Assembly: GCF_910592395.1 (NCBI RefSeq)
Contig: NC_088311.1
Location: forward strand, 18,106,501 to 18,170,500
Origin: Lineus longissimus
Taxonomy: Eukaryota; Nemertea; Pilidiophora; Heteronemertea; Lineidae
Reading direction: 5' to 3'
DNA: 64,000 bases
Shown: in pieces, positions 1 to 64,000 of the stretch
Position numbering within the stretch: position 1 is the stretch's first letter
Layout: the number at the start of each line of letters is the position of its first letter
Translations under genes and position numbers: made by a program
Notes under the pieces: generated by a model
What the model saw: only the letters and a program-made list of their open reading frames with translations
Database searches by the model: none
Told to the model about the DNA's origin: nothing

Positions 1-47
1 CAGTGGGGGAAGCATATGTCTGGTGAATTTACTGTATCCAATGGAGT
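1..47 (+). pseudogene. LINE reverse transcriptase, upstream fragment
   Basis: Reading from base 1 gives QWGKHMSGEFTVSNGV, the stretch that normally precedes the QGxxLSP motif of non-LTR reverse transcriptases. The motif itself resumes at about 5476, after the LTR element at 48-5472. The rest of the 5' part of the LINE lies left of the window. Confidence 0.75.
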
Positions 48-210
48 TGTTTCAGGATGGGGTAATATATTCTTTAAAACCACGGATTTATGCAACATCA
101 ATTTAATATTAATCATGAAATACAGGAAGCCATCTTAGAAGCCCTCGACGTTGTTGTAGTTGTTTCCATGCCCGATTCCGGGCTAGCCTGAACAAGCTGA
201 TTATGAGACA
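48..210 (-). repeat. 3' LTR of the gypsy-type element (163 bp)
   Basis: Matches 5310-5472 almost base for base; starts TGTTTCAGGATGG and ends GATTATGAGACA on the plus strand, keeping TG...CA on both strands. At 163 bp it is short for this superfamily. Confidence 0.9.
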
Positions 211-222
211 TCTCCCCCTTTA
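211..222 (-). other. polypurine tract of the LTR element
   Basis: The minus strand reads AAAGGGGGAGA directly against the start of the 3' LTR, the expected plus-strand primer for this orientation. Confidence 0.7.
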
Positions 223-680
223 AGAGAATAGTCCATATGAGGGATAGTCAAAGTCAAACATTATTCAGTTCAGCTTTAATTGTTCTATGAGCACTATTTA
301 GTTCAGCTTTAAATGTCTTGCAAACACCAATTCCAACATTCAAACAAAGCACAGAATTAACCATCCTTGTAATAACTAGAAAGTCAAAAAATACTCTTAA
401 ACACAAGGCAAAATTTAAACTAGTCTTGTAGAGCGATCCAATGCGCCAACCAAAACAAACACAAGCAATCTGGCTTGTTTTAGAGAATTACACCACAAAA
501 ACATGCTATTATGTTATCAAAACATACACAAAACAGCAAAAATCAAGAAAAATCAACAAGGCCTGAACTCACAGGGTCATGGTAGACGACAATCCCCTGT
601 CGCACTCAAGACGGGTCTGTATTATTGGACCCAACACAGTCTTGATGCATCATCCAAATTAGGCCTAAGAATGTCAATGT

Positions 681-1915
681 CTATTTTGCAACGTAGTCTT
701 TCGACCACACTGGGGGTTTGATATCTCTCCCAGATCTTGTCCTAGATTCCACCATAGGTGGCGTTACCGGTTGAGAAGGTGACGCAGGTGGCTCTGATCA
801 TGACGGAGCTGGCGTTCCAGCAAGATTCCTGGCAGGCGACATTGGCCTCGTACGATTCCTGGACGATTGTGGACGAACGACGTTGGCTGTTGAAGAACTG
901 ACACTTGGAGGTTCACCGGTATGCACGTTCGACGGAATTCGTAACAGGTGACGCCGATTGCGCCTATAATCCTTGCCTTCGCTGGATCTGATGATATATG
1001 ATCTCGGTGTTGCGTGGTGTTGCACCACCGTAGCTGGCTCACTCCATTTCTTCTGACCGTCCAGTTTCACTCGCACCTTTTCTCCGGTTGTCAGCACGGG
1101 CAGGGAGGCGACTCCATGACGACTATCGTACTGCTGTTTGTACTGCAGCTGCATTGACTTCACGTTTTCAGATACACGTTTCGCGTCTGGCCATTGTGGT
1201 CGGAGATTACGTCTGAGCGTTGGTATGGTTGTCGCAATCTCTCTGCCCATCATTAGACGACTTGGGCTGTATCCAGTTGACCTGACTGGGGTTGAGCGAT
1301 AACTCATGAGAGCTTTTATGGGATCATGTTGTCTCAAAATTCTCTCTGCAATGGCTACGCCACTTTCTGCCTGACCATTAGCCTGAGGATTGTGGGGGCT
1401 AACGGTTGTGAGTGTTATTCCCCACTCCAACGCAAAAGTTTTCCATTCTTTCGAATCATAAGGCGGGCCATTGTCCGAGACGATTTCACGGGGCACACCC
1501 CATCTAGCGAATATTGCCTTTACTTTCTTGATAACACTGCTGGCAGTTGTAGAATGCATATGCGTTATTTCAATGTATTTTGAATAGTAGTCCATGAGTA
1601 CTAGATACTTTTCGGACTTCACGGTGCACAAGTCCGTAGCGATTTTCTCCCACGGATACTTTGGGTGAGGGGTTACAATTAACGGCTCGTGTTTTTGAGT
1701 CGGCCTTTGTTCTTGACAAAAGTCACATCCACCTACGAGTTCAGCGATCTCGGCATTGAGACGTGGCCAAAATACGGACATTTTAGCCCTGTCGCGACAC
1801 TTGTTGACACCCATGTGTCCTTCGTGTATGCGGTTCAAAATGTCACCCCTCATCGATTGAGGTATCACGATGCGGTCACCAAACAAAAGTAATCCACCAG
1901 CGACGGAAAGTCTAT
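681..1915 (-). pseudogene. integrase region of gypsy-type pol
   Basis: Inserts element DNA into the host genome. The longest open stretch is 1886-798; the same frame runs back to 1915, where the TIR insertion cuts it, and forward past an in-frame TGA at 796-798 to a TAG at 681-683. Visible parts in order: H2C2 zinc-binding module (HEGHMGVNKCR then CDFCQE), RNase H-like core with D in DLCTV, D in SDNGP and E in GQAESG, then a C-terminal KKWSEPATVVQ segment and a basic RTRSGR tail typical of K02A2.6-like elements. The catalytic D, D and E are all present, but the frame is separated from reverse transcriptase by 547 bp of foreign DNA. Confidence 0.85.
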
Positions 1916-2462
1916 AGGCCCTTTTCCACTACCGTACAATCTGTCCCTGTTCATCTGTGCCGTGCTCGGTCCGGACCCGGCCCACTTGTTTTGTACCATT
2001 TCCATTGCGCGCAATAATATCCAGGCCAAATTCTGGTGTCCACATCGGCCGCTGTCAGCAGCGCTACTCTCCTATTTTTGGAGTTAGGAATGCTCCATAT
2101 TGCCCCTCTTGTTGTTGCTGAAGGTGCTGCTGCTGGCATGTTGTAGCGATATAAATCAATAACTTACGACAGAACTGCACAGTGAAAGAAATACCGGGGA
2201 ATGACAACGGTCAAGGTCATTAGTGAGCATGCGCACTATTACTCAGATAAGTGGGCCCGGCCCAGTTCGCGTTTCCACTGCTCATTTTTATTGCCGAACC
2301 GTGCTCGACCCCGGTCGAGCTCACGTCCTTTTGGGGGGTTCGGCCCACATGGAAATGGCACCGTGCCGAGCCCGGTCGACCCATTTCCATTACACTTTTT
2401 TTAACCGAGCCGTGCTCGACCCGGGTCAAGGCCCGGCAATTTTTGATAGTGGAAAAGGGGCT
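1916..2462. mobile_element. 547-bp TIR DNA transposon (MITE) inside the gypsy-type element
   Basis: Ends are inverted repeats of about 16 bp (AGGCCCTTTTCCACTA against AGCCCCTTTTCCACTA), flanked by TAT at 1913-1915 and 2463-2465. Leaving out the insert and one TAT makes the flanking pol frame continuous, which confirms the borders. The interior carries several CCGTGCTCGACCC-like motifs in both orientations and no transposase, so it is non-autonomous. The 3-bp duplication would suit a PIF/Harbinger-type mover; a TA duplication is the alternative. Confidence 0.8.
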
Positions 2463-4400
2463 TATGACGAACATCGAAGAATTCGCATGCTGTAACTGGC
2501 ACCTGATTTCGGCGCTCTGGCCATCCCTCCGCCGTGAGTGAGATTACCGCCTGAAGTTCCTCGTCCTCTTTTGTCTCTTTTAGAATCTTCTCGATTTTAG
2601 CATCTGACATAGGTCTTGTCTCAACCACTGCATTGACGAACATCTTGACTTCTGATTCAGTATTGGATTGTTCACCGCTCAGGGGCTGTCTAGATAACGC
2701 GTCTGCAACAACAAGCGTAGTCCCAGGGACATGTTTCGCGCGTAAATTAAACGGCATTAGACGCATTAGCAGCCGCTGACATCTAAGGGGTACCTGGTCT
2801 AAGTCTCTAGAGTTCATGAGCGGGACCAGGGGTTTATGATCTGTAAGCAGCTCGAAAGACTCTAGTCCTTGTAAATATCTGCGGAATTTCTTACATGTCC
2901 AAGTGGCAGCCAAACACTCTTTTTCAATCTGCGCATAATTGCGTTCTGCAGTTGTGAGTGTCCTAGAACAGAACGCGACTGGTTTTAACTCTTCACCGTG
3001 TCTTTGCATTATCATTCCGCCGATTCCATAGCTGCTCGCGTCACTACTGACTACCGTAGGTTTGTTGACATCATAGTACGCTAGAACTGGACTATCGCAA
3101 ACAAGGGCTTTTATTCGGCGGAAAGCCTCATCCTGTTGCGGTCCCCATGAGAATTCGCGATCCTTTTGCAAGAGTTCATTCATTGGTTCCACGACAGTGG
3201 CAAGGTTGGGAAGATATCGCCCAAGGTATCTTATCATGCCCAACACTCGTCTCAATTCCGATACGTTTTCGGGTGCATCCAACTCCATAATTGCCTGGAT
3301 TTTCTCCTCATCTGCGCTGACGCCATCTTTATCGAACTTATGACCTACATACCGGAGTCGCGGTTTACGGAACTTGCATTTCACTTTGTTGAGTTTCAAT
3401 CCGGATTCCTCAATCCTTCTCATGACCTTTTCTAGCATCTCGTCGTGTTCCTCTTCAGTTTTGCCGAAAATGAGGATATCATCCTGCCAAACTATCGCTC
3501 CGGTGTCTTTGAGCAAATCACTCATGATGCGCTGGAAAATTTCAGACGCACAGCTAACGCCAAATGGCAAACGTTTAAAGCAAAAACGACCTGCCGGTGT
3601 GATGAATGTAGTGAGGAGTCTGCTCTCCTCGTGCAGGGGAACGGCCCAATAGCCACTGGAAGCATCCAAAGTTGTGAACATCGTTGCGCCAGACAATTTA
3701 TGAATGACATCTTCTAATGTTGGCAAGACGTAGCGCTCGCGCTCAACGGCCAAATTCAATTTCTTTAGATCAGCACAAAGTCTAACACTACCGTCCTTTT
3801 TGGGGACTGGTACGATCGGCGCACACCAAGGTGTGGGCTCAGTCACCGGTTCAATAATGTCCGCGGCTTGCATGCGAGCTATTTCATCTTTCACTTTTGA
3901 TAACATGGGTATCGGTATGCGTCGAGCAGTGTTCAAACTGTATGGTTCTGCATCTTCTTTTAGTTTTATTTTGACAGGGTCACACTTTAGTAAGCCTGTA
4001 CTACCGAACACGCACTCGCGTATCTCCTCAACACGCTGAATCAATCCGAGTTTTGACGCGACTGTTCTGCTCAGCAAACAGTTACCAGAACTTCCTTCGA
4101 CTACGTACACCTGGAATTTATACCTGACATTGCGATGAGTTATGGGTGCAAGAAAAGTACCAATAGTTTTGAGTTTACCGCCAGGACTGTCTAGAACAAC
4201 TTTCGGCTTTTCGAGTTGTGCATTGGTTTTAGCGTTTCATAGACCTGCTTGGATATAATCGACACATCTGCGCCAGTATCAATTTTGAAAAGAATGTCCT
4301 TGCTATGGACTTTAAGTTTGACAGTCCACTCATCGACTGGATTTTCATCCTGAATTCCTGTGTTCACACTACCGATAAAGAATTCGTCTGGTTCTTCATC
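2463..4400 (-). pseudogene. protease, reverse transcriptase and RNase H region of gypsy-type pol
   Basis: Continues in the gag frame after a single TAG. Aspartic protease motif DTGADVS lies at 4261-4280. A one-base frame change between about 4220 and 4250 separates it from the long open stretch 4110-2401. Reverse transcriptase shows FTTLDASSGYWAVPL, RLPFGVSCASEIFQ and a catalytic WQDDILIF, with W where Y is more usual. RNase H follows with SSDASSYGIGGMI, EKECLAATW and TDHKPL. The last residues of the open stretch (from 2462 down to 2401) are translated MITE sequence and do not belong to the enzyme. Confidence 0.87.
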
Positions 4401-5246
4401 CTAATCATACACGACAACTTCTTTGACCGTTTTTGATCTACAACAGTACTGAAAGTGTCCCTTTTTGTGACACCGGTTGCAGGTTGAATCACGCGCTGGG
4501 CACCCTTCGCCATATTTATGACGTGCCTTTCCGCACTGACCACACGTTTGGTGGGGATCGTAAGTACTCTGATAGCGATCAGAGCCCGAATTATGTCTGG
4601 GCCTACCGCCACGACCACGCACATGACGACGACCTCCACGAAATCCTTGGGGTCCCGGTTTTCCCCCTCGCGAGTTGCCTCGACTCTTCACCTCGTTTAC
4701 ATTTGTTTTGGAACCAATTGTGAGTTCACTCATCTGATTATTGACCATTTCGGCTTGACGAGCAGTTGTGACGGCATCCTCCAACTTCAGATTAGCCTTG
4801 AGTTGGAGTTCCTTGGAGACTTCACGATCTTTAATGCCAATTACCAGCCGATCACGTATGAGATCATCTTTCTGCACACCATAATTACAATACTCTGCAA
4901 GTTCGTGCAGCGCCCGTATGAATGACTCGACTGTCTCATCGGACGTTTGAACACGTTGGTTGAATAATGCACGGTCATGTATTATGTTCCTTTTAGGAAC
5001 AAAGTGTGCATCGAATTTCTCCAGGACCGCGTCATACTTTTTCTGGTCCGCTTCTGACAGGCCAAAACTATCGAAGATGTGGTCGGCTTCTTTCCCCATA
5101 CTGTAGATAAGGGTTGCTACCTGTACTTCCCCATCTTTTTTTTAAAGTTCTGAGGCCAGTCTATATCTCTGAAACCTTCTTTTCCACTCTGGCCACTGAC
5201 CCGGTTTGTCAAACTTGAAAGGCTCTGGTGGGCTTATTTTTGCCAT
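4401..5246 (-). pseudogene. gag of the gypsy-type element
   Basis: Nucleocapsid and capsid polyprotein. The natural start appears to be the ATG at 5246 (MAKISPPEPFKFDKPGQW); an in-frame TAA at an A8 run near 5137 interrupts it, and the open part runs 5099-4401. It ends with two zinc knuckles, CX2CX4HX5C (slightly non-canonical) and CX2CX4HX4C, after a Gly/Arg-rich stretch. The following TAG is directly followed by in-frame protease sequence. Confidence 0.8.
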
Positions 5247-5291
5247 GTCTGCAAAAATCTATTCTCCTTTGGGTTCTTTGAGTCTCTTTTT

Positions 5292-5309
5292 AAAGACACG
5301 CTGCCACCA
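5292..5309 (-). other. primer-binding site of the LTR element
   Basis: Directly abuts the 5' LTR. The minus strand reads TGGTGGCAGCGTGTCTTT; the leading TGG pairs with a tRNA CCA end. The tRNA species is not assigned. Confidence 0.65.
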
Positions 5310-5472
5310 TGTTTCAGGATGGGGTAATATATTCTTTAAAACCACGGATTTATGCAACATCAATTTAATATTAATCATGAAATACAGGAAGCCATCTTAG
5401 AAGCCCTCGACGTTGTTGTAGTTGTTTCCATGCCCGATTCCGGGCTAGCCTGAACAAGCTGATTATGAGACA
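5310..5472 (-). repeat. 5' LTR of the gypsy-type element (163 bp)
   Basis: Direct repeat of 48-210. Right neighbour GGAGC resembles the GGAGT left of the other LTR. Confidence 0.9.
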
Positions 5473-6665
5473 GGAGCTGCAGGGTGGGGTGCTCTCCCCC
5501 GTTCTTTTTGGAATTTATCTGGATGAGCTTATTACGAGTATAAAAACTGACGGTTTCGGCTGCCATGTTGGCAACATTTTTTGCGGTGTATTTGCATATG
5601 CCGATGATGTTATTCTCTTAGCACCATCGTTCTATGGGTTAAATAAGATGCTAAACACGGCTCGTCAATTTTCTATTGAATTCAGAATATCCTTCAACGC
5701 ATCTAAGAGTAGATATTTAGTCTTCGGGTCACATGACCCGCCAGGGGAGATTGTATTTGAGGGTACAAGGGTTCAAATTTCTAATGAAGAAATTCATTTG
5801 GGCATTCTTCTTGGTCCTGATGTTCGTCGGAGGAGGGTTCAGGTTTTAGTTAATGATCTGTACAAACGGACCAACATGCTTATGGCTCAGTTTAGGTACG
5901 CCAACTTTGAAATCAGATATAAGTTATTCAAAAGTTTGTGTATGCCGCTGTATGGTTACCAGTTGCTAGATTGTTCAAAACCATACATGGAAGAATTGTA
6001 TATTGCATGGCGTAAATGTATTCGTCAGATTTTGTGTTTGCCATATCGCACTCATAATGACCTGTTACCAGCCATTATAAAGGACTGTAGCGTTCAAACT
6101 CAATTGGAGAAAAGGTTCGTAAAATTCATCAAAGGACTGCGGAAATCAGGAAATACACTCGTAAAGGTTACAGTTGGATTATTATTTGCCGGGAGCGTCT
6201 CATCAGTGGGGAAAAGTCTAACTATGGTGTTACAAAAGTACAACTGGAATAGGGATCAGCTGCCTGATGAATGTATAATGCTAAGGGACATCAATAGGGA
6301 ATTTTGGGGATTGGGGCATAATAGGGTTGCCATCCAAGTTAGGGAATTGCTTGAAATGCGGGAGGCAGGGAATCATATTCTCACAAAAGAGGAAATAAAC
6401 ATGATAATTAACTTTTTGTGTACAGGTTGATTTGATGGAGTATTGTTTTTGGTGTTAGTTTTATTGTGATAGTTCAAGATACTAATGTAACTTATTCAGG
6501 ATCATCTCCAAGAATGAGAGGTTTTCGGGTTCGACTCTCAGTCTTACCTTTTACTTTGTTTGCCTTATCGTAAACTTGTATTTGCACCCAACTCTGTATT
6601 GTCTTATTGCACCTTATTTTTTGTTATCTGTACAACGGAAAGTAGTACGAATAAACATATATATA
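5473..6665 (+). mobile_element. LINE, 3' part: reverse transcriptase C-terminal half and 3' UTR
   Basis: The frame resumes after the LTR element with LQGGVLSPVLFGIYLDEL and stays open to a TGA at 6428-6430. The catalytic box AYADDVILLA is at 5594-5623, followed by NASKSRYLVFG and a palm/thumb region with no visible break. Thus the enzyme half is intact but split from its N-terminal half by 5.4 kb. The 3' UTR (6431-6655) ends GAATAAACATATATATA, a short AT-repeat tail of the kind seen in CR1/L2-like or jockey-like LINEs. The exact clade is not assigned. Confidence 0.8.
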
Positions 6666-6666
6666 T

Positions 6667-7033
6667 AAACTCGGTAATCAGTGCCGAGTGTTTCACTGAA
6701 GTTCAGGATGCACTATTGAACACCAAAACTTATTCCTAGCCGAAGATCCTGTGTTGACCAAATTCTGTACGGATAACGCTAATAAAATCGTTTAGAATTA
6801 GGCCCCCGGCAGCGGCCAATCAGCTCCACCCGTGGGGCCTAATAGTATCAGGCTAATGAAGACCCCGGCGCTGTAATGTATTTACTATGTCATTATTGTA
6901 ACGCCCGTGCGTGGACCGGTGCTTTTAGGACACGCAAAATATGTAGCTGTTCGGAGGATGGCGAGACTATCCCAGCGCAGCGTTCCCTTTTTCTAGGGAT
7001 GTGCATCGAAACCTGACAACTAACAATACATGC
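6667..7033. repeat. 365-bp repeat shared with 39108-39470
   Basis: Starts ACTCGGTAATCAGTGCCGAGTG and is about 93-95% alike to the copy just left of the second CCP array, same orientation. It contains TTAGGCCCC ... GGGGCCTAA, an inverted pair enclosing a CCAAT-like word. A more decayed relative lies at 7205-7400. It may be an interspersed repeat or part of the segmental duplication. Confidence 0.75.
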
Positions 7034-7204
7034 TTTTCTTACTTGATAACGTCAAGCGAAGTTACAAAGCTGTGATTGGCGGATTGATGTACACAATGAT
7101 ACCAAACTACTAGACCAATTCTTTTTCCTCAAAAGGTTGACGAAACAATGGCCTGATTGGTTGGCTCGATGAACAACGTTTCTAATGGGCTACAAACCTA
7201 CCTG

Positions 7205-7400
7205 TAAAAAGAAACTCGTCCCCGCCAGTGGCCAATAATCTGTGCCACCCGTGGGGCCTAATAGTATAAGGTTAATGGACACCCTGCGGCTCTAAGTACG
7301 GTTTTGAAAAACGCCCGTGCGTGGTTCAGTGTTTTGAGGATACGCATGTAGCTGTTTGGATGATGGCCAGACTATTCCAGCGCAGCGTTTTTACTGGGGA
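7205..7400. repeat. diverged copy of the central part of the 6667-7033 repeat
   Basis: Shares CACCCGTGGGGCCTAATAGTA, ACGCCCGTGCGTGG and CCAGCGCAGCGTT in the same order as 6826-6990. No coding potential seen. Confidence 0.6.
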
Positions 7401-8332
7401 TAACATAACGTTCACCAGGTGCATGCCCTGTTATTTTCGAATCGGCCAATCACTGTGCATATGGTGACCTGTGATGCCAGTCGATACGGGGAAATAATTA
7501 ATGCGATAGAGTTGTTTACTCTCGGCCTTACGACTGAAACGGCACCATTCGAGGTCAATCCCCGTCCTTCTAGTAGTAGGACGGGCCGCGCCAAGGCCGG
7601 TCTAACCTGATACCTACATGTATGTGCAAAGATAAGGGAATTAAAAACAGGATGTTTTAGAAAAAAAGTCATCTTGAGGACAAATCGTTAATTGGTGAAT
7701 TTATTTGACCTGATTTTGAATGACATACTAATGTAACAATATTTTAATCGTAGTGTTGTCAGGAAATTGCTTATTCGCTTTTCTTGGCATCTTTATTTCT
7801 ATTACCAGCTATTTTTGAGCAGTTATCATAGAATTAGAAGTTGATAAATTCTTCTGTTTGAGGGTTGTAAATGCGAAATAAGCTTCCTTTGATAAATCTT
7901 AGCAGTTTCGAGTTCCCCTCAGGTGGCTGATAATATGAGCTGGGCATCTGCGTAACATTGCATAACGTTGCATAACATTAATTACTGACTCCAAGTCTAT
8001 GAACTGCATAAGACAATTGTAAGAATTAATCACCAATTTAGTTATTTTCGCTACGTTCAGCTAAAGATTTTGTGCCACGCCTGGATCTCTTGCAACGAAT
8101 GTTCATGTACATGTATACGTGTGCATGTTCATGTGCATGAAACTGAGAAAGACTTTGACTAAAAAGAATCTTAGCTGGCTTTTCGACCACTGAAGGAAAT
8201 TTTCTCATGAATTGACTATTTCTTGAGTATTTGATTATTTCTTGTGTCAAATTGTTGATTCTTTCTTTCCGTCCTGCGATTTACTAACGATGTTATCCTT
8301 TGCTCTAATGAAATACATGTTGCTTTTTCCAG
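7401..8332. other. non-coding stretch before the first visible exon of gene A
   Basis: No exon, RNA gene or clear transposon recognised. It has GTTCATGTACATG-type words near 8100-8140 and repeated CATAACGTTGCATAAC near 7950. It ends with a polypyrimidine tract and CCAG at 8332. No signal peptide or Gla-like exon for gene A is visible here. Confidence 0.4.
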
Positions 8333-8527
8333 AAATTACCTGCGACCAACCGTCACGACTGTTAAATGGAACCTTTTCTGCCCCCGGACTATCAACCGTC
8401 GGTTCTGCCGTGAGTTACAAGTGCGACAAAGGCTTCGTTCTCGAAGGGAAAGAGAATTCAGCCTGTGTCGAGAACGGTCCTGGTAATGTCAAAGGGAAAT
8501 GGGCAGACTCAACTCCCGTCTGTAGAG
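8333..8527 (+). CDS. gene A CCP exon 1
   Basis: Acceptor TTTTTCCAG, donor GTAAGA. Module starts ITCDQPSRLLNG and has YKCDKGFVLEG, NVKGKWADSTPVC. At 195 bp it is one codon longer than the array exons and is clearly divergent from them. Confidence 0.85.
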
Positions 8528-11500
8528 GTAAGACAAACTCAAAGGGAAAAGAAACCTGCATTCCTTGACTAATAGAGTCTTATTCAGCGTGTGCTACGAG
8601 TCAGTTCCGCCAGCAATATCCGTCTCTGCTAAATGGGCAAGTTTGTGCCCCAAAGGCCGCTGTTCTATGTTCATTAAAGGGGGGTTATCAGTTGGTAAAA
8701 GAAAATCGTTTTGCACAAGGATGGTCCTACCACGAAGACTGCAAGTCTAGGATCAGCAGTCACTTATCAGTTCGTCAAAGGGCTTCGTTTTGGAAGTAAG
8801 AGCTGGCCAAGGACGGTCATGGTAATGTGAAAGAGACATTGGCACACCCGACGTCTCTGTGTATAGGCCGTTGGGACAAGGAACTCTCCTTGCCTTGTTA
8901 GAAAAAAAATTCATATGCAAAGCGCGTGCTGTCTTTTAATCAGAACTGTACACGACTCAAATGGAATTAACCTTGTTAAATGTTTTGTCTTTTCTTCTTT
9001 CCAGCAATAACCTGCGACACGCCGTCCCTGACAAATGGACAAGAGTCTGTTTCGAAAACTGCACATCTTGGTTCAGCAGTTAGTTACCGGTGTAACACAG
9101 GTTACGTTCTAGAAGGGAAAGGAAATTCGACCTGTGTCGAGGATGGTCCTGATAATGTTAAAGGGAGCTGGGCTGACCCGATACCTGCATGCACAGGTAA
9201 GAGTAGACGTACATTTCATACAAAAAGAAGTTCTTCTTAAGTTTTGTCCTGATAAGAACTTTATTTGATACATGACTGAAATCATCTTCACCTGGCTAGC
9301 AATGGATTTTTGTTTGTGGTTTGAAGGAATTTTGAGATGGTCCTTAATGTTGTGTTGTATTCTTCTTTTCTTTTCTAGCTATTACCTGTGAACCTCCTGC
9401 CATATCAAACGGACATGTATCAGTCATCAAAGCAGCGGTGTATGGGTCAACTGTAACCTATCATTGTAACCAAGGCTTTGTTCTGGATGGGAAAGGAAGC
9501 TCCAAGTGTAGTCAAAATGGAACTGACAATGTTTATGGGAAATGGACTAACCAGTCGCCTGTGTGTAAAGGTAAAGTTCCTCCAGAGAGAAAGCTTTCCT
9601 CATTTCCTTTCTACATTTCCCCCATGTTTAGCGGGTGGTCAAAGTACCCATGGCACGACAGTGAGCTTTAGATGCGACGAAGGCTTCATTCTCGTAGGAA
9701 AGACAAATTCTACGTGTGTTCATGAAGATCCAAACAGCGCCAAGGGAAAGTGGTCAGAGCAAACGCCTGTTTGCAAGGGTAGGTCAAATGCCTACTGCAC
9801 ACGATTGGCCAATTGCCATCCCATGCACCCATAATAAACACTTAATTTCTTTGTGGTTTGAAGGAATTTTGAGATGGTCCTTAATGTTGTGTTGTATTCT
9901 TCTTTTCTTTTTCCAGCTATTACCTGTGAACCTCCTGTCATATCAAACGGATATGTATCAGTCACCATAGAAGCCGTGTATGGGTCAACTGTAACCTATC
10001 ATTGTAACCAAGGCTTTGTTCTGGATGGGGAAGGGAGTTCAAAGTGTATTCAAAATGGAACTGACAATGTTTATGGGAAATGGACTAACCAGTCGCCTGT
10101 GTGTAAAGGTAAAATTCCTCCAGATTGGAGCTTTTCTCATTTCCGTCCTACATTTCCCCATGTTTGGCTTTGATCATTATCATTATCGATACAATCCCGT
10201 ACTTTGATTCCTTTTGCAGCCATAAGTTGCACCACACAATTGTTACTAAATGGACAAGTAATAGTGGGTAATCAAAGTACCCATGGCACGACAGTGATCT
10301 TTAGGTGTAACGAAGGCTTCATTCTCGAAGGAAAGACGAATTCTACGTGTGTTCATGAAGATCCAAACAGCGCCAAGGGAAAGTGGTCAGAGCCAACGCC
10401 TGTTTGCAAGGGTAGGTCAAATGCCTACTGCACACGATTGGATAACTGCCATCCCATGCACCCATAAAAACATTTAATTTCTTTGTGGTTTGAAGGAATT
10501 TTGAGATGGTCCTTAATGTTGTGTTGTATTCTTCTTTTCTTTTTCCAGCTATTACCTGTGAACCTCCTGTCATATCAAACGGATATGTATCAGTCACCAA
10601 AGAAGCCGTGTATGGGTCAACTGTAACCTATCATTGTAACCAAGGCTTTGTTCTGGATGGGGAAGGGAGTTCAAAGTGTATTCAAAATGGAACTGACAAT
10701 GTTTATGGGAAATGGACTAACCAGTCGCCTGTGTGTAAAGGTAAAGTTCCTCCAGATTGGAGCTTTTCTCATTTCCGTCCTACATTTCCCCCATGTTTGG
10801 CCTTGATCATTATCATCATCGATACAATCCCGTACTTTAATTCCTTTTGCAGCCATAAGTTGCACCACACAATTGTTACTAAATGGACAAGTAATAGTGG
10901 GTAATCAAAGTACCCATGGAACGACAGTGATCTTTAGGTGTAACGAAGGCTTCATTCTCGAAGGAAAGACGAATTCTACGTGTGTTCATGAAGCTCCAAA
11001 CAGCGCCAAGGGAAAGTGGTCAGAGCCAACGCCTGTTTGCAAGGGTAGGTCAAATGCCTACTGCACACGATTGGCCAATTGCCATCCCATGCACCCATAA
11101 AAACATTTAATTTCTTTGTGGTTTGAAGGAATTTTGAGATGGTCCTTAATGTTGTGTTGTATTCTTCTTTTCTTTTTCCAGCTATTACCTGTAAACCTCC
11201 TGTCATATCAAACGGATATGTATCAGTCACCAAAGAAGCCGTGTATGGGTCAACTGTAACCTATCATTGTAACCAAGGCTTTGTTCTGGATGGGGAAGGG
11301 AGTTCAAAGTGTATTCAAAATGGAACTGACAATGTTTATGGGAAATGGACTAACCAGTCGCCTGTGTGTAAAGGTAAAGTTCCTCCAGATTGGAGCTTTT
11401 CTCATTTCCGTCCTACATTTCCCCCATGTTTGGCCTTGATCATTATCATTATCGATACAATCCCGTACTTTGATTCCTTTTGCAGCCATAAGTTGCACCA

Positions 11501-14500
11501 CACAATTGTTACTAAATGGACAAGTAATAGTGGGTAATCAAAGTACCCATGGCACGACAGTGATCTTTAGGTGTAACGAAGGCTTCATTCTCGAAGGAAA
11601 GACGAATTCTACGTGTGTTCATGAAGATCCAAACAGCGCCAAGGGAAAGTGGTCAGAGCCAACGCCTGTTTGCAAGGGTAGGTCAAATGCCTACTGCACA
11701 CGATTGGTCAATTGCCATCCCATGCACCCATAAAAACATTTAATTTCTTTGTGGTTTGAAGGAATTTTGAGATGGTCCTTAATGTTGTGTCGTATTCTTC
11801 TTTTCTTTTCTAGCTATTACCTGTGAACCTCCTGTCATATCAAACGGATATGTATCAGTCACCAAAGAAGCCGTGTATGGGTCAACTGTAACCTATCATT
11901 GTAACCAAGGCTTTGTTCTGGATGGGGAAGGGAGTTCAAAGTGTATTCAAAATGGAACTGACAATGTTTATGGGAAATGGACTAACCAGACGCCTGTGTG
12001 TAAAGGTAAAGTTCCTCCAGATTGGAGCTTTTCTCATTTCCGTCCTACATTTCCCCCATGTTTGGCCTTGATCATTATCATCATCGATACAATCCCGTAC
12101 TTTGATTCCTTTTGCAGCCATAAGTTGCACCACACAATTGTTACTAAATGGACAAGTAATAGTGGGTAATCAAAGTACCCATGGAACGACAGTGATCTTT
12201 AGGTGTAACGAAGGCTTCATTCTCGAAGGAAAGACGAATTCTACGTGTGTTCATGAAGATCCAAACAGCGCCAAGGGAAAGTGGTCAGAGCAAACGCCTG
12301 TTTGCAAGGGTAGGTCAAATGCCTACTGCACACGATTGGCCAATTGCCATCCCATGCACCCATAATAAACATTTAATTTCTTTGTGGTTTGAAGGAATTT
12401 TGAGATGGTCCTTAATGTTGTGTTGTATTCTTCTTTTCTTTCTAGCTATTACCTGTGAACCTCCTGTCATATCAAACGGGCATGTATCAGTCATCAAAGC
12501 AGCGGTGTATGGGTCAACTGTAACCTATCATTGTAACCAAGGCTTTGTTCTGGATGGGAAAGGAAGCTCCAAGTGTAGTCAAAATGGAACTGACAATGTT
12601 TATGGGAAATGGACTGACCAGACGCCTGTGTGTAAAGGTAAAGTTCCTCCAGAGAGAAAGTTTTTCTCATTTCCTTTGTACATTTCCCCCATTTTTGGCT
12701 TTGATCATTATCATTATCGATACAATCCCGTACTTTGATTCCTTTCCGAGCCATAAGTTGCGACACACCATTATTACTTAATGGAAAAGTAATAGCAGGT
12801 GGTCAAAGTACCCATGGCACGACAGTGAGCTTTAGATGCGACGAAGGCTTCATTCTCTTAGGAAAGACAAATTCCACGTGTATTCATGAAGATCCAAACA
12901 GTCCCAAGGGAAAGTGGTCAGAGCCAACGCCTGTTTGCAAGGGTAGGTCAAATGCCTACTGCACACGATTGGCCAAATGCCATCCCATGCACCCATAATA
13001 AACATTTAATTTCTTTGTGGTTTGAAGGAATTTTGAGATGGTCCTTAATGTTGTGTTGTAGTCTTCTTTTCTTTTCCAGCTATTACCTGTGAACCTCCTG
13101 TCATATCAAACGGATATGTATCAGTCACCAAAGAAGCCGTGTATGGGTCAACTGTAACCTATCATTGTAACCAAGGCTTTGTTCTGGATGGGGAAGGGAG
13201 TTCAAAGTGTATTCAAAATGGAACTGACAATGTTTATGGGAAATGGACTAACCAGTCGCCTGTGTGTAAAGGTAAAGTTCCTCCAGATTGGAGCTTTTCT
13301 CATTTCCGTCCTACATTTCCCCCACGTTTGGCCTTGATCATTATCATTATCGATACAATCCCGTACTTTGATTCCTTTTGCAGCCATAAGTTGCACCACA
13401 CAATTGTTACTGAATGGACAAGTAATAGCGGGTAATCAAAGTACCCATGGCACGACAGTGATCTTTAGGTGTAACGAAGGCTTCATTCTCGAAGGAAAGA
13501 CGAATTCTACGTGTGTTCATGAAGATCCAAACAGCGCCAAGGGAAAGTGGTCAGAGCCAACGCCTGTTTGCAAGGGTAGGTCAAATGCCTACTGCACACG
13601 ATTGGCCAATTGCCATCCCATGCACCCATAATAAACATTTAATTTCTTTGTGGTTTGAAGGAATTTAGAGATGGTCCTTAATGTTGTGTTGTACATGTAT
13701 TCTTCTTTTCTTTTTCCAGCTATTACCTGTGAACCTCCTGTCATATCAAACGGATATGTATCAGTCACCAAAGAAGCCGTGTATGGGTCAACTGTAACCT
13801 ATCATTGTAACCAAGGCTTTGTTCTGGATGGGAAAGGAAGCTCCAAGTGTAGTCAAAATGGAACTGACAATGTTTATGGGAAATGGACTGACCAGACGCC
13901 TGTGTGTAAAGGTAAAGTTCCTCCAGAGAGAAAGCTTTCCTCATTTCCTTTGTACATTTCCCCTATTTTTGGCTTTGATCATTATCATTATGATACAATC
14001 CCGTACTTTGATTCCTTTCCGAGCCATAAGTTGCGACACACCATTATTACTTAATGGAAAAGTAATAGCGGGTGGTCAAAGTACCCATGGCACGACAGTG
14101 ATCTTTAGGTGTAACGAAGGCTTCATTCTCGAAGGAAAGACAAATTCTACGTGTGTTCATGAAGATCCAAACAGCGCAAAGGGAAAGTGGTCAGAGCCAA
14201 CGCCTGCTTGCAAAGGTAAGTCCAATGGCTACCGCACAGGATTGGCCAATTGCCATCCCATGCAACCATAATAAACATTTAATTTCTTTGTGGTTTGAAG
14301 GAATTTTGAGATGGTCCTTAATGTTGTGTTGTATTCTTCTTTTCTTCTCTAGCTATTACCTGTGAACCTCCTGTCATATCAAACGGATATGTATCAGTCA
14401 CCAAAGTAGCGGTGTATGGGTCAACTGTAACCTATCATTGTAACCAAGGCTTTGTTCTTGATGGGAAAAGAAGCTCCAAGTGTAGTCAAAACGGAACTGA

Positions 14501-17500
14501 CAATGTTTATGGGAAATGGAATGACCAGTCGCCTGTGTGTAAAGGTAAAGTTCCTCCAGATTGTAGGCTTTCCCCATGTTTCTTCTACATTTTCCCCGCG
14601 TGAGGCACTGATCATTATCAATACCAATACTTTGATTCATTTTCTAGCCATAAATTGCGAAACGCCTATCTTACTGAATGGACAAGTAACAGCGAGTGAG
14701 CTAAGTACCCATGGCACCACAGTGAACTTTAGATGCTATGAAGGCTTCATTCTCGAAGGAAAGACAAATTCTACGTGTGTTCATGAAGATCCAAACAGTG
14801 CGAAGGGAAAGTGGTCAGAGCCAACGCCTGTTTGCAAAGGTAAAACCAATGCTTATTGTACACGATCAGCAGGTTTTCGAGGGCAGTTGAAGTTCTGGTA
14901 GCATTTACATGCGTCTCCCTATGGAAGTGGTCTTAACTGCAAAATATATGTTCATGTTTTTAAATGTTTATTTTTTACAGCAACATGTGAGCCGCTAGAA
15001 ACTAGTGCGCACATTCGCTGCAAGATGAGCAAGCGGATGGGGACCTACATGAAAAAGTTGACGCTTAATAGTTCTTGTGTGACTTAAATGAGTTCGAAGC
15101 ACGATGTTATTAAATTCGTTCAGCTCAGTTTTTCGTAGGCAATAAGGAAACGGTCATGGTCGCATCTTTTTGTGTGACTAAGCGACATATTCACTCATAC
15201 ATTGTCCGCGATTCAGAGAGCGTTTGACCCTTAAAGGCTCTGATCGTGGGCTGCGGACAGGACGTCGATAAATACATGTACCAAAGGCCTTGGGGGTCGG
15301 GGACTTTGCTTATGTGTTTATGGACCCACATGTGAGTATGGAGCAAGCACATTGCCCTCACCAAAGAAATATACTTTGAGCACCTACCCACCATCTATAA
15401 TACCTATTAAACGCTCGCTTCTATTCTACTCTCAAGAAATTACCTGTGACCAACCCGTTCTACAGCATGGTAAAGCATCCACTGGTTCCTTACAATATAA
15501 TTCAACAGTATCATACAGCTGCGAGGATAACTATTCTCTTACTGGGAAGGCAACGTCCACTTGCGTCCAGGAGGATAAGACTAGCATCAAGGGTGTGTGG
15601 GCAGATCCAATACCGATTTGCACAGGTGAGAACCTTTTGACAATTTCCGATATAAGTTTTCTTCGTCTCCTAAGACGTGGTTTGTTGGTGTATTTTACAT
15701 GTCTTCTGTTGGTTATCAGAAATAAGCAAGGCGCAGCACAGTAAATAGAAGCTTAAGCGCGATCTTAATTGGCGTGTAGAGCATTTCTACGTGTTTACAC
15801 GCGTCAGTAGCTCTGTCCAAATCATATTCAGTGCATCATTTACTTATTAGGAATATATCAAATTTAATTTCAAATTTTAATTTTGAACGAACTAAGTTGA
15901 CCTCAATCTGCAAGACTTTCTGAAGCACGGTGATACCAGTGTAATCACATTTTCCATTACAAGTCTTGTGCTTTAATAATCACTATCGGGACAGCTCGCG
16001 GCCATTCACAGAATATGGCAGTGTTCAGTAAAACCTTAGTCGAATATATGTAAAAGAGCGACAACTTCCATTGGTTTTGCCCTATGCGTACATGATTATG
16101 CCTTCTTTGATCTAATCCTTACAAAATGCGATTTGATTGACAAAAAAATCCAAGGTCAACCCAATTTGATTTGATTCACAGAAATTGGATTGGAGTCACC
16201 TTCGTCGACATTGAATTACGTTCACGGAGACGTGGGAGGACGAACAAATACGCGTGATGAATCAGGTAAGTTTGGATCGTCAAAAAAAATTAAGAATGAG
16301 TGATTATAGACTTCACTGAGCAATTAAATGGAAACTATTGCGTATTATATACAACTAGCATTGTACCCGTGGCGCAGGTAGGTTCAAATGGGCTATACCT
16401 TGAATAGATTGAATTGCAATGATAATCTTATGCAATATCAAAGGAGCCATATCGAAGAGACAAATTAAACCAACCATTTGTCCACAGACTCGGACCTAGC
16501 TGTGGCGTGCTGTATGCGTGCATATAAAAGTATATCAGTTGGTCCGATAGAGATGATGAGGCAATGCCTCGTTCCTTAGTCAGCAATATGCGCCTTTTTA
16601 TACGGAGAAGAAGGAGTACCCAGATAGGCCTTCACATGTCGGCCTCCAAATGGCTCGAGCCAATTGCACTATCACTACTATAACTTTAAAATGCGTGCTC
16701 CTCCCACATGTAGCCAGGTCTCGGGCAAGGCACTTACTCGACAGGCAAGCTAGACGTTCAGCACCGTGAGCAGCTCCTTGATAAGGCCATTTCAGGTTCA
16801 GCGCGCCTCTTCAGATCAATTATTGAAAGCTGTGGTGAGCACATAAACAGACCATGGTAACCTTCATTTGAAAATCCCTTCATAATCAAGGGCTAGCTCT
16901 GGCTAACACAACACCCATAAACAATAGACCACCAATTTGACCCCAGCTCCTTACTGCGGGAAAACCCAAGTCCAGCAACTGAAAGTACCAAAAATACATT
17001 TTTGTTTACATTTGAACTGCACACATACGTTTGTTTACAATTTCTTTCCCGCGAAATCTCGAACATCAGGTGACCTGCAATCTTGGATTGAAAATAACAT
17101 TAACCTTGGTTCAGCAGGTCAACAGGTACAGGCTGTTCAAGCTAGCCGTTCAACAGGTAATGTTAGCCACCCCACAGGGAGTGCAGGTAATTGATTAAGC
17201 CCCTGCATAACTGAACAGCTATGATTTGGCTTCTGTGAGTGGTAAGGAGAATTGACAGTGTCTGATTAAAAATCCCTCATTACTGCTCCGCTGAAGTAAA
17301 TTTCCGTAATAAACATAACGTTGCATCAGGATAACATATCACCTGCAAACGTACAAAATTTCGAGACGAAACACTACCCAAAAATGGCACTTTATCGAGC
17401 CGCCTTATAGTATTATGATATAGATTACTGGCAAGAATGATAATCCCAGATGAATCCCTCTATATAACCCTGTCACTTGTTACATCATCAGTAACTTGTG

Positions 17501-20500
17501 CTTGCCTTTCTCAAGTGCTGACCCAAATGAAGTAAAATGCGAATTTCGAGTTCCTTTTACATTGTGCGATTTGAAGGTTTCCACATCGGTCGAATATAAA
17601 GTAATGCAAAATGAGGAAAAGCTAGGTTTTTCATTGTGTGTTCCTTTCACAATTCCCGAGCGTGCAAATAGAGAACATTTCAGCAAACTCGGTCAAGACC
17701 ACATTTGCCCTTGCTGCGTGCATGTATATACATTGACAATTTCTAAACTTCTTTATTAAAGTTGTTTACATAAGTTGTTTTACCCATTGATAATTTAAAA
17801 CCTCTCTCTTGATCTCTTCTTTGTTATCTCTATTTTCAGTATCAGCAATGAACATCGGAATTGGTATTGGCTGCGCGACAGTTGTTCTCGTCTTGGTAAT
17901 CATTGGTATTATTTTGGCAATCAAAAACAAAAGGTACGTTATTCCCATTTTCCAAATTATACCAACTGGAGTCATAAAATGCATGCAGTACACGATAGAT
18001 TCGGATAGAGCCAACCGGATTATTGTGGTTTTTACATGTCGGTGCCAAGTTCAGCTTGACTGGAGTCTGAGGTTTTCCATTCTATCTGAACTTCGCTTGA
18101 GGCAAAACTAGTGCATGTACTTCTGAATCGATGAATCTGTCATCCAGTCTAAAATAACCTAAGATATCACCATAACATGAAGATTTTAAAGGGCGCCTTT
18201 TTCGATGTGTAAATGTGTTCAAAGGGGCAATCCCTCAAATCGTCTCTCAATCAGCCATGTCTTTAGCGAGTGCTTAAACGAAGTGATACTGTCTGTCATC
18301 CTTCTATGGGTCGGCAGCTGGTTCCAAACCAAAGAAATGGCCCACTCGCCAGAAAGGTTCTGTCCCAAATGAAGTCTTCGTGCGCTTTGGTTGCAACTTG
18401 AAGCAAACAAAAGCGGGTGACCTTGAACGACGAACAGATTCGGCGAGGGGAAGCTGTTGGAAACCATGCCGATCAATGAACACCTCTATTAGCAATAGAT
18501 AGCAAAACTTTGAAAACCATACGAGACATAACCGGCAGCCGGTGGCGTTACCGGATGACTAGCGTAATATGATCGATCGTACTTGTGCGTTCTTCTCTCA
18601 AATCTCGCAGCCCAAATTTTGAATAAGCTGGATAGGTTCGATACTCTCCTTCTGACACCAAAATCCATGCCAAATACCTTCCGTTCAACTCATACCGGTT
18701 TCAATCTCGCTTCCAGGATGGCGAAGATGTAAGTGCTCGTGCGATCACACCCTACAACAAACCTGGAGGCGGGAAATGCCGGGTCGACTTTTATAGAAAG
18801 TCAAATGCAAACAATAAATGACGTTTCCTTGACATTTTTTTTATTGCATATTATGTTGGCTGGGGATATCAGGCAAGCAGTCTTGCCGAACTAGCATCAT
18901 TTTTGTTCTGTTTGGAGAGCCGCTTGCCGAACAGCACTGAAGATCAACCCAGTTTGGCCAGCCCGGCTTGCCAAACATTACAAAATTCTTCCCTGTTTGG
19001 TGAGCTGGAGACTTCACAACATGGCCAATCAGCGCAGTGAACAGATATCATATTGGAATTAATATGCGCATAATTTACAATCGCAGTCTTCTCGTTCTCG
19101 CTCTAGATTCACTTTTGAATATTTAAAATAAGTCCTTATGTAAAATTGCCTACAAGAGTTCATGAAGAATTAAAATGTGATTAACTAATGGCCGGGTCTA
19201 TTTGGCAAGCCGCTCGCCGAACAGGCATCTTTTTTTGTCCTGTTTGGAGAGCCGCTTGCCAAACAGCACTAAAAAGCCACCCTGTTCGGCAAGCCGGGCT
19301 TGCCAAACAGGGCAAAAATACTACCCTCTTTGGCGAGCCGGAGAGGTTACAACATGTTGGCCAATCAGAGAGCAGTGACGTCATATTCGAATTGATATGC
19401 GCATATTTAACAATGGCCGACTTCCCGCTCTCGATTCAATTTCTGTTACTAAACTCGGGTTTTGGTCAATAGTCCATGAAGAAGCATGTACATGTACATG
19501 ACTGTATGGATTTACAAAAAAAGTCATAAACGTGATTTAACTGACAAGCATGTTAAATGCATTAGTGTGCATTTCTAAAGGCGTTTCACTGTAACTCCAG
19601 TGTTGCTGACCGTGTTGCCACGAATGATAATGAGCTCCTGGATGGTTGAATATGCATGAGTTCGGCTCTCCATCTAGGGCAGAAAAAAGGCGCTGTTTGG
19701 TGAGCCGGGCTTGCCAAGTAGTCACTTCCTTAACTAATAAGTGCAGTAAATACATTGTAAGGTCCTTCGCTATACATCCAGTAGTGTTGTTTTCTGCGTT
19801 GCCATGAATGATGATTATACGGATATGATAATGAGCTCCTGGCAGGCTAATGTATGAATTAGTTCGGCTCTCCATCTTGGTAAAAAAAGTCGCTGTATGG
19901 GAAGCCGGGTTTGCCAAATAATCAATTCCTGTTATGTTTCGACCCTCAGCTCAGACAAGGAAAGGGTATCATACCTCACTTTAGATTAAATAATAATAAT
20001 GATAATAATAATAGGTATTGGATCAGGATAGTACAAGGGTGAAAGAACAATTTAGTTGGTGTGTACTATTACTACTATTCATCACCTCCGGTATTATATG
20101 GGTGAGTTACGCTGTTAGAAAATGAAAGAGTGCCGATCAGGGAGATCTGATCATATCAGGACAGTGGCAAGAAGCCACCAATGAAAAAGTGCAAAATGTG
20201 ATAAGAGTGTAAAAATCTATTAAGAAGTTTGCCTGCTTTAAGTTCGGCCTTCAGCCCTAATGACTTGTTTCGATGAGAATCCCAGGTTATTTAAGACGTC
20301 TTTCATAAAACGTGAGGTCAAACCTCAATTCTTCCATTCTGTCACATATTGTACCTAAAATGTTTGCACCTGTGAAGTGCACCACATATCTTGCAGTTTT
20401 TCAAATAATAAAACAAATGTGGCAATTTTTATTTTCGCGAATCGAGGTTATTCGCAAAATTCGACAGTTTTCAGTATTCATTTGATCAGAAAATTTGTAG

Positions 20501-20950
20501 TCCAGCTTCATCGTTGGCCATCTTTGCCTATCGGAGCCGGTTTGCTGAACTTTCTTATCCAGCGTGAATAGCACATTATGCTACCTCCACATTAGCGATT
20601 AACGAGGTATTTTGCAACAAGAGGCTCGATTTCCTCAGACATTGGTCTAAGCCAGATATTCAAATGTATCGGTCCTGGAATGAAACCACACAGTGCCGGC
20701 GGACAGGGCCTAAATCGTGGTGTTAAACGATAAGATAGTTCTTTTTTGTCAAACAATCCATACATGTTAATTTTGTTTGTCTTGTCTGATATTTTCCAGT
20801 CGAGAAAGCCCACCACATGAAACACTCGAAGAAGAGCCCCCTGCCAAATCCAAAGAAAAGGTCTTCCAGAATCCACTTTACAATATAGAGGAATGGAACG
20901 AAGGACAAAACGAAACAAGGGGCAGTTCTGACATGAGACTTTCCGCCTAG
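8333..20950 (+). CDS. gene A: CCP-array type I membrane receptor (5' end outside window or lost), exons listed separately
   Basis: Spliced gene seen from an internal exon to the stop. In order: two divergent CCP modules (8333, 9005), the CCP-a/CCP-b array (9379-14839), an optional stop exon (14981), a last CCP (15437), a hydrophilic stalk exon (16182), a single transmembrane helix (17840) and a cytoplasmic tail with NPLY (20800). All module exons are flanked by phase-1 introns, so any number can be joined in frame. Modules have the four Cys and the Trp before Cys4 of CCPs, and most carry N-glycosylation sequons (NGT, NST). CCP membrane proteins bind complement fragments, microbes or matrix; which applies here cannot be read from the sequence. 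It is paralogous to gene B downstream. The signal peptide exon is not found in the window. Confidence 0.8.
8600..8870 (+). pseudogene. decayed CCP exon
   Basis: Scattered remains of a CCP exon: CTAAATGGGCAAG, GGATCAGCAGTCACTTATCAG, AAAGGGCTTCGTTTTGGAAG and GGTCATGGTAATGTGAAAG follow the order of the neighbouring exons at 8333 and 9005, but frame and splice sites are lost. Confidence 0.6.
9005..9196 (+). CDS. gene A CCP exon 2
   Basis: Acceptor TCTTTCCAG, donor GTAAGA. ITCDTPSLTNGQESVSKTAH with CVEDGPDNVKGSWADPIPAC; closest in style to exon 1, not to the array. Confidence 0.85.
9379..9570 (+). CDS. gene A CCP exon 3 (CCP-a)
   Basis: First array module of type a: CEPPAISNGHVSVIKAAVYG, CSQNGTDNVYGKW, TNQSPVC. 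192 bp, acceptor TTTTCTAG, donor GTAAAG. Confidence 0.87.
9632..9778 (+). pseudogene. gene A truncated CCP-b exon with new acceptor
   Basis: A deletion removed most of the upstream intron and the first 45 bases of a CCP-b exon, fusing CATGTTT to AGCGGGTGGTC. The AG created at 9630-9631 falls so that splicing would keep frame (G|CG GGT), giving a module without Cys1. The intron would be only about 61 bases, so use is uncertain. Donor GTAGGT is intact. Confidence 0.6.
9917..10108 (+). CDS. gene A CCP exon 5 (CCP-a)
   Basis: VSVTIEAVYG, DGEGSSKCIQNG, TNQSPVC. Acceptor TTTTTCCAG; donor GTAAAA. Confidence 0.87.
10220..10411 (+). CDS. gene A CCP exon 6 (CCP-b)
   Basis: Gene-A style type b: CTTQLLLNGQVIVGNQS, FRCNEGFILEG, HEDPNSAKGKWSEPTPVC. 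Acceptor TTTTGCAG; donor GTAGGT. Confidence 0.87.
10549..10740 (+). CDS. gene A CCP exon 7 (CCP-a)
   Basis: VSVTKEAVYG, DGEGSSKCIQNG, TNQSPVC; acceptor TTTTTCCAG, donor GTAAAG. Confidence 0.87.
10853..11044 (+). CDS. gene A CCP exon 8 (CCP-b)
   Basis: Same as exon 6 except HEAPNSAKG; acceptor TTTTGCAG, donor GTAGGT. Confidence 0.87.
11182..11373 (+). CDS. gene A CCP exon 9 (CCP-a)
   Basis: Carries CKPPVISNG, with K for the usual E after Cys1; otherwise like exon 7. Confidence 0.87.
11486..11677 (+). CDS. gene A CCP exon 10 (CCP-b)
   Basis: Protein sequence indistinguishable from exon 6 by eye; acceptor TTTTGCAG. Confidence 0.87.
11814..12005 (+). CDS. gene A CCP exon 11 (CCP-a)
   Basis: Ends TNQTPVC; acceptor TTTTCTAG instead of the TTTTTCCAG of neighbouring type a exons. 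Confidence 0.87.
12118..12309 (+). CDS. gene A CCP exon 12 (CCP-b)
   Basis: Ends WSEQTPVC, shared with the truncated exon at 9632; otherwise like exon 6. Confidence 0.87.
12446..12637 (+). CDS. gene A CCP exon 13 (CCP-a)
   Basis: Variant with HVSVIKAAVYG, DGKGSSKCSQNG and TDQTPVC, the style that dominates gene B. Confidence 0.87.
12751..12942 (+). CDS. gene A CCP exon 14 (CCP-b)
   Basis: CDTPLLLNGKVIAGGQS, FRCDEGFILLG, CIHEDPNSPKG; the gene-B style of type b, with acceptor CCTTTCCGAG. Confidence 0.87.
13080..13271 (+). CDS. gene A CCP exon 15 (CCP-a)
   Basis: Back to the gene-A style: VSVTKEAVYG, CIQNG, TNQSPVC. Acceptor TTTTCCAG. Confidence 0.87.
13384..13575 (+). CDS. gene A CCP exon 16 (CCP-b)
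   Basis: CTTQLLLNGQVIAGNQS, a mix of the two type b styles; acceptor TTTTGCAG. Confidence 0.87.
13720..13911 (+). CDS. gene A CCP exon 17 (CCP-a)
   Basis: First half gene-A style (VSVTKEAVYG), second half gene-B style (DGKG, CSQNG, TDQTPVC): a mosaic within one exon. Its upstream intron has an extra ACATGT. Confidence 0.87.
14024..14215 (+). CDS. gene A CCP exon 18 (CCP-b)
   Basis: Starts CDTPLLLNGKVIAGGQS (gene-B style) and ends FRCNEGFILEG, SEPTPACKG: another mosaic. Acceptor CCTTTCCGAG, donor GTAAGT. Confidence 0.87.
14353..14544 (+). CDS. gene A CCP exon 19 (CCP-a)
   Basis: VSVTKVAVYG, DGKRSSKCSQNG, WNDQSPVC; last type a module of the gene A array. Confidence 0.87.
14648..14839 (+). 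CDS. gene A CCP exon 20 (terminal CCP-b)
   Basis: Distinct end-of-array variant: INCETPILLNGQVTASELS, FRCYEGFILEG. Its orthologous position in gene B is 52457. Donor GTAAAA. Confidence 0.87.
14981..15087 (+). CDS. gene A alternative terminal exon (stop-containing)
   Basis: Acceptor TTTTTTACAG, then a phase-matched frame starting ATCEPLETSAHIRCKMSKRM, with three Cys and a TAA at 15085-15087. It looks like half a CCP ending in a stop. An ATTAAA lies at 15109-15114. Acceptor, frame and stop are conserved in gene B (52792-52898), which favours a real alternative exon giving a soluble receptor over a decayed module, but decay before the duplication is possible. Confidence 0.5.
15437..15625 (+). 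CDS. gene A last CCP exon
   Basis: 189 bp: ITCDQPVLQHGKASTGSL, YSCEDNYSLTG, GVWADPIPICTG. Membrane-proximal module, diverged from the array and nearly identical to 53239-53427. Acceptor CTCTCAAG, donor GTGAGA. Confidence 0.87.
16182..16265 (+). CDS. gene A stalk exon
   Basis: 84-bp phase-1 exon coding IGLESPSSTLNYVHGDVGG plus a charged end; Ser/Thr-rich juxtamembrane linker without Cys. Acceptor ATTCACAG, donor GTAAGT. Same size and place as 53979-54062. Confidence 0.75.
16355..17424 (-). mobile_element. non-autonomous Helitron, family 1
   Basis: On the minus strand it begins TCTATATCATAATACTATAAGG and ends GGGTACAATGCTAG between host A and T, with no target duplication: Helitron-type ends. 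1070 bp, no Rep/helicase frame. It lies in the stalk-TM intron and is shared by both paralogues (54152-55016), so it predates the duplication. Confidence 0.8.
17840..17933 (+). CDS. gene A transmembrane exon
   Basis: 94 bp: VSAMNIGIGIGCATVVLVLV then IIGIILAIKNKR, a single membrane helix followed by a basic stop-transfer cluster. Acceptor TATTTTCAG, donor GTACGT. This fixes type I topology with the CCP modules outside. Confidence 0.85.
18547..19126. repeat. segment of gene A last intron missing from gene B
   Basis: Present between CCGGTGG and TTAAAATAAGTCC here, absent at 56127-56135. Contains GCCGCTTGCCGAACAGCACT-like units related to those at 19190-19345. Insertion here or deletion there is undecided. 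Confidence 0.5.
19190..19729. mobile_element. 540-bp insertion with 9-bp target duplication
   Basis: Flanked by TTAACTAAT at 19181-19189 and 19730-19738; the paralogous site 56192-56200 has one TTAACTAAT and no insert. Ends are weak inverted repeats around TTGGCAAGCC. Interior has GC-rich GAGCCGCTTGCCAAACAG units in both orientations and no transposase. Confidence 0.65.
19990..20013. repeat. (AAT)n microsatellite
   Basis: Short AATAATAATG run, matched at 56448-56471 in the duplicate with different unit count. Confidence 0.7.
20800..20950 (+). CDS. gene A cytoplasmic tail exon and stop
   Basis: Acceptor TATTTTCCAG. Codes SRESPPHETLEEEPPAKSK, then VFQNPLYNIEEW and ends GSSDMRLSA at a TAG. NPLY is an NPxY motif, which in other receptors recruits PTB-domain or clathrin adaptor proteins. 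Relative to gene B (57005-57164) a 2-base difference after TCTGA changes the last residues, shortening the tail. An AATAAA follows at 21168-21173. Confidence 0.83.
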
Positions 20951-21645
20951 ATTTTGTTTGAGGAAAGTACACGGCATCAAATTATTCAGGAGATTTATAG
21001 CTGTGTTTCAGTTGGTGATGATCGATTACGTCACGCCAGTTTTCGACGTTACAGGACTTGGTCCCGGTGGCAAAAATCCTTTGTACATTTTTAGAGACAT
21101 AATTTATTTCTCAGAGGAGTTAAACCCGTTCTTCTGAAGACATGAGAATGAGATTTCACAGATAGATAATAAAAAACAGAATAACTGGCGAAAAATATCT
21201 TCAATTTAGTGCATTCTAGCATTGATATTTTCTGGTAACGTATACATGGGGACGAAAAATACAGACGAGGTACGCGACGTTGCTGATGTTCACCACTGAC
21301 TGACACTGAAGGTATCGTGTGAAACAAAATTGACCACATTTCAGAAAACGTCTTGAATTAGGCATGTTAGGAAGTCCATGTAGGGGATGAACTTATTAAT
21401 AACAGATTTGATGGCTTTCACGCATCTTCTTGAAAACACAAAAAAAACAATAGCTACTAAAAGAATAAAGCAGAGGCGTCAAAATAATGATTATGTTTTG
21501 GTAATTGTCTCAATAGCATAAATTTAACGACCAATCATTTTAACTTGATGTTTTTCGGAAGGGGACTCAAGATGTTTTTTTTTAGATTTGTACATTTCAA
21601 GCAGAACACAACATCCAAATCTACCACTTACCAGGTGCTTTTTTC

Positions 21646-21676
<31 letters not shown>

Positions 21677-22857
21677 CGACAACAACAACAACAACAACAA
21701 CATTGATTGTCATGTTAATTGTTCAAATTTGAAAATAACAATTAATCAATATTTTTTTGATTGTTCTTGCACCTTGACCTTTTTATATAGTCACCCAATT
21801 ACTATAAATACATTAATTAGCTTTATCAGATATTTCTATCATGATATTTTCTCTATATCTTTTGGCAAATAACTTGACTGTATTATTGTTTTGGGCTTTT
21901 CAAGTTATGAAATGAGAATGTGGACAGGCTTTGTTACCAAGTGAAAATATTAAAATCTAAGTTAAATATTTTTCTTTTCTTCTTTTTCACCATCTCAGGT
22001 GTCTTTTCTTCGTTTCCACCTCCTCCTCCTTTCCTTATACCAAATATTACACTTTTTCCGTAGCCAGTACCTCAAATCAGCTAAGGCCCACGCCAGAATC
22101 CATCACACATTTCAGGGTATCAAAAACTGCCTGCAGTAAAATGCTTAAGTGCAATATCCAGATTTGCTGCAACCGAATAATCACAAATGTAATAACTCCC
22201 GAGTGTTTATCACGATAGCCCGATGGTCTATTTTTAAAAAGAGATCCTCGAATGCCGTAGGTTTAAGTTCGGTGGCGACCCAGAAAAAAACCATTTCACT
22301 TTTCATTGCAGTGTACGCGGGAAATGTCGTTCCAAAAATCACACCAAATGCCGTTTTTGAGAGTCGTTGTCTTCACCATTAAGGAATAAAATCAATTAAA
22401 CAATACTTGGTCAATCACACGAAATATATCTTTCCTATTCGCCTGTCCGTGGAAGTGATTGGACAGAAGAGACGAACATTGGGACGACAACACCAACTTT
22501 CTTTTCGAGTTGAAACCTTAGCTAGAAATTATTAAATAGAAAAGGAAAGTAGGAAAGATTCCCTTCGATAGATATTGTCTGCCAGAAATATCACCAAATG
22601 GGCACAAGCTATTTCTGAAATGATAGACATATCACGAGTTTTTATTGAACAATCTTTGTTATCAAGAATTTGTTTCAAAGGCCACCCGCATCGGCCAAGA
22701 AGGGGTGCAAATTCCATAGACATCGCCACAAGACAATTGCGAAATTGGTTCATGCTATTACGCACTCCATATCCGAGAATTTTTTGGATATTCATTGTCA
22801 CAGACCTGCTGTTTAAAGAAGGAACATTGTCAATTTATTTCTTGTACGAGAAACAAA
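20951..22857. other. 3' region of gene A and intergenic DNA
   Basis: No further exon recognised. Holds a candidate poly(A) signal at 21168-21173, a (ACG)n(ACA)n microsatellite at 21651-21701 and, between 22037 and 22038, the empty site for the Helitron found at 58162-59256. Confidence 0.5.
21651..21701. repeat. (ACG)n(ACA)n microsatellite
   Basis: Compound trinucleotide run, longer in the CAA part at the duplicate (57754-57826). Confidence 0.85.
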
Positions 22858-22918
22858 ATGAGACAGGTTTTCTATCTGATCATTGTTTGGAATGCTATTT
22901 TTTCAAACATCGTAGCAG
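22858..22918 (+). CDS. signal-peptide first exon (family member or alternative start)
   Basis: ATG AGA CAG opens MRQVFYLIIVWNAIFSNIVA, a hydrophobic secretion signal, and the exon ends GCAG|GTATGT in phase 1, 61 bp long like 28127-28187 and 60050-60110. No partner Gla-like or CCP exon is seen before 28127, so it may be an alternative first exon for gene B or an orphan left by the duplication. Confidence 0.65.
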
Positions 22919-24660
22919 GTATGTAAAATTAGGTTATCCTTTAGAAACACATTCTTATCGTTTGTTTCTAGCCTCAAATCAGCCAACAGCGACCGAAAAC
23001 GCCTGTCTTTTGCTGAAATTGGCTCGCTTTCGTGGGATGTTTGGTCCCATACCCAGAACCCACTGATAACTAGTGCATGTCCTGAATTTAGTTGCTTGCT
23101 GGACTTGGGACAACGTGTGTCAATATTTTGCAATGTCATTATGGGCTTCGGATATTCCAATAATAAATGCATTTGCAAACCGCGCATCAGTAGCACTCAG
23201 GGTCAGCCATTCTATACTCGACTGTCCTTCATTCGGTTGCCGTGTACAACCTGTGGTAGTTTCTTTTAATTCAAGTTCCGCAATCGGAAGTTGACATCAG
23301 AAAATCTCGAAGGTGTTTTCCTCCTTGGCGTTTTGAAGCGAAAGACCAGGCAGAAAGTGGGTGTTACAAGGACATTCTAACGTTGCTGAAAAGTATGTAA
23401 CGAAACCATTCGAACGAAGTGCCAAGTAGACCGGTAGTGTGACAACCACAATACCAAAACTGCTACACGGCGAACAGCCAGCGCTGAAAGCACCGAAAGA
23501 TATTTAGCTCCTACTAAAAATGCCCTGAGAGCCCACACGTATAAATAGTTTCTTAACGTTTATGAAATAGAGGTTACACAAGAGCTTACCCAGCACACGC
23601 CTACTCAAAGTTGATTATTCGAACCGCGACATGGTACGTTTGCAAATGTATGATTGATGTTTCACGGTATACAAACGAGAGTAGCGATGCTAACTGCTAT
23701 AATACACTTCCGATTAAGCTAAATAGTCGGCAAGTAGGTAAAATTGATAATTTCAAGCTTATCCCTATTAGTGATTATTACGCAGTTCTGACGCCATCTC
23801 TTTATGGCATATGGAAGAACATTTCGCACAAACCACTATCTGCTCTCAAAATAGTGTTGTCGATTTGGATAGGCACTTTACTCAAATCCACGCTATGGGC
23901 TATACTAGATTGGTGCTATAAGTGTATATGCTATACTACATTGAGCTTATGAGCAATTCCACCGTCCTTCTTGCTAATTAAGTGCTCCAAGAGGGACGAA
24001 TACAGCATTTGCTCAAATGATTCGCATAGTGCTTCGTTATTTATTCTAAAGATGAGGATAATGTCCCGATTTAACGATTAACTGTCTCCATAACAGGGCC
24101 CTTTGCGTCAAATGAAACCGACGACTCCGTAATCACAATTCATGAATGGTAGGAACTGTAAAGTAGAACGAACCCCTTGGGATCCGAGCAGAAATAGGAC
24201 TTTTATATCAAAGGTTATACTATCTTGGTCCCCAAGGCGGTAATTAAAGAGGGACAAACATTTTTAATCATGCATTTTCTATGGGTTTAAACCAGCCGTT
24301 GTCCGCATATTTCAAAACTCTTTTTCACATACGTGACATATGTATTTTCAAATGTACCGAGCTTGACCCTTAGAAAAATTTAGCCCCCTCCCCTCCCGCC
24401 CATCGCTATGTGGTTATTGGTTCCTAGGTGTCTACATATCAAATTTAAAGAGTCTAGGACAATTAATGACGAAACGTGCTACCTTCGCCAAAATTTTATA
24501 GCGTGACCTCTGTGACCTTCAAAATTAGATCAAATCTAAAACCCGTATAATATGTCATGAAGTCTCATCACAAGTATTGACAGTAAAAATGTCAATGTTC
24601 TAGCTATCGGCGTTCATGAGATATTGACAAAATAAGGTTTTCAAAGATGGCCGTCGGGAG

Positions 24661-25345
24661 CCCAGAAAGTAGGTCAAATGGCAATTAAAAACCCGTTTCA
24701 CTTTTCATGGCAGTGTCCGCGGACAATATCGTTCTAAAAATCACACCAGATTCCGTTTTTGAGAGTCTTTGTCTTCACCTTTAAGGAATAAAATCAATTA
24801 AGCAATACTTGTTCAATCACACGTAATATATCTTTCCTATCGCCTGTCCCTGGAGTTGGACAGAAGCCCAGTCTTGGGACAAAAATACCAGACACTCATT
24901 TTCGTGTTCTACACCAAGAGTTGAAATCTTAGCTAGAAACTAATAGAATTCGAAAGATATCCGCTGCCAAAGATGTCACCCATTTGGCACAAGCTATTTC
25001 TGAAATGATTGACACATCACGAGTTTTTATTGAACAATCCTTTGTTATCAAACGATAGGTTTCAAAGGCCAACCACATCGGCAAAGAAGGGGAGGGGGGG
25101 GGGGTTGATAGACATCATCACATGACAATTGCGAAATTAGTTCATGCTATTGCGCACTCCTTCTGAGTGTTTTATGGACTTTAATTGTCACAGACCTACC
25201 GAAAGTGGGCACATTGTTAATTTCTTACCAGTTGCGTGAGGAAAAAAATGAGACGGATATTTTATCTGATATTTTTTTCTGAATGATATTTTTTTTAAAC
25301 TTCGTAGCAAATAAGTTAAATAAAGTATTCCTTTAGAAACCTTTA
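24661..25345 (+). repeat. diverged third copy of the first-exon region
   Basis: Colinear with 22270-22960 and 59470-60150 but with many indels. The signal exon in it is broken: ATGAGACGGATATTTTATC at 25248, a TGA a few codons on, and the donor GGT changed to AAT near 25310. It adds a G run at 25085-25097. Confidence 0.75.
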
Positions 25346-25679
25346 GAAACCCATATCTTGATGTTGTTTTATAGCCTACATGATCAGTACCTTTATGTCC
25401 ATGGCATGTTTCAGCTGATAAAGACAAATGATGTCCCACTGACAACTAGAAACAAACAAAGCCGTAGCAGAGCAGTGACTACATGTATATCTAGACGCGC
25501 CAACGCGATAAAAATTGGTCTGTAGAGTATTTCTACGTGAATACGCACAATTGCACTGCTAAATTTCATAATCAATGCATAAATTACACATCTGGAAAGT
25601 CTCAAATACTTTTTTCAAATTTCAGTTTCAAATGTAAAATCTGCCATACTTTCTGGAGTGGCATATCATTGAGAAGATA

Positions 25680-27420
25680 AAGTGTTCAATTTCAAGGGTT
25701 GGTGTATTTTCATTGTCGATAAAATGTTCAGAGGAATTTTGCTATGCTTGGATGAAGTCCCAAAGTACAGATACATTCAATGAGCAACTTGATCAGGTTT
25801 TGCCAATAAATTATTTTAAGATGTTTACTGCTGCCTCAGAATATTTATCTATCAGATGGCAACAATTAAAAATCTTCAGAAGAGCTCCAAAGTAAACTTC
25901 ACATTATTTTTTAACCACTTCTCGCTGGCTAGCGAATTTATCAGTAAGTGTGATTTTAAATCTGACGACGAAATAGAAGACACAGAAAATCATATGCGGA
26001 AGATTCGGCTATGTTTTCGCAGTTTATAAATTGCTGGATTGTTGATTGGTGCGGCCGTTGATGCGTTTGCTTTTTCAGGGGCTGGGTATCTTTTCAAGAC
26101 CATAGATAAAATGGCTACCAGAAAGAAATGAGAAGACATAATTTAGCCGTTGAAAAATTACAGAGAGAATCTAAGGACAGGGATGAACACCGCAATCAGA
26201 CAATTGATTTCGTTAACCTTCAGTTGAAGAGAGAGAATGAAAGTGCTATTGATTTTCAAAGTGTTGATGCGGCGTTTGTGCTATATAATGAACTTCATCC
26301 AGAGAATAAAATGCAGCTCAGAAAGAAACCAGAATTAAACGATTCTTTGGCCCCAGTAATGAAATGGAAAAATATGAATTTTTAACTCCTTATCATTGCT
26401 GGCGTGGTAGGCCTTGGGTTAAAGGCAAAGTATCTTTCTGGCTGGAAAAATTGATTTCATTGCTGTGTTTTTTTACTATCTAAATGGAGACCATAGACAA
26501 TAAAGATATTGTGAACACACTACACTGTAAAGAAGTTTTGTTTTATCAGGAATTACGGTCAGGCACGGCATGGTGCTTAGGAGGTTTTTTAGAATGACAA
26601 TTGGCGACCCCAGCCAGGCCAATATAAACGAGTTTCTAAAACTTGGTCTCGTTGTTACACTTGGTAATACAACAGCAGATTAAAATAAGATCATGCCACA
26701 GAACATATTGAAATAAATCTAAGAAAATAAATAGAGAATTCAATAGTGAAACCCAAAGACAGACCTGATAAAAATCTATTCATTTATGAACATAAATGCA
26801 ATAATTTCTGGCTGCACAAATTTGGGAAGACACACTTCATCTTAGATCTGCTGGAAAACTGCTATCAAGGCTTATTCTGCTTTAGCTGGTTGGTTTTTAC
26901 CAAATTGTGACAGAGATAATCTCTACGAGGATCTTAGGAATAATTACATCGTTATGAATGAATTGAAAAGGTGGACTTGTGTTCTAAATTTGAAAATGGG
27001 TGGACTAATGGCAATGGCGTCAATCGGTCTACTAACGCTTAGCAACTGCAACTTTAACCCAAATTTAAGTAGAATAAATGACCGAGGAAGTGACCACAAC
27101 AACCCCGGAGAAAGACGAAAAAGTCACAGAACAAATAACTCCACCCAAAATAACTCCGCCCAAACGGCAAAGATCAGCAAAACAGATTGCCTGGTCGAGA
27201 GAGTTGGGAAAGAGATCTGCTGAACTTAAGAAGAAAAAGAAGGATGTGCTTGATAGGAAGATAATCAAAGAAACACCCAAAGAAATTCCCCCTACAGAAC
27301 ATGAAACTTATGAAGGATTTAAATCCATATATCTGTGGTTAATTATCTGTGGTTAATTATTCCAGCAGCACTTGTCACAGCAATCATAATATGCTGAAAG
27401 AGGTTACAGGCCGCCCCGAG
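25680..27420 (+). other. cluster of degenerate small ORFs, unknown mobile or virus-like element
   Basis: Several short plus-strand frames lie close together: 26128-26385 codes a charged helical protein (RRHNLAVEKLQRESKDRDEH ... ELHPENKMQLRKKPELND), about 26594-26680 codes MTIGDPSQANINEFLKLG, 26954-27060 ends in a hydrophobic GGLMAMASIGLLTL, and 27078-27356 codes a Lys-rich protein (KRQRSAKQIAWSRELGKRS) that ends in a hydrophobic segment. The compact arrangement and basic-plus-membrane proteins suggest an integrated element rather than host exons. I cannot name the family. Confidence 0.35.
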
Positions 27421-28026
27421 GTCGGTTCTTTACAAGGCGTGCCAGGTTAAAAATGAAGTCAAGACCCCTGATTTACAATGTGTTTATAACCTTACACTGA
27501 TGGAGTAATGCATTTTTAAAGGTAGAAGAGTGGTATTTGTTAAGCCCGTGTCTAGAAATGTGGTTGAATTAGGGTTGTTTTTAATTTCTTAACTTTTTTG
27601 TTGCTTCTTTCATGCTGATAATGGGTGGTAGCTTAGAGTAATATGATTTTGGAAGGCTTAATTGGGGAGGGGGGGGGTGTTGTGAAATTGCCGAAATTGG
27701 GCCTTAGTCGGGGCCAGGAGGGTGAAAATTGCCCTAAATTTGGATTACGCAGGTACCTGCGTTTATACCCTTTCAAACTCCTATAACTGATGCCCGGGCA
27801 GAACCGTGCATTTAGGGTAATATGATAAAACATAAAACAAGTAGGACGGCCCTTTCATATTTATCATCAGATGAAAATAATCGTAATCAAAATGGGTATT
27901 ATCTGTCATTTTTAGAACAACCGACGCTTCGCGTGATGTTATTTAATTACTGTTATCAAAGGTCACTGCCTTTGGCCGTGAAAGAGGCGACAATTTGAAC
28001 GGCATGTCTCAAACCAAGTATACGTG

Positions 28027-28040
28027 TATATTTATATATT
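28027..28040 (+). promoter_or_regulatory. TATA-like sequence upstream of gene B first exon
   Basis: TATATTTATATATT lies 87 bases before the ATG at 28127. Placement suits a core promoter with a short 5' UTR, but AT-rich words are common here. Confidence 0.25.
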
Positions 28041-28126
28041 AATTATTTCATTTGGTTTTTGCGCCGTGCGAGTCAATTCTTAAACTCTTGTCGAAACTAA
28101 GACACACGAGTTGTGCGAGGAACAAA

Positions 28127-28187
28127 ATGAGACAGTTTCTCCATTTGATTATTTTCTGGAGTGTTCTTTTTTCTGATATCTTAGCAG
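28127..28187 (+). CDS. gene B exon 1, signal peptide
   Basis: MRQFLHLIIFWSVLFSDILA then G|GTAGGC, phase 1. Same length and start triplets as 22858 and 60050. Hydrophobic core and small residues before the splice point fit a cleavable signal. Confidence 0.8.
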
Positions 28188-31100
28188 GTAGGCAAACTGG
28201 AAACACGTATTTGTCGTTCGATTCTGTGCTTACTCGATTTTGTTTCAGGCGAGCAGCAGTTCTTGCAGATTACGCGATTCTTTGCCTTTAATCACATTAC
28301 CACATGTCCTCCGCGCTGTAGGGAGTTTTCGCAGAGCTAGAGCCCGAAACGCCAACGCGATCTCTTTGTTCGAGCTCCTGATCAGGATGCCGAACAAAAG
28401 GGTAGGCGTTCGCGTTGGTGTTTTGGGGGATTTGCGAAAACTCTATACTAAGCTACAAAAGGTCTGTCGTGTCGTCAAAAATGTGCTAATCGATTTCGTG
28501 AACCAAGCTGTAACGTTGTATGGGAAGAGGGGGGGGGGGGGGCATTTTTTAAATAGTATTGTTCTGGTACTAACGACTGTCCCTAGAAACCTCTGGCAGT
28601 GAAATTGTGAGCCGGGAGTGTCCTATGATCGCCTGCTAAAGTCTGACACCCTTCGATAAAATAGCGACAACGACAACGGCACATAATGTTCCTTCACACC
28701 AAAAAAGTACCGAGTCCCTTTATTTCTGGGCGGGAAGATGAGCATTTTTTCCAGGTATATGATAGCAAGAAATGAAAACATTTGTAAATAGCAAATACAA
28801 AAATGTTTTGATACAGTATTCGCAGCCCGATGAAAATGGATAAGACGATAGAGTTAGTACATGTACGTACATGTATATTATTAAGAGTATTACTATAATT
28901 ATTGGCACATTTAATATTACTACATTTACATAAGGTGCATTATATGCGCCGTGAAATCATCATTTACAAAAATCAAATCAATAATTTACCGAGTTGGATA
29001 TGTTTAATGTGATGTCGATTAGCCGTTAAGTTGAGTGAAGTTGACTCGAATTTGGAGAGTGTCAGTCTAGCGGTTTCTAGAAATTACATGACTGTATAGA
29101 CAATGACGTTTCTCTGATCTCTGGGCAGAATTGTCTCGTGACAAACGTGTACATGTACCCGAATGCTGAAATTGAATGATTTATTTATTAGTTCTTGATG
29201 TTATCCATAGCTTCACATGTTCACCGAGACGACCGCGTCCATCTTGAAGACAAAGAGGCAAAGTCGTTCCTCGTTGAACACCCCGGCAGGTATCGGCGGG
29301 GACTAAGCTGGCTTGAACAGCCAGGCGGCATAGATTTAAACGAAGAGTGTCGAGAAGGCTGCAAATACGGAGACTTAGCGAAACATGGGATAAAGACAAA
29401 GGAAGAAGTTGTAAGTGATCGTAAGTTAGGAAGTAGCCGTACTACAATGTATTTGTCTCCATAAAATGAGACCATTGTGGGTAAAGGACAGCGTAAGTAA
29501 TATACATGGTATAGCCTGCGGTTAGGCCTGGTACACTACCATATCATTTGGAACAGTTTTATGCAAATGGTGTCACGGTGCTGCATCTGAGTCATGTTGT
29601 TGCCTGGTGACGGTGTATGGAACCACAGGGCATACAGCATATTTTTGCACCAAACTTTAATATTGCAGCAATCTGACCCGGCATCCTGAACCTCAGACCA
29701 ACAATCAGCACTAAGGATCCAGCTTATAAGCAGTAACGTGTGCGCGAGGGGAGGAGGATACGACTGACTCTGGATTTTCGAGGATGAACTTACTGATGCT
29801 AGACGATGTTTTGAAACAATCTTTATTTTGTGTTGTACATGTAGCAGGCTCTGCAACCATTAGTTCTATGCCTACTAGTAATTGCATTTGGACAGTTTGA
29901 TTTCTTTCTCTTGAACGATTTCTTTTGAACGATTTATCATTTCAGCTGGACTTCATGAAAGAATACAATTGCAAACAAAGATTATTACCATGTCCTTATG
30001 GTCAAGCGTGTGTGGCGACAAATGCAGACACGTCCAAAAATACCAACCTACACGTAGACTGTTCTGGTAGGTCGCTCACCACTCTGCCTGTGATCATAGC
30101 ATAAAACCTCACCACAATGATCATAGCATAAAACCTGCTCTTTCGAGAAGACACAATTTGCATTAATTTAAACAACTTTACTCCATTACCGAATTAAAAT
30201 CTAAGCAATCTGATTTTATAGCTCCTTTAAATTATAACATCGAACCTACAGTCTGCTGATATTTTGCAGATTGAATCATCTTACCACAACCCCTTATTGA
30301 AATAATACTCATAGTGGTAACAACTTCAGGTGGATACTTCATATTTTGCCAATATTGGATGACATGATTGAGTCATAGCGAATCATAGCGAATCGAAATG
30401 AAAAACCCTTTAATAGAAGTTCTTAAAAATCTCAAAAATCATTTACTGCAGGTTTTCATTTTACTGGAAAACCGCTACAGGGTGCATATTGGTGTTGGCC
30501 ATTAAACCATTAAAAGGTTTTCAAAAGCGCAAAAACCTTTATTTCTAAAAGTGTTCTCTAGGCCTTCCCATACACTGGTAACATGTCGGCACCCTTCGCA
30601 CAGCCGAGCACGAGGCAAGACCACCATTGATTTTTTAAGCCTTTTAGCAGTTCAATTGTCAATGTTTGACCGCGACGCATCAAATACTGCGTGGGGTTGT
30701 GAATCTGAAATTTTGATATGATATTCCGGACAGTCGGGCAAGTAAATGGTGAAAAGTAAACTGGTAGTTGACCATGGAAATTTTTTGATAATCGACAAAT
30801 TAGACATACATTGATATTTCCACTCTTTTCAGCCAACTGGCAGAAAAATCTCAAAATACGCCCCCTATTACCAAATTAGCAAAATTCGAAATTAATTTTT
30901 TCATCAAATAATGTCTTTATATCTGTAGACTTGCCACAGCAAATATTTTTTCAATACCTCCCCAAATATGTACTTGTGAGTTAAAAACATGCACTCGTCT
31001 AATTGATAGGCCTGGACCCTCCAACCTAGGAAGATTCAATGGTGGTATTGTCTCGCACTGCTCAACTGTTCTGTCTGAAGTCCTTTTACCACGCATTTTC

Positions 31101-34100
31101 AGCTTTAATCCCTTGTTTCCAGCGGGAGATGCGTATGTCGCACGATTTCAACAGAAAGGGGCCTCTCAGTCTCAAATCAAACTCCTTTTTTCTTGGGTGA
31201 TTTGCGTTTTTCACAGGATTTCCATCGACACGCCATTCCTTGTACGACTATATAGAAACCTATTTTCTGGCCATGGTGTCCTCTCGGTTTCTCAAGAAAC
31301 GGATTTTAGTCAGTCAATCACCTAATTATGTTTCATGCATCGTCAATAGGCCCTATTTGATGCTAACGACCTGGCAAATTTAACTGATCGAACTCAAAAA
31401 TAGTTTGGTGTCAGGGTGTCTTGCGTCTGGGCTGCATCTCACACCCATGCCACCGAAGATAAACAGGGTGGTCCAAAAAAATGTGCAATGTTAATTGCCA
31501 TAATGTCTACCAATAAATATTGTATTTCTGCCAGTGGTTGGATAGTGTTTATAGACGATCATATTAACAGTGAAAAATATTCTCGTCAACTCCAATTACC
31601 TCATTTTTTAATAATTATTTAAATGTTCGATTTTCAGAATCTTCATTTTCCCACACTTTTTGACGTTCTCATATTCAGTGTCGATGCACATCACAGTTTG
31701 AATTGGCATGAAAATAAGACAAAAACAATGAGGTTTATGGTATCAGCAAAGTATCATGGGCATGTGCAAGCACCACTGAGTGATAACATACATGTAAATA
31801 TGAAGTGTGCAATTGGATAGAGAAATATATCTGGTTCATTATTGCATCGCCGGAACATGCGAGAAAAGTTAGAGGAAATGGACATTCTAAAAATCAAACA
31901 CGTTACGAAGAAACATGTCTTTTAAACATGTGAGGAAAAAAGGTGGACTTAAAAACGATTCACCGTCATAATGTTTAACATCAGTGAGGCACCCTAACCC
32001 CGGCAGAAAAATCTTAGCAGACTGACAACATTTGTAGAAAAATTACGGCAAATTATAAATACGCACTTTTTTGGACGACCCTACAAGACCCGAAATCGGA
32101 ACTAGTGACCATGGAGTAATAGGCGTATACAGTTTGAGTAGTTGATGGTATTTGAAACAAAGCAGACCCTTAGCCGGACTTCTTTTTACATTCTGAAATC
32201 GTGTCATGTTGAACTCTGTTTTCAGATATAGTTTGCATGAAACAGCTTCCTCTCGAAAACGGTGAGGTTTCTGTATCGAAATTGACCATCGATGGTACGG
32301 CGAAGTACTCGTGCAAAAAAGGTTATGCTCTAAAAGGAGCATCCAATGCCACGTGTGAAATAAGCGGCGAAATGGGGAAATGGTCAGCTGATAGACCCCA
32401 ATGTCAAGGTAGGTAAAGCTGCCAATAAAATAGAGAGACTAGAGATGTTCCGATTTGGATCGCAGAACAAGAACGAGAACAAGGTGATGTTTTCTCTAGT
32501 AGACGACATCAAGTTGTTTCTAGACATAGGCCGGCCTACCCGACATTAAAGGAACGCTCTTTCATTGTATGTCTGCCGAGAGGCAACGCGATATCCGTTG
32601 TCAAATGCGGTATCGTTCTCGTTCTCATTCTCGGGTCAAAATCTGATCCTCTCTAATTAAACCATAGGCCAACGTGAAACGAAATCTACATCTAGTCCCC
32701 TTCATAAAGGTTATCAGCTCCACATACACGAATCTAGGTAATAAAGGTACAGGAAAAAAAGGTACAGGAAAAAAAGGTACGGAAATAAAGGTACAGGAAA
32801 TAAAGGTACAGGGAATAAAAGTACTGGAAATAAAGGTACCGGAAAAAAATGTACTGGAAAAATAGGTACAGAAAATGACATAAATAGGTAAAAAAGGTAC
32901 ACAATATTTTTTTTAAATATCATTTGAATTCTCTCTCTTTCTATTCATAACATTTAACTTGATTTGTTGCGAAGGCATTGCATAGGCCTTAGAAATAGGT
33001 ACATGTATATCAAATTTCCAGTTTACCGTTATGGTTTTCAATAGTGAAAACACGGCTATCAAGATCATGATGACTGTAAAGATTATAGGACAATTCCCTC
33101 TGCAAAAGGGTTAACTGATAAATGTACCAATGTTCAAGTTAAATTGCAATTGATCAATTAACATTCATCATAGAGCTGGATCCAATTAACAATGTACCTG
33201 GCCAATTAGGTCTTAACAGACAAATTACTAGATTTAAGACCAAACACAAGCTATTTAGGGAAACTGGCGAGAATCTTTAGTGACATGCCAGGTAGGATGC
33301 CAGGTGCGCCTCCCTTTCCCAAGACCCTGGATCCGCCCCTAATAAGAATACGACTCGAGTATTTTAAAATTTAAGAGAACATGAATGTAGTTACTGTCTT
33401 TTCATCGATAAACCACCGGTTCCTAATATTCAGGCCAAACCCACCTTATGATGGTACGTAGTAGAGGATCACAATACACGCATGGTAACGACCAATAGCA
33501 GTAGACTGTCAACTTGGAAGGCAGGCCTAGGTTTTAGAGGGGCTGCTGTATGTTTCGCAGGTGACCTAATAGGGTTGCGTCATTTGTACGGACGAGTGCC
33601 GCGGCGGAATAATACGGGGTGTCCCACAAAATACTCCACCGGTTTTTACAGGATGTTTAATTTCAAAATTTGAGTACCTTAAAAAGCGTAAAAAAGGCAT
33701 ATCAAGGCTTGTTTGCTAAGTGTAATGGATGATTGAAAGGAACTTCGAACAACATTGGGTGATATGAATAAAGACAAGCAAATGCTTTTATCTAAATCTC
33801 CATGTACATTTACACTAGGCCTTCCTGTACAAAACCGGAGTAAAAGCATTTGCTAGTATTTATTCATATCACCCAATGTCTGGTCCATAGTTTGGAATCC
33901 GGGAGAATTACTTTAGCATTTTAGTTGGGACAACACGTAGGCCTAAAAGGGCGAAAACTATTGAGTAATCAGTGAGGTTTCAGGCGTATATAAAGTTTGG
34001 GTACTGTCGGAAACCTCTTCTTGCCTTGCCTACAACTTGTAGAAATATGGATGAGCCACTGCCTAAAAGAAAGCGTAGTTATTCCGTGTCGGAGAAGCTG

Positions 34101-37100
34101 CGATACATGCGATACTTTGAGGTAGCCATTGGAAATGGCACTGTGCGAACGATGACAGAATTTGCCAACCACCACAACATACCTTTTGAGACGTTTCGCA
34201 GGTGGAACCGTCATGACCTGGAATTGAGGAGAAGCAGAACCGGGGCAAAGACCCGCGAAAGGTGAAGCAGAGGTTGATTGGTTACTGGCCTGAGGTCGAA
34301 GACCAACTAGAAATTTGGTTCCGGGATGTTCGGCGAAGACGTCTACCTGTTGTGATCCAGGATCCAGGAGAAGGCCGTGCAACTATTCCACACCTGGTGG
34401 GATGCCCTCCCAGGCCGGAGAGCGCCGACAACTCGCCACAGAAGCAAAACCACTAATGCATGATTTCCATGCATCCAACGGCTGGGTGGAACTTTTTATG
34501 AAGAGGAAGGACATCAGCCTGCGAAAAGTCACGAAGAACACTACCACCATTCCAGAAAATGCCGTTGTCCTGGTTCGAAACTTTCGCGATGAAATAACCA
34601 ACACCATCGAAATTGTTGGTATACGAATGCGCCTGTTCTTCAACATGGACCAAACTTTCCTCCTTTTTGACCTCCGCCTAATGTACACCCTCAATGAGAA
34701 AGGTGCCAAGGCTGTTGATGTACGAACCTCCAGGAAGAATGCAAAGCTTTGATGTTCTGTTACACTTTGCGTGGCGGCAAATGGCGATAAGATGCGAGCC
34801 CACATCACCTTTCCGAGAAGAGGATTTGTTCGCGCGCTTCGAGCTCTGGAAGAGGCCGAGTTGCCCGAAAACGTTGTGGTCACATCGTCCGCCACGGGAT
34901 GGGTCAGACAGGAGACGAGTCACTATTGGCTTGACGAAATCTTCATCCCATACGACCATGAGGCCCATGCTGAACATTTCATACTTTTGGTAGATCAGTT
35001 CAGAGTACATCGAACGGAGAACTTCAGGAATCGTCTCACTGCAGAAGGGGGCAGACTCAACTTTGTACCGGCCGGATGCACATCGTTGGCACAACCCCTG
35101 GATGTGGCTGTCATGAGATCCTTCAAATGTCACGCCAGACAAGCATGGAAGTCATGGAAGACCGAAAACACCAACGAAGCAGGCCAGTGTGATCCAATTG
35201 GACTCAGAGATGTTGTCAACATCGTCAGCCGTGCCTTGGAAGCGATCAGCCCAGAGGTCGTCGAGCATGGATTTGAGAAAGCGTTACGCCCACAGAACAT
35301 AGACGCAGGTCCACACCCAGTTCCAGATGACGACGATGACGACGAACAGGGGGTAGAATTCCTCAATCTGCCTGATGAGTTTGAGCCTGAGATATAGCAG
35401 GGCAGTAAGCAATCGGGTCAACAGAGAAAATCGACAACCGGACCAGAATAAAAATCCAAAATAATGCATAAAAAACAAAACAGAAATGAGAAATAAAAAA
35501 TAAAAACAATGAATAAAGGCAAAAAAAGATGAATAAAGATTGGATGAAAGCCAACCTGAATAAACCTGAATGCATGAAGCATCGCTGTCTTGAAGCGATG
35601 CTGGTAGAGCCCCCAAAAGGCCTGTGATGCCCACTCAAACGAGTTTTATGTGAGAAAGGGTTAACGTTGATCTATCAAACAGACCCAAACCGCAAAACCG
35701 CACTGAAACCGCAAACTCAGACCGCAAACCACAATAAACGCGAGCGCTTTGCATATCCTATGTGTCTCGTTAGGCCAATCTGTCATTCTGCTAGTAATAC
35801 ACCTACTTCATTCAACTTTCGACCAATGAGTGAAATGGTATTGTGCCCTGTGCTCGTGGTAGGCGCATGCATTAATCCTAATGAACCGGTCTTACATCGA
35901 TGAAAAGACGGTATTACCAAAAAAACGTCAGCTCCCCTGTTGGGCATTTTCTTCAAAGAATTTTCCTCAAATTCATTCCGTAACAAAATTGTCCGCAATG
36001 TATTAAACTATTTTAAGGCACCACCTTAGTCACAGAAGAAAAAAATGGGCAAGAAAAGATTAAGACATAGGCCGAGTCTGAACCAGTTGAAGAGAATGAT
36101 ATTTAAAAAAAATATTGTGTACCTTTTTTCAGGCACCTTTTTTTCCGGTACCTTTATTTCCAGTACTTTTATTTCCTGTACTTTTATTTCCTGTACCTTT
36201 ATTTCCGTACCTTTTTTTCCTGTACCTTTTTTACCGTATACCCACATACACACATAGATAATGATTTTGGGCAATTTAAGAAAATTAGCACACCGTTTAT
36301 CACATGATGACATGTAAAATAACCGGCTTGTTTAAGCAAGTGTCTTGGCCACGTATTGAACAAACTAGTAGAGACTATCATGATCTGTATAGATGAGATA
36401 ACAGCCTTTTTTCAAATAACCCTATATGATAGGAAAACTTATCCAATGATACAGTGTTCCGGGGAAAATCCGAGGTAATTGAAGGTTATTTGTCTGTATA
36501 AAACAATGCCTCCCGTCACATTACAAGAAGGAAGGACGATACTTTTTAAAACAATTATTTTACGACCGCTACATCGATGTAAAAGTTCGAAATGTCCTAG
36601 GGCAGAATGTCCTCGGAACAGAGGATTCTATCATGTGCTTTATTCTCTGAGGCATCGTCTCCACAGAACTACATGTATATACCATTATCTGAATATAGGA
36701 CCGGACACTTTTTCCAATTGAACACTTCCGACTGCTACGCCGGCCCTAAACGCAACCTAGTATAACATGATTCCCGGTTTACGTTTGTCGCTTGCGCCCA
36801 GGGTCTTAACCTCTCTATTAACATGACTGAGCCTAATATTTACTAAGTATAATATCGTTGTGTGTTGATGTTTTTTTCATTTCCGGTGTCTGTGAAATAC
36901 GTGTCAATTTTCGCACCCTTTTTTCACAGGTGTAATCTTTGCCAAAGCAAATGTCGTAAATCTAATTAGGTGGAACAATTAAGGTCAATAAAATCTCGTC
37001 CGATAAACGAACCTCGAGTACTTTGTCAGTGAACTATCATCTTGTAGACTGTTTTGATTTATTGTCTAGATTAATGTCTAGATCAATTCATATCTTCAGC

Positions 37101-40100
37101 CGTGGTCCGTCAGCGACCCAACTTGGCGAATTGACAGGTATCCGCCCAAAATCCAACACTCCCCGATCCTGTCGTGAGATACCTATATGTAGGCCTGAGG
37201 TACGCCTAATGCACACTACATGTACGTTATTGACATCCTCGAATACCAGAGTCAGTCGTTTGCTCCACCCCTTGGTCACGTTACTGACCCTGGAGTAACT
37301 GATGGATAATTTCGGGATGAGGCGGACAAATCCACTCTGCCCAATCAAAACGGCTCTTACATCTTTCCTTGAAAACAAACGCGCTCTCAGAGACAAGACC
37401 ACAATTGATTTTTTAAGCCTTTTAGCAGTTAAATTGTCAATGTTTGACCGCGACGCATCAAAGAACGCGTGGTGTTGTGAATCTGAAATTTAGATTATGT
37501 TATTCCGGACAGTCGGGCAAGTAAATGGTGAAAAATAAAATGGTGATTGACCACGGAAATTTTTTTTTAATCGACAAATTAGACAGACTTTGATATTTCC
37601 ACTCTTTTCAGCCAACTGGCAGAAAAAACTCAAAACACGCCCCCTATTACCCAATTAGCAAAATTCGAAATTAATTTTTTCATCAAATAATTTCTTTATA
37701 TCTGTAGACTTGCCACAACAAATATTTTTTCAATACCTCTCCAAATATGTACTTGAGAGTAAAAAACATGCACTCGTCTAATAGATAGGCCTGGACCCTC
37801 CAACCTATGAATATTCATTAGTGGTCTTGTCTCAATGAAGGTACATTTCAGGGGTTAACATTTTGAGATTTTTTTCAAACTAATGTACATGACATCCCAC
37901 AACTCTCCAACAAAGGAAAGTCATATCTGGACATTTTTGGAGAAATGAGAGACATTTCAAAGAGTGGTACAACTGTGCCAAAGCGACGAAAGAGGACAAA
38001 ATCGACAAAAAGTCATGATTTTGCACCCAACAGCACCAAATTCAAAGACCTGCCCTGGCCAGAATAAGCAAGCTATGGAGCTGAAACTTTAGGACGTGAT
38101 TTAGGAATATCTTTGCTGCTTAGGGCACAACTTTCAGAATCAAGGCCTAAGTAGTTTCAAAGAAATTACAAAATGAATGGCAACACAACAAGACTTGTAA
38201 AAATGAAACCGAACTTAGACCGGGGTTAGGTTGACTCTTATTTGGGTCAAATTAAGTTTTTTTCTCATTATTTTAGCTTGTTTTGACCTTAAATCATCAG
38301 CAATACAATATTCTAAATGAATTAGAGTGATTTGAGCACATTCAAATTTTTCACTATATTGACCCAAAATGTAGTGTAAATAGAGACAAGACCACAATTG
38401 ATTTTTTAAGCCTTTTAGCAGTTAAATTGTCAATGTTTGACCGCGACGCATCAAAGAACGCGTGGTGTTGTGAATCTGAAATTTAGATTATGTTATTCCG
38501 GACAGTCGGGCAAGTAAATGGTGAAAAATAAAATGGTGATTGACCACGGAAATTTTTTTTTAATCGACAAATTAGACAGACTTTGATATTTCCACTCTTT
38601 TCAGCCAACTGGCAGAAAAAACTCAAAACACGCCCCCTATTACCCAATTAGCAAAATTCGAAATTAATTTTTTCATCAAATAATTTCTTTATATCTGTAG
38701 ACTTGCCACAACAAATATTTTTTCAATACCTCTCCAAATATGTACTTGAGAGTAAAAAACATGCACTCGTCTAATAGATAGGCCTGGACCCTCCAACCTA
38801 TGAATATTCATTAGTGGTCTTGTCTCCTCAATCTCGAATGCATGGGCCGCGAACTTGTTGTTACACGATCTTTTAAGAAGCATCTATCTAACCCCCCTCC
38901 CGCAATCGCCGAAAAACGTCGATAAATACCACAAAACAACAAAATATATAGTCAGTGCCTATCAAAGCAAGGAATGGATTGAATATACCTTATTGAGTAA
39001 CGAGAAAGCAGTTTGTTTAATTATCATCGAACAGCGTTGGTGTTGTGGTATTAGAGAGCAGCCGGCGATCCCACTTCAAGCCTGAGTGTAGGTTTATTGA
39101 GGGCATAAACTCGGTCATCAGTGCCGAGTGTTGCACTGAAGTTCATGATGCATTATAGAACACCAAAACGTATTCATAGCCGAAGATCCTGCGTTGACAA
39201 AATTCTGTACGGACAACGCAAATAAAATCGTTTAGAATTAGGCCCCCGGCAGCGGCCAATCAGCTCCACCCGTGGGGCCTAATAGTATCTGGCTAATGAA
39301 GACCCCGGCGCTGTAATGTATTTATTATGTCATTATTGTGACGCCCGTGCGTAGACCGGTGCTTTTAGGACACGCAAAATATGTAGCTTTTCGGAGGATG
39401 GCGAGACTATCCCAGCGCAGCGTTCCCTTTTTCTAGGGATGTGCATCAAAACCTGACAAGTAACAATGCCTTTATGGTCAGAGCCAACGCCTGTTTGCAA
39501 GAGTGAGTCCAATGGCTAACGCACACGATTGGTCAATTGCCATCCCATGCACCCATTATAAACATTTAATTTCTTTGTGGTTTGAAGGAATTTTGAGATG
39601 GTTCTTAATGTTGTGTTGTATTCTTCTTTTCTTTTCTAGCTATTACCTGTGAACCCCCTGTCATATCAAACGGACATGTATCAGTCACCAAAGCAGCCGT
39701 GTATGGGTCAATTGTAACCTATCATTGTAACCAAGGCTTTGTTCTGGATGGGAAACGGAGCTCAAAGTGTAGTCAAAATGGAACTGACAATGTTTATGGG
39801 AAATGGACTAACCAGTCGCCTGTGTGTAAAGGTACAGTTCCTCCAGAGAGAAAGCTTTCCTCATTTCCTTTCTACATTTCCCCCATGTTTGGCTTTGACC
39901 ATTATCATCGATACAATCCAGTACTTTGATTCCTTTCCGAGCCATAAGTTGCGATACACCATTATTACTTAATGGACAAGTAATAGCGGGTGGTCGAAGT
40001 ACCCATGGCACGACAGTGAGCTTTAGATGCGACGAAGGCTTCATTCTCGTAGGAAAGACCAATTCTACGTGTATTCATGAAGATCCAAACAGCGCCAAGG

Positions 40101-43100
40101 GAAAGTGGTCAGAGCCAACGCCTGTTTGCAAGGGTAAGTCCAATGGCTACCGCACACGATTGGCCAATTGCCATCCCATGCACCCATAATAAACATTTAA
40201 TTTGTTTGTGGTTTGAAGGAATTTTGAGATGGTCCTTAATGTTGTGTTGTATTCTTCTTTTCTTTTCTAGTTATCACCTGTGAACCTCCTGTCATATCCA
40301 ACGGACATGTATCAGTCACCAAAGCAGCGGTGTACGGGTCAACTGTAATCTATCATTGTAACCAAGGCTTTGTTCTCGATGGGAAAGGAAGCTCCAAGTG
40401 TAGTCAAAATGGAACTGACAATGCGTATGGGAAATGGACTGACCAGACGCCTGTGTGTAAAGGTAAAGTTCCTCCAGAGAGAAAGCTTTCTGATTTCCAT
40501 TGTACATTTCCCCGATTTTTGGCTTTGATCGATATCATTATCGATACAATCCCGTACTTTGATTCTTTTTCCAGCCATCAGTTGCGACACACCATTATTA
40601 CTGAATGGACAAGTAATAGCGGGTGGTCAAAGTACCCATGGCACGACAGTGAGCTTTAGATGCGACGAAGGCTTCATTCTCGTAGGAAAGACAAATTCTA
40701 CGTGTGTTCATGATGATCCAAACAGCGCCAAGGGAAAGTGGTCAGAGCCAACGCCTGTTTGCAAGGGTAAGTCCAATGCCTACTGCACACGATTTGCCAA
40801 TTGCCATCCCATGCACCCATAATAAACATTGAATTTGTTTGTGGTTTGAAGGGATTTTGAGATGGTCCTTAATGTTGTGTTGTATTCTTCTTTTCTTTTC
40901 TAGTTATCACCTGTGAACCTCCTGTCATATCCAACGGACATGTATCAGTCACCAAAGAAGCGGTGTACGGGTCAACTGTAACCTATCATTGTAACCAAGG
41001 CTTTGTTCTGGATGGTAAAGGAAGCTCCAAGTGTAGTCAAAATGGAACTGACAATGTTTATGGGAAATGGACTGACCAGTCGCCTGTGTGTAAAGGTAAA
41101 GTTCCTCCAGAGAGAAAGCTTTCTCATTTCCTTTCTACATTTCCCCAATTTTTGGCTTTCATCATTATCATTATCGATGCAATCCCGTACTTTCATTCCT
41201 TTCCAAGCCATAAGTTGCGACACACCATTAATACTTAATGGACAAGTAATAGCGGGTGGTCAAATTACCCATGGCACGACAGTGAGCATTAGATGCGACG
41301 AAGGCTTCATTCTCGTAGGAAAGACAAATTCTACGTGTGTTCATGAAGATCCTAGCAGCGCCAAGGGAAAGTGGTCAGAGCCAACGCCTGTTTGCAAGGG
41401 TAAGTCCAATAGCTACTACACACGATTGGTCAATTTCCTTCCCATGCACCCATAATAAACATATAATTTATTTGTGGTTTGAAGGAATTTTGAGATGGTC
41501 CTTAATGTTGTGTTGTATTCTTCTTTTCTTTTCTAGCTATTACCTGTGAACCCCCTGTCATATCAAACGGACATGTATCAGTCACAGAAGCAGTCGTGTA
41601 TGGGTCAACTGTAACCTATCATTGTAACCAAGGCTTTGTTCTGGATGGGAAAGGAAGCTCCAAGTGTAGTCAAAATGGAACTGACAATATTTATGGAAAA
41701 TGGACTAACCAGTCACCTGTGTGTAAAGGTAAAGTTTCTCCCGATTGGAGCTTTCCTAATTTCCTTTCTACATTTCCCCCATGTTTGGCCTTGATCATTA
41801 TCATTATCGATACAATCCCGTACTTTGATTCTTTTTCCAGCCATTAGCTGCGACACACCATTGTTACTGAATGGACAAGTAATAGCGGGTGGTCAAAGTA
41901 CCCATGGCACGACAGTGAGCTTTAGATGCGACGAAGGCTTCATTCTCGTAGGAAAGACAAATTCTACGTGTGTTCATGAAGATCCAAACAGCGCCAAGGG
42001 AAAGTGGTCAGAGCCAACGCATGTTTGCAAGGGTAAGTCCAATGGCTACCGCACATAATTGGTCAATTTCCTTCCCATGCACCCATAATAAACATTTAAT
42101 TTGTTTGCGGTTTGAAGGAATTTCGATGGTCCTTAATATTGTGTTGTATTCTTCTTTTCTTTTCTAGCTATTACCTGTGAACCCCCTGTCATATCAAACG
42201 GATATGTATCAGTCACCAAAGCAGCCGTGTATGGGTCAACTGTAACCTATCATTGTAACCAAGGCTTTGTTCTCGATGGGAAAGGAAGCTCCAAGTGTAG
42301 TCAAAATGGAACTGACAATGTGTATGGGAAATGGACTGGCCAAACGCCTGTGTGTAAAGGTAAAGTTCCTCCAGAGAGAAAGCTTTCTCATTTCCTTTCT
42401 ACATTTCCCCCATTTCCGGCCATGATCATTATCATTATCGATACAATCCCGTACTTTGATTCTTTTTCCAGCCATCAGTTGCGACACACCATTATTATTT
42501 AATGGACAAGTAATAGCGGGTGGTCAAAGTACCCATGGCACGACAGTGAGCTTTAGATGCGACGAAGGCTTCATTCTCGTTGGAAAGACAAATTCTACGT
42601 GTGTTCATAAAGATCCAAACAGCGCCAAGGGAAAGTGGTCAGAGCTAACGCCTGTTTGCAAAGGTAAGTCGAAAGGCTACCGCACACGATTGGTCAATTG
42701 CCATCCCATGCACCCATAATAAACATTTAATTTCTTTGTGGTTTGAAGGAATTTTGAGATGGTCCTTAATGTTGTGTTGTATTCTTCTTTTCTCTTCTAG
42801 CTATTACCTGTGAACCCCCTGTCATATCAAACGGATATGTATCAGTCACCAAAGCAGCTGTGTATGGGTCAACTGTAACCTATCATTGTAACCAAGGCTT
42901 TGTTCTCGATGGGAAAGGGAGCTCCAAGTGTAGTGAAAATGGAACTGACAATGTTTATGGGAAATGGACTGACCAGACGCCTGTGTGTAAAGGTAAAGTT
43001 CCTCCAGAGAGAAAGCTTTCCTCATTTCCTTTCTACATTTCCCCCATGTTTGGCCTTGATCATTATCATTATCGATACAATCTCGTACTTTGATTGCTTT

Positions 43101-46100
43101 TCCAGCCATAAGTTGCAACACACAATTGTTACTGAATGGACAGGTAATAGCGGGTGATCAAAGTACCCATGGCACGACAGTGAGCTTTAGATGCGACGAA
43201 GGCTTCATTCTCGTAGGAAAGACAAATTCTACGTGTGTTCATGAAGATCCAAACAGCGCCAATGGAAAGTGGTCAGAGCCAACGCCTGTTTGCAAAGGTA
43301 AGTCCAATGGCTAACGAACACGATTGGTCAATTGCCATCCCATGCACCTATAATAAACATTTAATTTCTTTGTGGTTTGAAGGAATTTTGAGATGGTCCT
43401 TAATGTTGTGTTGTATTCTTCATTTCTATTCTAGCTATTACCTGTGAACCTCCTGTCATATCAAACGGATATGTATCAGTCACCAAAGCAGCCGTGTATG
43501 GGTCAACTGTAACCTATCATTGTAACCAAGGCTTTGTTCTCGATGGGAAAGGAAGCTCCAAGTGTAGTCAAAATGGAACTGACATTGTGTATGGGAAATG
43601 GACTGACCAAACGCCTGTGTGTAAAGGTAAAGTTCCTCCAGAGAGAAAGCTTTCTCATTTCCTTTCTACATTTCCCCCATTTTCGGCCATGATCATTTTC
43701 ATTATCGATACAATCCCGTACTTTGATTCTTTTTCCAGCCATCAGTTGCGACACACCATTATTACTGAATGGACAAGTAATAGCGGGTGGTCAAAGTACC
43801 CATGGCACGACAGTGAGCTTTAGATGCGACGAAGGCTTCATTCTCGTAGGAAAGACAAATTCTACGTGTGTTCATGAAGATCCAAACAGCGCCAAGGGAA
43901 AGTGGTCAGAGCCAACGCCTGTTTGCAAAGGTAAGTCGAAAGGCTACCGCACACGATTGGTCAATTGTCATCCCATGCACCTATAATAAACATTTAATTT
44001 GTTTGTGGTTTGAAGGAATTTTGAGATGGTCCTTAATGTTGTGTTGTATTCTTCTTTTCTCTTCTAGCTATTACCTGTGAACCCCCTGTCATATCAAACG
44101 GAAATGTATCAGTCAACAAAGCAGCCGTGTATGGGTCAACTGTAACCTATCATTGTAACCAAGGCTTTGTTCTGGATGGTAAAGGAAGCTCCAAGTGTAG
44201 TCAAAATGGAACTGACAATGTTTATGGGAAATGGACTGACCAGACGCCTGTGTGTAAAGGTAAAGTTCCTCCAGAGAGAAAGCTTTCCTCATTTCCTTTC
44301 TACATTTCCCCCATGTTTGGCCTTGATCATTATCATTATCGATACAATCTCGTACTTTGATTGCTTTTCCAGCCATACGTTGCAACACACAATTGTTACT
44401 GAATGGACAAGTAATAGCGGGTGGTCAAAGTACCCATGGCACGACAGTGAGCTTTAGATGCGACGAAGGCTTCATTCTCGTAGGAAAGACAAATTCTACG
44501 TGTGTTCATGAAGATCCAAACAGCGCCAAGGGAAAGTGGTCAGAGCCAACGCCTGTTTGCAAGGGTAAGTCCAATGGCTACCGCACACGATTGGTCAATT
44601 GCCATCCCATGCACCCATAATAAACATTTAATCTGTTTGTGGTTTGAAGGAATTTTGAGATGGTCCTTAATGTTGTGTTGTATTCTTATTTTCTCTTCTA
44701 GCTATTACCTGTGAACCCCCTGTCATATCAAACGGATATGTATCAGTCACCAAAGCAGCCGTGTATGGGTCAACTGTAACCTATCATTGTAACCAAGGCT
44801 TTGTTCTCGATGGGAAAGGGAGCTCCAAGTGTAGTCAAAATGGAACTGACAATGTTTATGGGAAATGGACTGACCAGACGCCTGTGTGTAAAGGTAAAGT
44901 TCCTCCAGAGAGAAAGCTTTCCTCATTTCCTTTCTACATTTCCCCCATGTTTGGCCTTGATCATTATCATTATCGATACAATCTCGTACTTTGATTGCTT
45001 TTCCAGCCATAAGTTGCAACACACAATTGTTACTGAATGGACAAGTAATAGCGGGTGATCAAAGTACCCATGGCACGACAGTGAGCTTTAGATGCGACGA
45101 AGGCTTCATTCTCGTAGGAAAGACAAATTCTACGTGTTTTCATGAAGATCCAAACAGCGCCAAGGGAAAGTGGTCAGAGCCAACGCCTGTTTGCAAAGGT
45201 AATTCCAATGGCTAACGAACACGATTGGTCAATTGCCATCCCATGCACCTATAATAAACATTTAAGTGTCAGTCCATGATACCACCATGCAGAGGGTGGC
45301 AAGGTGGGGGTCAACCGTTTTTAACGAGATTAGGTATGCAAGATCCTTCCACTAAGACATCATTACACAGCAATTGATGACTCTCAAAAATCACTAGCAA
45401 CCGAGTTAGGGGCAGGCCTAGTTAGGGGGCTTGTTTTAGCTTTTTTCCCCCTATTTTTTGTGTATTTTTGGGTCAATGTTGGGCACTCCTGCAGAGACTA
45501 AAAAAAATAGCTGGATTTTCCCCCTTTGCATGATGGAAGTATTTGATGAGATCTTCCATTCTGCAACAGGTCATTGAGTAACACTTCACACTTTGGTCGT
45601 GCTAGGCCTAGTAATTATGCATACCTAGGGGCAGTGCTTAGGAAGAGCTCTCTATCGACGCTCATATCTCCAACACTGCAGGTCTTTGAATGCTGTGGCT
45701 TGCACATGATAAAGGTAATGATAAAAACTTTCAAAATCAGAAATAAAATTTCCGGCCGCTTTTACTGTTTTCCCAGGATAAACCAAGGAAAAAGTGCTAT
45801 TTTCCACCAAAATGACACTCATTGGCTAGTGCTGCCACCTTGTGTACACTTGATGAATTATAAAATAAATGCATAATGAACACATAATTTATGCTTGGTG
45901 CTGGCCATGAGGATTAGTAGTTACTGTCAACCACCATGATCACCCCCCCCCCCCATGCCTAGGCCTACTAACCTATTTTAAGTAGGCCTACCGGTAAATA
46001 ACTCCACTTGCATTTTTCCCCCAAAAAAAGAACAAGCTCATCACTACAAATTTGCCCTTGATGAAAGCCCTTTGGGGAATTGGGCCCCATAGGTCCTGAA

Positions 46101-49100
46101 ATGCTGATTTGAATTTCAAATAACATTTCGGCCTTGGCCTACCTGATGGCAACGTAATTGAATAAGCTACATGTAGGCCTTCTTACAGTCCGAAAACCTA
46201 AAGAAACCCCCATGTTGGTGAGGATGCTAATGTTGACCCATTCATTAGCCTGTGTCATGCTGCCAGAGCATGTTGTAAGGGTTGGACCCCCCCCCCCCAC
46301 CATGGCTAAGGCACCTGAAGGGCATGTGATATGACCTACTAATACATCTTTATCAACCCATGCAGGGATCATCCTGTTACTAAGAACCTTGCAGAAGTGC
46401 TCATTTCACATACTAGTAACACCTTCCATTGCTAAGGAGCCAATTGACCAAAGGTGCAGTTCCTACTGTAATTACTGTTTGATGAGGACAACCCTGCAGT
46501 TGGCTGCACCGTCAGAGTACTGCTATTGGAAGTTTTTAGCTCCTTAGTTGGCGGTGAAATGTTCTCCTGGAGTTGCTCTAGCATTGGCTAAATTGTACAT
46601 ATACATGTACTGGAATGGAGAAGTTTTTCATGAACTGAGTTACGGTACTGTCCAGTCCCTTAGGAGAGATCACAACTTTCCACATGCTACACTTGTACCT
46701 GTCTGCAGAGGACAGTGCTGCCACCTAAGAAGCAGGGACACCTTTTTTTTTACAAATGGGTGATTTATTTACAAGCTAATATAATGATACATAGAAAAAA
46801 GGCTATTTTGCAGACAATAGCCAAACCACTACTAACCACTACTAGGGAGGGACCAATACTAGTAACACCTCATTTATGGTACTACATGTCAGGCCCAAGT
46901 GCAGGATAGTATCAGGAGAGAGTCCCACTTTCCAGTAGCAGGCTTGGTTGTTCAAAACTGACATTAGTGCTACTAAGTATACTGACATTAAAAATCTATC
47001 TTGGCATTTACAATTGTTTACTGAAAGCCAAAGTTCAAATTTATCCCAAGATATCGCTATAAAATCATTTTTTAACCAAGCCCCGCATTTTACCTGATGA
47101 ACCATCCGCTAGAAATACTAGAACATCAAATCTGGATGTACTTCATATTGCAGGTTATGTTAGTCAAGGGAGACAAAAACACAGCATGTAACAGTTTTAG
47201 GAAATTCACCATGTATTTTTTTTAGAAAAAGAGAGATGTATTGTAGAATGCGAACAATGCATTTGCAATCAATGGCGTGGAAAATCTCAGGTCAAGCCTG
47301 ATGAATGTATATCCAATAAAGTCGTACCCTTTCATTCTAAATCAAGAATTCTTGATGTGCAGCTGACAACTTTCACTGGGCTAATTCTGCCCAGTCATGA
47401 CTCAAAGACCAACATTTCAGAAAATCTGTCTCCACCCTCTTATCATTTCTCTCTCCCAGCTCAAGAGTGCCTGACCAGCAGTCCTTATGATACTGTTGCA
47501 ACAACATTACCCATCAAATTTGCCCTTCTGTCCCGTCTGCTGGGTTTTCTAAGGCGTCGGCTGGTTGAACAGAGGAAGAGGCAACAGCGGACTGAAAAAA
47601 GATATTGATGGAGAATCAGGTTTGGCTTAGAATCCCTCATTGCCAAGGAGATGGGAGCCAGAATGGCATCAAGGTTTTCAGCTTAGTCCCTCCTCTCTCA
47701 TCAGTGACCTTCTTACATGTAAGTCAGTCGCTGCAGGCAGAATTAACCAACATTCACTTTGGCTTGCCCCGAATCTTCTCCCCTTTTTTTTCATTCAACT
47801 CACCTCTGTATCCATGGGTGCTGGTTCTACTTCTGGTTCTACTTTTGCCACAGATACTCGATGTTTAGCCTCACATCCTTTACACAGAGCTGAAAAGGCA
47901 CCAGATTATGGGGGTAATGATAATATGATGTGCAATATAATAGTGTGAGGACATGATGATGATGATAGACTTGTTTTGATAATGCGACCGGCCATGCTGA
48001 TTTTGTACGGCAGTGAAGCATCACCTCCAGTGGCACTGGCAGGGAATCATAACTGGGACTTCCTGATCATCAAGCCAAGGCTCCAATCAACTTTCTAGGA
48101 AGAACACAAGTGAAGTGGTAAATCGTTATCACTCAGTTGGTTTTGCACCAAAGTTAGGTTTCATTACAGGCCTACTGCTTCTTTTCTACTTCAGTGATTT
48201 TGAGACTGATCCCTTACCTGAGCCAACTGGGACAAAAACTCCCCACTTGATGTATAATTCCCGAGACATCACTCGATGAACTGAACCACCATCTTTTCTG
48301 GGCTTCTGACTTGTTTTAGAGGGTTGATGAAGTGGGTGCTGGCATCTCCTTTGCTGTCCATGATAAACTCAACTTGTATCGGTGGTTCGGGCATATTGTG
48401 GTGTCCAGAACTGGAGAACTCATATCAAACACGCCAGCACGAAGTGCTATGAGCTCCCATTCACTTTTGACTTGACTGGCTTTCCTGGAGGACATCCAAC
48501 GCATCAAATGGGTGTGCACGTCCTTCTTACATTGTTTCAAGGGGATCACACTCTTGTCATTGGGGTATGAAGCGTCAGTACCACACTCGATATCCTTGGA
48601 TATGACAGCAAATCCACATTTCAACTGTGATTTTTCAGGTTCCATTTTCAATACGACAATCAAGATGTACAGACCGGGGGAGCTGGCTGTACGTACCCAT
48701 AAGTCTTTGCGGTAGTCTCGCGCGTACCGGATATAACCTATCAAGCTTTTCTCCTTCAGAGAAATACTGCGTTGCGCTCAACTGCCAATTATGCATTAGT
48801 CTGGTGGACACGAGGTTGGCCTTAAACTTGCTTGAAATCGAAAATTTGGACAACACACGTGTACTACAGCAAACGGCAGCATTCTGATATATAGAAACAT
48901 GTGGTCTGATTCTATTTTTACTTGTCATTTAGTGATCACGCGTCCAACCTCGTATGCAGGGTAATGTGGCTTTCTCATTGGTCGAACGTTAATTTTGTTC
49001 ACAGCCTTATAAGGCACTTGAGCGCAACGCAGTATTTCTCTGAAGGAGAAAAGCTTGATGGGTTATATCCGGTACGCGCGAGACTACCGCAAAGACTTAT

Positions 49101-52100
49101 GGGTACGTACAGCCAGCTCCCCCGGTCTGTACATCTTGATTGTAGTATAGACTATCACACAATGTACACGTGCATGTACACAATGCATTGTAACTGTAAC
49201 TGTTGTTGTTGTCGTTGCTGGTGTTCGTTTCCGCCTAGACCGCTAAGCCTCCACAGGGGTAATAAAGGCCTCTAGGTTGTTTGAGGGAGTGTGTGGGAGG
49301 GGCAAGGGAGAGGGGGGTTCACTAACATCTAAAAATGTAATTTTATTTGGAAAGCATGTGTATTTCGTCAGTTATCTGAGGGAATGGGCAAAAAATGGGC
49401 ACCAGTGAGAAGGGCACGACTCGACCCCCTCACCGGAAAACCGTAAGGGCGGCCGGATTTTTTTCTTCTTAAAAAACAGCATTCTGACTTCCTTACCTGG
49501 AAGTGGCATCACCTAAAAAACTGCAGTGTTGGAGCTAAAGGAGAGTTAAAATTGCCTTTTTACTGAAATTTGAGATTGCATTGTTTTTGGGACGTACTGT
49601 ACCTGTCATTAAAATGTACCTGGGGCAAAACAAAAGGCATGAAAAGGTAGCTCAGATCATGTACTTTCAATTTCAATAGGCGGTGTTTAGTGATAATTCT
49701 GTTTGATGCACGAAAATTGACAAAAGACTTAGCCTATTTTGAGGGAAAATGCATGTTTTTTTAAAAGGAAATTGAGTAGGAAATGGTTAACAGCCGTACA
49801 CCAAAACTGTGGGGTTATTTTCGAAACCAATCCACCAGCCTTCATAGTACCCTAGGACAGGTCTGTGGTAGAAATTACAACTAGATCTGTTGACCCCCCA
49901 CCTTGCCACCATTTGCATGATCCTGCATGGTGGTATCATGGACTGACACTTAATTTGTTTTTGGTTTGAAGGAATTTTGAGATGGTCCTTAATGTTGTGT
50001 TGTATTCTTCATTTCTCTTCTAGCTATTACCTGTGAACCTCCTGTCATATCAAACGGATATGTATCAGTCACCAAAGCAGCCGTGTATGGGTCAACTGTA
50101 ACCTATCATTGTAACCAAGGCTTTGTTCTCGATGGGAAAGGAAGCTTCAAGTGTAGTCAAAATGGAACTGACAATGTGTATGGGAAATGGACTGACCAAA
50201 CGCCTGTGTGTAAAGGTAAAGTTCCTCCAGAGAGAAAGCTTTCTCATTTCCTTTCTACATTTCTCCCATTTTCGGCCATGATCATTATCATTATCGATAC
50301 AATCCCGTACTTTGATTCTTTTTCCAGCCATCAGTTGCGACACACCATTATTACTGAATGGACAAGTAATAGCGGGTGGTCAAAGTACCCATGGCACGAC
50401 AGTGAGCTTTAGATGCGACGAAGGCTTCATTCTCGTAGGAAAGACAAATTCTACGTGTGTTCATGAAGATCCAAACAGCGCCAAGGGAAAGTGGTCAGAG
50501 CCAACGCCTGTTTGCAAGGGTAAGTCCAATGGCTACCGCACACGATTGGTCAATTGCCATCCCATGCACCTATAATAAACATTTAATTTGTTTGTGTTTT
50601 GAAGGAATTTTGAGATGGTCCTTAATGTTGTGTTGTATTCTTCTTTTCTTTTCTAGCTATCACCTGTGAACCTCCTGTCATGTCAAACGGATATGTATCA
50701 GTCATCAAAGCAGCCGTGTATGGGTCAACTGTAACCTATCATTGTAACCAAGGCTTTGTTCTGGATGGGAAAGGAAGCTCCAAGTGTAGTCAAAATGGAA
50801 CTGACAATGTGTATGGGAAATGGACTGACCAAACGCCTGTGTGTAAAGGTAAAGTTCCTCCAGAGAGAAAGCTTTCTCATTTCCTTTCTACATTTCCCCC
50901 ATTTTCGGCCATGATCATTATCATTATCGATACAATCTCGTACTTTGATTCTTTTTCCAGCCATCAGTTGCGACACACCATTATTACTGAATGGACAAGT
51001 AATAGCGGGTGGTCAAAGTACCCATGGCACGACAGTGATCTTTAGATGCGACGAAGGCTTCATTCTCGTAGGAAAGACAAATTCTACGTGTGTTCATGAA
51101 GATCCAAACAGCGCCAAGGGAAAGTGGTCAGAGCCAACGCCTGTTTGCAAGAGTAAGTCCAATGGCTAACGCACACGATTGGTCAATTTCCTTCCCATGC
51201 ACCCATAATAAACATTTAATTTACTAGCATATACCCATGGAGCGGGCAAAGTTGAAATGTAATATACATTAGTTAAATGGGCACGATGATTGAGCTGCAT
51301 TAAATTTCTAACGTTACTGAAGTTTTATTAAAGGTTAAACACGAAATGAACTGCATTTAGGGACTTATTGCTGCTATCTACATGCAACCCCCAATAGATT
51401 GATTGGAGTACGCTATTTTGCACAATGCATTGAGAATAGTGACAGCAGGTCCTGTTCCAAATAAGGCCCTCACATGTCAGGCATATCACCTACCCACTCC
51501 CGTACCGAATGCCACTGTCGGACCAAAGCCAGGCGCATGGAGAGATGCAGAACGCAATTCAAACTGACAACATCAGTCAGTAAAGAATAAAACAAAGAGC
51601 AAGCGCTGGCCACTGTACATATTTTGTCCATCCTGGCATAACTGTTTATTGATACACTGACTGCATGTTCCGGTAGGCCACTCTGCAGAATTTGCCTCAT
51701 CACTCAGGTCAGTGTTTCTCGAATAGAACTAAAATAGAATAGGCTAATCATTAATCTCCCTGCTAATACCCTGCACCATGGACCAGGTTGTATAGCACTA
51801 CATACGTGCTGGAAGCTGATACTGATGTGGCAGGGAGAATATGCGTGAAGTTTGTGTATGCTTTTGAGAATGAGCGGAGCTCTCCAGTCGACGTGCTCTC
51901 TGAAAAGTTGTTATTTATTCTAAAACCACGAAGATATTCGACGTATGACACCCTCAGTGACACTCTTACGTATGATCCAGACCTACGAAGCCAAAGGTTG
52001 CAAGAATTCGACGCATTTCCGAGGCCCAATTTTGAAACAAAAATCGCCTCCTATTTAGCGGCCACAACGCGCATTATAGTATAGATTTGCGGTTTGAAGG

Positions 52101-55100
52101 AATTTTGAGATGGTCCTTAATGTTGTGTTGTATTCTTCTTTTCTTTTCTAGCTATTACCTGTGAACCTCCTGTCATATCAAACGGATATGTATCAGTCAT
52201 CAAACCAGCCGTGTATGGGTCAACTGTAACCTATTATTGTAACCAAGGCTTTGTTCTGGATGGGAAAGGAAGCTCCAAGTGTAGTCAAAATGGAACTGAC
52301 AATGTGTATGGGAAATGGACTGACCAGTTGCCTGTGTGTAAAGGTAAAGTTCTTCCAGAGAGAAAGCTTTCCTAATTTCCTTTCTACATTTCCCCCATGT
52401 TTGGCCTTGATCATTATCTTTATCGATACAATCCCGTACTTTGAATCATTTTCCAGCCATACGTTGCGACACACCTATCTTACTGAATGGACCAGTAGCA
52501 GCGAGTGAGCTAAGTACCCATGGCACCACAGTGAGGTTTAGATGCTATGAAGGCTTCATTCTCGAAGGAAAGACAAATTCTACGTGTGTTCACGAAGATC
52601 CAAACAGCGCGAAGGGAAAGTGGTCAGAGCCAGCGCCTGTTTGCAAAGGTAAAACCAATGCTTATTGTACACGATCAGCAGGTTTTCGAGGGCAGTTGAA
52701 GTTCTGGTAGCATTTACTTGCGTCTCCCTATGGAAGTGGTCATATCTGCAAAATATATGTTCGTGTTTTAAATGTTTATTATTTACAGCAGCAACATGTG
52801 AGACGCTGGTAACTAGTGCGCACATTCGCTGCAAGATGAGCAAGCGGATGGGGACCAACATGAAACAGTTGACGCTTAATAGTTCTTGTGTGACTTAAAT
52901 GAGATCGAAGCACGATGTTATTAAATTCATTCAGCCCATTTTTTCGTAGGCAATAAGGAAACGGTCATGGTCACATCTTTTTGTGCGACCAAGCGACATA
53001 TTCTCTCATACAATGTCCGCGATTAAGAAAGCGTTTGACCCTTAAAGGCTCTGATTGTGGGCTGCGGACAGGACGTCGAAAAGTACCAAAGGCCTTGGGG
53101 GTCGGGGACGTAAATGTGTTTATGGACCCACATGTGAGTATGGACCCAGCACATTGCCCTCACCAAAGAAATATACTTGGAGCACCTACCCACGATCTAT
53201 AATTCCTATTAAACATTCGCTTCTATTCTACTCTCAAGAAATTACCTGTGACCAACCCGTTCTACAGAATGGTAAAGCATCCACTGGTTCCCTACAATAT
53301 AATTCAACAGTAACATACAGCTGCGAGGATAACTATTCTCTTACTGGGAAGGCAACGTCCACTTGCGTCCAGGAGGATAAGACTAGCATCAAGGGTGTGT
53401 GGGCAGATCCAATACCGATTTGCACAGGTGAGAACCTTTTGGCAGGTTCCGATATAAGTTTTCTTCGTCTCCGAAGTCGTGATTTGTTGGTGTATTTAAC
53501 ATGTCTTCTGTTGGTTATCAGAAATAAGCAAGGCGCAGCACAGTAAATAGAAGCTTAAGCGCGATCTTAATTGGCGTATAGAGCATTTCTACGTGTTTAC
53601 ACGCGTCAGTAGCTCTGTCCAAATCATATTCAGTGCATCATTTACTTATTAGGAATATATCAAATTTAATTTCAAATTTTAATTTTGAACGAACTAAGTT
53701 GACCTCAATCTGCAAGACTTTCTGAAGCACGGTAATACTAGTGTAATCACATTTTCCATTACAAGTCTTGTGCTTTAATAATCACTATCGGGAGAGCTCG
53801 CGGCCATTCACAGAATATGGCAGTGTTCAGTAAAACTTAAGTCGAATATTAGTAAAAGAGCGACAACTTCCATTGGTTTTGCCCTATACGTACATGCGTA
53901 TGCCTTCTTTGATCCTTACAAAATGCGATTTGATTGACCAAAAAATCCAAGGTCAACTCAATTTGATTTGATTCACAGAAATTGGATTGGAGTCACCTTC
54001 GTCGACATTGAATTACGTTCACGGAGACGTGGGAGGACGCACAAGTACGCGTGATGAATCAGGTAAGTTGGGATCGTGAAAAAAAATTAAGAATGAGTGA
54101 TTATAGACTTCACTGAGCAATTAAATGGAAAATATTGCGTATTATATACAACTAGCATTGTACCCGTAGCGCAGGCAGGTTCAAATGGGCTATGCCTTGA
54201 ATAGATTGAAGTGCAATGAAAATCTAATGTCGGCCTCCAAATGGCTCTAAAATGGCTCTAAAATGCGTGCTCCTCCTACATGTAGCGAGGTCTCGGGCAA
54301 GGCACTTACTCGACAGGCAAGCTAGAAGTTCAGCACCGTGAGCAGCTCCTTGATAAGGCCATGCCAAGTTCAGAGTGCCTCTTCAGATACATCAAGTATT
54401 GAAAGCTGTGGTGAGCACATAAACAAACCATGGTAACCTTCATTTGAAAATCCCTTCATAATCAAGGGCTAGCTCTGGCTAACACAGCACCCATAGACAA
54501 TAGCCCACCAATTTGACCCCAGCTCCTTACTACGGGAAAACCCAAGTCAAGCAACCAAAAGTACCAAAAATACATTTTTGTTTACATTTGAACTGGACAC
54601 CTACGTTTGTTTACAATTTCTTTCCCCGCGAAATCTCGAAGATCAGGTGACCTGCAATCGTGGATTAAAAATAACATTAACCTTGGTTCAGCAGGTCAAC
54701 AGGTACAGACTGTCCCAATCATCCCCCTACAGCCAGCCGTTCAATAGGTTGTGTTAGTCACCCCACAGGGAGTGCAGGTTACTGATTAGTCCCCTGCATA
54801 ACTAAACAGCAATGGCTTGGCTTCTGTGAGTGGTAAGGAGAATTGACAGTGTCCGATTAAAAATCCCTCATTACTGCTCCGCTGAAGTAAATTTCCGAAA
54901 ATAAACATAACGTTGCATCAGGATAACATATCACCTGCAAACGTCCAAAATTTCGAGACGAATCACTACCCCCTAATGGCACTTTATCGAGCCGCCTTAT
55001 AGTATTATGATATAGATTACTGGCAAGAATGATAATCTCAGACGCATCCCTCTATATAACCCCGTCACTTGTTACATCATCAGTAACTTGTGCTTGCCAT

Positions 55101-57164
55101 TCTCAAGTGCTGACACAAATGAGGTAAAATGCGAATTTCGAGTTCCTTCTACACAGTGCGATTTGAAGGTTTCCGCATCGGTCGAATATAAAGTAATGCA
55201 AAATAAGAAAAGCTAGGTTTTTCATTGTGTGTTCCTTTCACAATTCCCGAGCGTGCAAATAGAGAATATTTCTGCTAACTCGGTCATGACCACATTTGCC
55301 CTTGCTGCGTGCATGTATACGGTGACCATTTCTAAACCTCTCTATTAAATTTGTTTACATGAGTTTTTTTTACACATAAATAATTTAAAACCTCTCTCTT
55401 GGTGTCTTCTTTGTTATCTCTATTTCAGTATCAGCAATGAACATCGGAATTGGTATTGGCTGCGCGACAGTGGTTCTCGTCTTGGTAATCACTGGTATTA
55501 TTTTGGCAATTAAAAACAAAAGGTACGTTATTCCCATTTTCCAAATTATACCAACTGGAGGTATACAATGCATGCAGTACACGATAGATTCGGAAAGAGC
55601 CAACCGGATTATTGTGGTTTTTACATGTCGGTGCCAAGTTCAGCTTGACTGGAGTCTGAGGTTTCCCATTCTATCTGAACTTCGCTTGAGGCAAAACTAG
55701 TGCATGTACTTCTGAATCGATGAATCTGTCATCCAGTCTAAAATAACCTAACATAACACCATAACATGACGATTTCAAAGGGCGCCTTTCAATGTGTAAA
55801 TGTGTTCAAAGGAGCAATCCCTCAAATCGTTTCTCAGTCAGCCATGTCTTTAGCGAGTGCTTAAACGAAATGATACTGTTTGCCATCCTTATATGGGTCG
55901 GCAGCTGGTTCCAAACCAAAGAAATGGACCACTCGCCGAAATGGTTCTGTCCCAAATGAGGTCTTCGTGCGCTTTGGTTGCAACTTGAAGCAGACAAAAG
56001 CGGTTGACCTTGAACGACGAACAGATTCGGCGAGGGGAAGCAGTTGGAAACCATGCCGACCAATGAACACCCCTATTAGCATAGGTAGCAAAACTTTGAA
56101 AACCATACGAGTCATATCCGGCAGCCGGTGGAGTTAAAATAAGTCCTTATGTAAAATTGCCCACAAGAGTTCATGAAGAATTAAAATGTGATTAACTAAT
56201 AAGTGCAGTAAATACATTGTAAGGTCCTTCGCTATACACCCAGTAGTGTTGTTTACTGCGTTGCCATGAATGATAACACGGATATGATAATGAGCTCCTG
56301 GCAGGCTAATGTATGAATGAGTTCAGCTCTCCATCTTGGTCAAAAAAGTCGCTGTATGGGAAGCCGGGTTTGCCGAATAATCAATTCCTGTTATGTTTCG
56401 ACCCTCAGCTCAGACAAGGAAAGGGTATCATACCTCACTTTAGATTAAATAATAATAATAATAAAAATAATAGGTATTGGATCAGGATAGTACAAGGGTG
56501 AAAGAACAATTTAGTTGGTGTGTACTACTCATCACTTCTGGTATTATATGGGTGAGTTAAGCTGTTAGAAAATGAAAGAGTGCCGATCAGGGAGATCTGA
56601 TCATATCGGGGCAGTGGCAAGAAGCCACCAATGAAAAAGTGCAAAATGTGATAATAGCGTAAAAGTCTATTAAGAAGTTTGCCTGCTTTAAGTTCGGCCT
56701 TCAGCCCTAATGACTTGTTTCGATGAGAATCCCAGGTTATTTAAAACGTGAGGTCAAATCTCAATTCTTCCATTCTGTCAAATATTGTACCTAAAATGTT
56801 CGCACCTGTGAAGTGGACCAAATATCTTGCAGTTTTTCCAATAAAAAAACCAAAAAATATGGCAATATTTATTTTCGCGAATCAAGCTTATTCGCAAAAT
56901 TCGGCGGACAGGGCCTGAATCGTGGTGTTAAACGATAAGAGAGGTTTTTTTTGTCAAACTATCCATACATGTACATTTTGTTTGTCTTGTCTGATATTTT
57001 CCAGGCGAGAAAGCCCACCACATGAAACACTCGAAGAAGAGCCCCCTGCCAAATCCAAAGAAAAGGTCTTCCAGAATCCACTTTACAATATAGAGGAATG
57101 GAACGAAGGACAAAACGAAACAAGGGGCAGTTCTGATGAGACGTTCCGCCTAGATGTTGTTTGA
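28127..57164 (+). CDS. gene B: Gla-like / CCP-array / transmembrane receptor, exons listed separately
   Basis: Appears complete. Order: signal peptide (28127), propeptide with RYRR site and divergent Gla-like domain (29211), short Cys exon (29946), one divergent CCP (32226), CCP-a/b array of eleven pairs (39640-51152), terminal CCP-a and CCP-b (52152, 52457), optional stop exon (52792), last CCP (53239), stalk (53979), TM helix (55429), NPLY tail (57005). That is 26 CCP modules on a type I membrane protein. Introns 1 to 3 are phase 1, 0, 1 and all later module boundaries phase 1. Large introns are filled by a pogo-like transposon, 444-bp TIR repeats, a TTAA element and two Helitrons. Gla domains bind phospholipid through calcium after vitamin K-dependent carboxylation; whether this divergent one does is unknown. 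Confidence 0.75.
29211..29410 (+). CDS. gene B exon 2, propeptide and Gla-like domain
   Basis: Starts after CCATAG in the phase left by exon 1 and ends EEV before GTAAGT, phase 0. VHLEDKEAKSFL resembles the carboxylase-recognition helix of vertebrate Gla propeptides (hydrophobic-L-acidic, then conserved A and L). RYRR is a furin-type site. After it comes GLSWLEQPGGIDLNEECREG and CKYGDL, parallel to the L..G.L..EC.E..C pattern of Gla domains, with Cx3C instead of Cx4C. The recognition helix is about four residues further from the cleavage site than in vertebrates. Call rests on pattern plus intron phases, not on a database hit. Confidence 0.6.
29946..30066 (+). CDS. gene B exon 3, aromatic/Cys linker
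   Basis: Enters phase 0, leaves phase 1. LDFMKEYNCKQRLLPCPYGQ with four Cys in all. LDFMKEY occupies the place of the aromatic stack that follows vertebrate Gla domains and is likewise on its own exon. The Cys part matches no module I recognise. Acceptor ATCATTTCAG, donor GTAGGT. Confidence 0.65.
30612..31054. mobile_element. 443-bp TIR element, diverged copy
   Basis: Begins GAGGCAAGACCAC and ends GTGGTATTGTCTC; interior colinear with 37390-37833. No coding capacity. Confidence 0.75.
31055..32225. other. intron 3 remainder of gene B
   Basis: Apart from the repeat at 30612-31054 I see no exon, RNA gene or clear element; short frames are not conserved elsewhere in the window. Confidence 0.4.
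32226..32408 (+). CDS. gene B first CCP exon
   Basis: 183 bp: VCMKQLPLENGEVSVSK, YSCKKGYALKG, CEISGEMGKWSADRPQC. All four Cys and the Trp present, low similarity to the array. Acceptor TGTTTTCAG, donor GTAGGT. Confidence 0.83.
32745..32900. repeat. GGTACAGGAAATAAA-type minisatellite (left transposon end)
   Basis: Roughly ten imperfect units; the reverse complement occurs at 36120-36236. Confidence 0.85.
33752..33880. repeat. hairpin-forming inverted repeat
   Basis: Arms of about 39 bases (33752-33790 and 33842-33880, e.g. AAGCAAATGCTTTTA against TAAAAGCATTTGCT) around a loop of about 50 bases. Confidence 0.75.
34047..35397 (+). pseudogene. pogo/Tigger-like DDE transposase, frameshifted
   Basis: Reads in pieces. 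34047-34265 starts MDEPLPKRKRSYSVSEKLR and has an N-terminal helix-turn-helix (VRTMTEFANHHNIPFETFRR). About 34262-34330 gives WFRDVRRRRLPV of a CENP-B/Tc5-type domain. About 34444-34740 gives FHASNGWVELFMKRKDISLR and the first catalytic D in NMDQT. 34771-35397 gives the second D in LVDQFRVH and the third in GCTSLAQPLDV, then an acidic tail. At least three frame changes make it inactive. Confidence 0.8.
37390..37833. mobile_element. 444-bp TIR element, copy 1 of a direct pair
   Basis: Ends GAGACAAGACCAC and GTGGTCTTGTCTC form 13-bp inverted repeats. By eye identical to 38383-38826. Non-coding. Confidence 0.85.
38383..38826. mobile_element. 444-bp TIR element, copy 2 of a direct pair
   Basis: Direct repeat of 37390-37833 after 549 bases of unrelated AT-rich DNA. 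CTCA precedes copy 1 and follows copy 2, a possible duplication of the target by the whole pair. Confidence 0.85.
39108..39470. repeat. 365-bp repeat shared with 6667-7033
   Basis: Same orientation as the left copy. It ends abruptly at a fragment of a CCP-b exon, a recombination joint. Confidence 0.75.
39474..39510 (+). pseudogene. 3' fragment of a CCP-b exon
   Basis: TGGTCAGAGCCAACGCCTGT and TTGCAAG then AGTGAGTCC: only the last codons and a mutated donor of an array unit remain, left of a normal type a intron. Confidence 0.75.
39640..39831 (+). CDS. gene B CCP-a exon, pair 1
   Basis: GHVSVTKAAVYGSIVTYHC, DGKRSSKCSQNG, TNQSPVC. Donor is GTACAG rather than GTAAAG. Confidence 0.85.
39942..40133 (+). 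CDS. gene B CCP-b exon, pair 1
   Basis: CDTPLLLNGQVIAGGRS, FRCDEGFILVG, CIHEDPNSAKG. Acceptor CCTTTCCGAG, donor GTAAGT. Confidence 0.87.
40271..40462 (+). CDS. gene B CCP-a exon, pair 2
   Basis: Begins VITCEPPVISNG, TVIYHC, NAYGKWTDQTPVC. Confidence 0.87.
40575..40766 (+). CDS. gene B CCP-b exon, pair 2
   Basis: VIAGGQS, FRCDEGFILVG, CVHDDPNSAKG. Acceptor TTTTTCCAG. Confidence 0.87.
40904..41095 (+). CDS. gene B CCP-a exon, pair 3
   Basis: VITCEPPVISNG, VSVTKEAVYG, TDQSPVC. Confidence 0.87.
41208..41399 (+). CDS. gene B CCP-b exon, pair 3
   Basis: CDTPLILNGQVIAGGQITHG, VSIRCDEG, HEDPSSAKG. Acceptor TTTCCAAG. Confidence 0.87.
41537..41728 (+). CDS. gene B CCP-a exon, pair 4
   Basis: HVSVTEAVVYG, DNIYGKWTNQSPVC. 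Confidence 0.87.
41841..42032 (+). CDS. gene B CCP-b exon, pair 4
   Basis: Consensus gene-B module except SEPTHVC. Confidence 0.87.
42168..42359 (+). CDS. gene B CCP-a exon, pair 5
   Basis: GYVSVTKAAVYG, WTGQTPVC. Confidence 0.87.
42472..42663 (+). CDS. gene B CCP-b exon, pair 5
   Basis: CDTPLLFNG, CVHKDPNSAKG, SELTPVC. Confidence 0.87.
42801..42992 (+). CDS. gene B CCP-a exon, pair 6
   Basis: SSKCSENGTDNVYG, TDQTPVC. Confidence 0.87.
43106..43297 (+). CDS. gene B CCP-b exon, pair 6
   Basis: CNTQLLLNGQVIAGDQS, NSANGKWSEPTPVC; the CNTQ start recalls the gene A type b modules. Confidence 0.87.
43435..43626 (+). CDS. gene B CCP-a exon, pair 7
   Basis: NGTDIVYGKW; acceptor TCTATTCTAG. Confidence 0.87.
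43739..43930 (+). CDS. gene B CCP-b exon, pair 7
   Basis: Consensus gene-B type b protein; acceptor TTTTTCCAG. Confidence 0.87.
44068..44259 (+). CDS. gene B CCP-a exon, pair 8
   Basis: GNVSVNKAAVYG, TDQTPVC. Confidence 0.87.
44373..44564 (+). CDS. gene B CCP-b exon, pair 8
   Basis: IRCNTQLLLNGQVIAGGQS. Confidence 0.87.
44702..44893 (+). CDS. gene B CCP-a exon, pair 9
   Basis: GYVSVTKAAVYG, CSQNG, TDQTPVC. Confidence 0.87.
45007..45198 (+). CDS. gene B CCP-b exon, pair 9
   Basis: CNTQLLLNG, NSTCFHEDP; donor weakened to GTAATT. Confidence 0.84.
45266..49949. mobile_element. 4.7-kb TTAA-flanked DNA transposon
   Basis: Bounded by TTAA at 45262-45265 and 49950-49953, splitting an array intron that normally reads ACATTTAATTTG. 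Terminal inverted repeats start GTGTCAGTCCATGATACCAC and match for 26 bases, then imperfectly to about 55 (GGTGGCAAGGTGGGGG). TTAA targets are used by piggyBac and Kolobok superfamilies. No full transposase is seen, so it is probably non-autonomous. A frame from about 47225 to 47608 (ERCIVECEQCICNQW ... RRRLVEQRKRQQ) and a minus frame 48744-48316 are unidentified. Confidence 0.8.
48655..49147. repeat. long inverted repeat inside the TTAA element
   Basis: Arms of about 125 bases, 48655-48782 and 49019-49147 (AATCAAGATGTACAGACCGG against CCGGTCTGTACATCTTGATT), nearly perfect, spaced by about 240 bases. Confidence 0.85.
50024..50215 (+). CDS. gene B CCP-a exon, pair 10
   Basis: DGKGSFKCSQNG; first module right of the TTAA element, still about 633-bp spaced from the next. 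Confidence 0.87.
50328..50519 (+). CDS. gene B CCP-b exon, pair 10
   Basis: Consensus gene-B type b protein. Confidence 0.87.
50657..50848 (+). CDS. gene B CCP-a exon, pair 11
   Basis: CEPPVMSNGYVSVIKAAVYG, TDQTPVC. Confidence 0.87.
50961..51152 (+). CDS. gene B CCP-b exon, pair 11
   Basis: TVIFRCDEGFILVG. Last exon base is A, giving A|GTAAGT where all others have G|GT. Confidence 0.85.
51224..52085 (-). mobile_element. non-autonomous Helitron, family 2
   Basis: Minus strand begins TCTATACTATAATGCGCG and ends GGGTATATGCTAG, inserted between A and T of an array intron (units elsewhere read TAATTTGTTTG). 862 bp. A frame at 51788-52084 covers much of it but shows no Helitron protein motif. 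Confidence 0.75.
52152..52343 (+). CDS. gene B terminal CCP-a exon
   Basis: VSVIKPAVYGSTVTYYC, TDQLPVC. Confidence 0.87.
52457..52648 (+). CDS. gene B terminal CCP-b exon
   Basis: IRCDTPILLNGPVAASELS, FRCYEGFILEG, SEPAPVC; paralogue of 14648-14839, from where the two loci are continuously alignable. Confidence 0.87.
52792..52898 (+). CDS. gene B alternative terminal exon (stop-containing)
   Basis: ATCETLVTSAHIRCKMSKRM ... LNSSCVT and TAA. The acceptor is a NAGNAG (ACAGCAG), so an extra codon is possible. Conserved with 14981-15087. Confidence 0.5.
53239..53427 (+). CDS. gene B last CCP exon
   Basis: ITCDQPVLQNGKASTGSL, VTYSCEDNYSLTG, GVWADPIPICTG. Two residues differ from the gene A copy. 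Confidence 0.87.
53979..54062 (+). CDS. gene B stalk exon
   Basis: 84 bp, IGLESPSSTLNYVHGDVGG then RTSTRDES; T/S for one N of gene A. Acceptor ATTCACAG, donor GTAAGT. Confidence 0.75.
54152..55016 (-). mobile_element. Helitron family 1, internally deleted copy
   Basis: Same site and orientation as 16355-17424, lacking about 220 bases matching 16440-16660. Shared by descent through the segmental duplication. Confidence 0.8.
55429..55522 (+). CDS. gene B transmembrane exon
   Basis: 94 bp, VSAMNIGIGIGCATVVLVLV then ITGIILAIKNKR; one residue (T for I) differs from gene A. Confidence 0.85.
57005..57164 (+). CDS. gene B cytoplasmic tail exon and stop
   Basis: RESPPHETLEEEPPAKSK, VFQNPLYNIEEW, then GSSDETFRLDVV and TGA. 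Compared with gene A the frame is extended at the end. NPLY is conserved exactly. Confidence 0.85.
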
Positions 57165-57753
57165 GGAAAGTACACAATATCAAATTATTCAGGAGTTTTA
57201 TAGCTGTGTTTCAGTTGGTGATGGTCGGTTAATACGTCACGCAAGTTTTCGACGTTACAGGACTTGGTCACGGTGGCAAAAATCCTCTGTACATTTTTAG
57301 AGACATAATTATTTTCTCGGTGGAGTTAAACCCGTTCTTCTGAAGACATAGAAATGAGATTTTCACAGATGAATGATAAAAAACAGAATAACTGGCGAAA
57401 AAGTTTCTCAATATAGTGCATTCTAGCATTGATATTTTCTGGTAACGTATACATGGGGACGAAAAATACAGACGAGGTACGTTGCCGATGTTCACCACTG
57501 ACTGACACTGAAGGTATCGTGTGAAACAAAATTGACCAAATTTCAGAAAACGTCTTGAATTAGGCATGTTAGGAAGTCCATGCAGGTGATGAACTTATTA
57601 ATAACAGATTTGATGGCTTTCACGCATCTTCTTGAAAACACTAATCATTTTAACTTGATGTTTTTCGGAAGGGGACTCAAGATGTTTTTTTTAGATTTGT
57701 ACATTTCATGCTGAACACAACATCCAAATCTACCACTTACCACGTGCTTTTTT

Positions 57754-57784
57754 CACGACGACGACAACGACGACGACGACGACG

Positions 57785-57826
<42 letters not shown>
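57754..57826. repeat. (ACG)n(ACA)n microsatellite
   Basis: Counterpart of 21651-21701 with an expanded ACA tract. Confidence 0.85.
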
Positions 57827-58161
57827 TTGATTGTCATGTTAATTGTTCAAATTTCAAAATAACAATTAATCAATATTTTTTTGATTGTTCTTGCACCTTG
57901 GCCTTTTTATATAGTCACCCAATTACTATAAATACATTAATTAGCTTTATCAGATATTTCTATCATGATATTTTCTCTATATCTTTTGGCAAATAACTTG
58001 ACTGTATTATTGTTTTGGGCTTTTCAAGTTATGAAATGAGAATGTGGACAGGCTTTGTTATCAAGTGAAAATATTAAAATCTAAGTTAAATATTTTTCTT
58101 TTCTTCATTTTCACCATCTCAGGTGTCTTTTCTTCGTTTCCACCTCCTCCTCTGTTCCTTA

Positions 58162-59256
58162 TCTATATCATAATACTATAAGGCGGCTCGCTAAAGTGCC
58201 ATTTGGGGGTCGTGTTTCGTCTCGAAATTTTGCACGTTTGCAGGTGATATGTTATCCTGATGCAACGTCATGTTTATTTTCGGAAATTTACTTCAGCGGA
58301 GCAGTAATGAGGGATTTTTAATCGGACACGGTCAATTCTCCTTATCACTCACGGAAGCCAAGCCATTGCTGTTCAGTTATGCAGGGGATTAATGAATCAC
58401 CTGCACTCCCTGTGGGGTGACTAACACTACCTGTTGAACGGCTGGCTGTAGGGGGATGATTGGAACAGCCTGTACACGTGTTGACCTGCTGAACCAAGGT
58501 TAATGTTATTTTCAATCCACGATTGTAGGTCACCTGATCTTCGAGATTTCGCGGGAAAGAAATTGTAAACAAACACATGTGTGCAGTTCAAATGTAAACA
58601 AAAATGTATTTTGATACTTTTGGTTGCTGGACTTGGGTTTTCCCGCAGTAAGAAGCTGGGGTCAAATTGATGGTCTATCGTATATTGGTACTGTATTAGC
58701 CAGAGCTAGCCCTTGATTATGAAGGGATTTTCAAATTAAGGTTACAATGGTATGTTTATGTGCTCACCACAGCTATCAAAACTTGATGTATCTGAAGAGG
58801 CACTCTGAATTTGGCATGGCCTTATCAAGGACCTGCTCACGGTGCTGAACTTCTAGCTTGCCTGTCGACTAAGTGCCTTGCCCGAGATCATGCTACATGT
58901 AGGAGGAGCACGCATTTTAAAGTTTTAGTAGTGATAGTGCAATTGGTCCGAGCCATTTGGAGGCCGACATGTGAAGGCCTATCTGGGTTCTCCTTCATCT
59001 CCGTATAAAAAGGGGCATATTGCTGACTAAGGAACGAGGTATATTCACATTGCCTCATCATCTCATTCGGACCAATTGATTTACTTTTATATGCACGCAT
59101 ACAGCACGCCACAGGGTCCGAGTCTGTGGACAAATGGTTGGTTCAATTTGTCTCTTCGATATTGCTCCTTTGATATTGCATTATATTTTCATTGCAATTC
59201 AATCTATTCAAGGTATAGCCCATTTGAACCTGCCTGCGCCACGGGTACAATGCTAG
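58162..59256 (+). mobile_element. Helitron family 1, young insertion
   Basis: Begins TCTATATCATAATACTATAAGG and ends GGGTACAATGCTAG, inserted at A|T in CCTTATACCAAAT. The paralogous site between 22037 and 22038 is empty. Opposite orientation to the intronic copies, fullest member of the family here (1095 bp). Confidence 0.85.
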
Positions 59257-60049
59257 TACCAAATATTACACTTTTTCCGCAGCCAGTACCTCAAATAAGC
59301 TAAGGCCCCCGCCAGAATCCATCACTCATTTCAGGGTATCAAAACCTGCCTGCAGTAAAATGCTGAAGTGCAATATCCAGATCTGAACTCCCGAGTGTTT
59401 ATCAAGATAGCCCGATGGTCTATTTTTAAAAAGAGATCCTCGAATACCGTAGGTTTAAGTTCGGTGGCGACCCAGGAAAACCCATTTCACTTTTCATTGC
59501 AGTGTCCGCTGGCAATATCGTTCCAAAAATCACACCAGATGCCGTTTTTGAGAGTCGTTGTCTTCACCATTAAGGAATAAAATCAATTAACCAATACTTG
59601 GTCAATCACACGAAATATATCTTTCCTATTCGCCTGTCCGTGGAAGTGATTGGACGGAAGGGACGAACATTGGGACGACAACATCAACCTTTCTTTTCGA
59701 GTTGAAACCTTAGCTAGAAACTATTAAATAGAAAAGGAAAGTAGGAAAGACTCCCTTCGATAGATATTGTCTGCCAGAAATATCACCGAATGGGCACAAG
59801 CTATTTCTGAAATGATAGACATATCAGGAGTTTTTATTGAACAATCTTTGTTATCAAAAATTTGTTTCAAAGGCCACCCGCATCGGCCAATAAGGGGTGC
59901 AAATTCCATAGACGTCGCCACAAGACAATTGCGAAATTGGTTCATGCTATTACGCACTCCACATCCGAGAATTTTATGGACCTTCATTGTCACAGACCTG
60001 CTGTTGAAAGAAGGAGCATCGTCAATTTCTTTCTTGTGCGAGAAACAAA

Positions 60050-60110
60050 ATGAGACAGGTTTTCTATCTGATCATTGTTTGGAATGCTATTTTTTCAAAC
60101 ATCGTAGCAG
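60050..60110 (+). CDS. signal-peptide first exon of a third family member
   Basis: MRQVFYLIIVWNAIFSNIVA, identical in protein to 22858-22918, ending GCAG|GTATGT in phase 1. The rest of this gene presumably continues right. Confidence 0.65.
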
Positions 60111-61804
60111 GTATGTAAAATTAGGTTATCCTTTAAAAACACATTCTTATCGTTTGTTTCTAGCCTCAAATCAGACAACAGCGACAGAAAACGCCTGTCT
60201 TTGGCTGAAATTGGCTCGCTTTCGTGGGATGTTTGGTCCCATACCAAGAACCCACTGATGACTAGTGCATGTCCTGAATTTAGTTGCTTGCTGGACTTGG
60301 GACAACGTGTGTCAATATTTTGCAATGTCATAATGGGTTTTGGATATTCCCATAATGAATGCATTTGCAAACCGCGCATCAGTACTGTAGGTCTCGTGAA
60401 GGAGTTTTCCCTAAGTTCGCGATGATGACGTGATCCGTTAACAGGACGTAACATCTATTTTATAATGCGTTTCCAATGTGATTGCATGATGATAACCCGT
60501 TGATGTCGTATATCGTATATCACTGGAAACGCCCGATTCCCCTGATTCTGCAGGGGCAGTTTATTTCTTCAAATAAATCATAAGCGTCGCATTTGCTCCT
60601 AGCTCTGTTCACCATCCCAAATGGTGATATTGCCAATCGGGCAGGAAAATCACGGAAAACCCCAAATATAATACATTTCTTCCTGAATAATTCTTACAGT
60701 GACTTTTCTCCCGTGAAAGACAGTTGCTTACGCTACACAAAAAACAAACAAAAAATCGAGGGTCAACCATTGATCTTTTGAGATATGTTGAATTTTGCAC
60801 GAATCAGCGAAAAACGCACCAACTGGCACTGGACGGCATTTCAACACGGGCCCGACGCACATCCCAAGTTTAGTGTACACATACGTCGGCGACAACATTA
60901 AAATTGGTAGTTTCTTGTTAGCCGCCTATTCAGAAGCGCTCCACTCGACCGAAGTTCCAATTAGAACGGTAGTGTGACAACCACATGGCCAAAACTGTTA
61001 GCGAACAGCCAGCGCTAAAAGCACCGCAAGATATTTAGCTCCTACTAAAAATGCCCTGAGAGCCCACAGGTATAAATTGGTCTTAACATTTATGAAATAG
61101 AGGTTGCACTCAAGCGCACCCACTACACGCCTACTCAAAGTTCATTATTCGAACCTCGACATCGTACGTTTTCAAATGTATGATTGATGTTTCACGGTAT
61201 ACAGACGAGCTTGCTGTACTAGCGATGCTAATTGCAATAATACACTAAATAACCGACATCCTCACACTAAGTTTCATCTTTCTAGACTCAATAGTGAGCA
61301 AACGTGCCCTAATGTTGATGGACGACTAACGGACGGACGGACTGACGCCGGGAGTCCAATCATTGAAAAACATTTGTATAGCAATAACAGAACATCTGGT
61401 ATAGCACATAGTGTTTGTCCAGATGCGCGGGGCATATCCATTTTATAAAGCTATGGTATTCTCAAATTCTCTTTCTCGGAAGTGTACTATAAGCCCATAG
61501 CGTCACTCGAAAAAAATCATAGATTTTCGACTTGCCTTTATGTTTTTCTCAGAAAGAAATTGATAAAACTTAAGCATCATGGTATCAATATAACTTGGAT
61601 ATGTATTGTACTGCGAGTGTTATCGCTTATTGGAAGTTCGGAACACGTTTCGACGACATGGCATCAGGCGTTCCTGTTGGCGTTTCTGGGGATTTGCAAA
61701 AACTTGCTATAGTTGCAAGGTACGTGCATGGTGTTAACGAGTAATAGAACTTGGTCTCACTCCTTTTTATTTAATTTCTAAAGTTGTCCGACAAAACACT
61801 TCAG

Positions 61805-61914
61805 GTATAACTGCGAATATCGGTGTCACTGTGATGGGGATGAAGATTGCAGTCGAGACGGGTCTTGCCCAAATGGATGTGCCAGTGGATGGGATGGAGA
61901 GTATTGTCAGCGTG
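61805..61914 (+). CDS. EGF-like exon
   Basis: Acceptor ACACTTCAG, donor GTATGT (phase 1 out). YNCEYRCHCDGDEDCSRDG and CPNGCASGWDGEYCQ form a seven-Cys EGF-like module of the MEGF type. Entry phase is 2, which does not match exon 60050-60110, so either another exon lies between or it belongs to another gene. Confidence 0.5.
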
Positions 61915-62768
61915 GTATGTTTTAAAGATAGATAAACTATATCGACACCAAGCTGTTTAGTTTACATAGTGTTGCACATAGATATCTAGCCCTTACAACA
62001 CAACAATGATGTGATTTTTTCATATTGGATAATCAGGCAATCAAGATTGTATAGTACACCAACCTGGAAAGACAACAGCAATAATCACGAAGATGACCAA
62101 TTTGTGCGAATTTCCGATTACCTGATTGAAAAATCGATAATTACGAATTATTTTTTTAGCAAGTCAAGTCATCATGGTTTTTTTATCAGGTGGCCAGGAA
62201 TGAATCATGCTTCCTGGTATTTTTTGATAAGGTGGCCAGTTGAAGTTGTTTTTTCTCATTACAAAAGAAGTAGGATACCTGGACCTTTGAAACCTTTAGT
62301 GCCAACAGATAAGATAAGCATCTAAATATTTGAAAGCTTCACACGGCAATAAATACAAGACAGAATTCTTCTGGCTGTCGTTCATCCATGTTTGGCACGC
62401 CTCGGCTTGAACAAATTGGTCATGATTATCGCTTGATGAATATAAAAATGCTCATGCCTATATGCTCATGCCTATATATGTATAGTTGCGGTGGGTGGAA
62501 CCTAGGAGATATTTTATAAAAAGATAAGGTCGTCATATCGTTTCTAAGTCTGGCATTCGAAATTCTGTATGTTTGCAGATTTGCTCCACCTGTTTCTTGA
62601 ATATTCAGACACATTCTTGCATGTCTTAGATCGGTGAAACTAAAGTATGTGCATGGCGTGTGGCGAGCTGTAATTGGCCACAAGGCACTGTGCAGCCTCC
62701 CTGCGCATGACCGGAACTATTTATATCGACGTCGTCCCATCCCTGCTTGAAATGGCCGCCACTGCAAT
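61915..62768. other. unassigned stretch
   Basis: No exon or element recognised. Contains short repeats TATGCTCATGCCTATA near 62450 and AGGTGGCCAG near 62190 and 62230. Confidence 0.35.
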
Positions 62769-63149
62769 TTGAATGTGGTGAATGTGCCTCAGGGGTCCAT
62801 TTTGGGCCCAGTACTGTTCCTATTGTATATAAATGATATTGCTGATGTTGTTAGTGATGGTGCACCCATGGATCTTTTTGCCGATAATTCCAAAATGAGT
62901 AGGGTGATAAGGTCTGTAACCGACTGTTTTCAGCTTCAATCTGACCTCGATAAAGAGTACGCTTTGAGTAGGCAGTGGGGCATGACGTTTAGCCCAAACA
63001 AATGTATGGTCATGAGTGTCACGCGGAAGTTAAATCCGATTCACTTTTTCTATAACATAAATGGCTTTGCATTATCTAGGGTTGATAAACTTAAGGATCT
63101 TGGTATTGTCTTTTCTTCGGACCTGTCATTGTCATCTCATGTCGATGGT
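62769..63149 (+). pseudogene. LINE reverse transcriptase fragment (jockey/CR1-like)
   Basis: VPQGSILGPVLFLLYINDI is the QGS-LSP motif of non-LTR reverse transcriptases. The catalytic box reads FADNSK instead of FADDSK, which would disable it. Later GMTFSPNKCMVMSV and LKDLGIVFSSDLSLSSHVD fit the family. It stops abruptly at 63149 where other repeat DNA begins. Confidence 0.8.
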
Positions 63150-64000
63150 TGTAGCACGATGGGACCTCATCCCTCATAAGCCTTTAGGAAGTAAGTAGCG
63201 AATCTAGACGCATCATGTCTAACAGTTACAAAGTCTCTTTATTGACAAACACATCTCGACGATGAAACATGTTGAAGACAACGAACGATGAAGACATATG
63301 TGCTGATGATGATGTAGACAGCGGATGATGGTTCAACTGGAACGATAGAAAGAACTCCTAAGCATCTAATATGTACAATAGAACATCTAAATCAATATAC
63401 CAATAGTAAGTTTTGTCACAATCTAAGACCATGTCACATCCAGAGACAAGTCCTTCACAACTTAAGATTCATTCCGGACGGTGGCGCCGCCAATTGAGAA
63501 GACAGCGGAACTAACCGACACACGAGGGACAGATAACAAAGTGTCCGAAACACAACCGGAATGTACTAATGTGTAGCAAAACACTCTCCAATGAAGAGAT
63601 TAACATCAATAGTTTGCCCTCAATAACAGTTGGGAACCTTACATAAGGGTTTTAGAGTCAAAATGTTGCATTAGGTGGGATGGCGGGAAAACCAGGCCGG
63701 CATTCTGAACAACACGACATTGCCGACTTTACAACAAGTCTACAGCCAATCTATGCCCCTTTGACACACTTACCATACATCTAAAGAATGCTTACATTAC
63801 GCTATCCCTTTCCACACATGCTTTTCAGCAAATGCACAACTTGTGCAAGGGAAATAGCCCAAACTTTGGACTCGAATCGAAACACAGAGAAATCTCGACG
63901 ATTGGTTGGTTGTGTCGTCATAACCTGGTCATCCACCAGGACCGATTCCGTCTCAGCCGTGGATTGACCCAAGGGAAAGGCCGAGGACACGACATCGCGG
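63150..64000 (-). mobile_element. probable LTR retroelement 3' end, truncated by the window
   Basis: DNA beginning TGTAGCACGATGGGACC interrupts the LINE. The minus strand carries AATAAAG near 63240, ends in CA at 63150, and at 63470-63500 could encode SSQLAAPPSG, reminiscent of a gypsy-type pol end. A minus frame 63990-63802 is unassigned. No second LTR is in view. Confidence 0.35.

What the first reader, a model, noticed from the sequence alone, without database searches (positions are those of the whole stretch)
28127..57164. Gla-like domain joined to a 26-module CCP array, a TM helix and an NPxY tail
Seen: signal peptide; VHLEDKEAKSFL; RYRR; LNEECREG and CKY; LDFMKEY; then CCPs, TM and NPLY. 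Intron phases 1, 0, 1 and the separate exon for the aromatic stretch match vertebrate Gla genes. Known: vertebrate membrane Gla proteins (PRRG/TMG family) have no CCPs, and CCP receptors have no Gla domain. Inference: a calcium/phospholipid-anchoring, possibly apoptotic-cell or microbe-binding receptor with internalisation tail. Cx3C spacing and the shifted propeptide are weak points.
Basis: partly seen in the sequence, partly recalled or inferred. Interest (0 to 1): 0.88.

Follow-up and report, generated by a model that had tools for sequence, protein, structure and literature searches.

The report
Worm receptor with decayed Gla cap
A ribbon worm carries a cluster of cell-surface receptor genes in which a decayed copy of the calcium-binding Gla module, best known from blood-clotting proteins, sits on the tip of a long complement-receptor-like stalk, a combination we did not find in any other protein examined.

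Summary
Exons from 28127 to 57164 splice into one open frame of 1899 aa: signal peptide, Gla-like propeptide and domain, a 4-Cys exon, 26 CCPs, linker, TM helix and FxNPxY tail. The genome is taken to be Lineus longissimus, a ribbon worm. Gla ancestry is supported although Pfam misses this copy: a Gla profile made without these genes ranks the Gla-like exons of five paralogues first to fifth among 10,901 ORF fragments; hhalign probability is 93.7% and 0 of 300 shuffles reach the score. Seven such exons and eleven tail exons were found genome-wide, all in one cluster; at least one sibling gene carries an EGF-type cap instead. Calcium/phospholipid binding is not supported for this copy: Glu at 4 of 12 canonical Gla positions, none at 26, 27 or 30, a Cx3C loop, and no Phe-16. 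Matches to the carboxylase and VKOR families and two intact Gla domains lie elsewhere in the genome. Best reading: a CR1-like endocytic receptor with a repurposed Gla cap. No transcript, protein or structure evidence was available.

The parts
28127..28187 (+). exon 1: start codon and signal peptide MRQFLHLIIFWSVLFSDILA, ends phase 1
   Evidence: same exon in paralogues A (100%), C (95%), F (95%), and over 15 of 20 residues in E
29211..29410 (+). exon 2: propeptide-like segment (HLEDKEAKSFL), RYRR furin-type site, Gla-like domain with CREGC loop; phase 1 to 0
   Evidence: 7 copies found genome-wide
29946..30066 (+). exon 3: aromatic-stack-like LDFMKEY plus a 4-Cys segment; phase 0 to 1
32226..32408 (+). 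CCP 1 (first Sushi exon), phase 1-1
39640..45198 (+). CCPs 2-19: nine alternating pairs of two module types, 18 exons, phase 1-1
50024..53427 (+). CCPs 20-26: three alternating pairs plus the last, distinct CCP; 7 exons
53979..54062 (+). linker exon EIGLESPSSTLNYVHGDVGGRTSTRDES
   Evidence: same exon in paralogues A, C, E, F and a diverged one in D
55429..55522 (+). transmembrane exon VSAMNIGIGIGCATVVLVLVITGIILAIKNK(R)
   Evidence: (hydropathy)
57005..57164 (+). cytoplasmic tail exon with VFQNPLYNIEEW (FxNPxY) and stop codon
   Evidence: 11 tail exons found in the genome, all in this cluster
8333..20950 (+). 3' part of tandem paralogue A: CCP array, linker at 16181, TM at 17839, tail at 20801; its Gla-like head lies upstream of the window (exon 2 and 3 at C4:18084287-18085151)
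22858..22917 (+). orphan second-type signal-peptide exon (MRQVFYLIIVWNAIFSNIVA) between genes A and B; no EGF exon found between it and gene B at E <= 0.01
60050..61916 (+). second-type signal-peptide exon (60050-60109) and EGF-like exon (61785-61916) between genes B and C, probably a remnant of an EGF-capped gene (its acceptor reads aaag|t where D and G read aag|gt)

Best explanation
This is one intact member (gene B) of a tandem cluster of about eleven receptor genes in Lineus longissimus, judged by eleven tail exons. The members read so far have a long CCP stalk like vertebrate complement receptors CR1/CR2, a TM helix and an NPxY-type tail. Seven heads in the cluster derive from a Gla module (propeptide, furin-type site, Gla domain, aromatic stack). 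Proposed working: the signal peptide sends it to the secretory pathway; the propeptide-like segment is cut off at RYRR, leaving the Gla-like segment as the membrane-distal tip; the repeated CCP pairs bind an opsonin such as C3 fragments, or another surface ligand, at many sites; the NPLY motif draws the bound cargo into clathrin-coated vesicles. In gene B the cap has probably lost canonical Gla chemistry and serves as a fast-changing recognition tip. Shown: gene structure, domain content, Gla homology, paralogue cluster, loss of Glu positions. Inferred: cleavage, ligand, endocytosis, loss of calcium binding.
For: Single open frame of 32 exons. Gla homology by two profile tests with shuffles. 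Exon 2 runs from phase 1 to 0 and ends where this genome's two intact Gla exons end (...ERT|GTAAGC, read), followed by an aromatic stretch LDFMKEY. Five of five heads examined (seven in the genome) keep RYRR, A-10, L-6 and both Cys. Nearest solved chains to the CCP profile are CR1 and CR2. 26 of 26 Sushi. Tail motif VFQN[PS]LY in 5 of 5 Gla-capped genes examined, NP kept in 4 of 5. Lineus ruber has two C3 genes, four factor B genes and six CCP-repeat TM proteins in its transcriptome (PMC9835746, passages seen); this genome has 19 TED_complement matches. Leader half of exon 2 dN/dS 0.32, mature half 0.82.
Against: No transcript, protein or structure data. TED_complement also matches other thioester proteins and rings in 4 of 14 control genomes, so C3 itself was not shown here. 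No ligand evidence of any kind. Introns of 2.2 and 7.2 kb, holding repeat and transposase-like sequence, separate exon 3, CCP 1 and the main array. The divergence of the mature half is not significant evidence of positive selection: none of ten pairs gives P < 0.05 (smallest 0.058). Copy A alone reaches only 20.5% hhalign probability.
Confidence: 0.62

Rival explanations
1. The cap is a working Gla domain: the worm's carboxylase docks on the propeptide-like segment, modifies the remaining Glu residues, and the cap binds calcium and phosphatidylserine on dying cells or microbes.
For: Four matches to PF05090 (HTTM, the carboxylase family) at C1:257-262 kb and one VKOR match on C2; two intact Gla domains elsewhere in the genome with Glu at 11 of 11 alignable positions; propeptide half conserved, dN/dS 0.32; paralogues C and E keep Glu 26, 27 and 30.
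Against: Gene B keeps 4 of 12 positions and none of 26, 27, 30; five of five heads have Cx3C instead of Cx4C and His at -16 instead of Phe, and four or five extra residues between L-6 and the cleavage site compared with factor IX. The role of F-16 is recalled, not tested. Three of the four PF05090 matches and the VKOR match hold in-frame stops, as expected where a match runs into an intron but not resolved; PF05090 and VKOR also ring in 3 of 14 control genomes each.
Confidence: 0.2
2. The cap is a passenger: an ancestral Gla-type pro-segment retained for secretion or folding while all binding is done by the CCP array.
For: Propeptide half conserved and mature half nearly unconstrained, dN/dS 0.82; a sibling with an EGF-type cap and the same kind of stalk and tail exists (gene D).
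Against: NEECRE, the CxxxC loop and the four Cys of exon 3 are kept in 5 of 5 heads examined; none of the seven heads has a stop in exon 2.
Confidence: 0.13
3. Exons 1-3 belong to a separate small secreted Gla-like gene next to a CCP gene.
For: No RNA evidence seen; CCP 1 is 2.2 kb downstream and the main array 7.2 kb further.
Against: Exon 3 ends in a phase-1 donor with no stop, matching the phase-1 acceptor of CCP 1; the order head-CCP1-linker-TM-tail recurs in five paralogues; the deposited model P0004 joins exon 2, exon 3, CCP 1 and further CCPs of gene E, though its first 22 residues look mispredicted and it has no TM or tail.
Confidence: 0.04
4. The Gla resemblance is chance or convergence.
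For: Pfam Gla misses copies A and B and scores C at 0.021 and E (P0004) at 0.36, below the curated cut-off; no PDB Gla chain found with exon 2 of B or C; a genome search with exon 2 of B returned only the seven cluster copies, not the intact Gla domains on C3.
Against: matching intron position and phases.
Confidence: 0.03

Closest known systems
Gla domains of vertebrate coagulation factors (factor IX, X, prothrombin, protein S)
   Same: Propeptide with A-10 and L-6, dibasic cleavage site, Gla core around L..EC..E.C and, in C and E, EE.RE; aromatic stretch on the next exon. Intron phases 1 and 0 as in this genome's intact Gla exons; that vertebrate genes share them is recalled
   Different: Most Gla positions lost, Cx3C loop, His for Phe-16, no EGF/kringle/protease part; CCP stalk instead; membrane anchored
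PRRG/TMG transmembrane Gla proteins (PRRG2, PDB 9bvp, seen as an alignment)
   Same: Single-pass membrane protein with an N-terminal Gla-type module; propeptide VFLGPPEAQSFL resembles VHLEDKEAKSFL
   Different: PRRG proteins are short, without CCPs and with PY motifs in the tail (recalled); here 26 CCPs and FxNPxY
Complement receptors CR1 (CD35) and CR2 (CD21)
   Same: Long all-CCP stalk with long repeats, single TM, short tail; nearest solved CCP sequences
   Different: No Gla-type cap in CR1/CR2 and a 7-CCP repeat unit in CR1 (recalled); here the unit is 2 CCPs; orthology not shown
Lineus ruber CR1-CR6 proteins (PMC9835746, passages seen)
   Same: Same genus; multiple CCP repeats and a TM domain, called putative complement receptors
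   Different: The paper's main text does not contain the words Gla or vitamin K; the sequences were not compared here
Gla/EGF-repeat locus on C3 of this genome
   Same: Propeptide plus Gla exons with the same phases; intact Gla cores
   Different: Followed by a long EGF-repeat series; no CCP seen among the Cys-rich fragments of the 16 kb listed

Membership tests
Gla domain family (PF00594 sense) | Sequence homology to the Gla module | tested here: met
   Custom profile and profile-profile tests. The Pfam curated cut-off was not reached by any of the four heads scanned (A, B, C, E as P0004)
Gla domain family (PF00594 sense) | Clustered Glu at the canonical carboxylation positions | tested here: not met
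   B 4, A 5, C 6, E 6, F 3 of 12; this genome's two intact Gla domains 11 of 11 alignable
Gla domain family (PF00594 sense) | Cx4C disulfide loop | tested here: not met
   Cx3C in 5 of 5 heads
Gla domain family (PF00594 sense) | Propeptide recognition residues F-16, A-10, L-6 | tested here: inconclusive
   A and L kept, F replaced by H in 5 of 5; the motif definition is recalled
Gla domain family (PF00594 sense) | Gamma-carboxylated Glu in the mature protein | not testable with these tools
   needs mass spectrometry; a carboxylase-family match is present
PRRG/TMG family | Gla module directly above a TM helix, no other domains, PY-motif tail (definition recalled) | tested here: not met
   26 CCPs between; tail has NPLY and no PPxY (sequence)
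CR1/CR2-type complement receptors | Ectodomain of many CCPs with one TM and a short tail | tested here: met
   the extra Gla-like cap is outside this definition
CR1/CR2-type complement receptors | Binds C3/C4 fragments | not testable with these tools
   no ligand data
CR1/CR2-type complement receptors | Orthology to vertebrate RCA genes | not tested
   no tree was made; sequence similarity only

The most novel reading that the evidence does not exclude
A lophotrochozoan receptor cluster in which interchangeable caps, a Gla-derived one in seven genes and a two-EGF type in one or more, are mounted on one CR1-like CCP stalk, and in which the Gla module has been freed from carboxylation and turned into a diversifying recognition tip while its propeptide is preserved.
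Probability: 0.4. Interest if true: 0.75.

Novelty: new variant of a known kind. Interest (0 to 1): 0.6.

Why it matters
Gla domains are known mainly from vertebrate proteins, and Gla residues from cone-snail venom peptides (the latter stated in PMC12112360, passages seen). A protostome worm with intact Gla domains, a carboxylase-family match and an expanded set of decayed Gla caps on complement-receptor-like stalks would show that the module was recruited into putative immune receptors. It also gives a natural series (intact on C3, half kept in C and E, mostly lost in A, B, F) for asking which residues a Gla fold needs once carboxylation is relaxed.

Tried and rejected
Pfam on the window's head: only Sushi above cut-off. 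PDB sequence search with exon 2 of B: one unrelated match (1z67, E 0.1); with exon 2 of C: none at E <= 10. Idea that exon 3 is half an EGF domain: rejected, its score of 10.5 is below the best of 100 Cys-fixed shuffles (18.2). Idea of positive selection on the mature cap: not significant in any of ten pairs. Search for heads outside Lineus: 1 hit of 31 candidates, itself Lineus; 0 hits of 12 candidates. Search for Gla+CCP proteins: 28 hits of 50 candidates, 28 of 28 with PF00594 and 0 of 28 with PF00084; this covers only proteins of about 470-1490 aa that share words with one query. Literature: eight paper searches; no title or abstract start in the listings describes a Gla-CCP protein, and the direct three-term search holds 0 papers; only open-licence papers are held. 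Passages on Gla and sushi domains in PMC3927609 did not bear on it. Structure prediction: machine busy, then switched off, so no structure and no fold search.

Full report
What the sequence is. The window is C4:18106501-18170500 of a 391,118,348-base genome in 30 contigs. A deposited protein found with the head of gene B, P0004, is named as from Lineus (the name is cut off) and lies on a contig of 25,598,605 bases, against 25,594,645 for C4. Its exon 2, exon 3 and CCP 1 letters are identical to gene E on C4. The published genome of the bootlace worm Lineus longissimus is 391 Mb, mostly in 19 chromosomes (PMC8593623, abstract and passages seen). I take the species as L. longissimus, phylum Nemertea.

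The gene. Exons 28127-28187, 29211-29410, 29946-30066, 32226-32408, 25 further CCP exons from 39640 to 53427, then 53979-54062, 55429-55522 and 57005-57164 have AG/GT borders at every intron. They give one frame of 1899 aa with only the terminal stop. The CCP exons are phase 1-1. The 26 CCPs are one distinct module, 12 alternating pairs of two module types, and one distinct last module; 26 of 26 match Pfam Sushi. By profile the nearest solved chains are CR1 and CR2. The most hydrophobic stretch of the protein is the TM exon, and the tail holds the only NPxY, in VFQNPLY.

Is it Gla? Pfam Gla does not report copies A or B at E <= 10; copy C gives 0.021 and P0004 (gene E) 0.36, all below the curated cut-off, and a Pfam Gla search of the whole genome finds only two places, both on C3. 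I built a reference of 29 sequences: 26 Gla stretches from the proteins (those with names are vertebrate; five of the 28 hits have none), this genome's two intact Gla domains, and PRRG2; none is from the cluster. Searched against 10,901 stop-to-stop fragments of both strands of 324 kb, it ranks exon 2 of genes E, C, F, B and A first to fifth (E 4.1e-6, 1.3e-5, 0.017, 0.029, 0.1); the next fragment has 3.3. Taken singly, F, B and A are thus weak. Five heads against the reference by hhalign give probability 93.7%, P 2e-7, score 40.3; 300 column shuffles reach at most 23.2. An earlier test with three heads and five references gave 83.6% and score 32.6 against at most 18.8 in two sets of 300 shuffles; there the propeptide half alone gave 21.3% and the mature part alone 16.8%, and copies A, B, C alone 20.5, 67.7 and 78.1%. 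The exon structure agrees: exon 2 runs from phase 1 to phase 0, as do the two intact Gla exons on C3 by my reading, which end ...ERT|GTAAGC where the head ends ...EEV|GTAAGT, and the next exon opens with LDFMKEY where Gla proteins have .EFWK.Y. I conclude that the head descends from a Gla module.

Does it still work as Gla? At the 12 Gla positions of factor IX-type domains the Glu count is B 4, A 5, C 6, E 6, F 3, against 11 of 11 alignable in both C3 domains. B has lost 26, 27 and 30; C and E keep them. Five of five heads have CxxxC, His in place of Phe at -16, conserved Ala -10 and Leu -6, and four or five extra residues before the RYRR site compared with factor IX. Counts depend on the alignment, which places the loop gap just after the first Cys. 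The genome has four PF05090 (HTTM, carboxylase family) matches within 5 kb on C1, three of them with an in-frame TAA, and one VKOR match on C2 with four in-frame stops; matches that run into introns would look like this, and I did not build these genes. So the chemistry is probably available in the animal, but copy B looks a poor substrate on paper.

The cluster. The Gla-like exon was found 7 times in the genome, all on the plus strand of C4 between 18,084,290 and 18,370,959, and the tail exon 11 times between 18,127,301 and 18,432,425; the tool calls such counts lower bounds. In the 324 kb that I read, genes A, B, C, F and E have signal peptide (E over 15 of 20 residues), head, exon 3, CCP 1, linker, TM and tail in the same order. 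D has a different signal peptide, two EGF-like exons in phase, CCPs, linker, TM and tail; G begins the same way but was not read to its end. Remnants of the EGF type lie between genes, two of them in this window. Gene F has a stop in CCP 1 and gene C a stop in one CCP exon; B has none. P0004 is an outside annotation that joins exon 2, exon 3, CCP 1 and more CCPs in gene E; its first 22 residues resemble the EGF-like exon read in another frame, and it has no TM or tail.

Evolution. Pooled over ten pairs of five copies, dN/dS is 0.32 for the leader half of exon 2, 0.82 for the mature half, 1.30 for exon 3, 0.75 for CCP 1 and 0.91 for the tail. Pairs are not independent, and no single pair shows a significant excess in the mature half. 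Synonymous divergence of the mature half (pS 0.34) is far above that of the other stretches measured (0.05-0.14), and the heads fall in two kinds (A, B, F and C, E), which fits old head types kept apart while the rest of the genes was homogenised; this is inference.

Function. Lineus ruber has two C3 genes, four factor B genes and six proteins of CCP repeats with a TM domain, called putative complement receptors, and C3-1 rises after Vibrio exposure (PMC9835746, abstract and passages seen). The main text of that paper does not contain the words Gla or vitamin K. This genome has 19 matches to the thioester domain family, a family also found in non-complement proteins and in 4 of 14 control genomes. 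The most economical reading is an endocytic CR1-like receptor with a repurposed Gla cap. Ligand, cleavage and endocytosis are inferred.

Novelty. 0 of 28 Gla proteins returned carry PF00084, two head searches found nothing outside Lineus, and eight paper searches list no Gla-CCP protein (see Tried and rejected). Both parts are known kinds; the combination, the decay series and the interchange of caps appear new within these searches. Hence 'new variant of a known kind'.

Noticed in passing
G000:C3:2350375-2364092 (L013:5375 to L030:9092): A locus with a weak DSL match (E 0.0033, under cut-off), two intact propeptide-Gla exons (E 1e-15, 3e-14) and a third partial one (E 0.0067, under cut-off), then a long series of EGF repeats and a VWC-like stretch (under cut-off): possibly a Notch-ligand-like protein with Gla domains in a protostome. 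Whether the exons form one gene was not settled.
   Followed up: partly
C4:18193260-18216120 and C4:18286851 onward: Sibling genes D and (beginning only) G with a different signal peptide and two EGF-like exons instead of the Gla-like head; D has the same kind of CCP/TM/NPxY body.
   Followed up: partly
window 798-5141 (-): Open frames that look by eye like an LTR (gypsy-like) retroelement, with zinc-knuckle, reverse-transcriptase and integrase-like translations, upstream of paralogue A's array.
   Followed up: no
window 33969-35397 (+): Open frames resembling a DDE (pogo/Tigger-like) transposase inside the intron between CCP 1 and the main array, judged by eye only.
   Followed up: no
window 39475-45265 and 9629-14866: Both CCP arrays are built from a unit of about 633 bases holding two CCP exons; self-matches of the arrays are about 88-97% identical, so unit number may vary between individuals.
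   Followed up: partly
C4:18229879-18230061 and L009:5145-5309: In-frame stops in CCP 1 of gene F and in one CCP exon of gene C; such exons are phase 1-1, so exon skipping would keep the frame.
   Followed up: no
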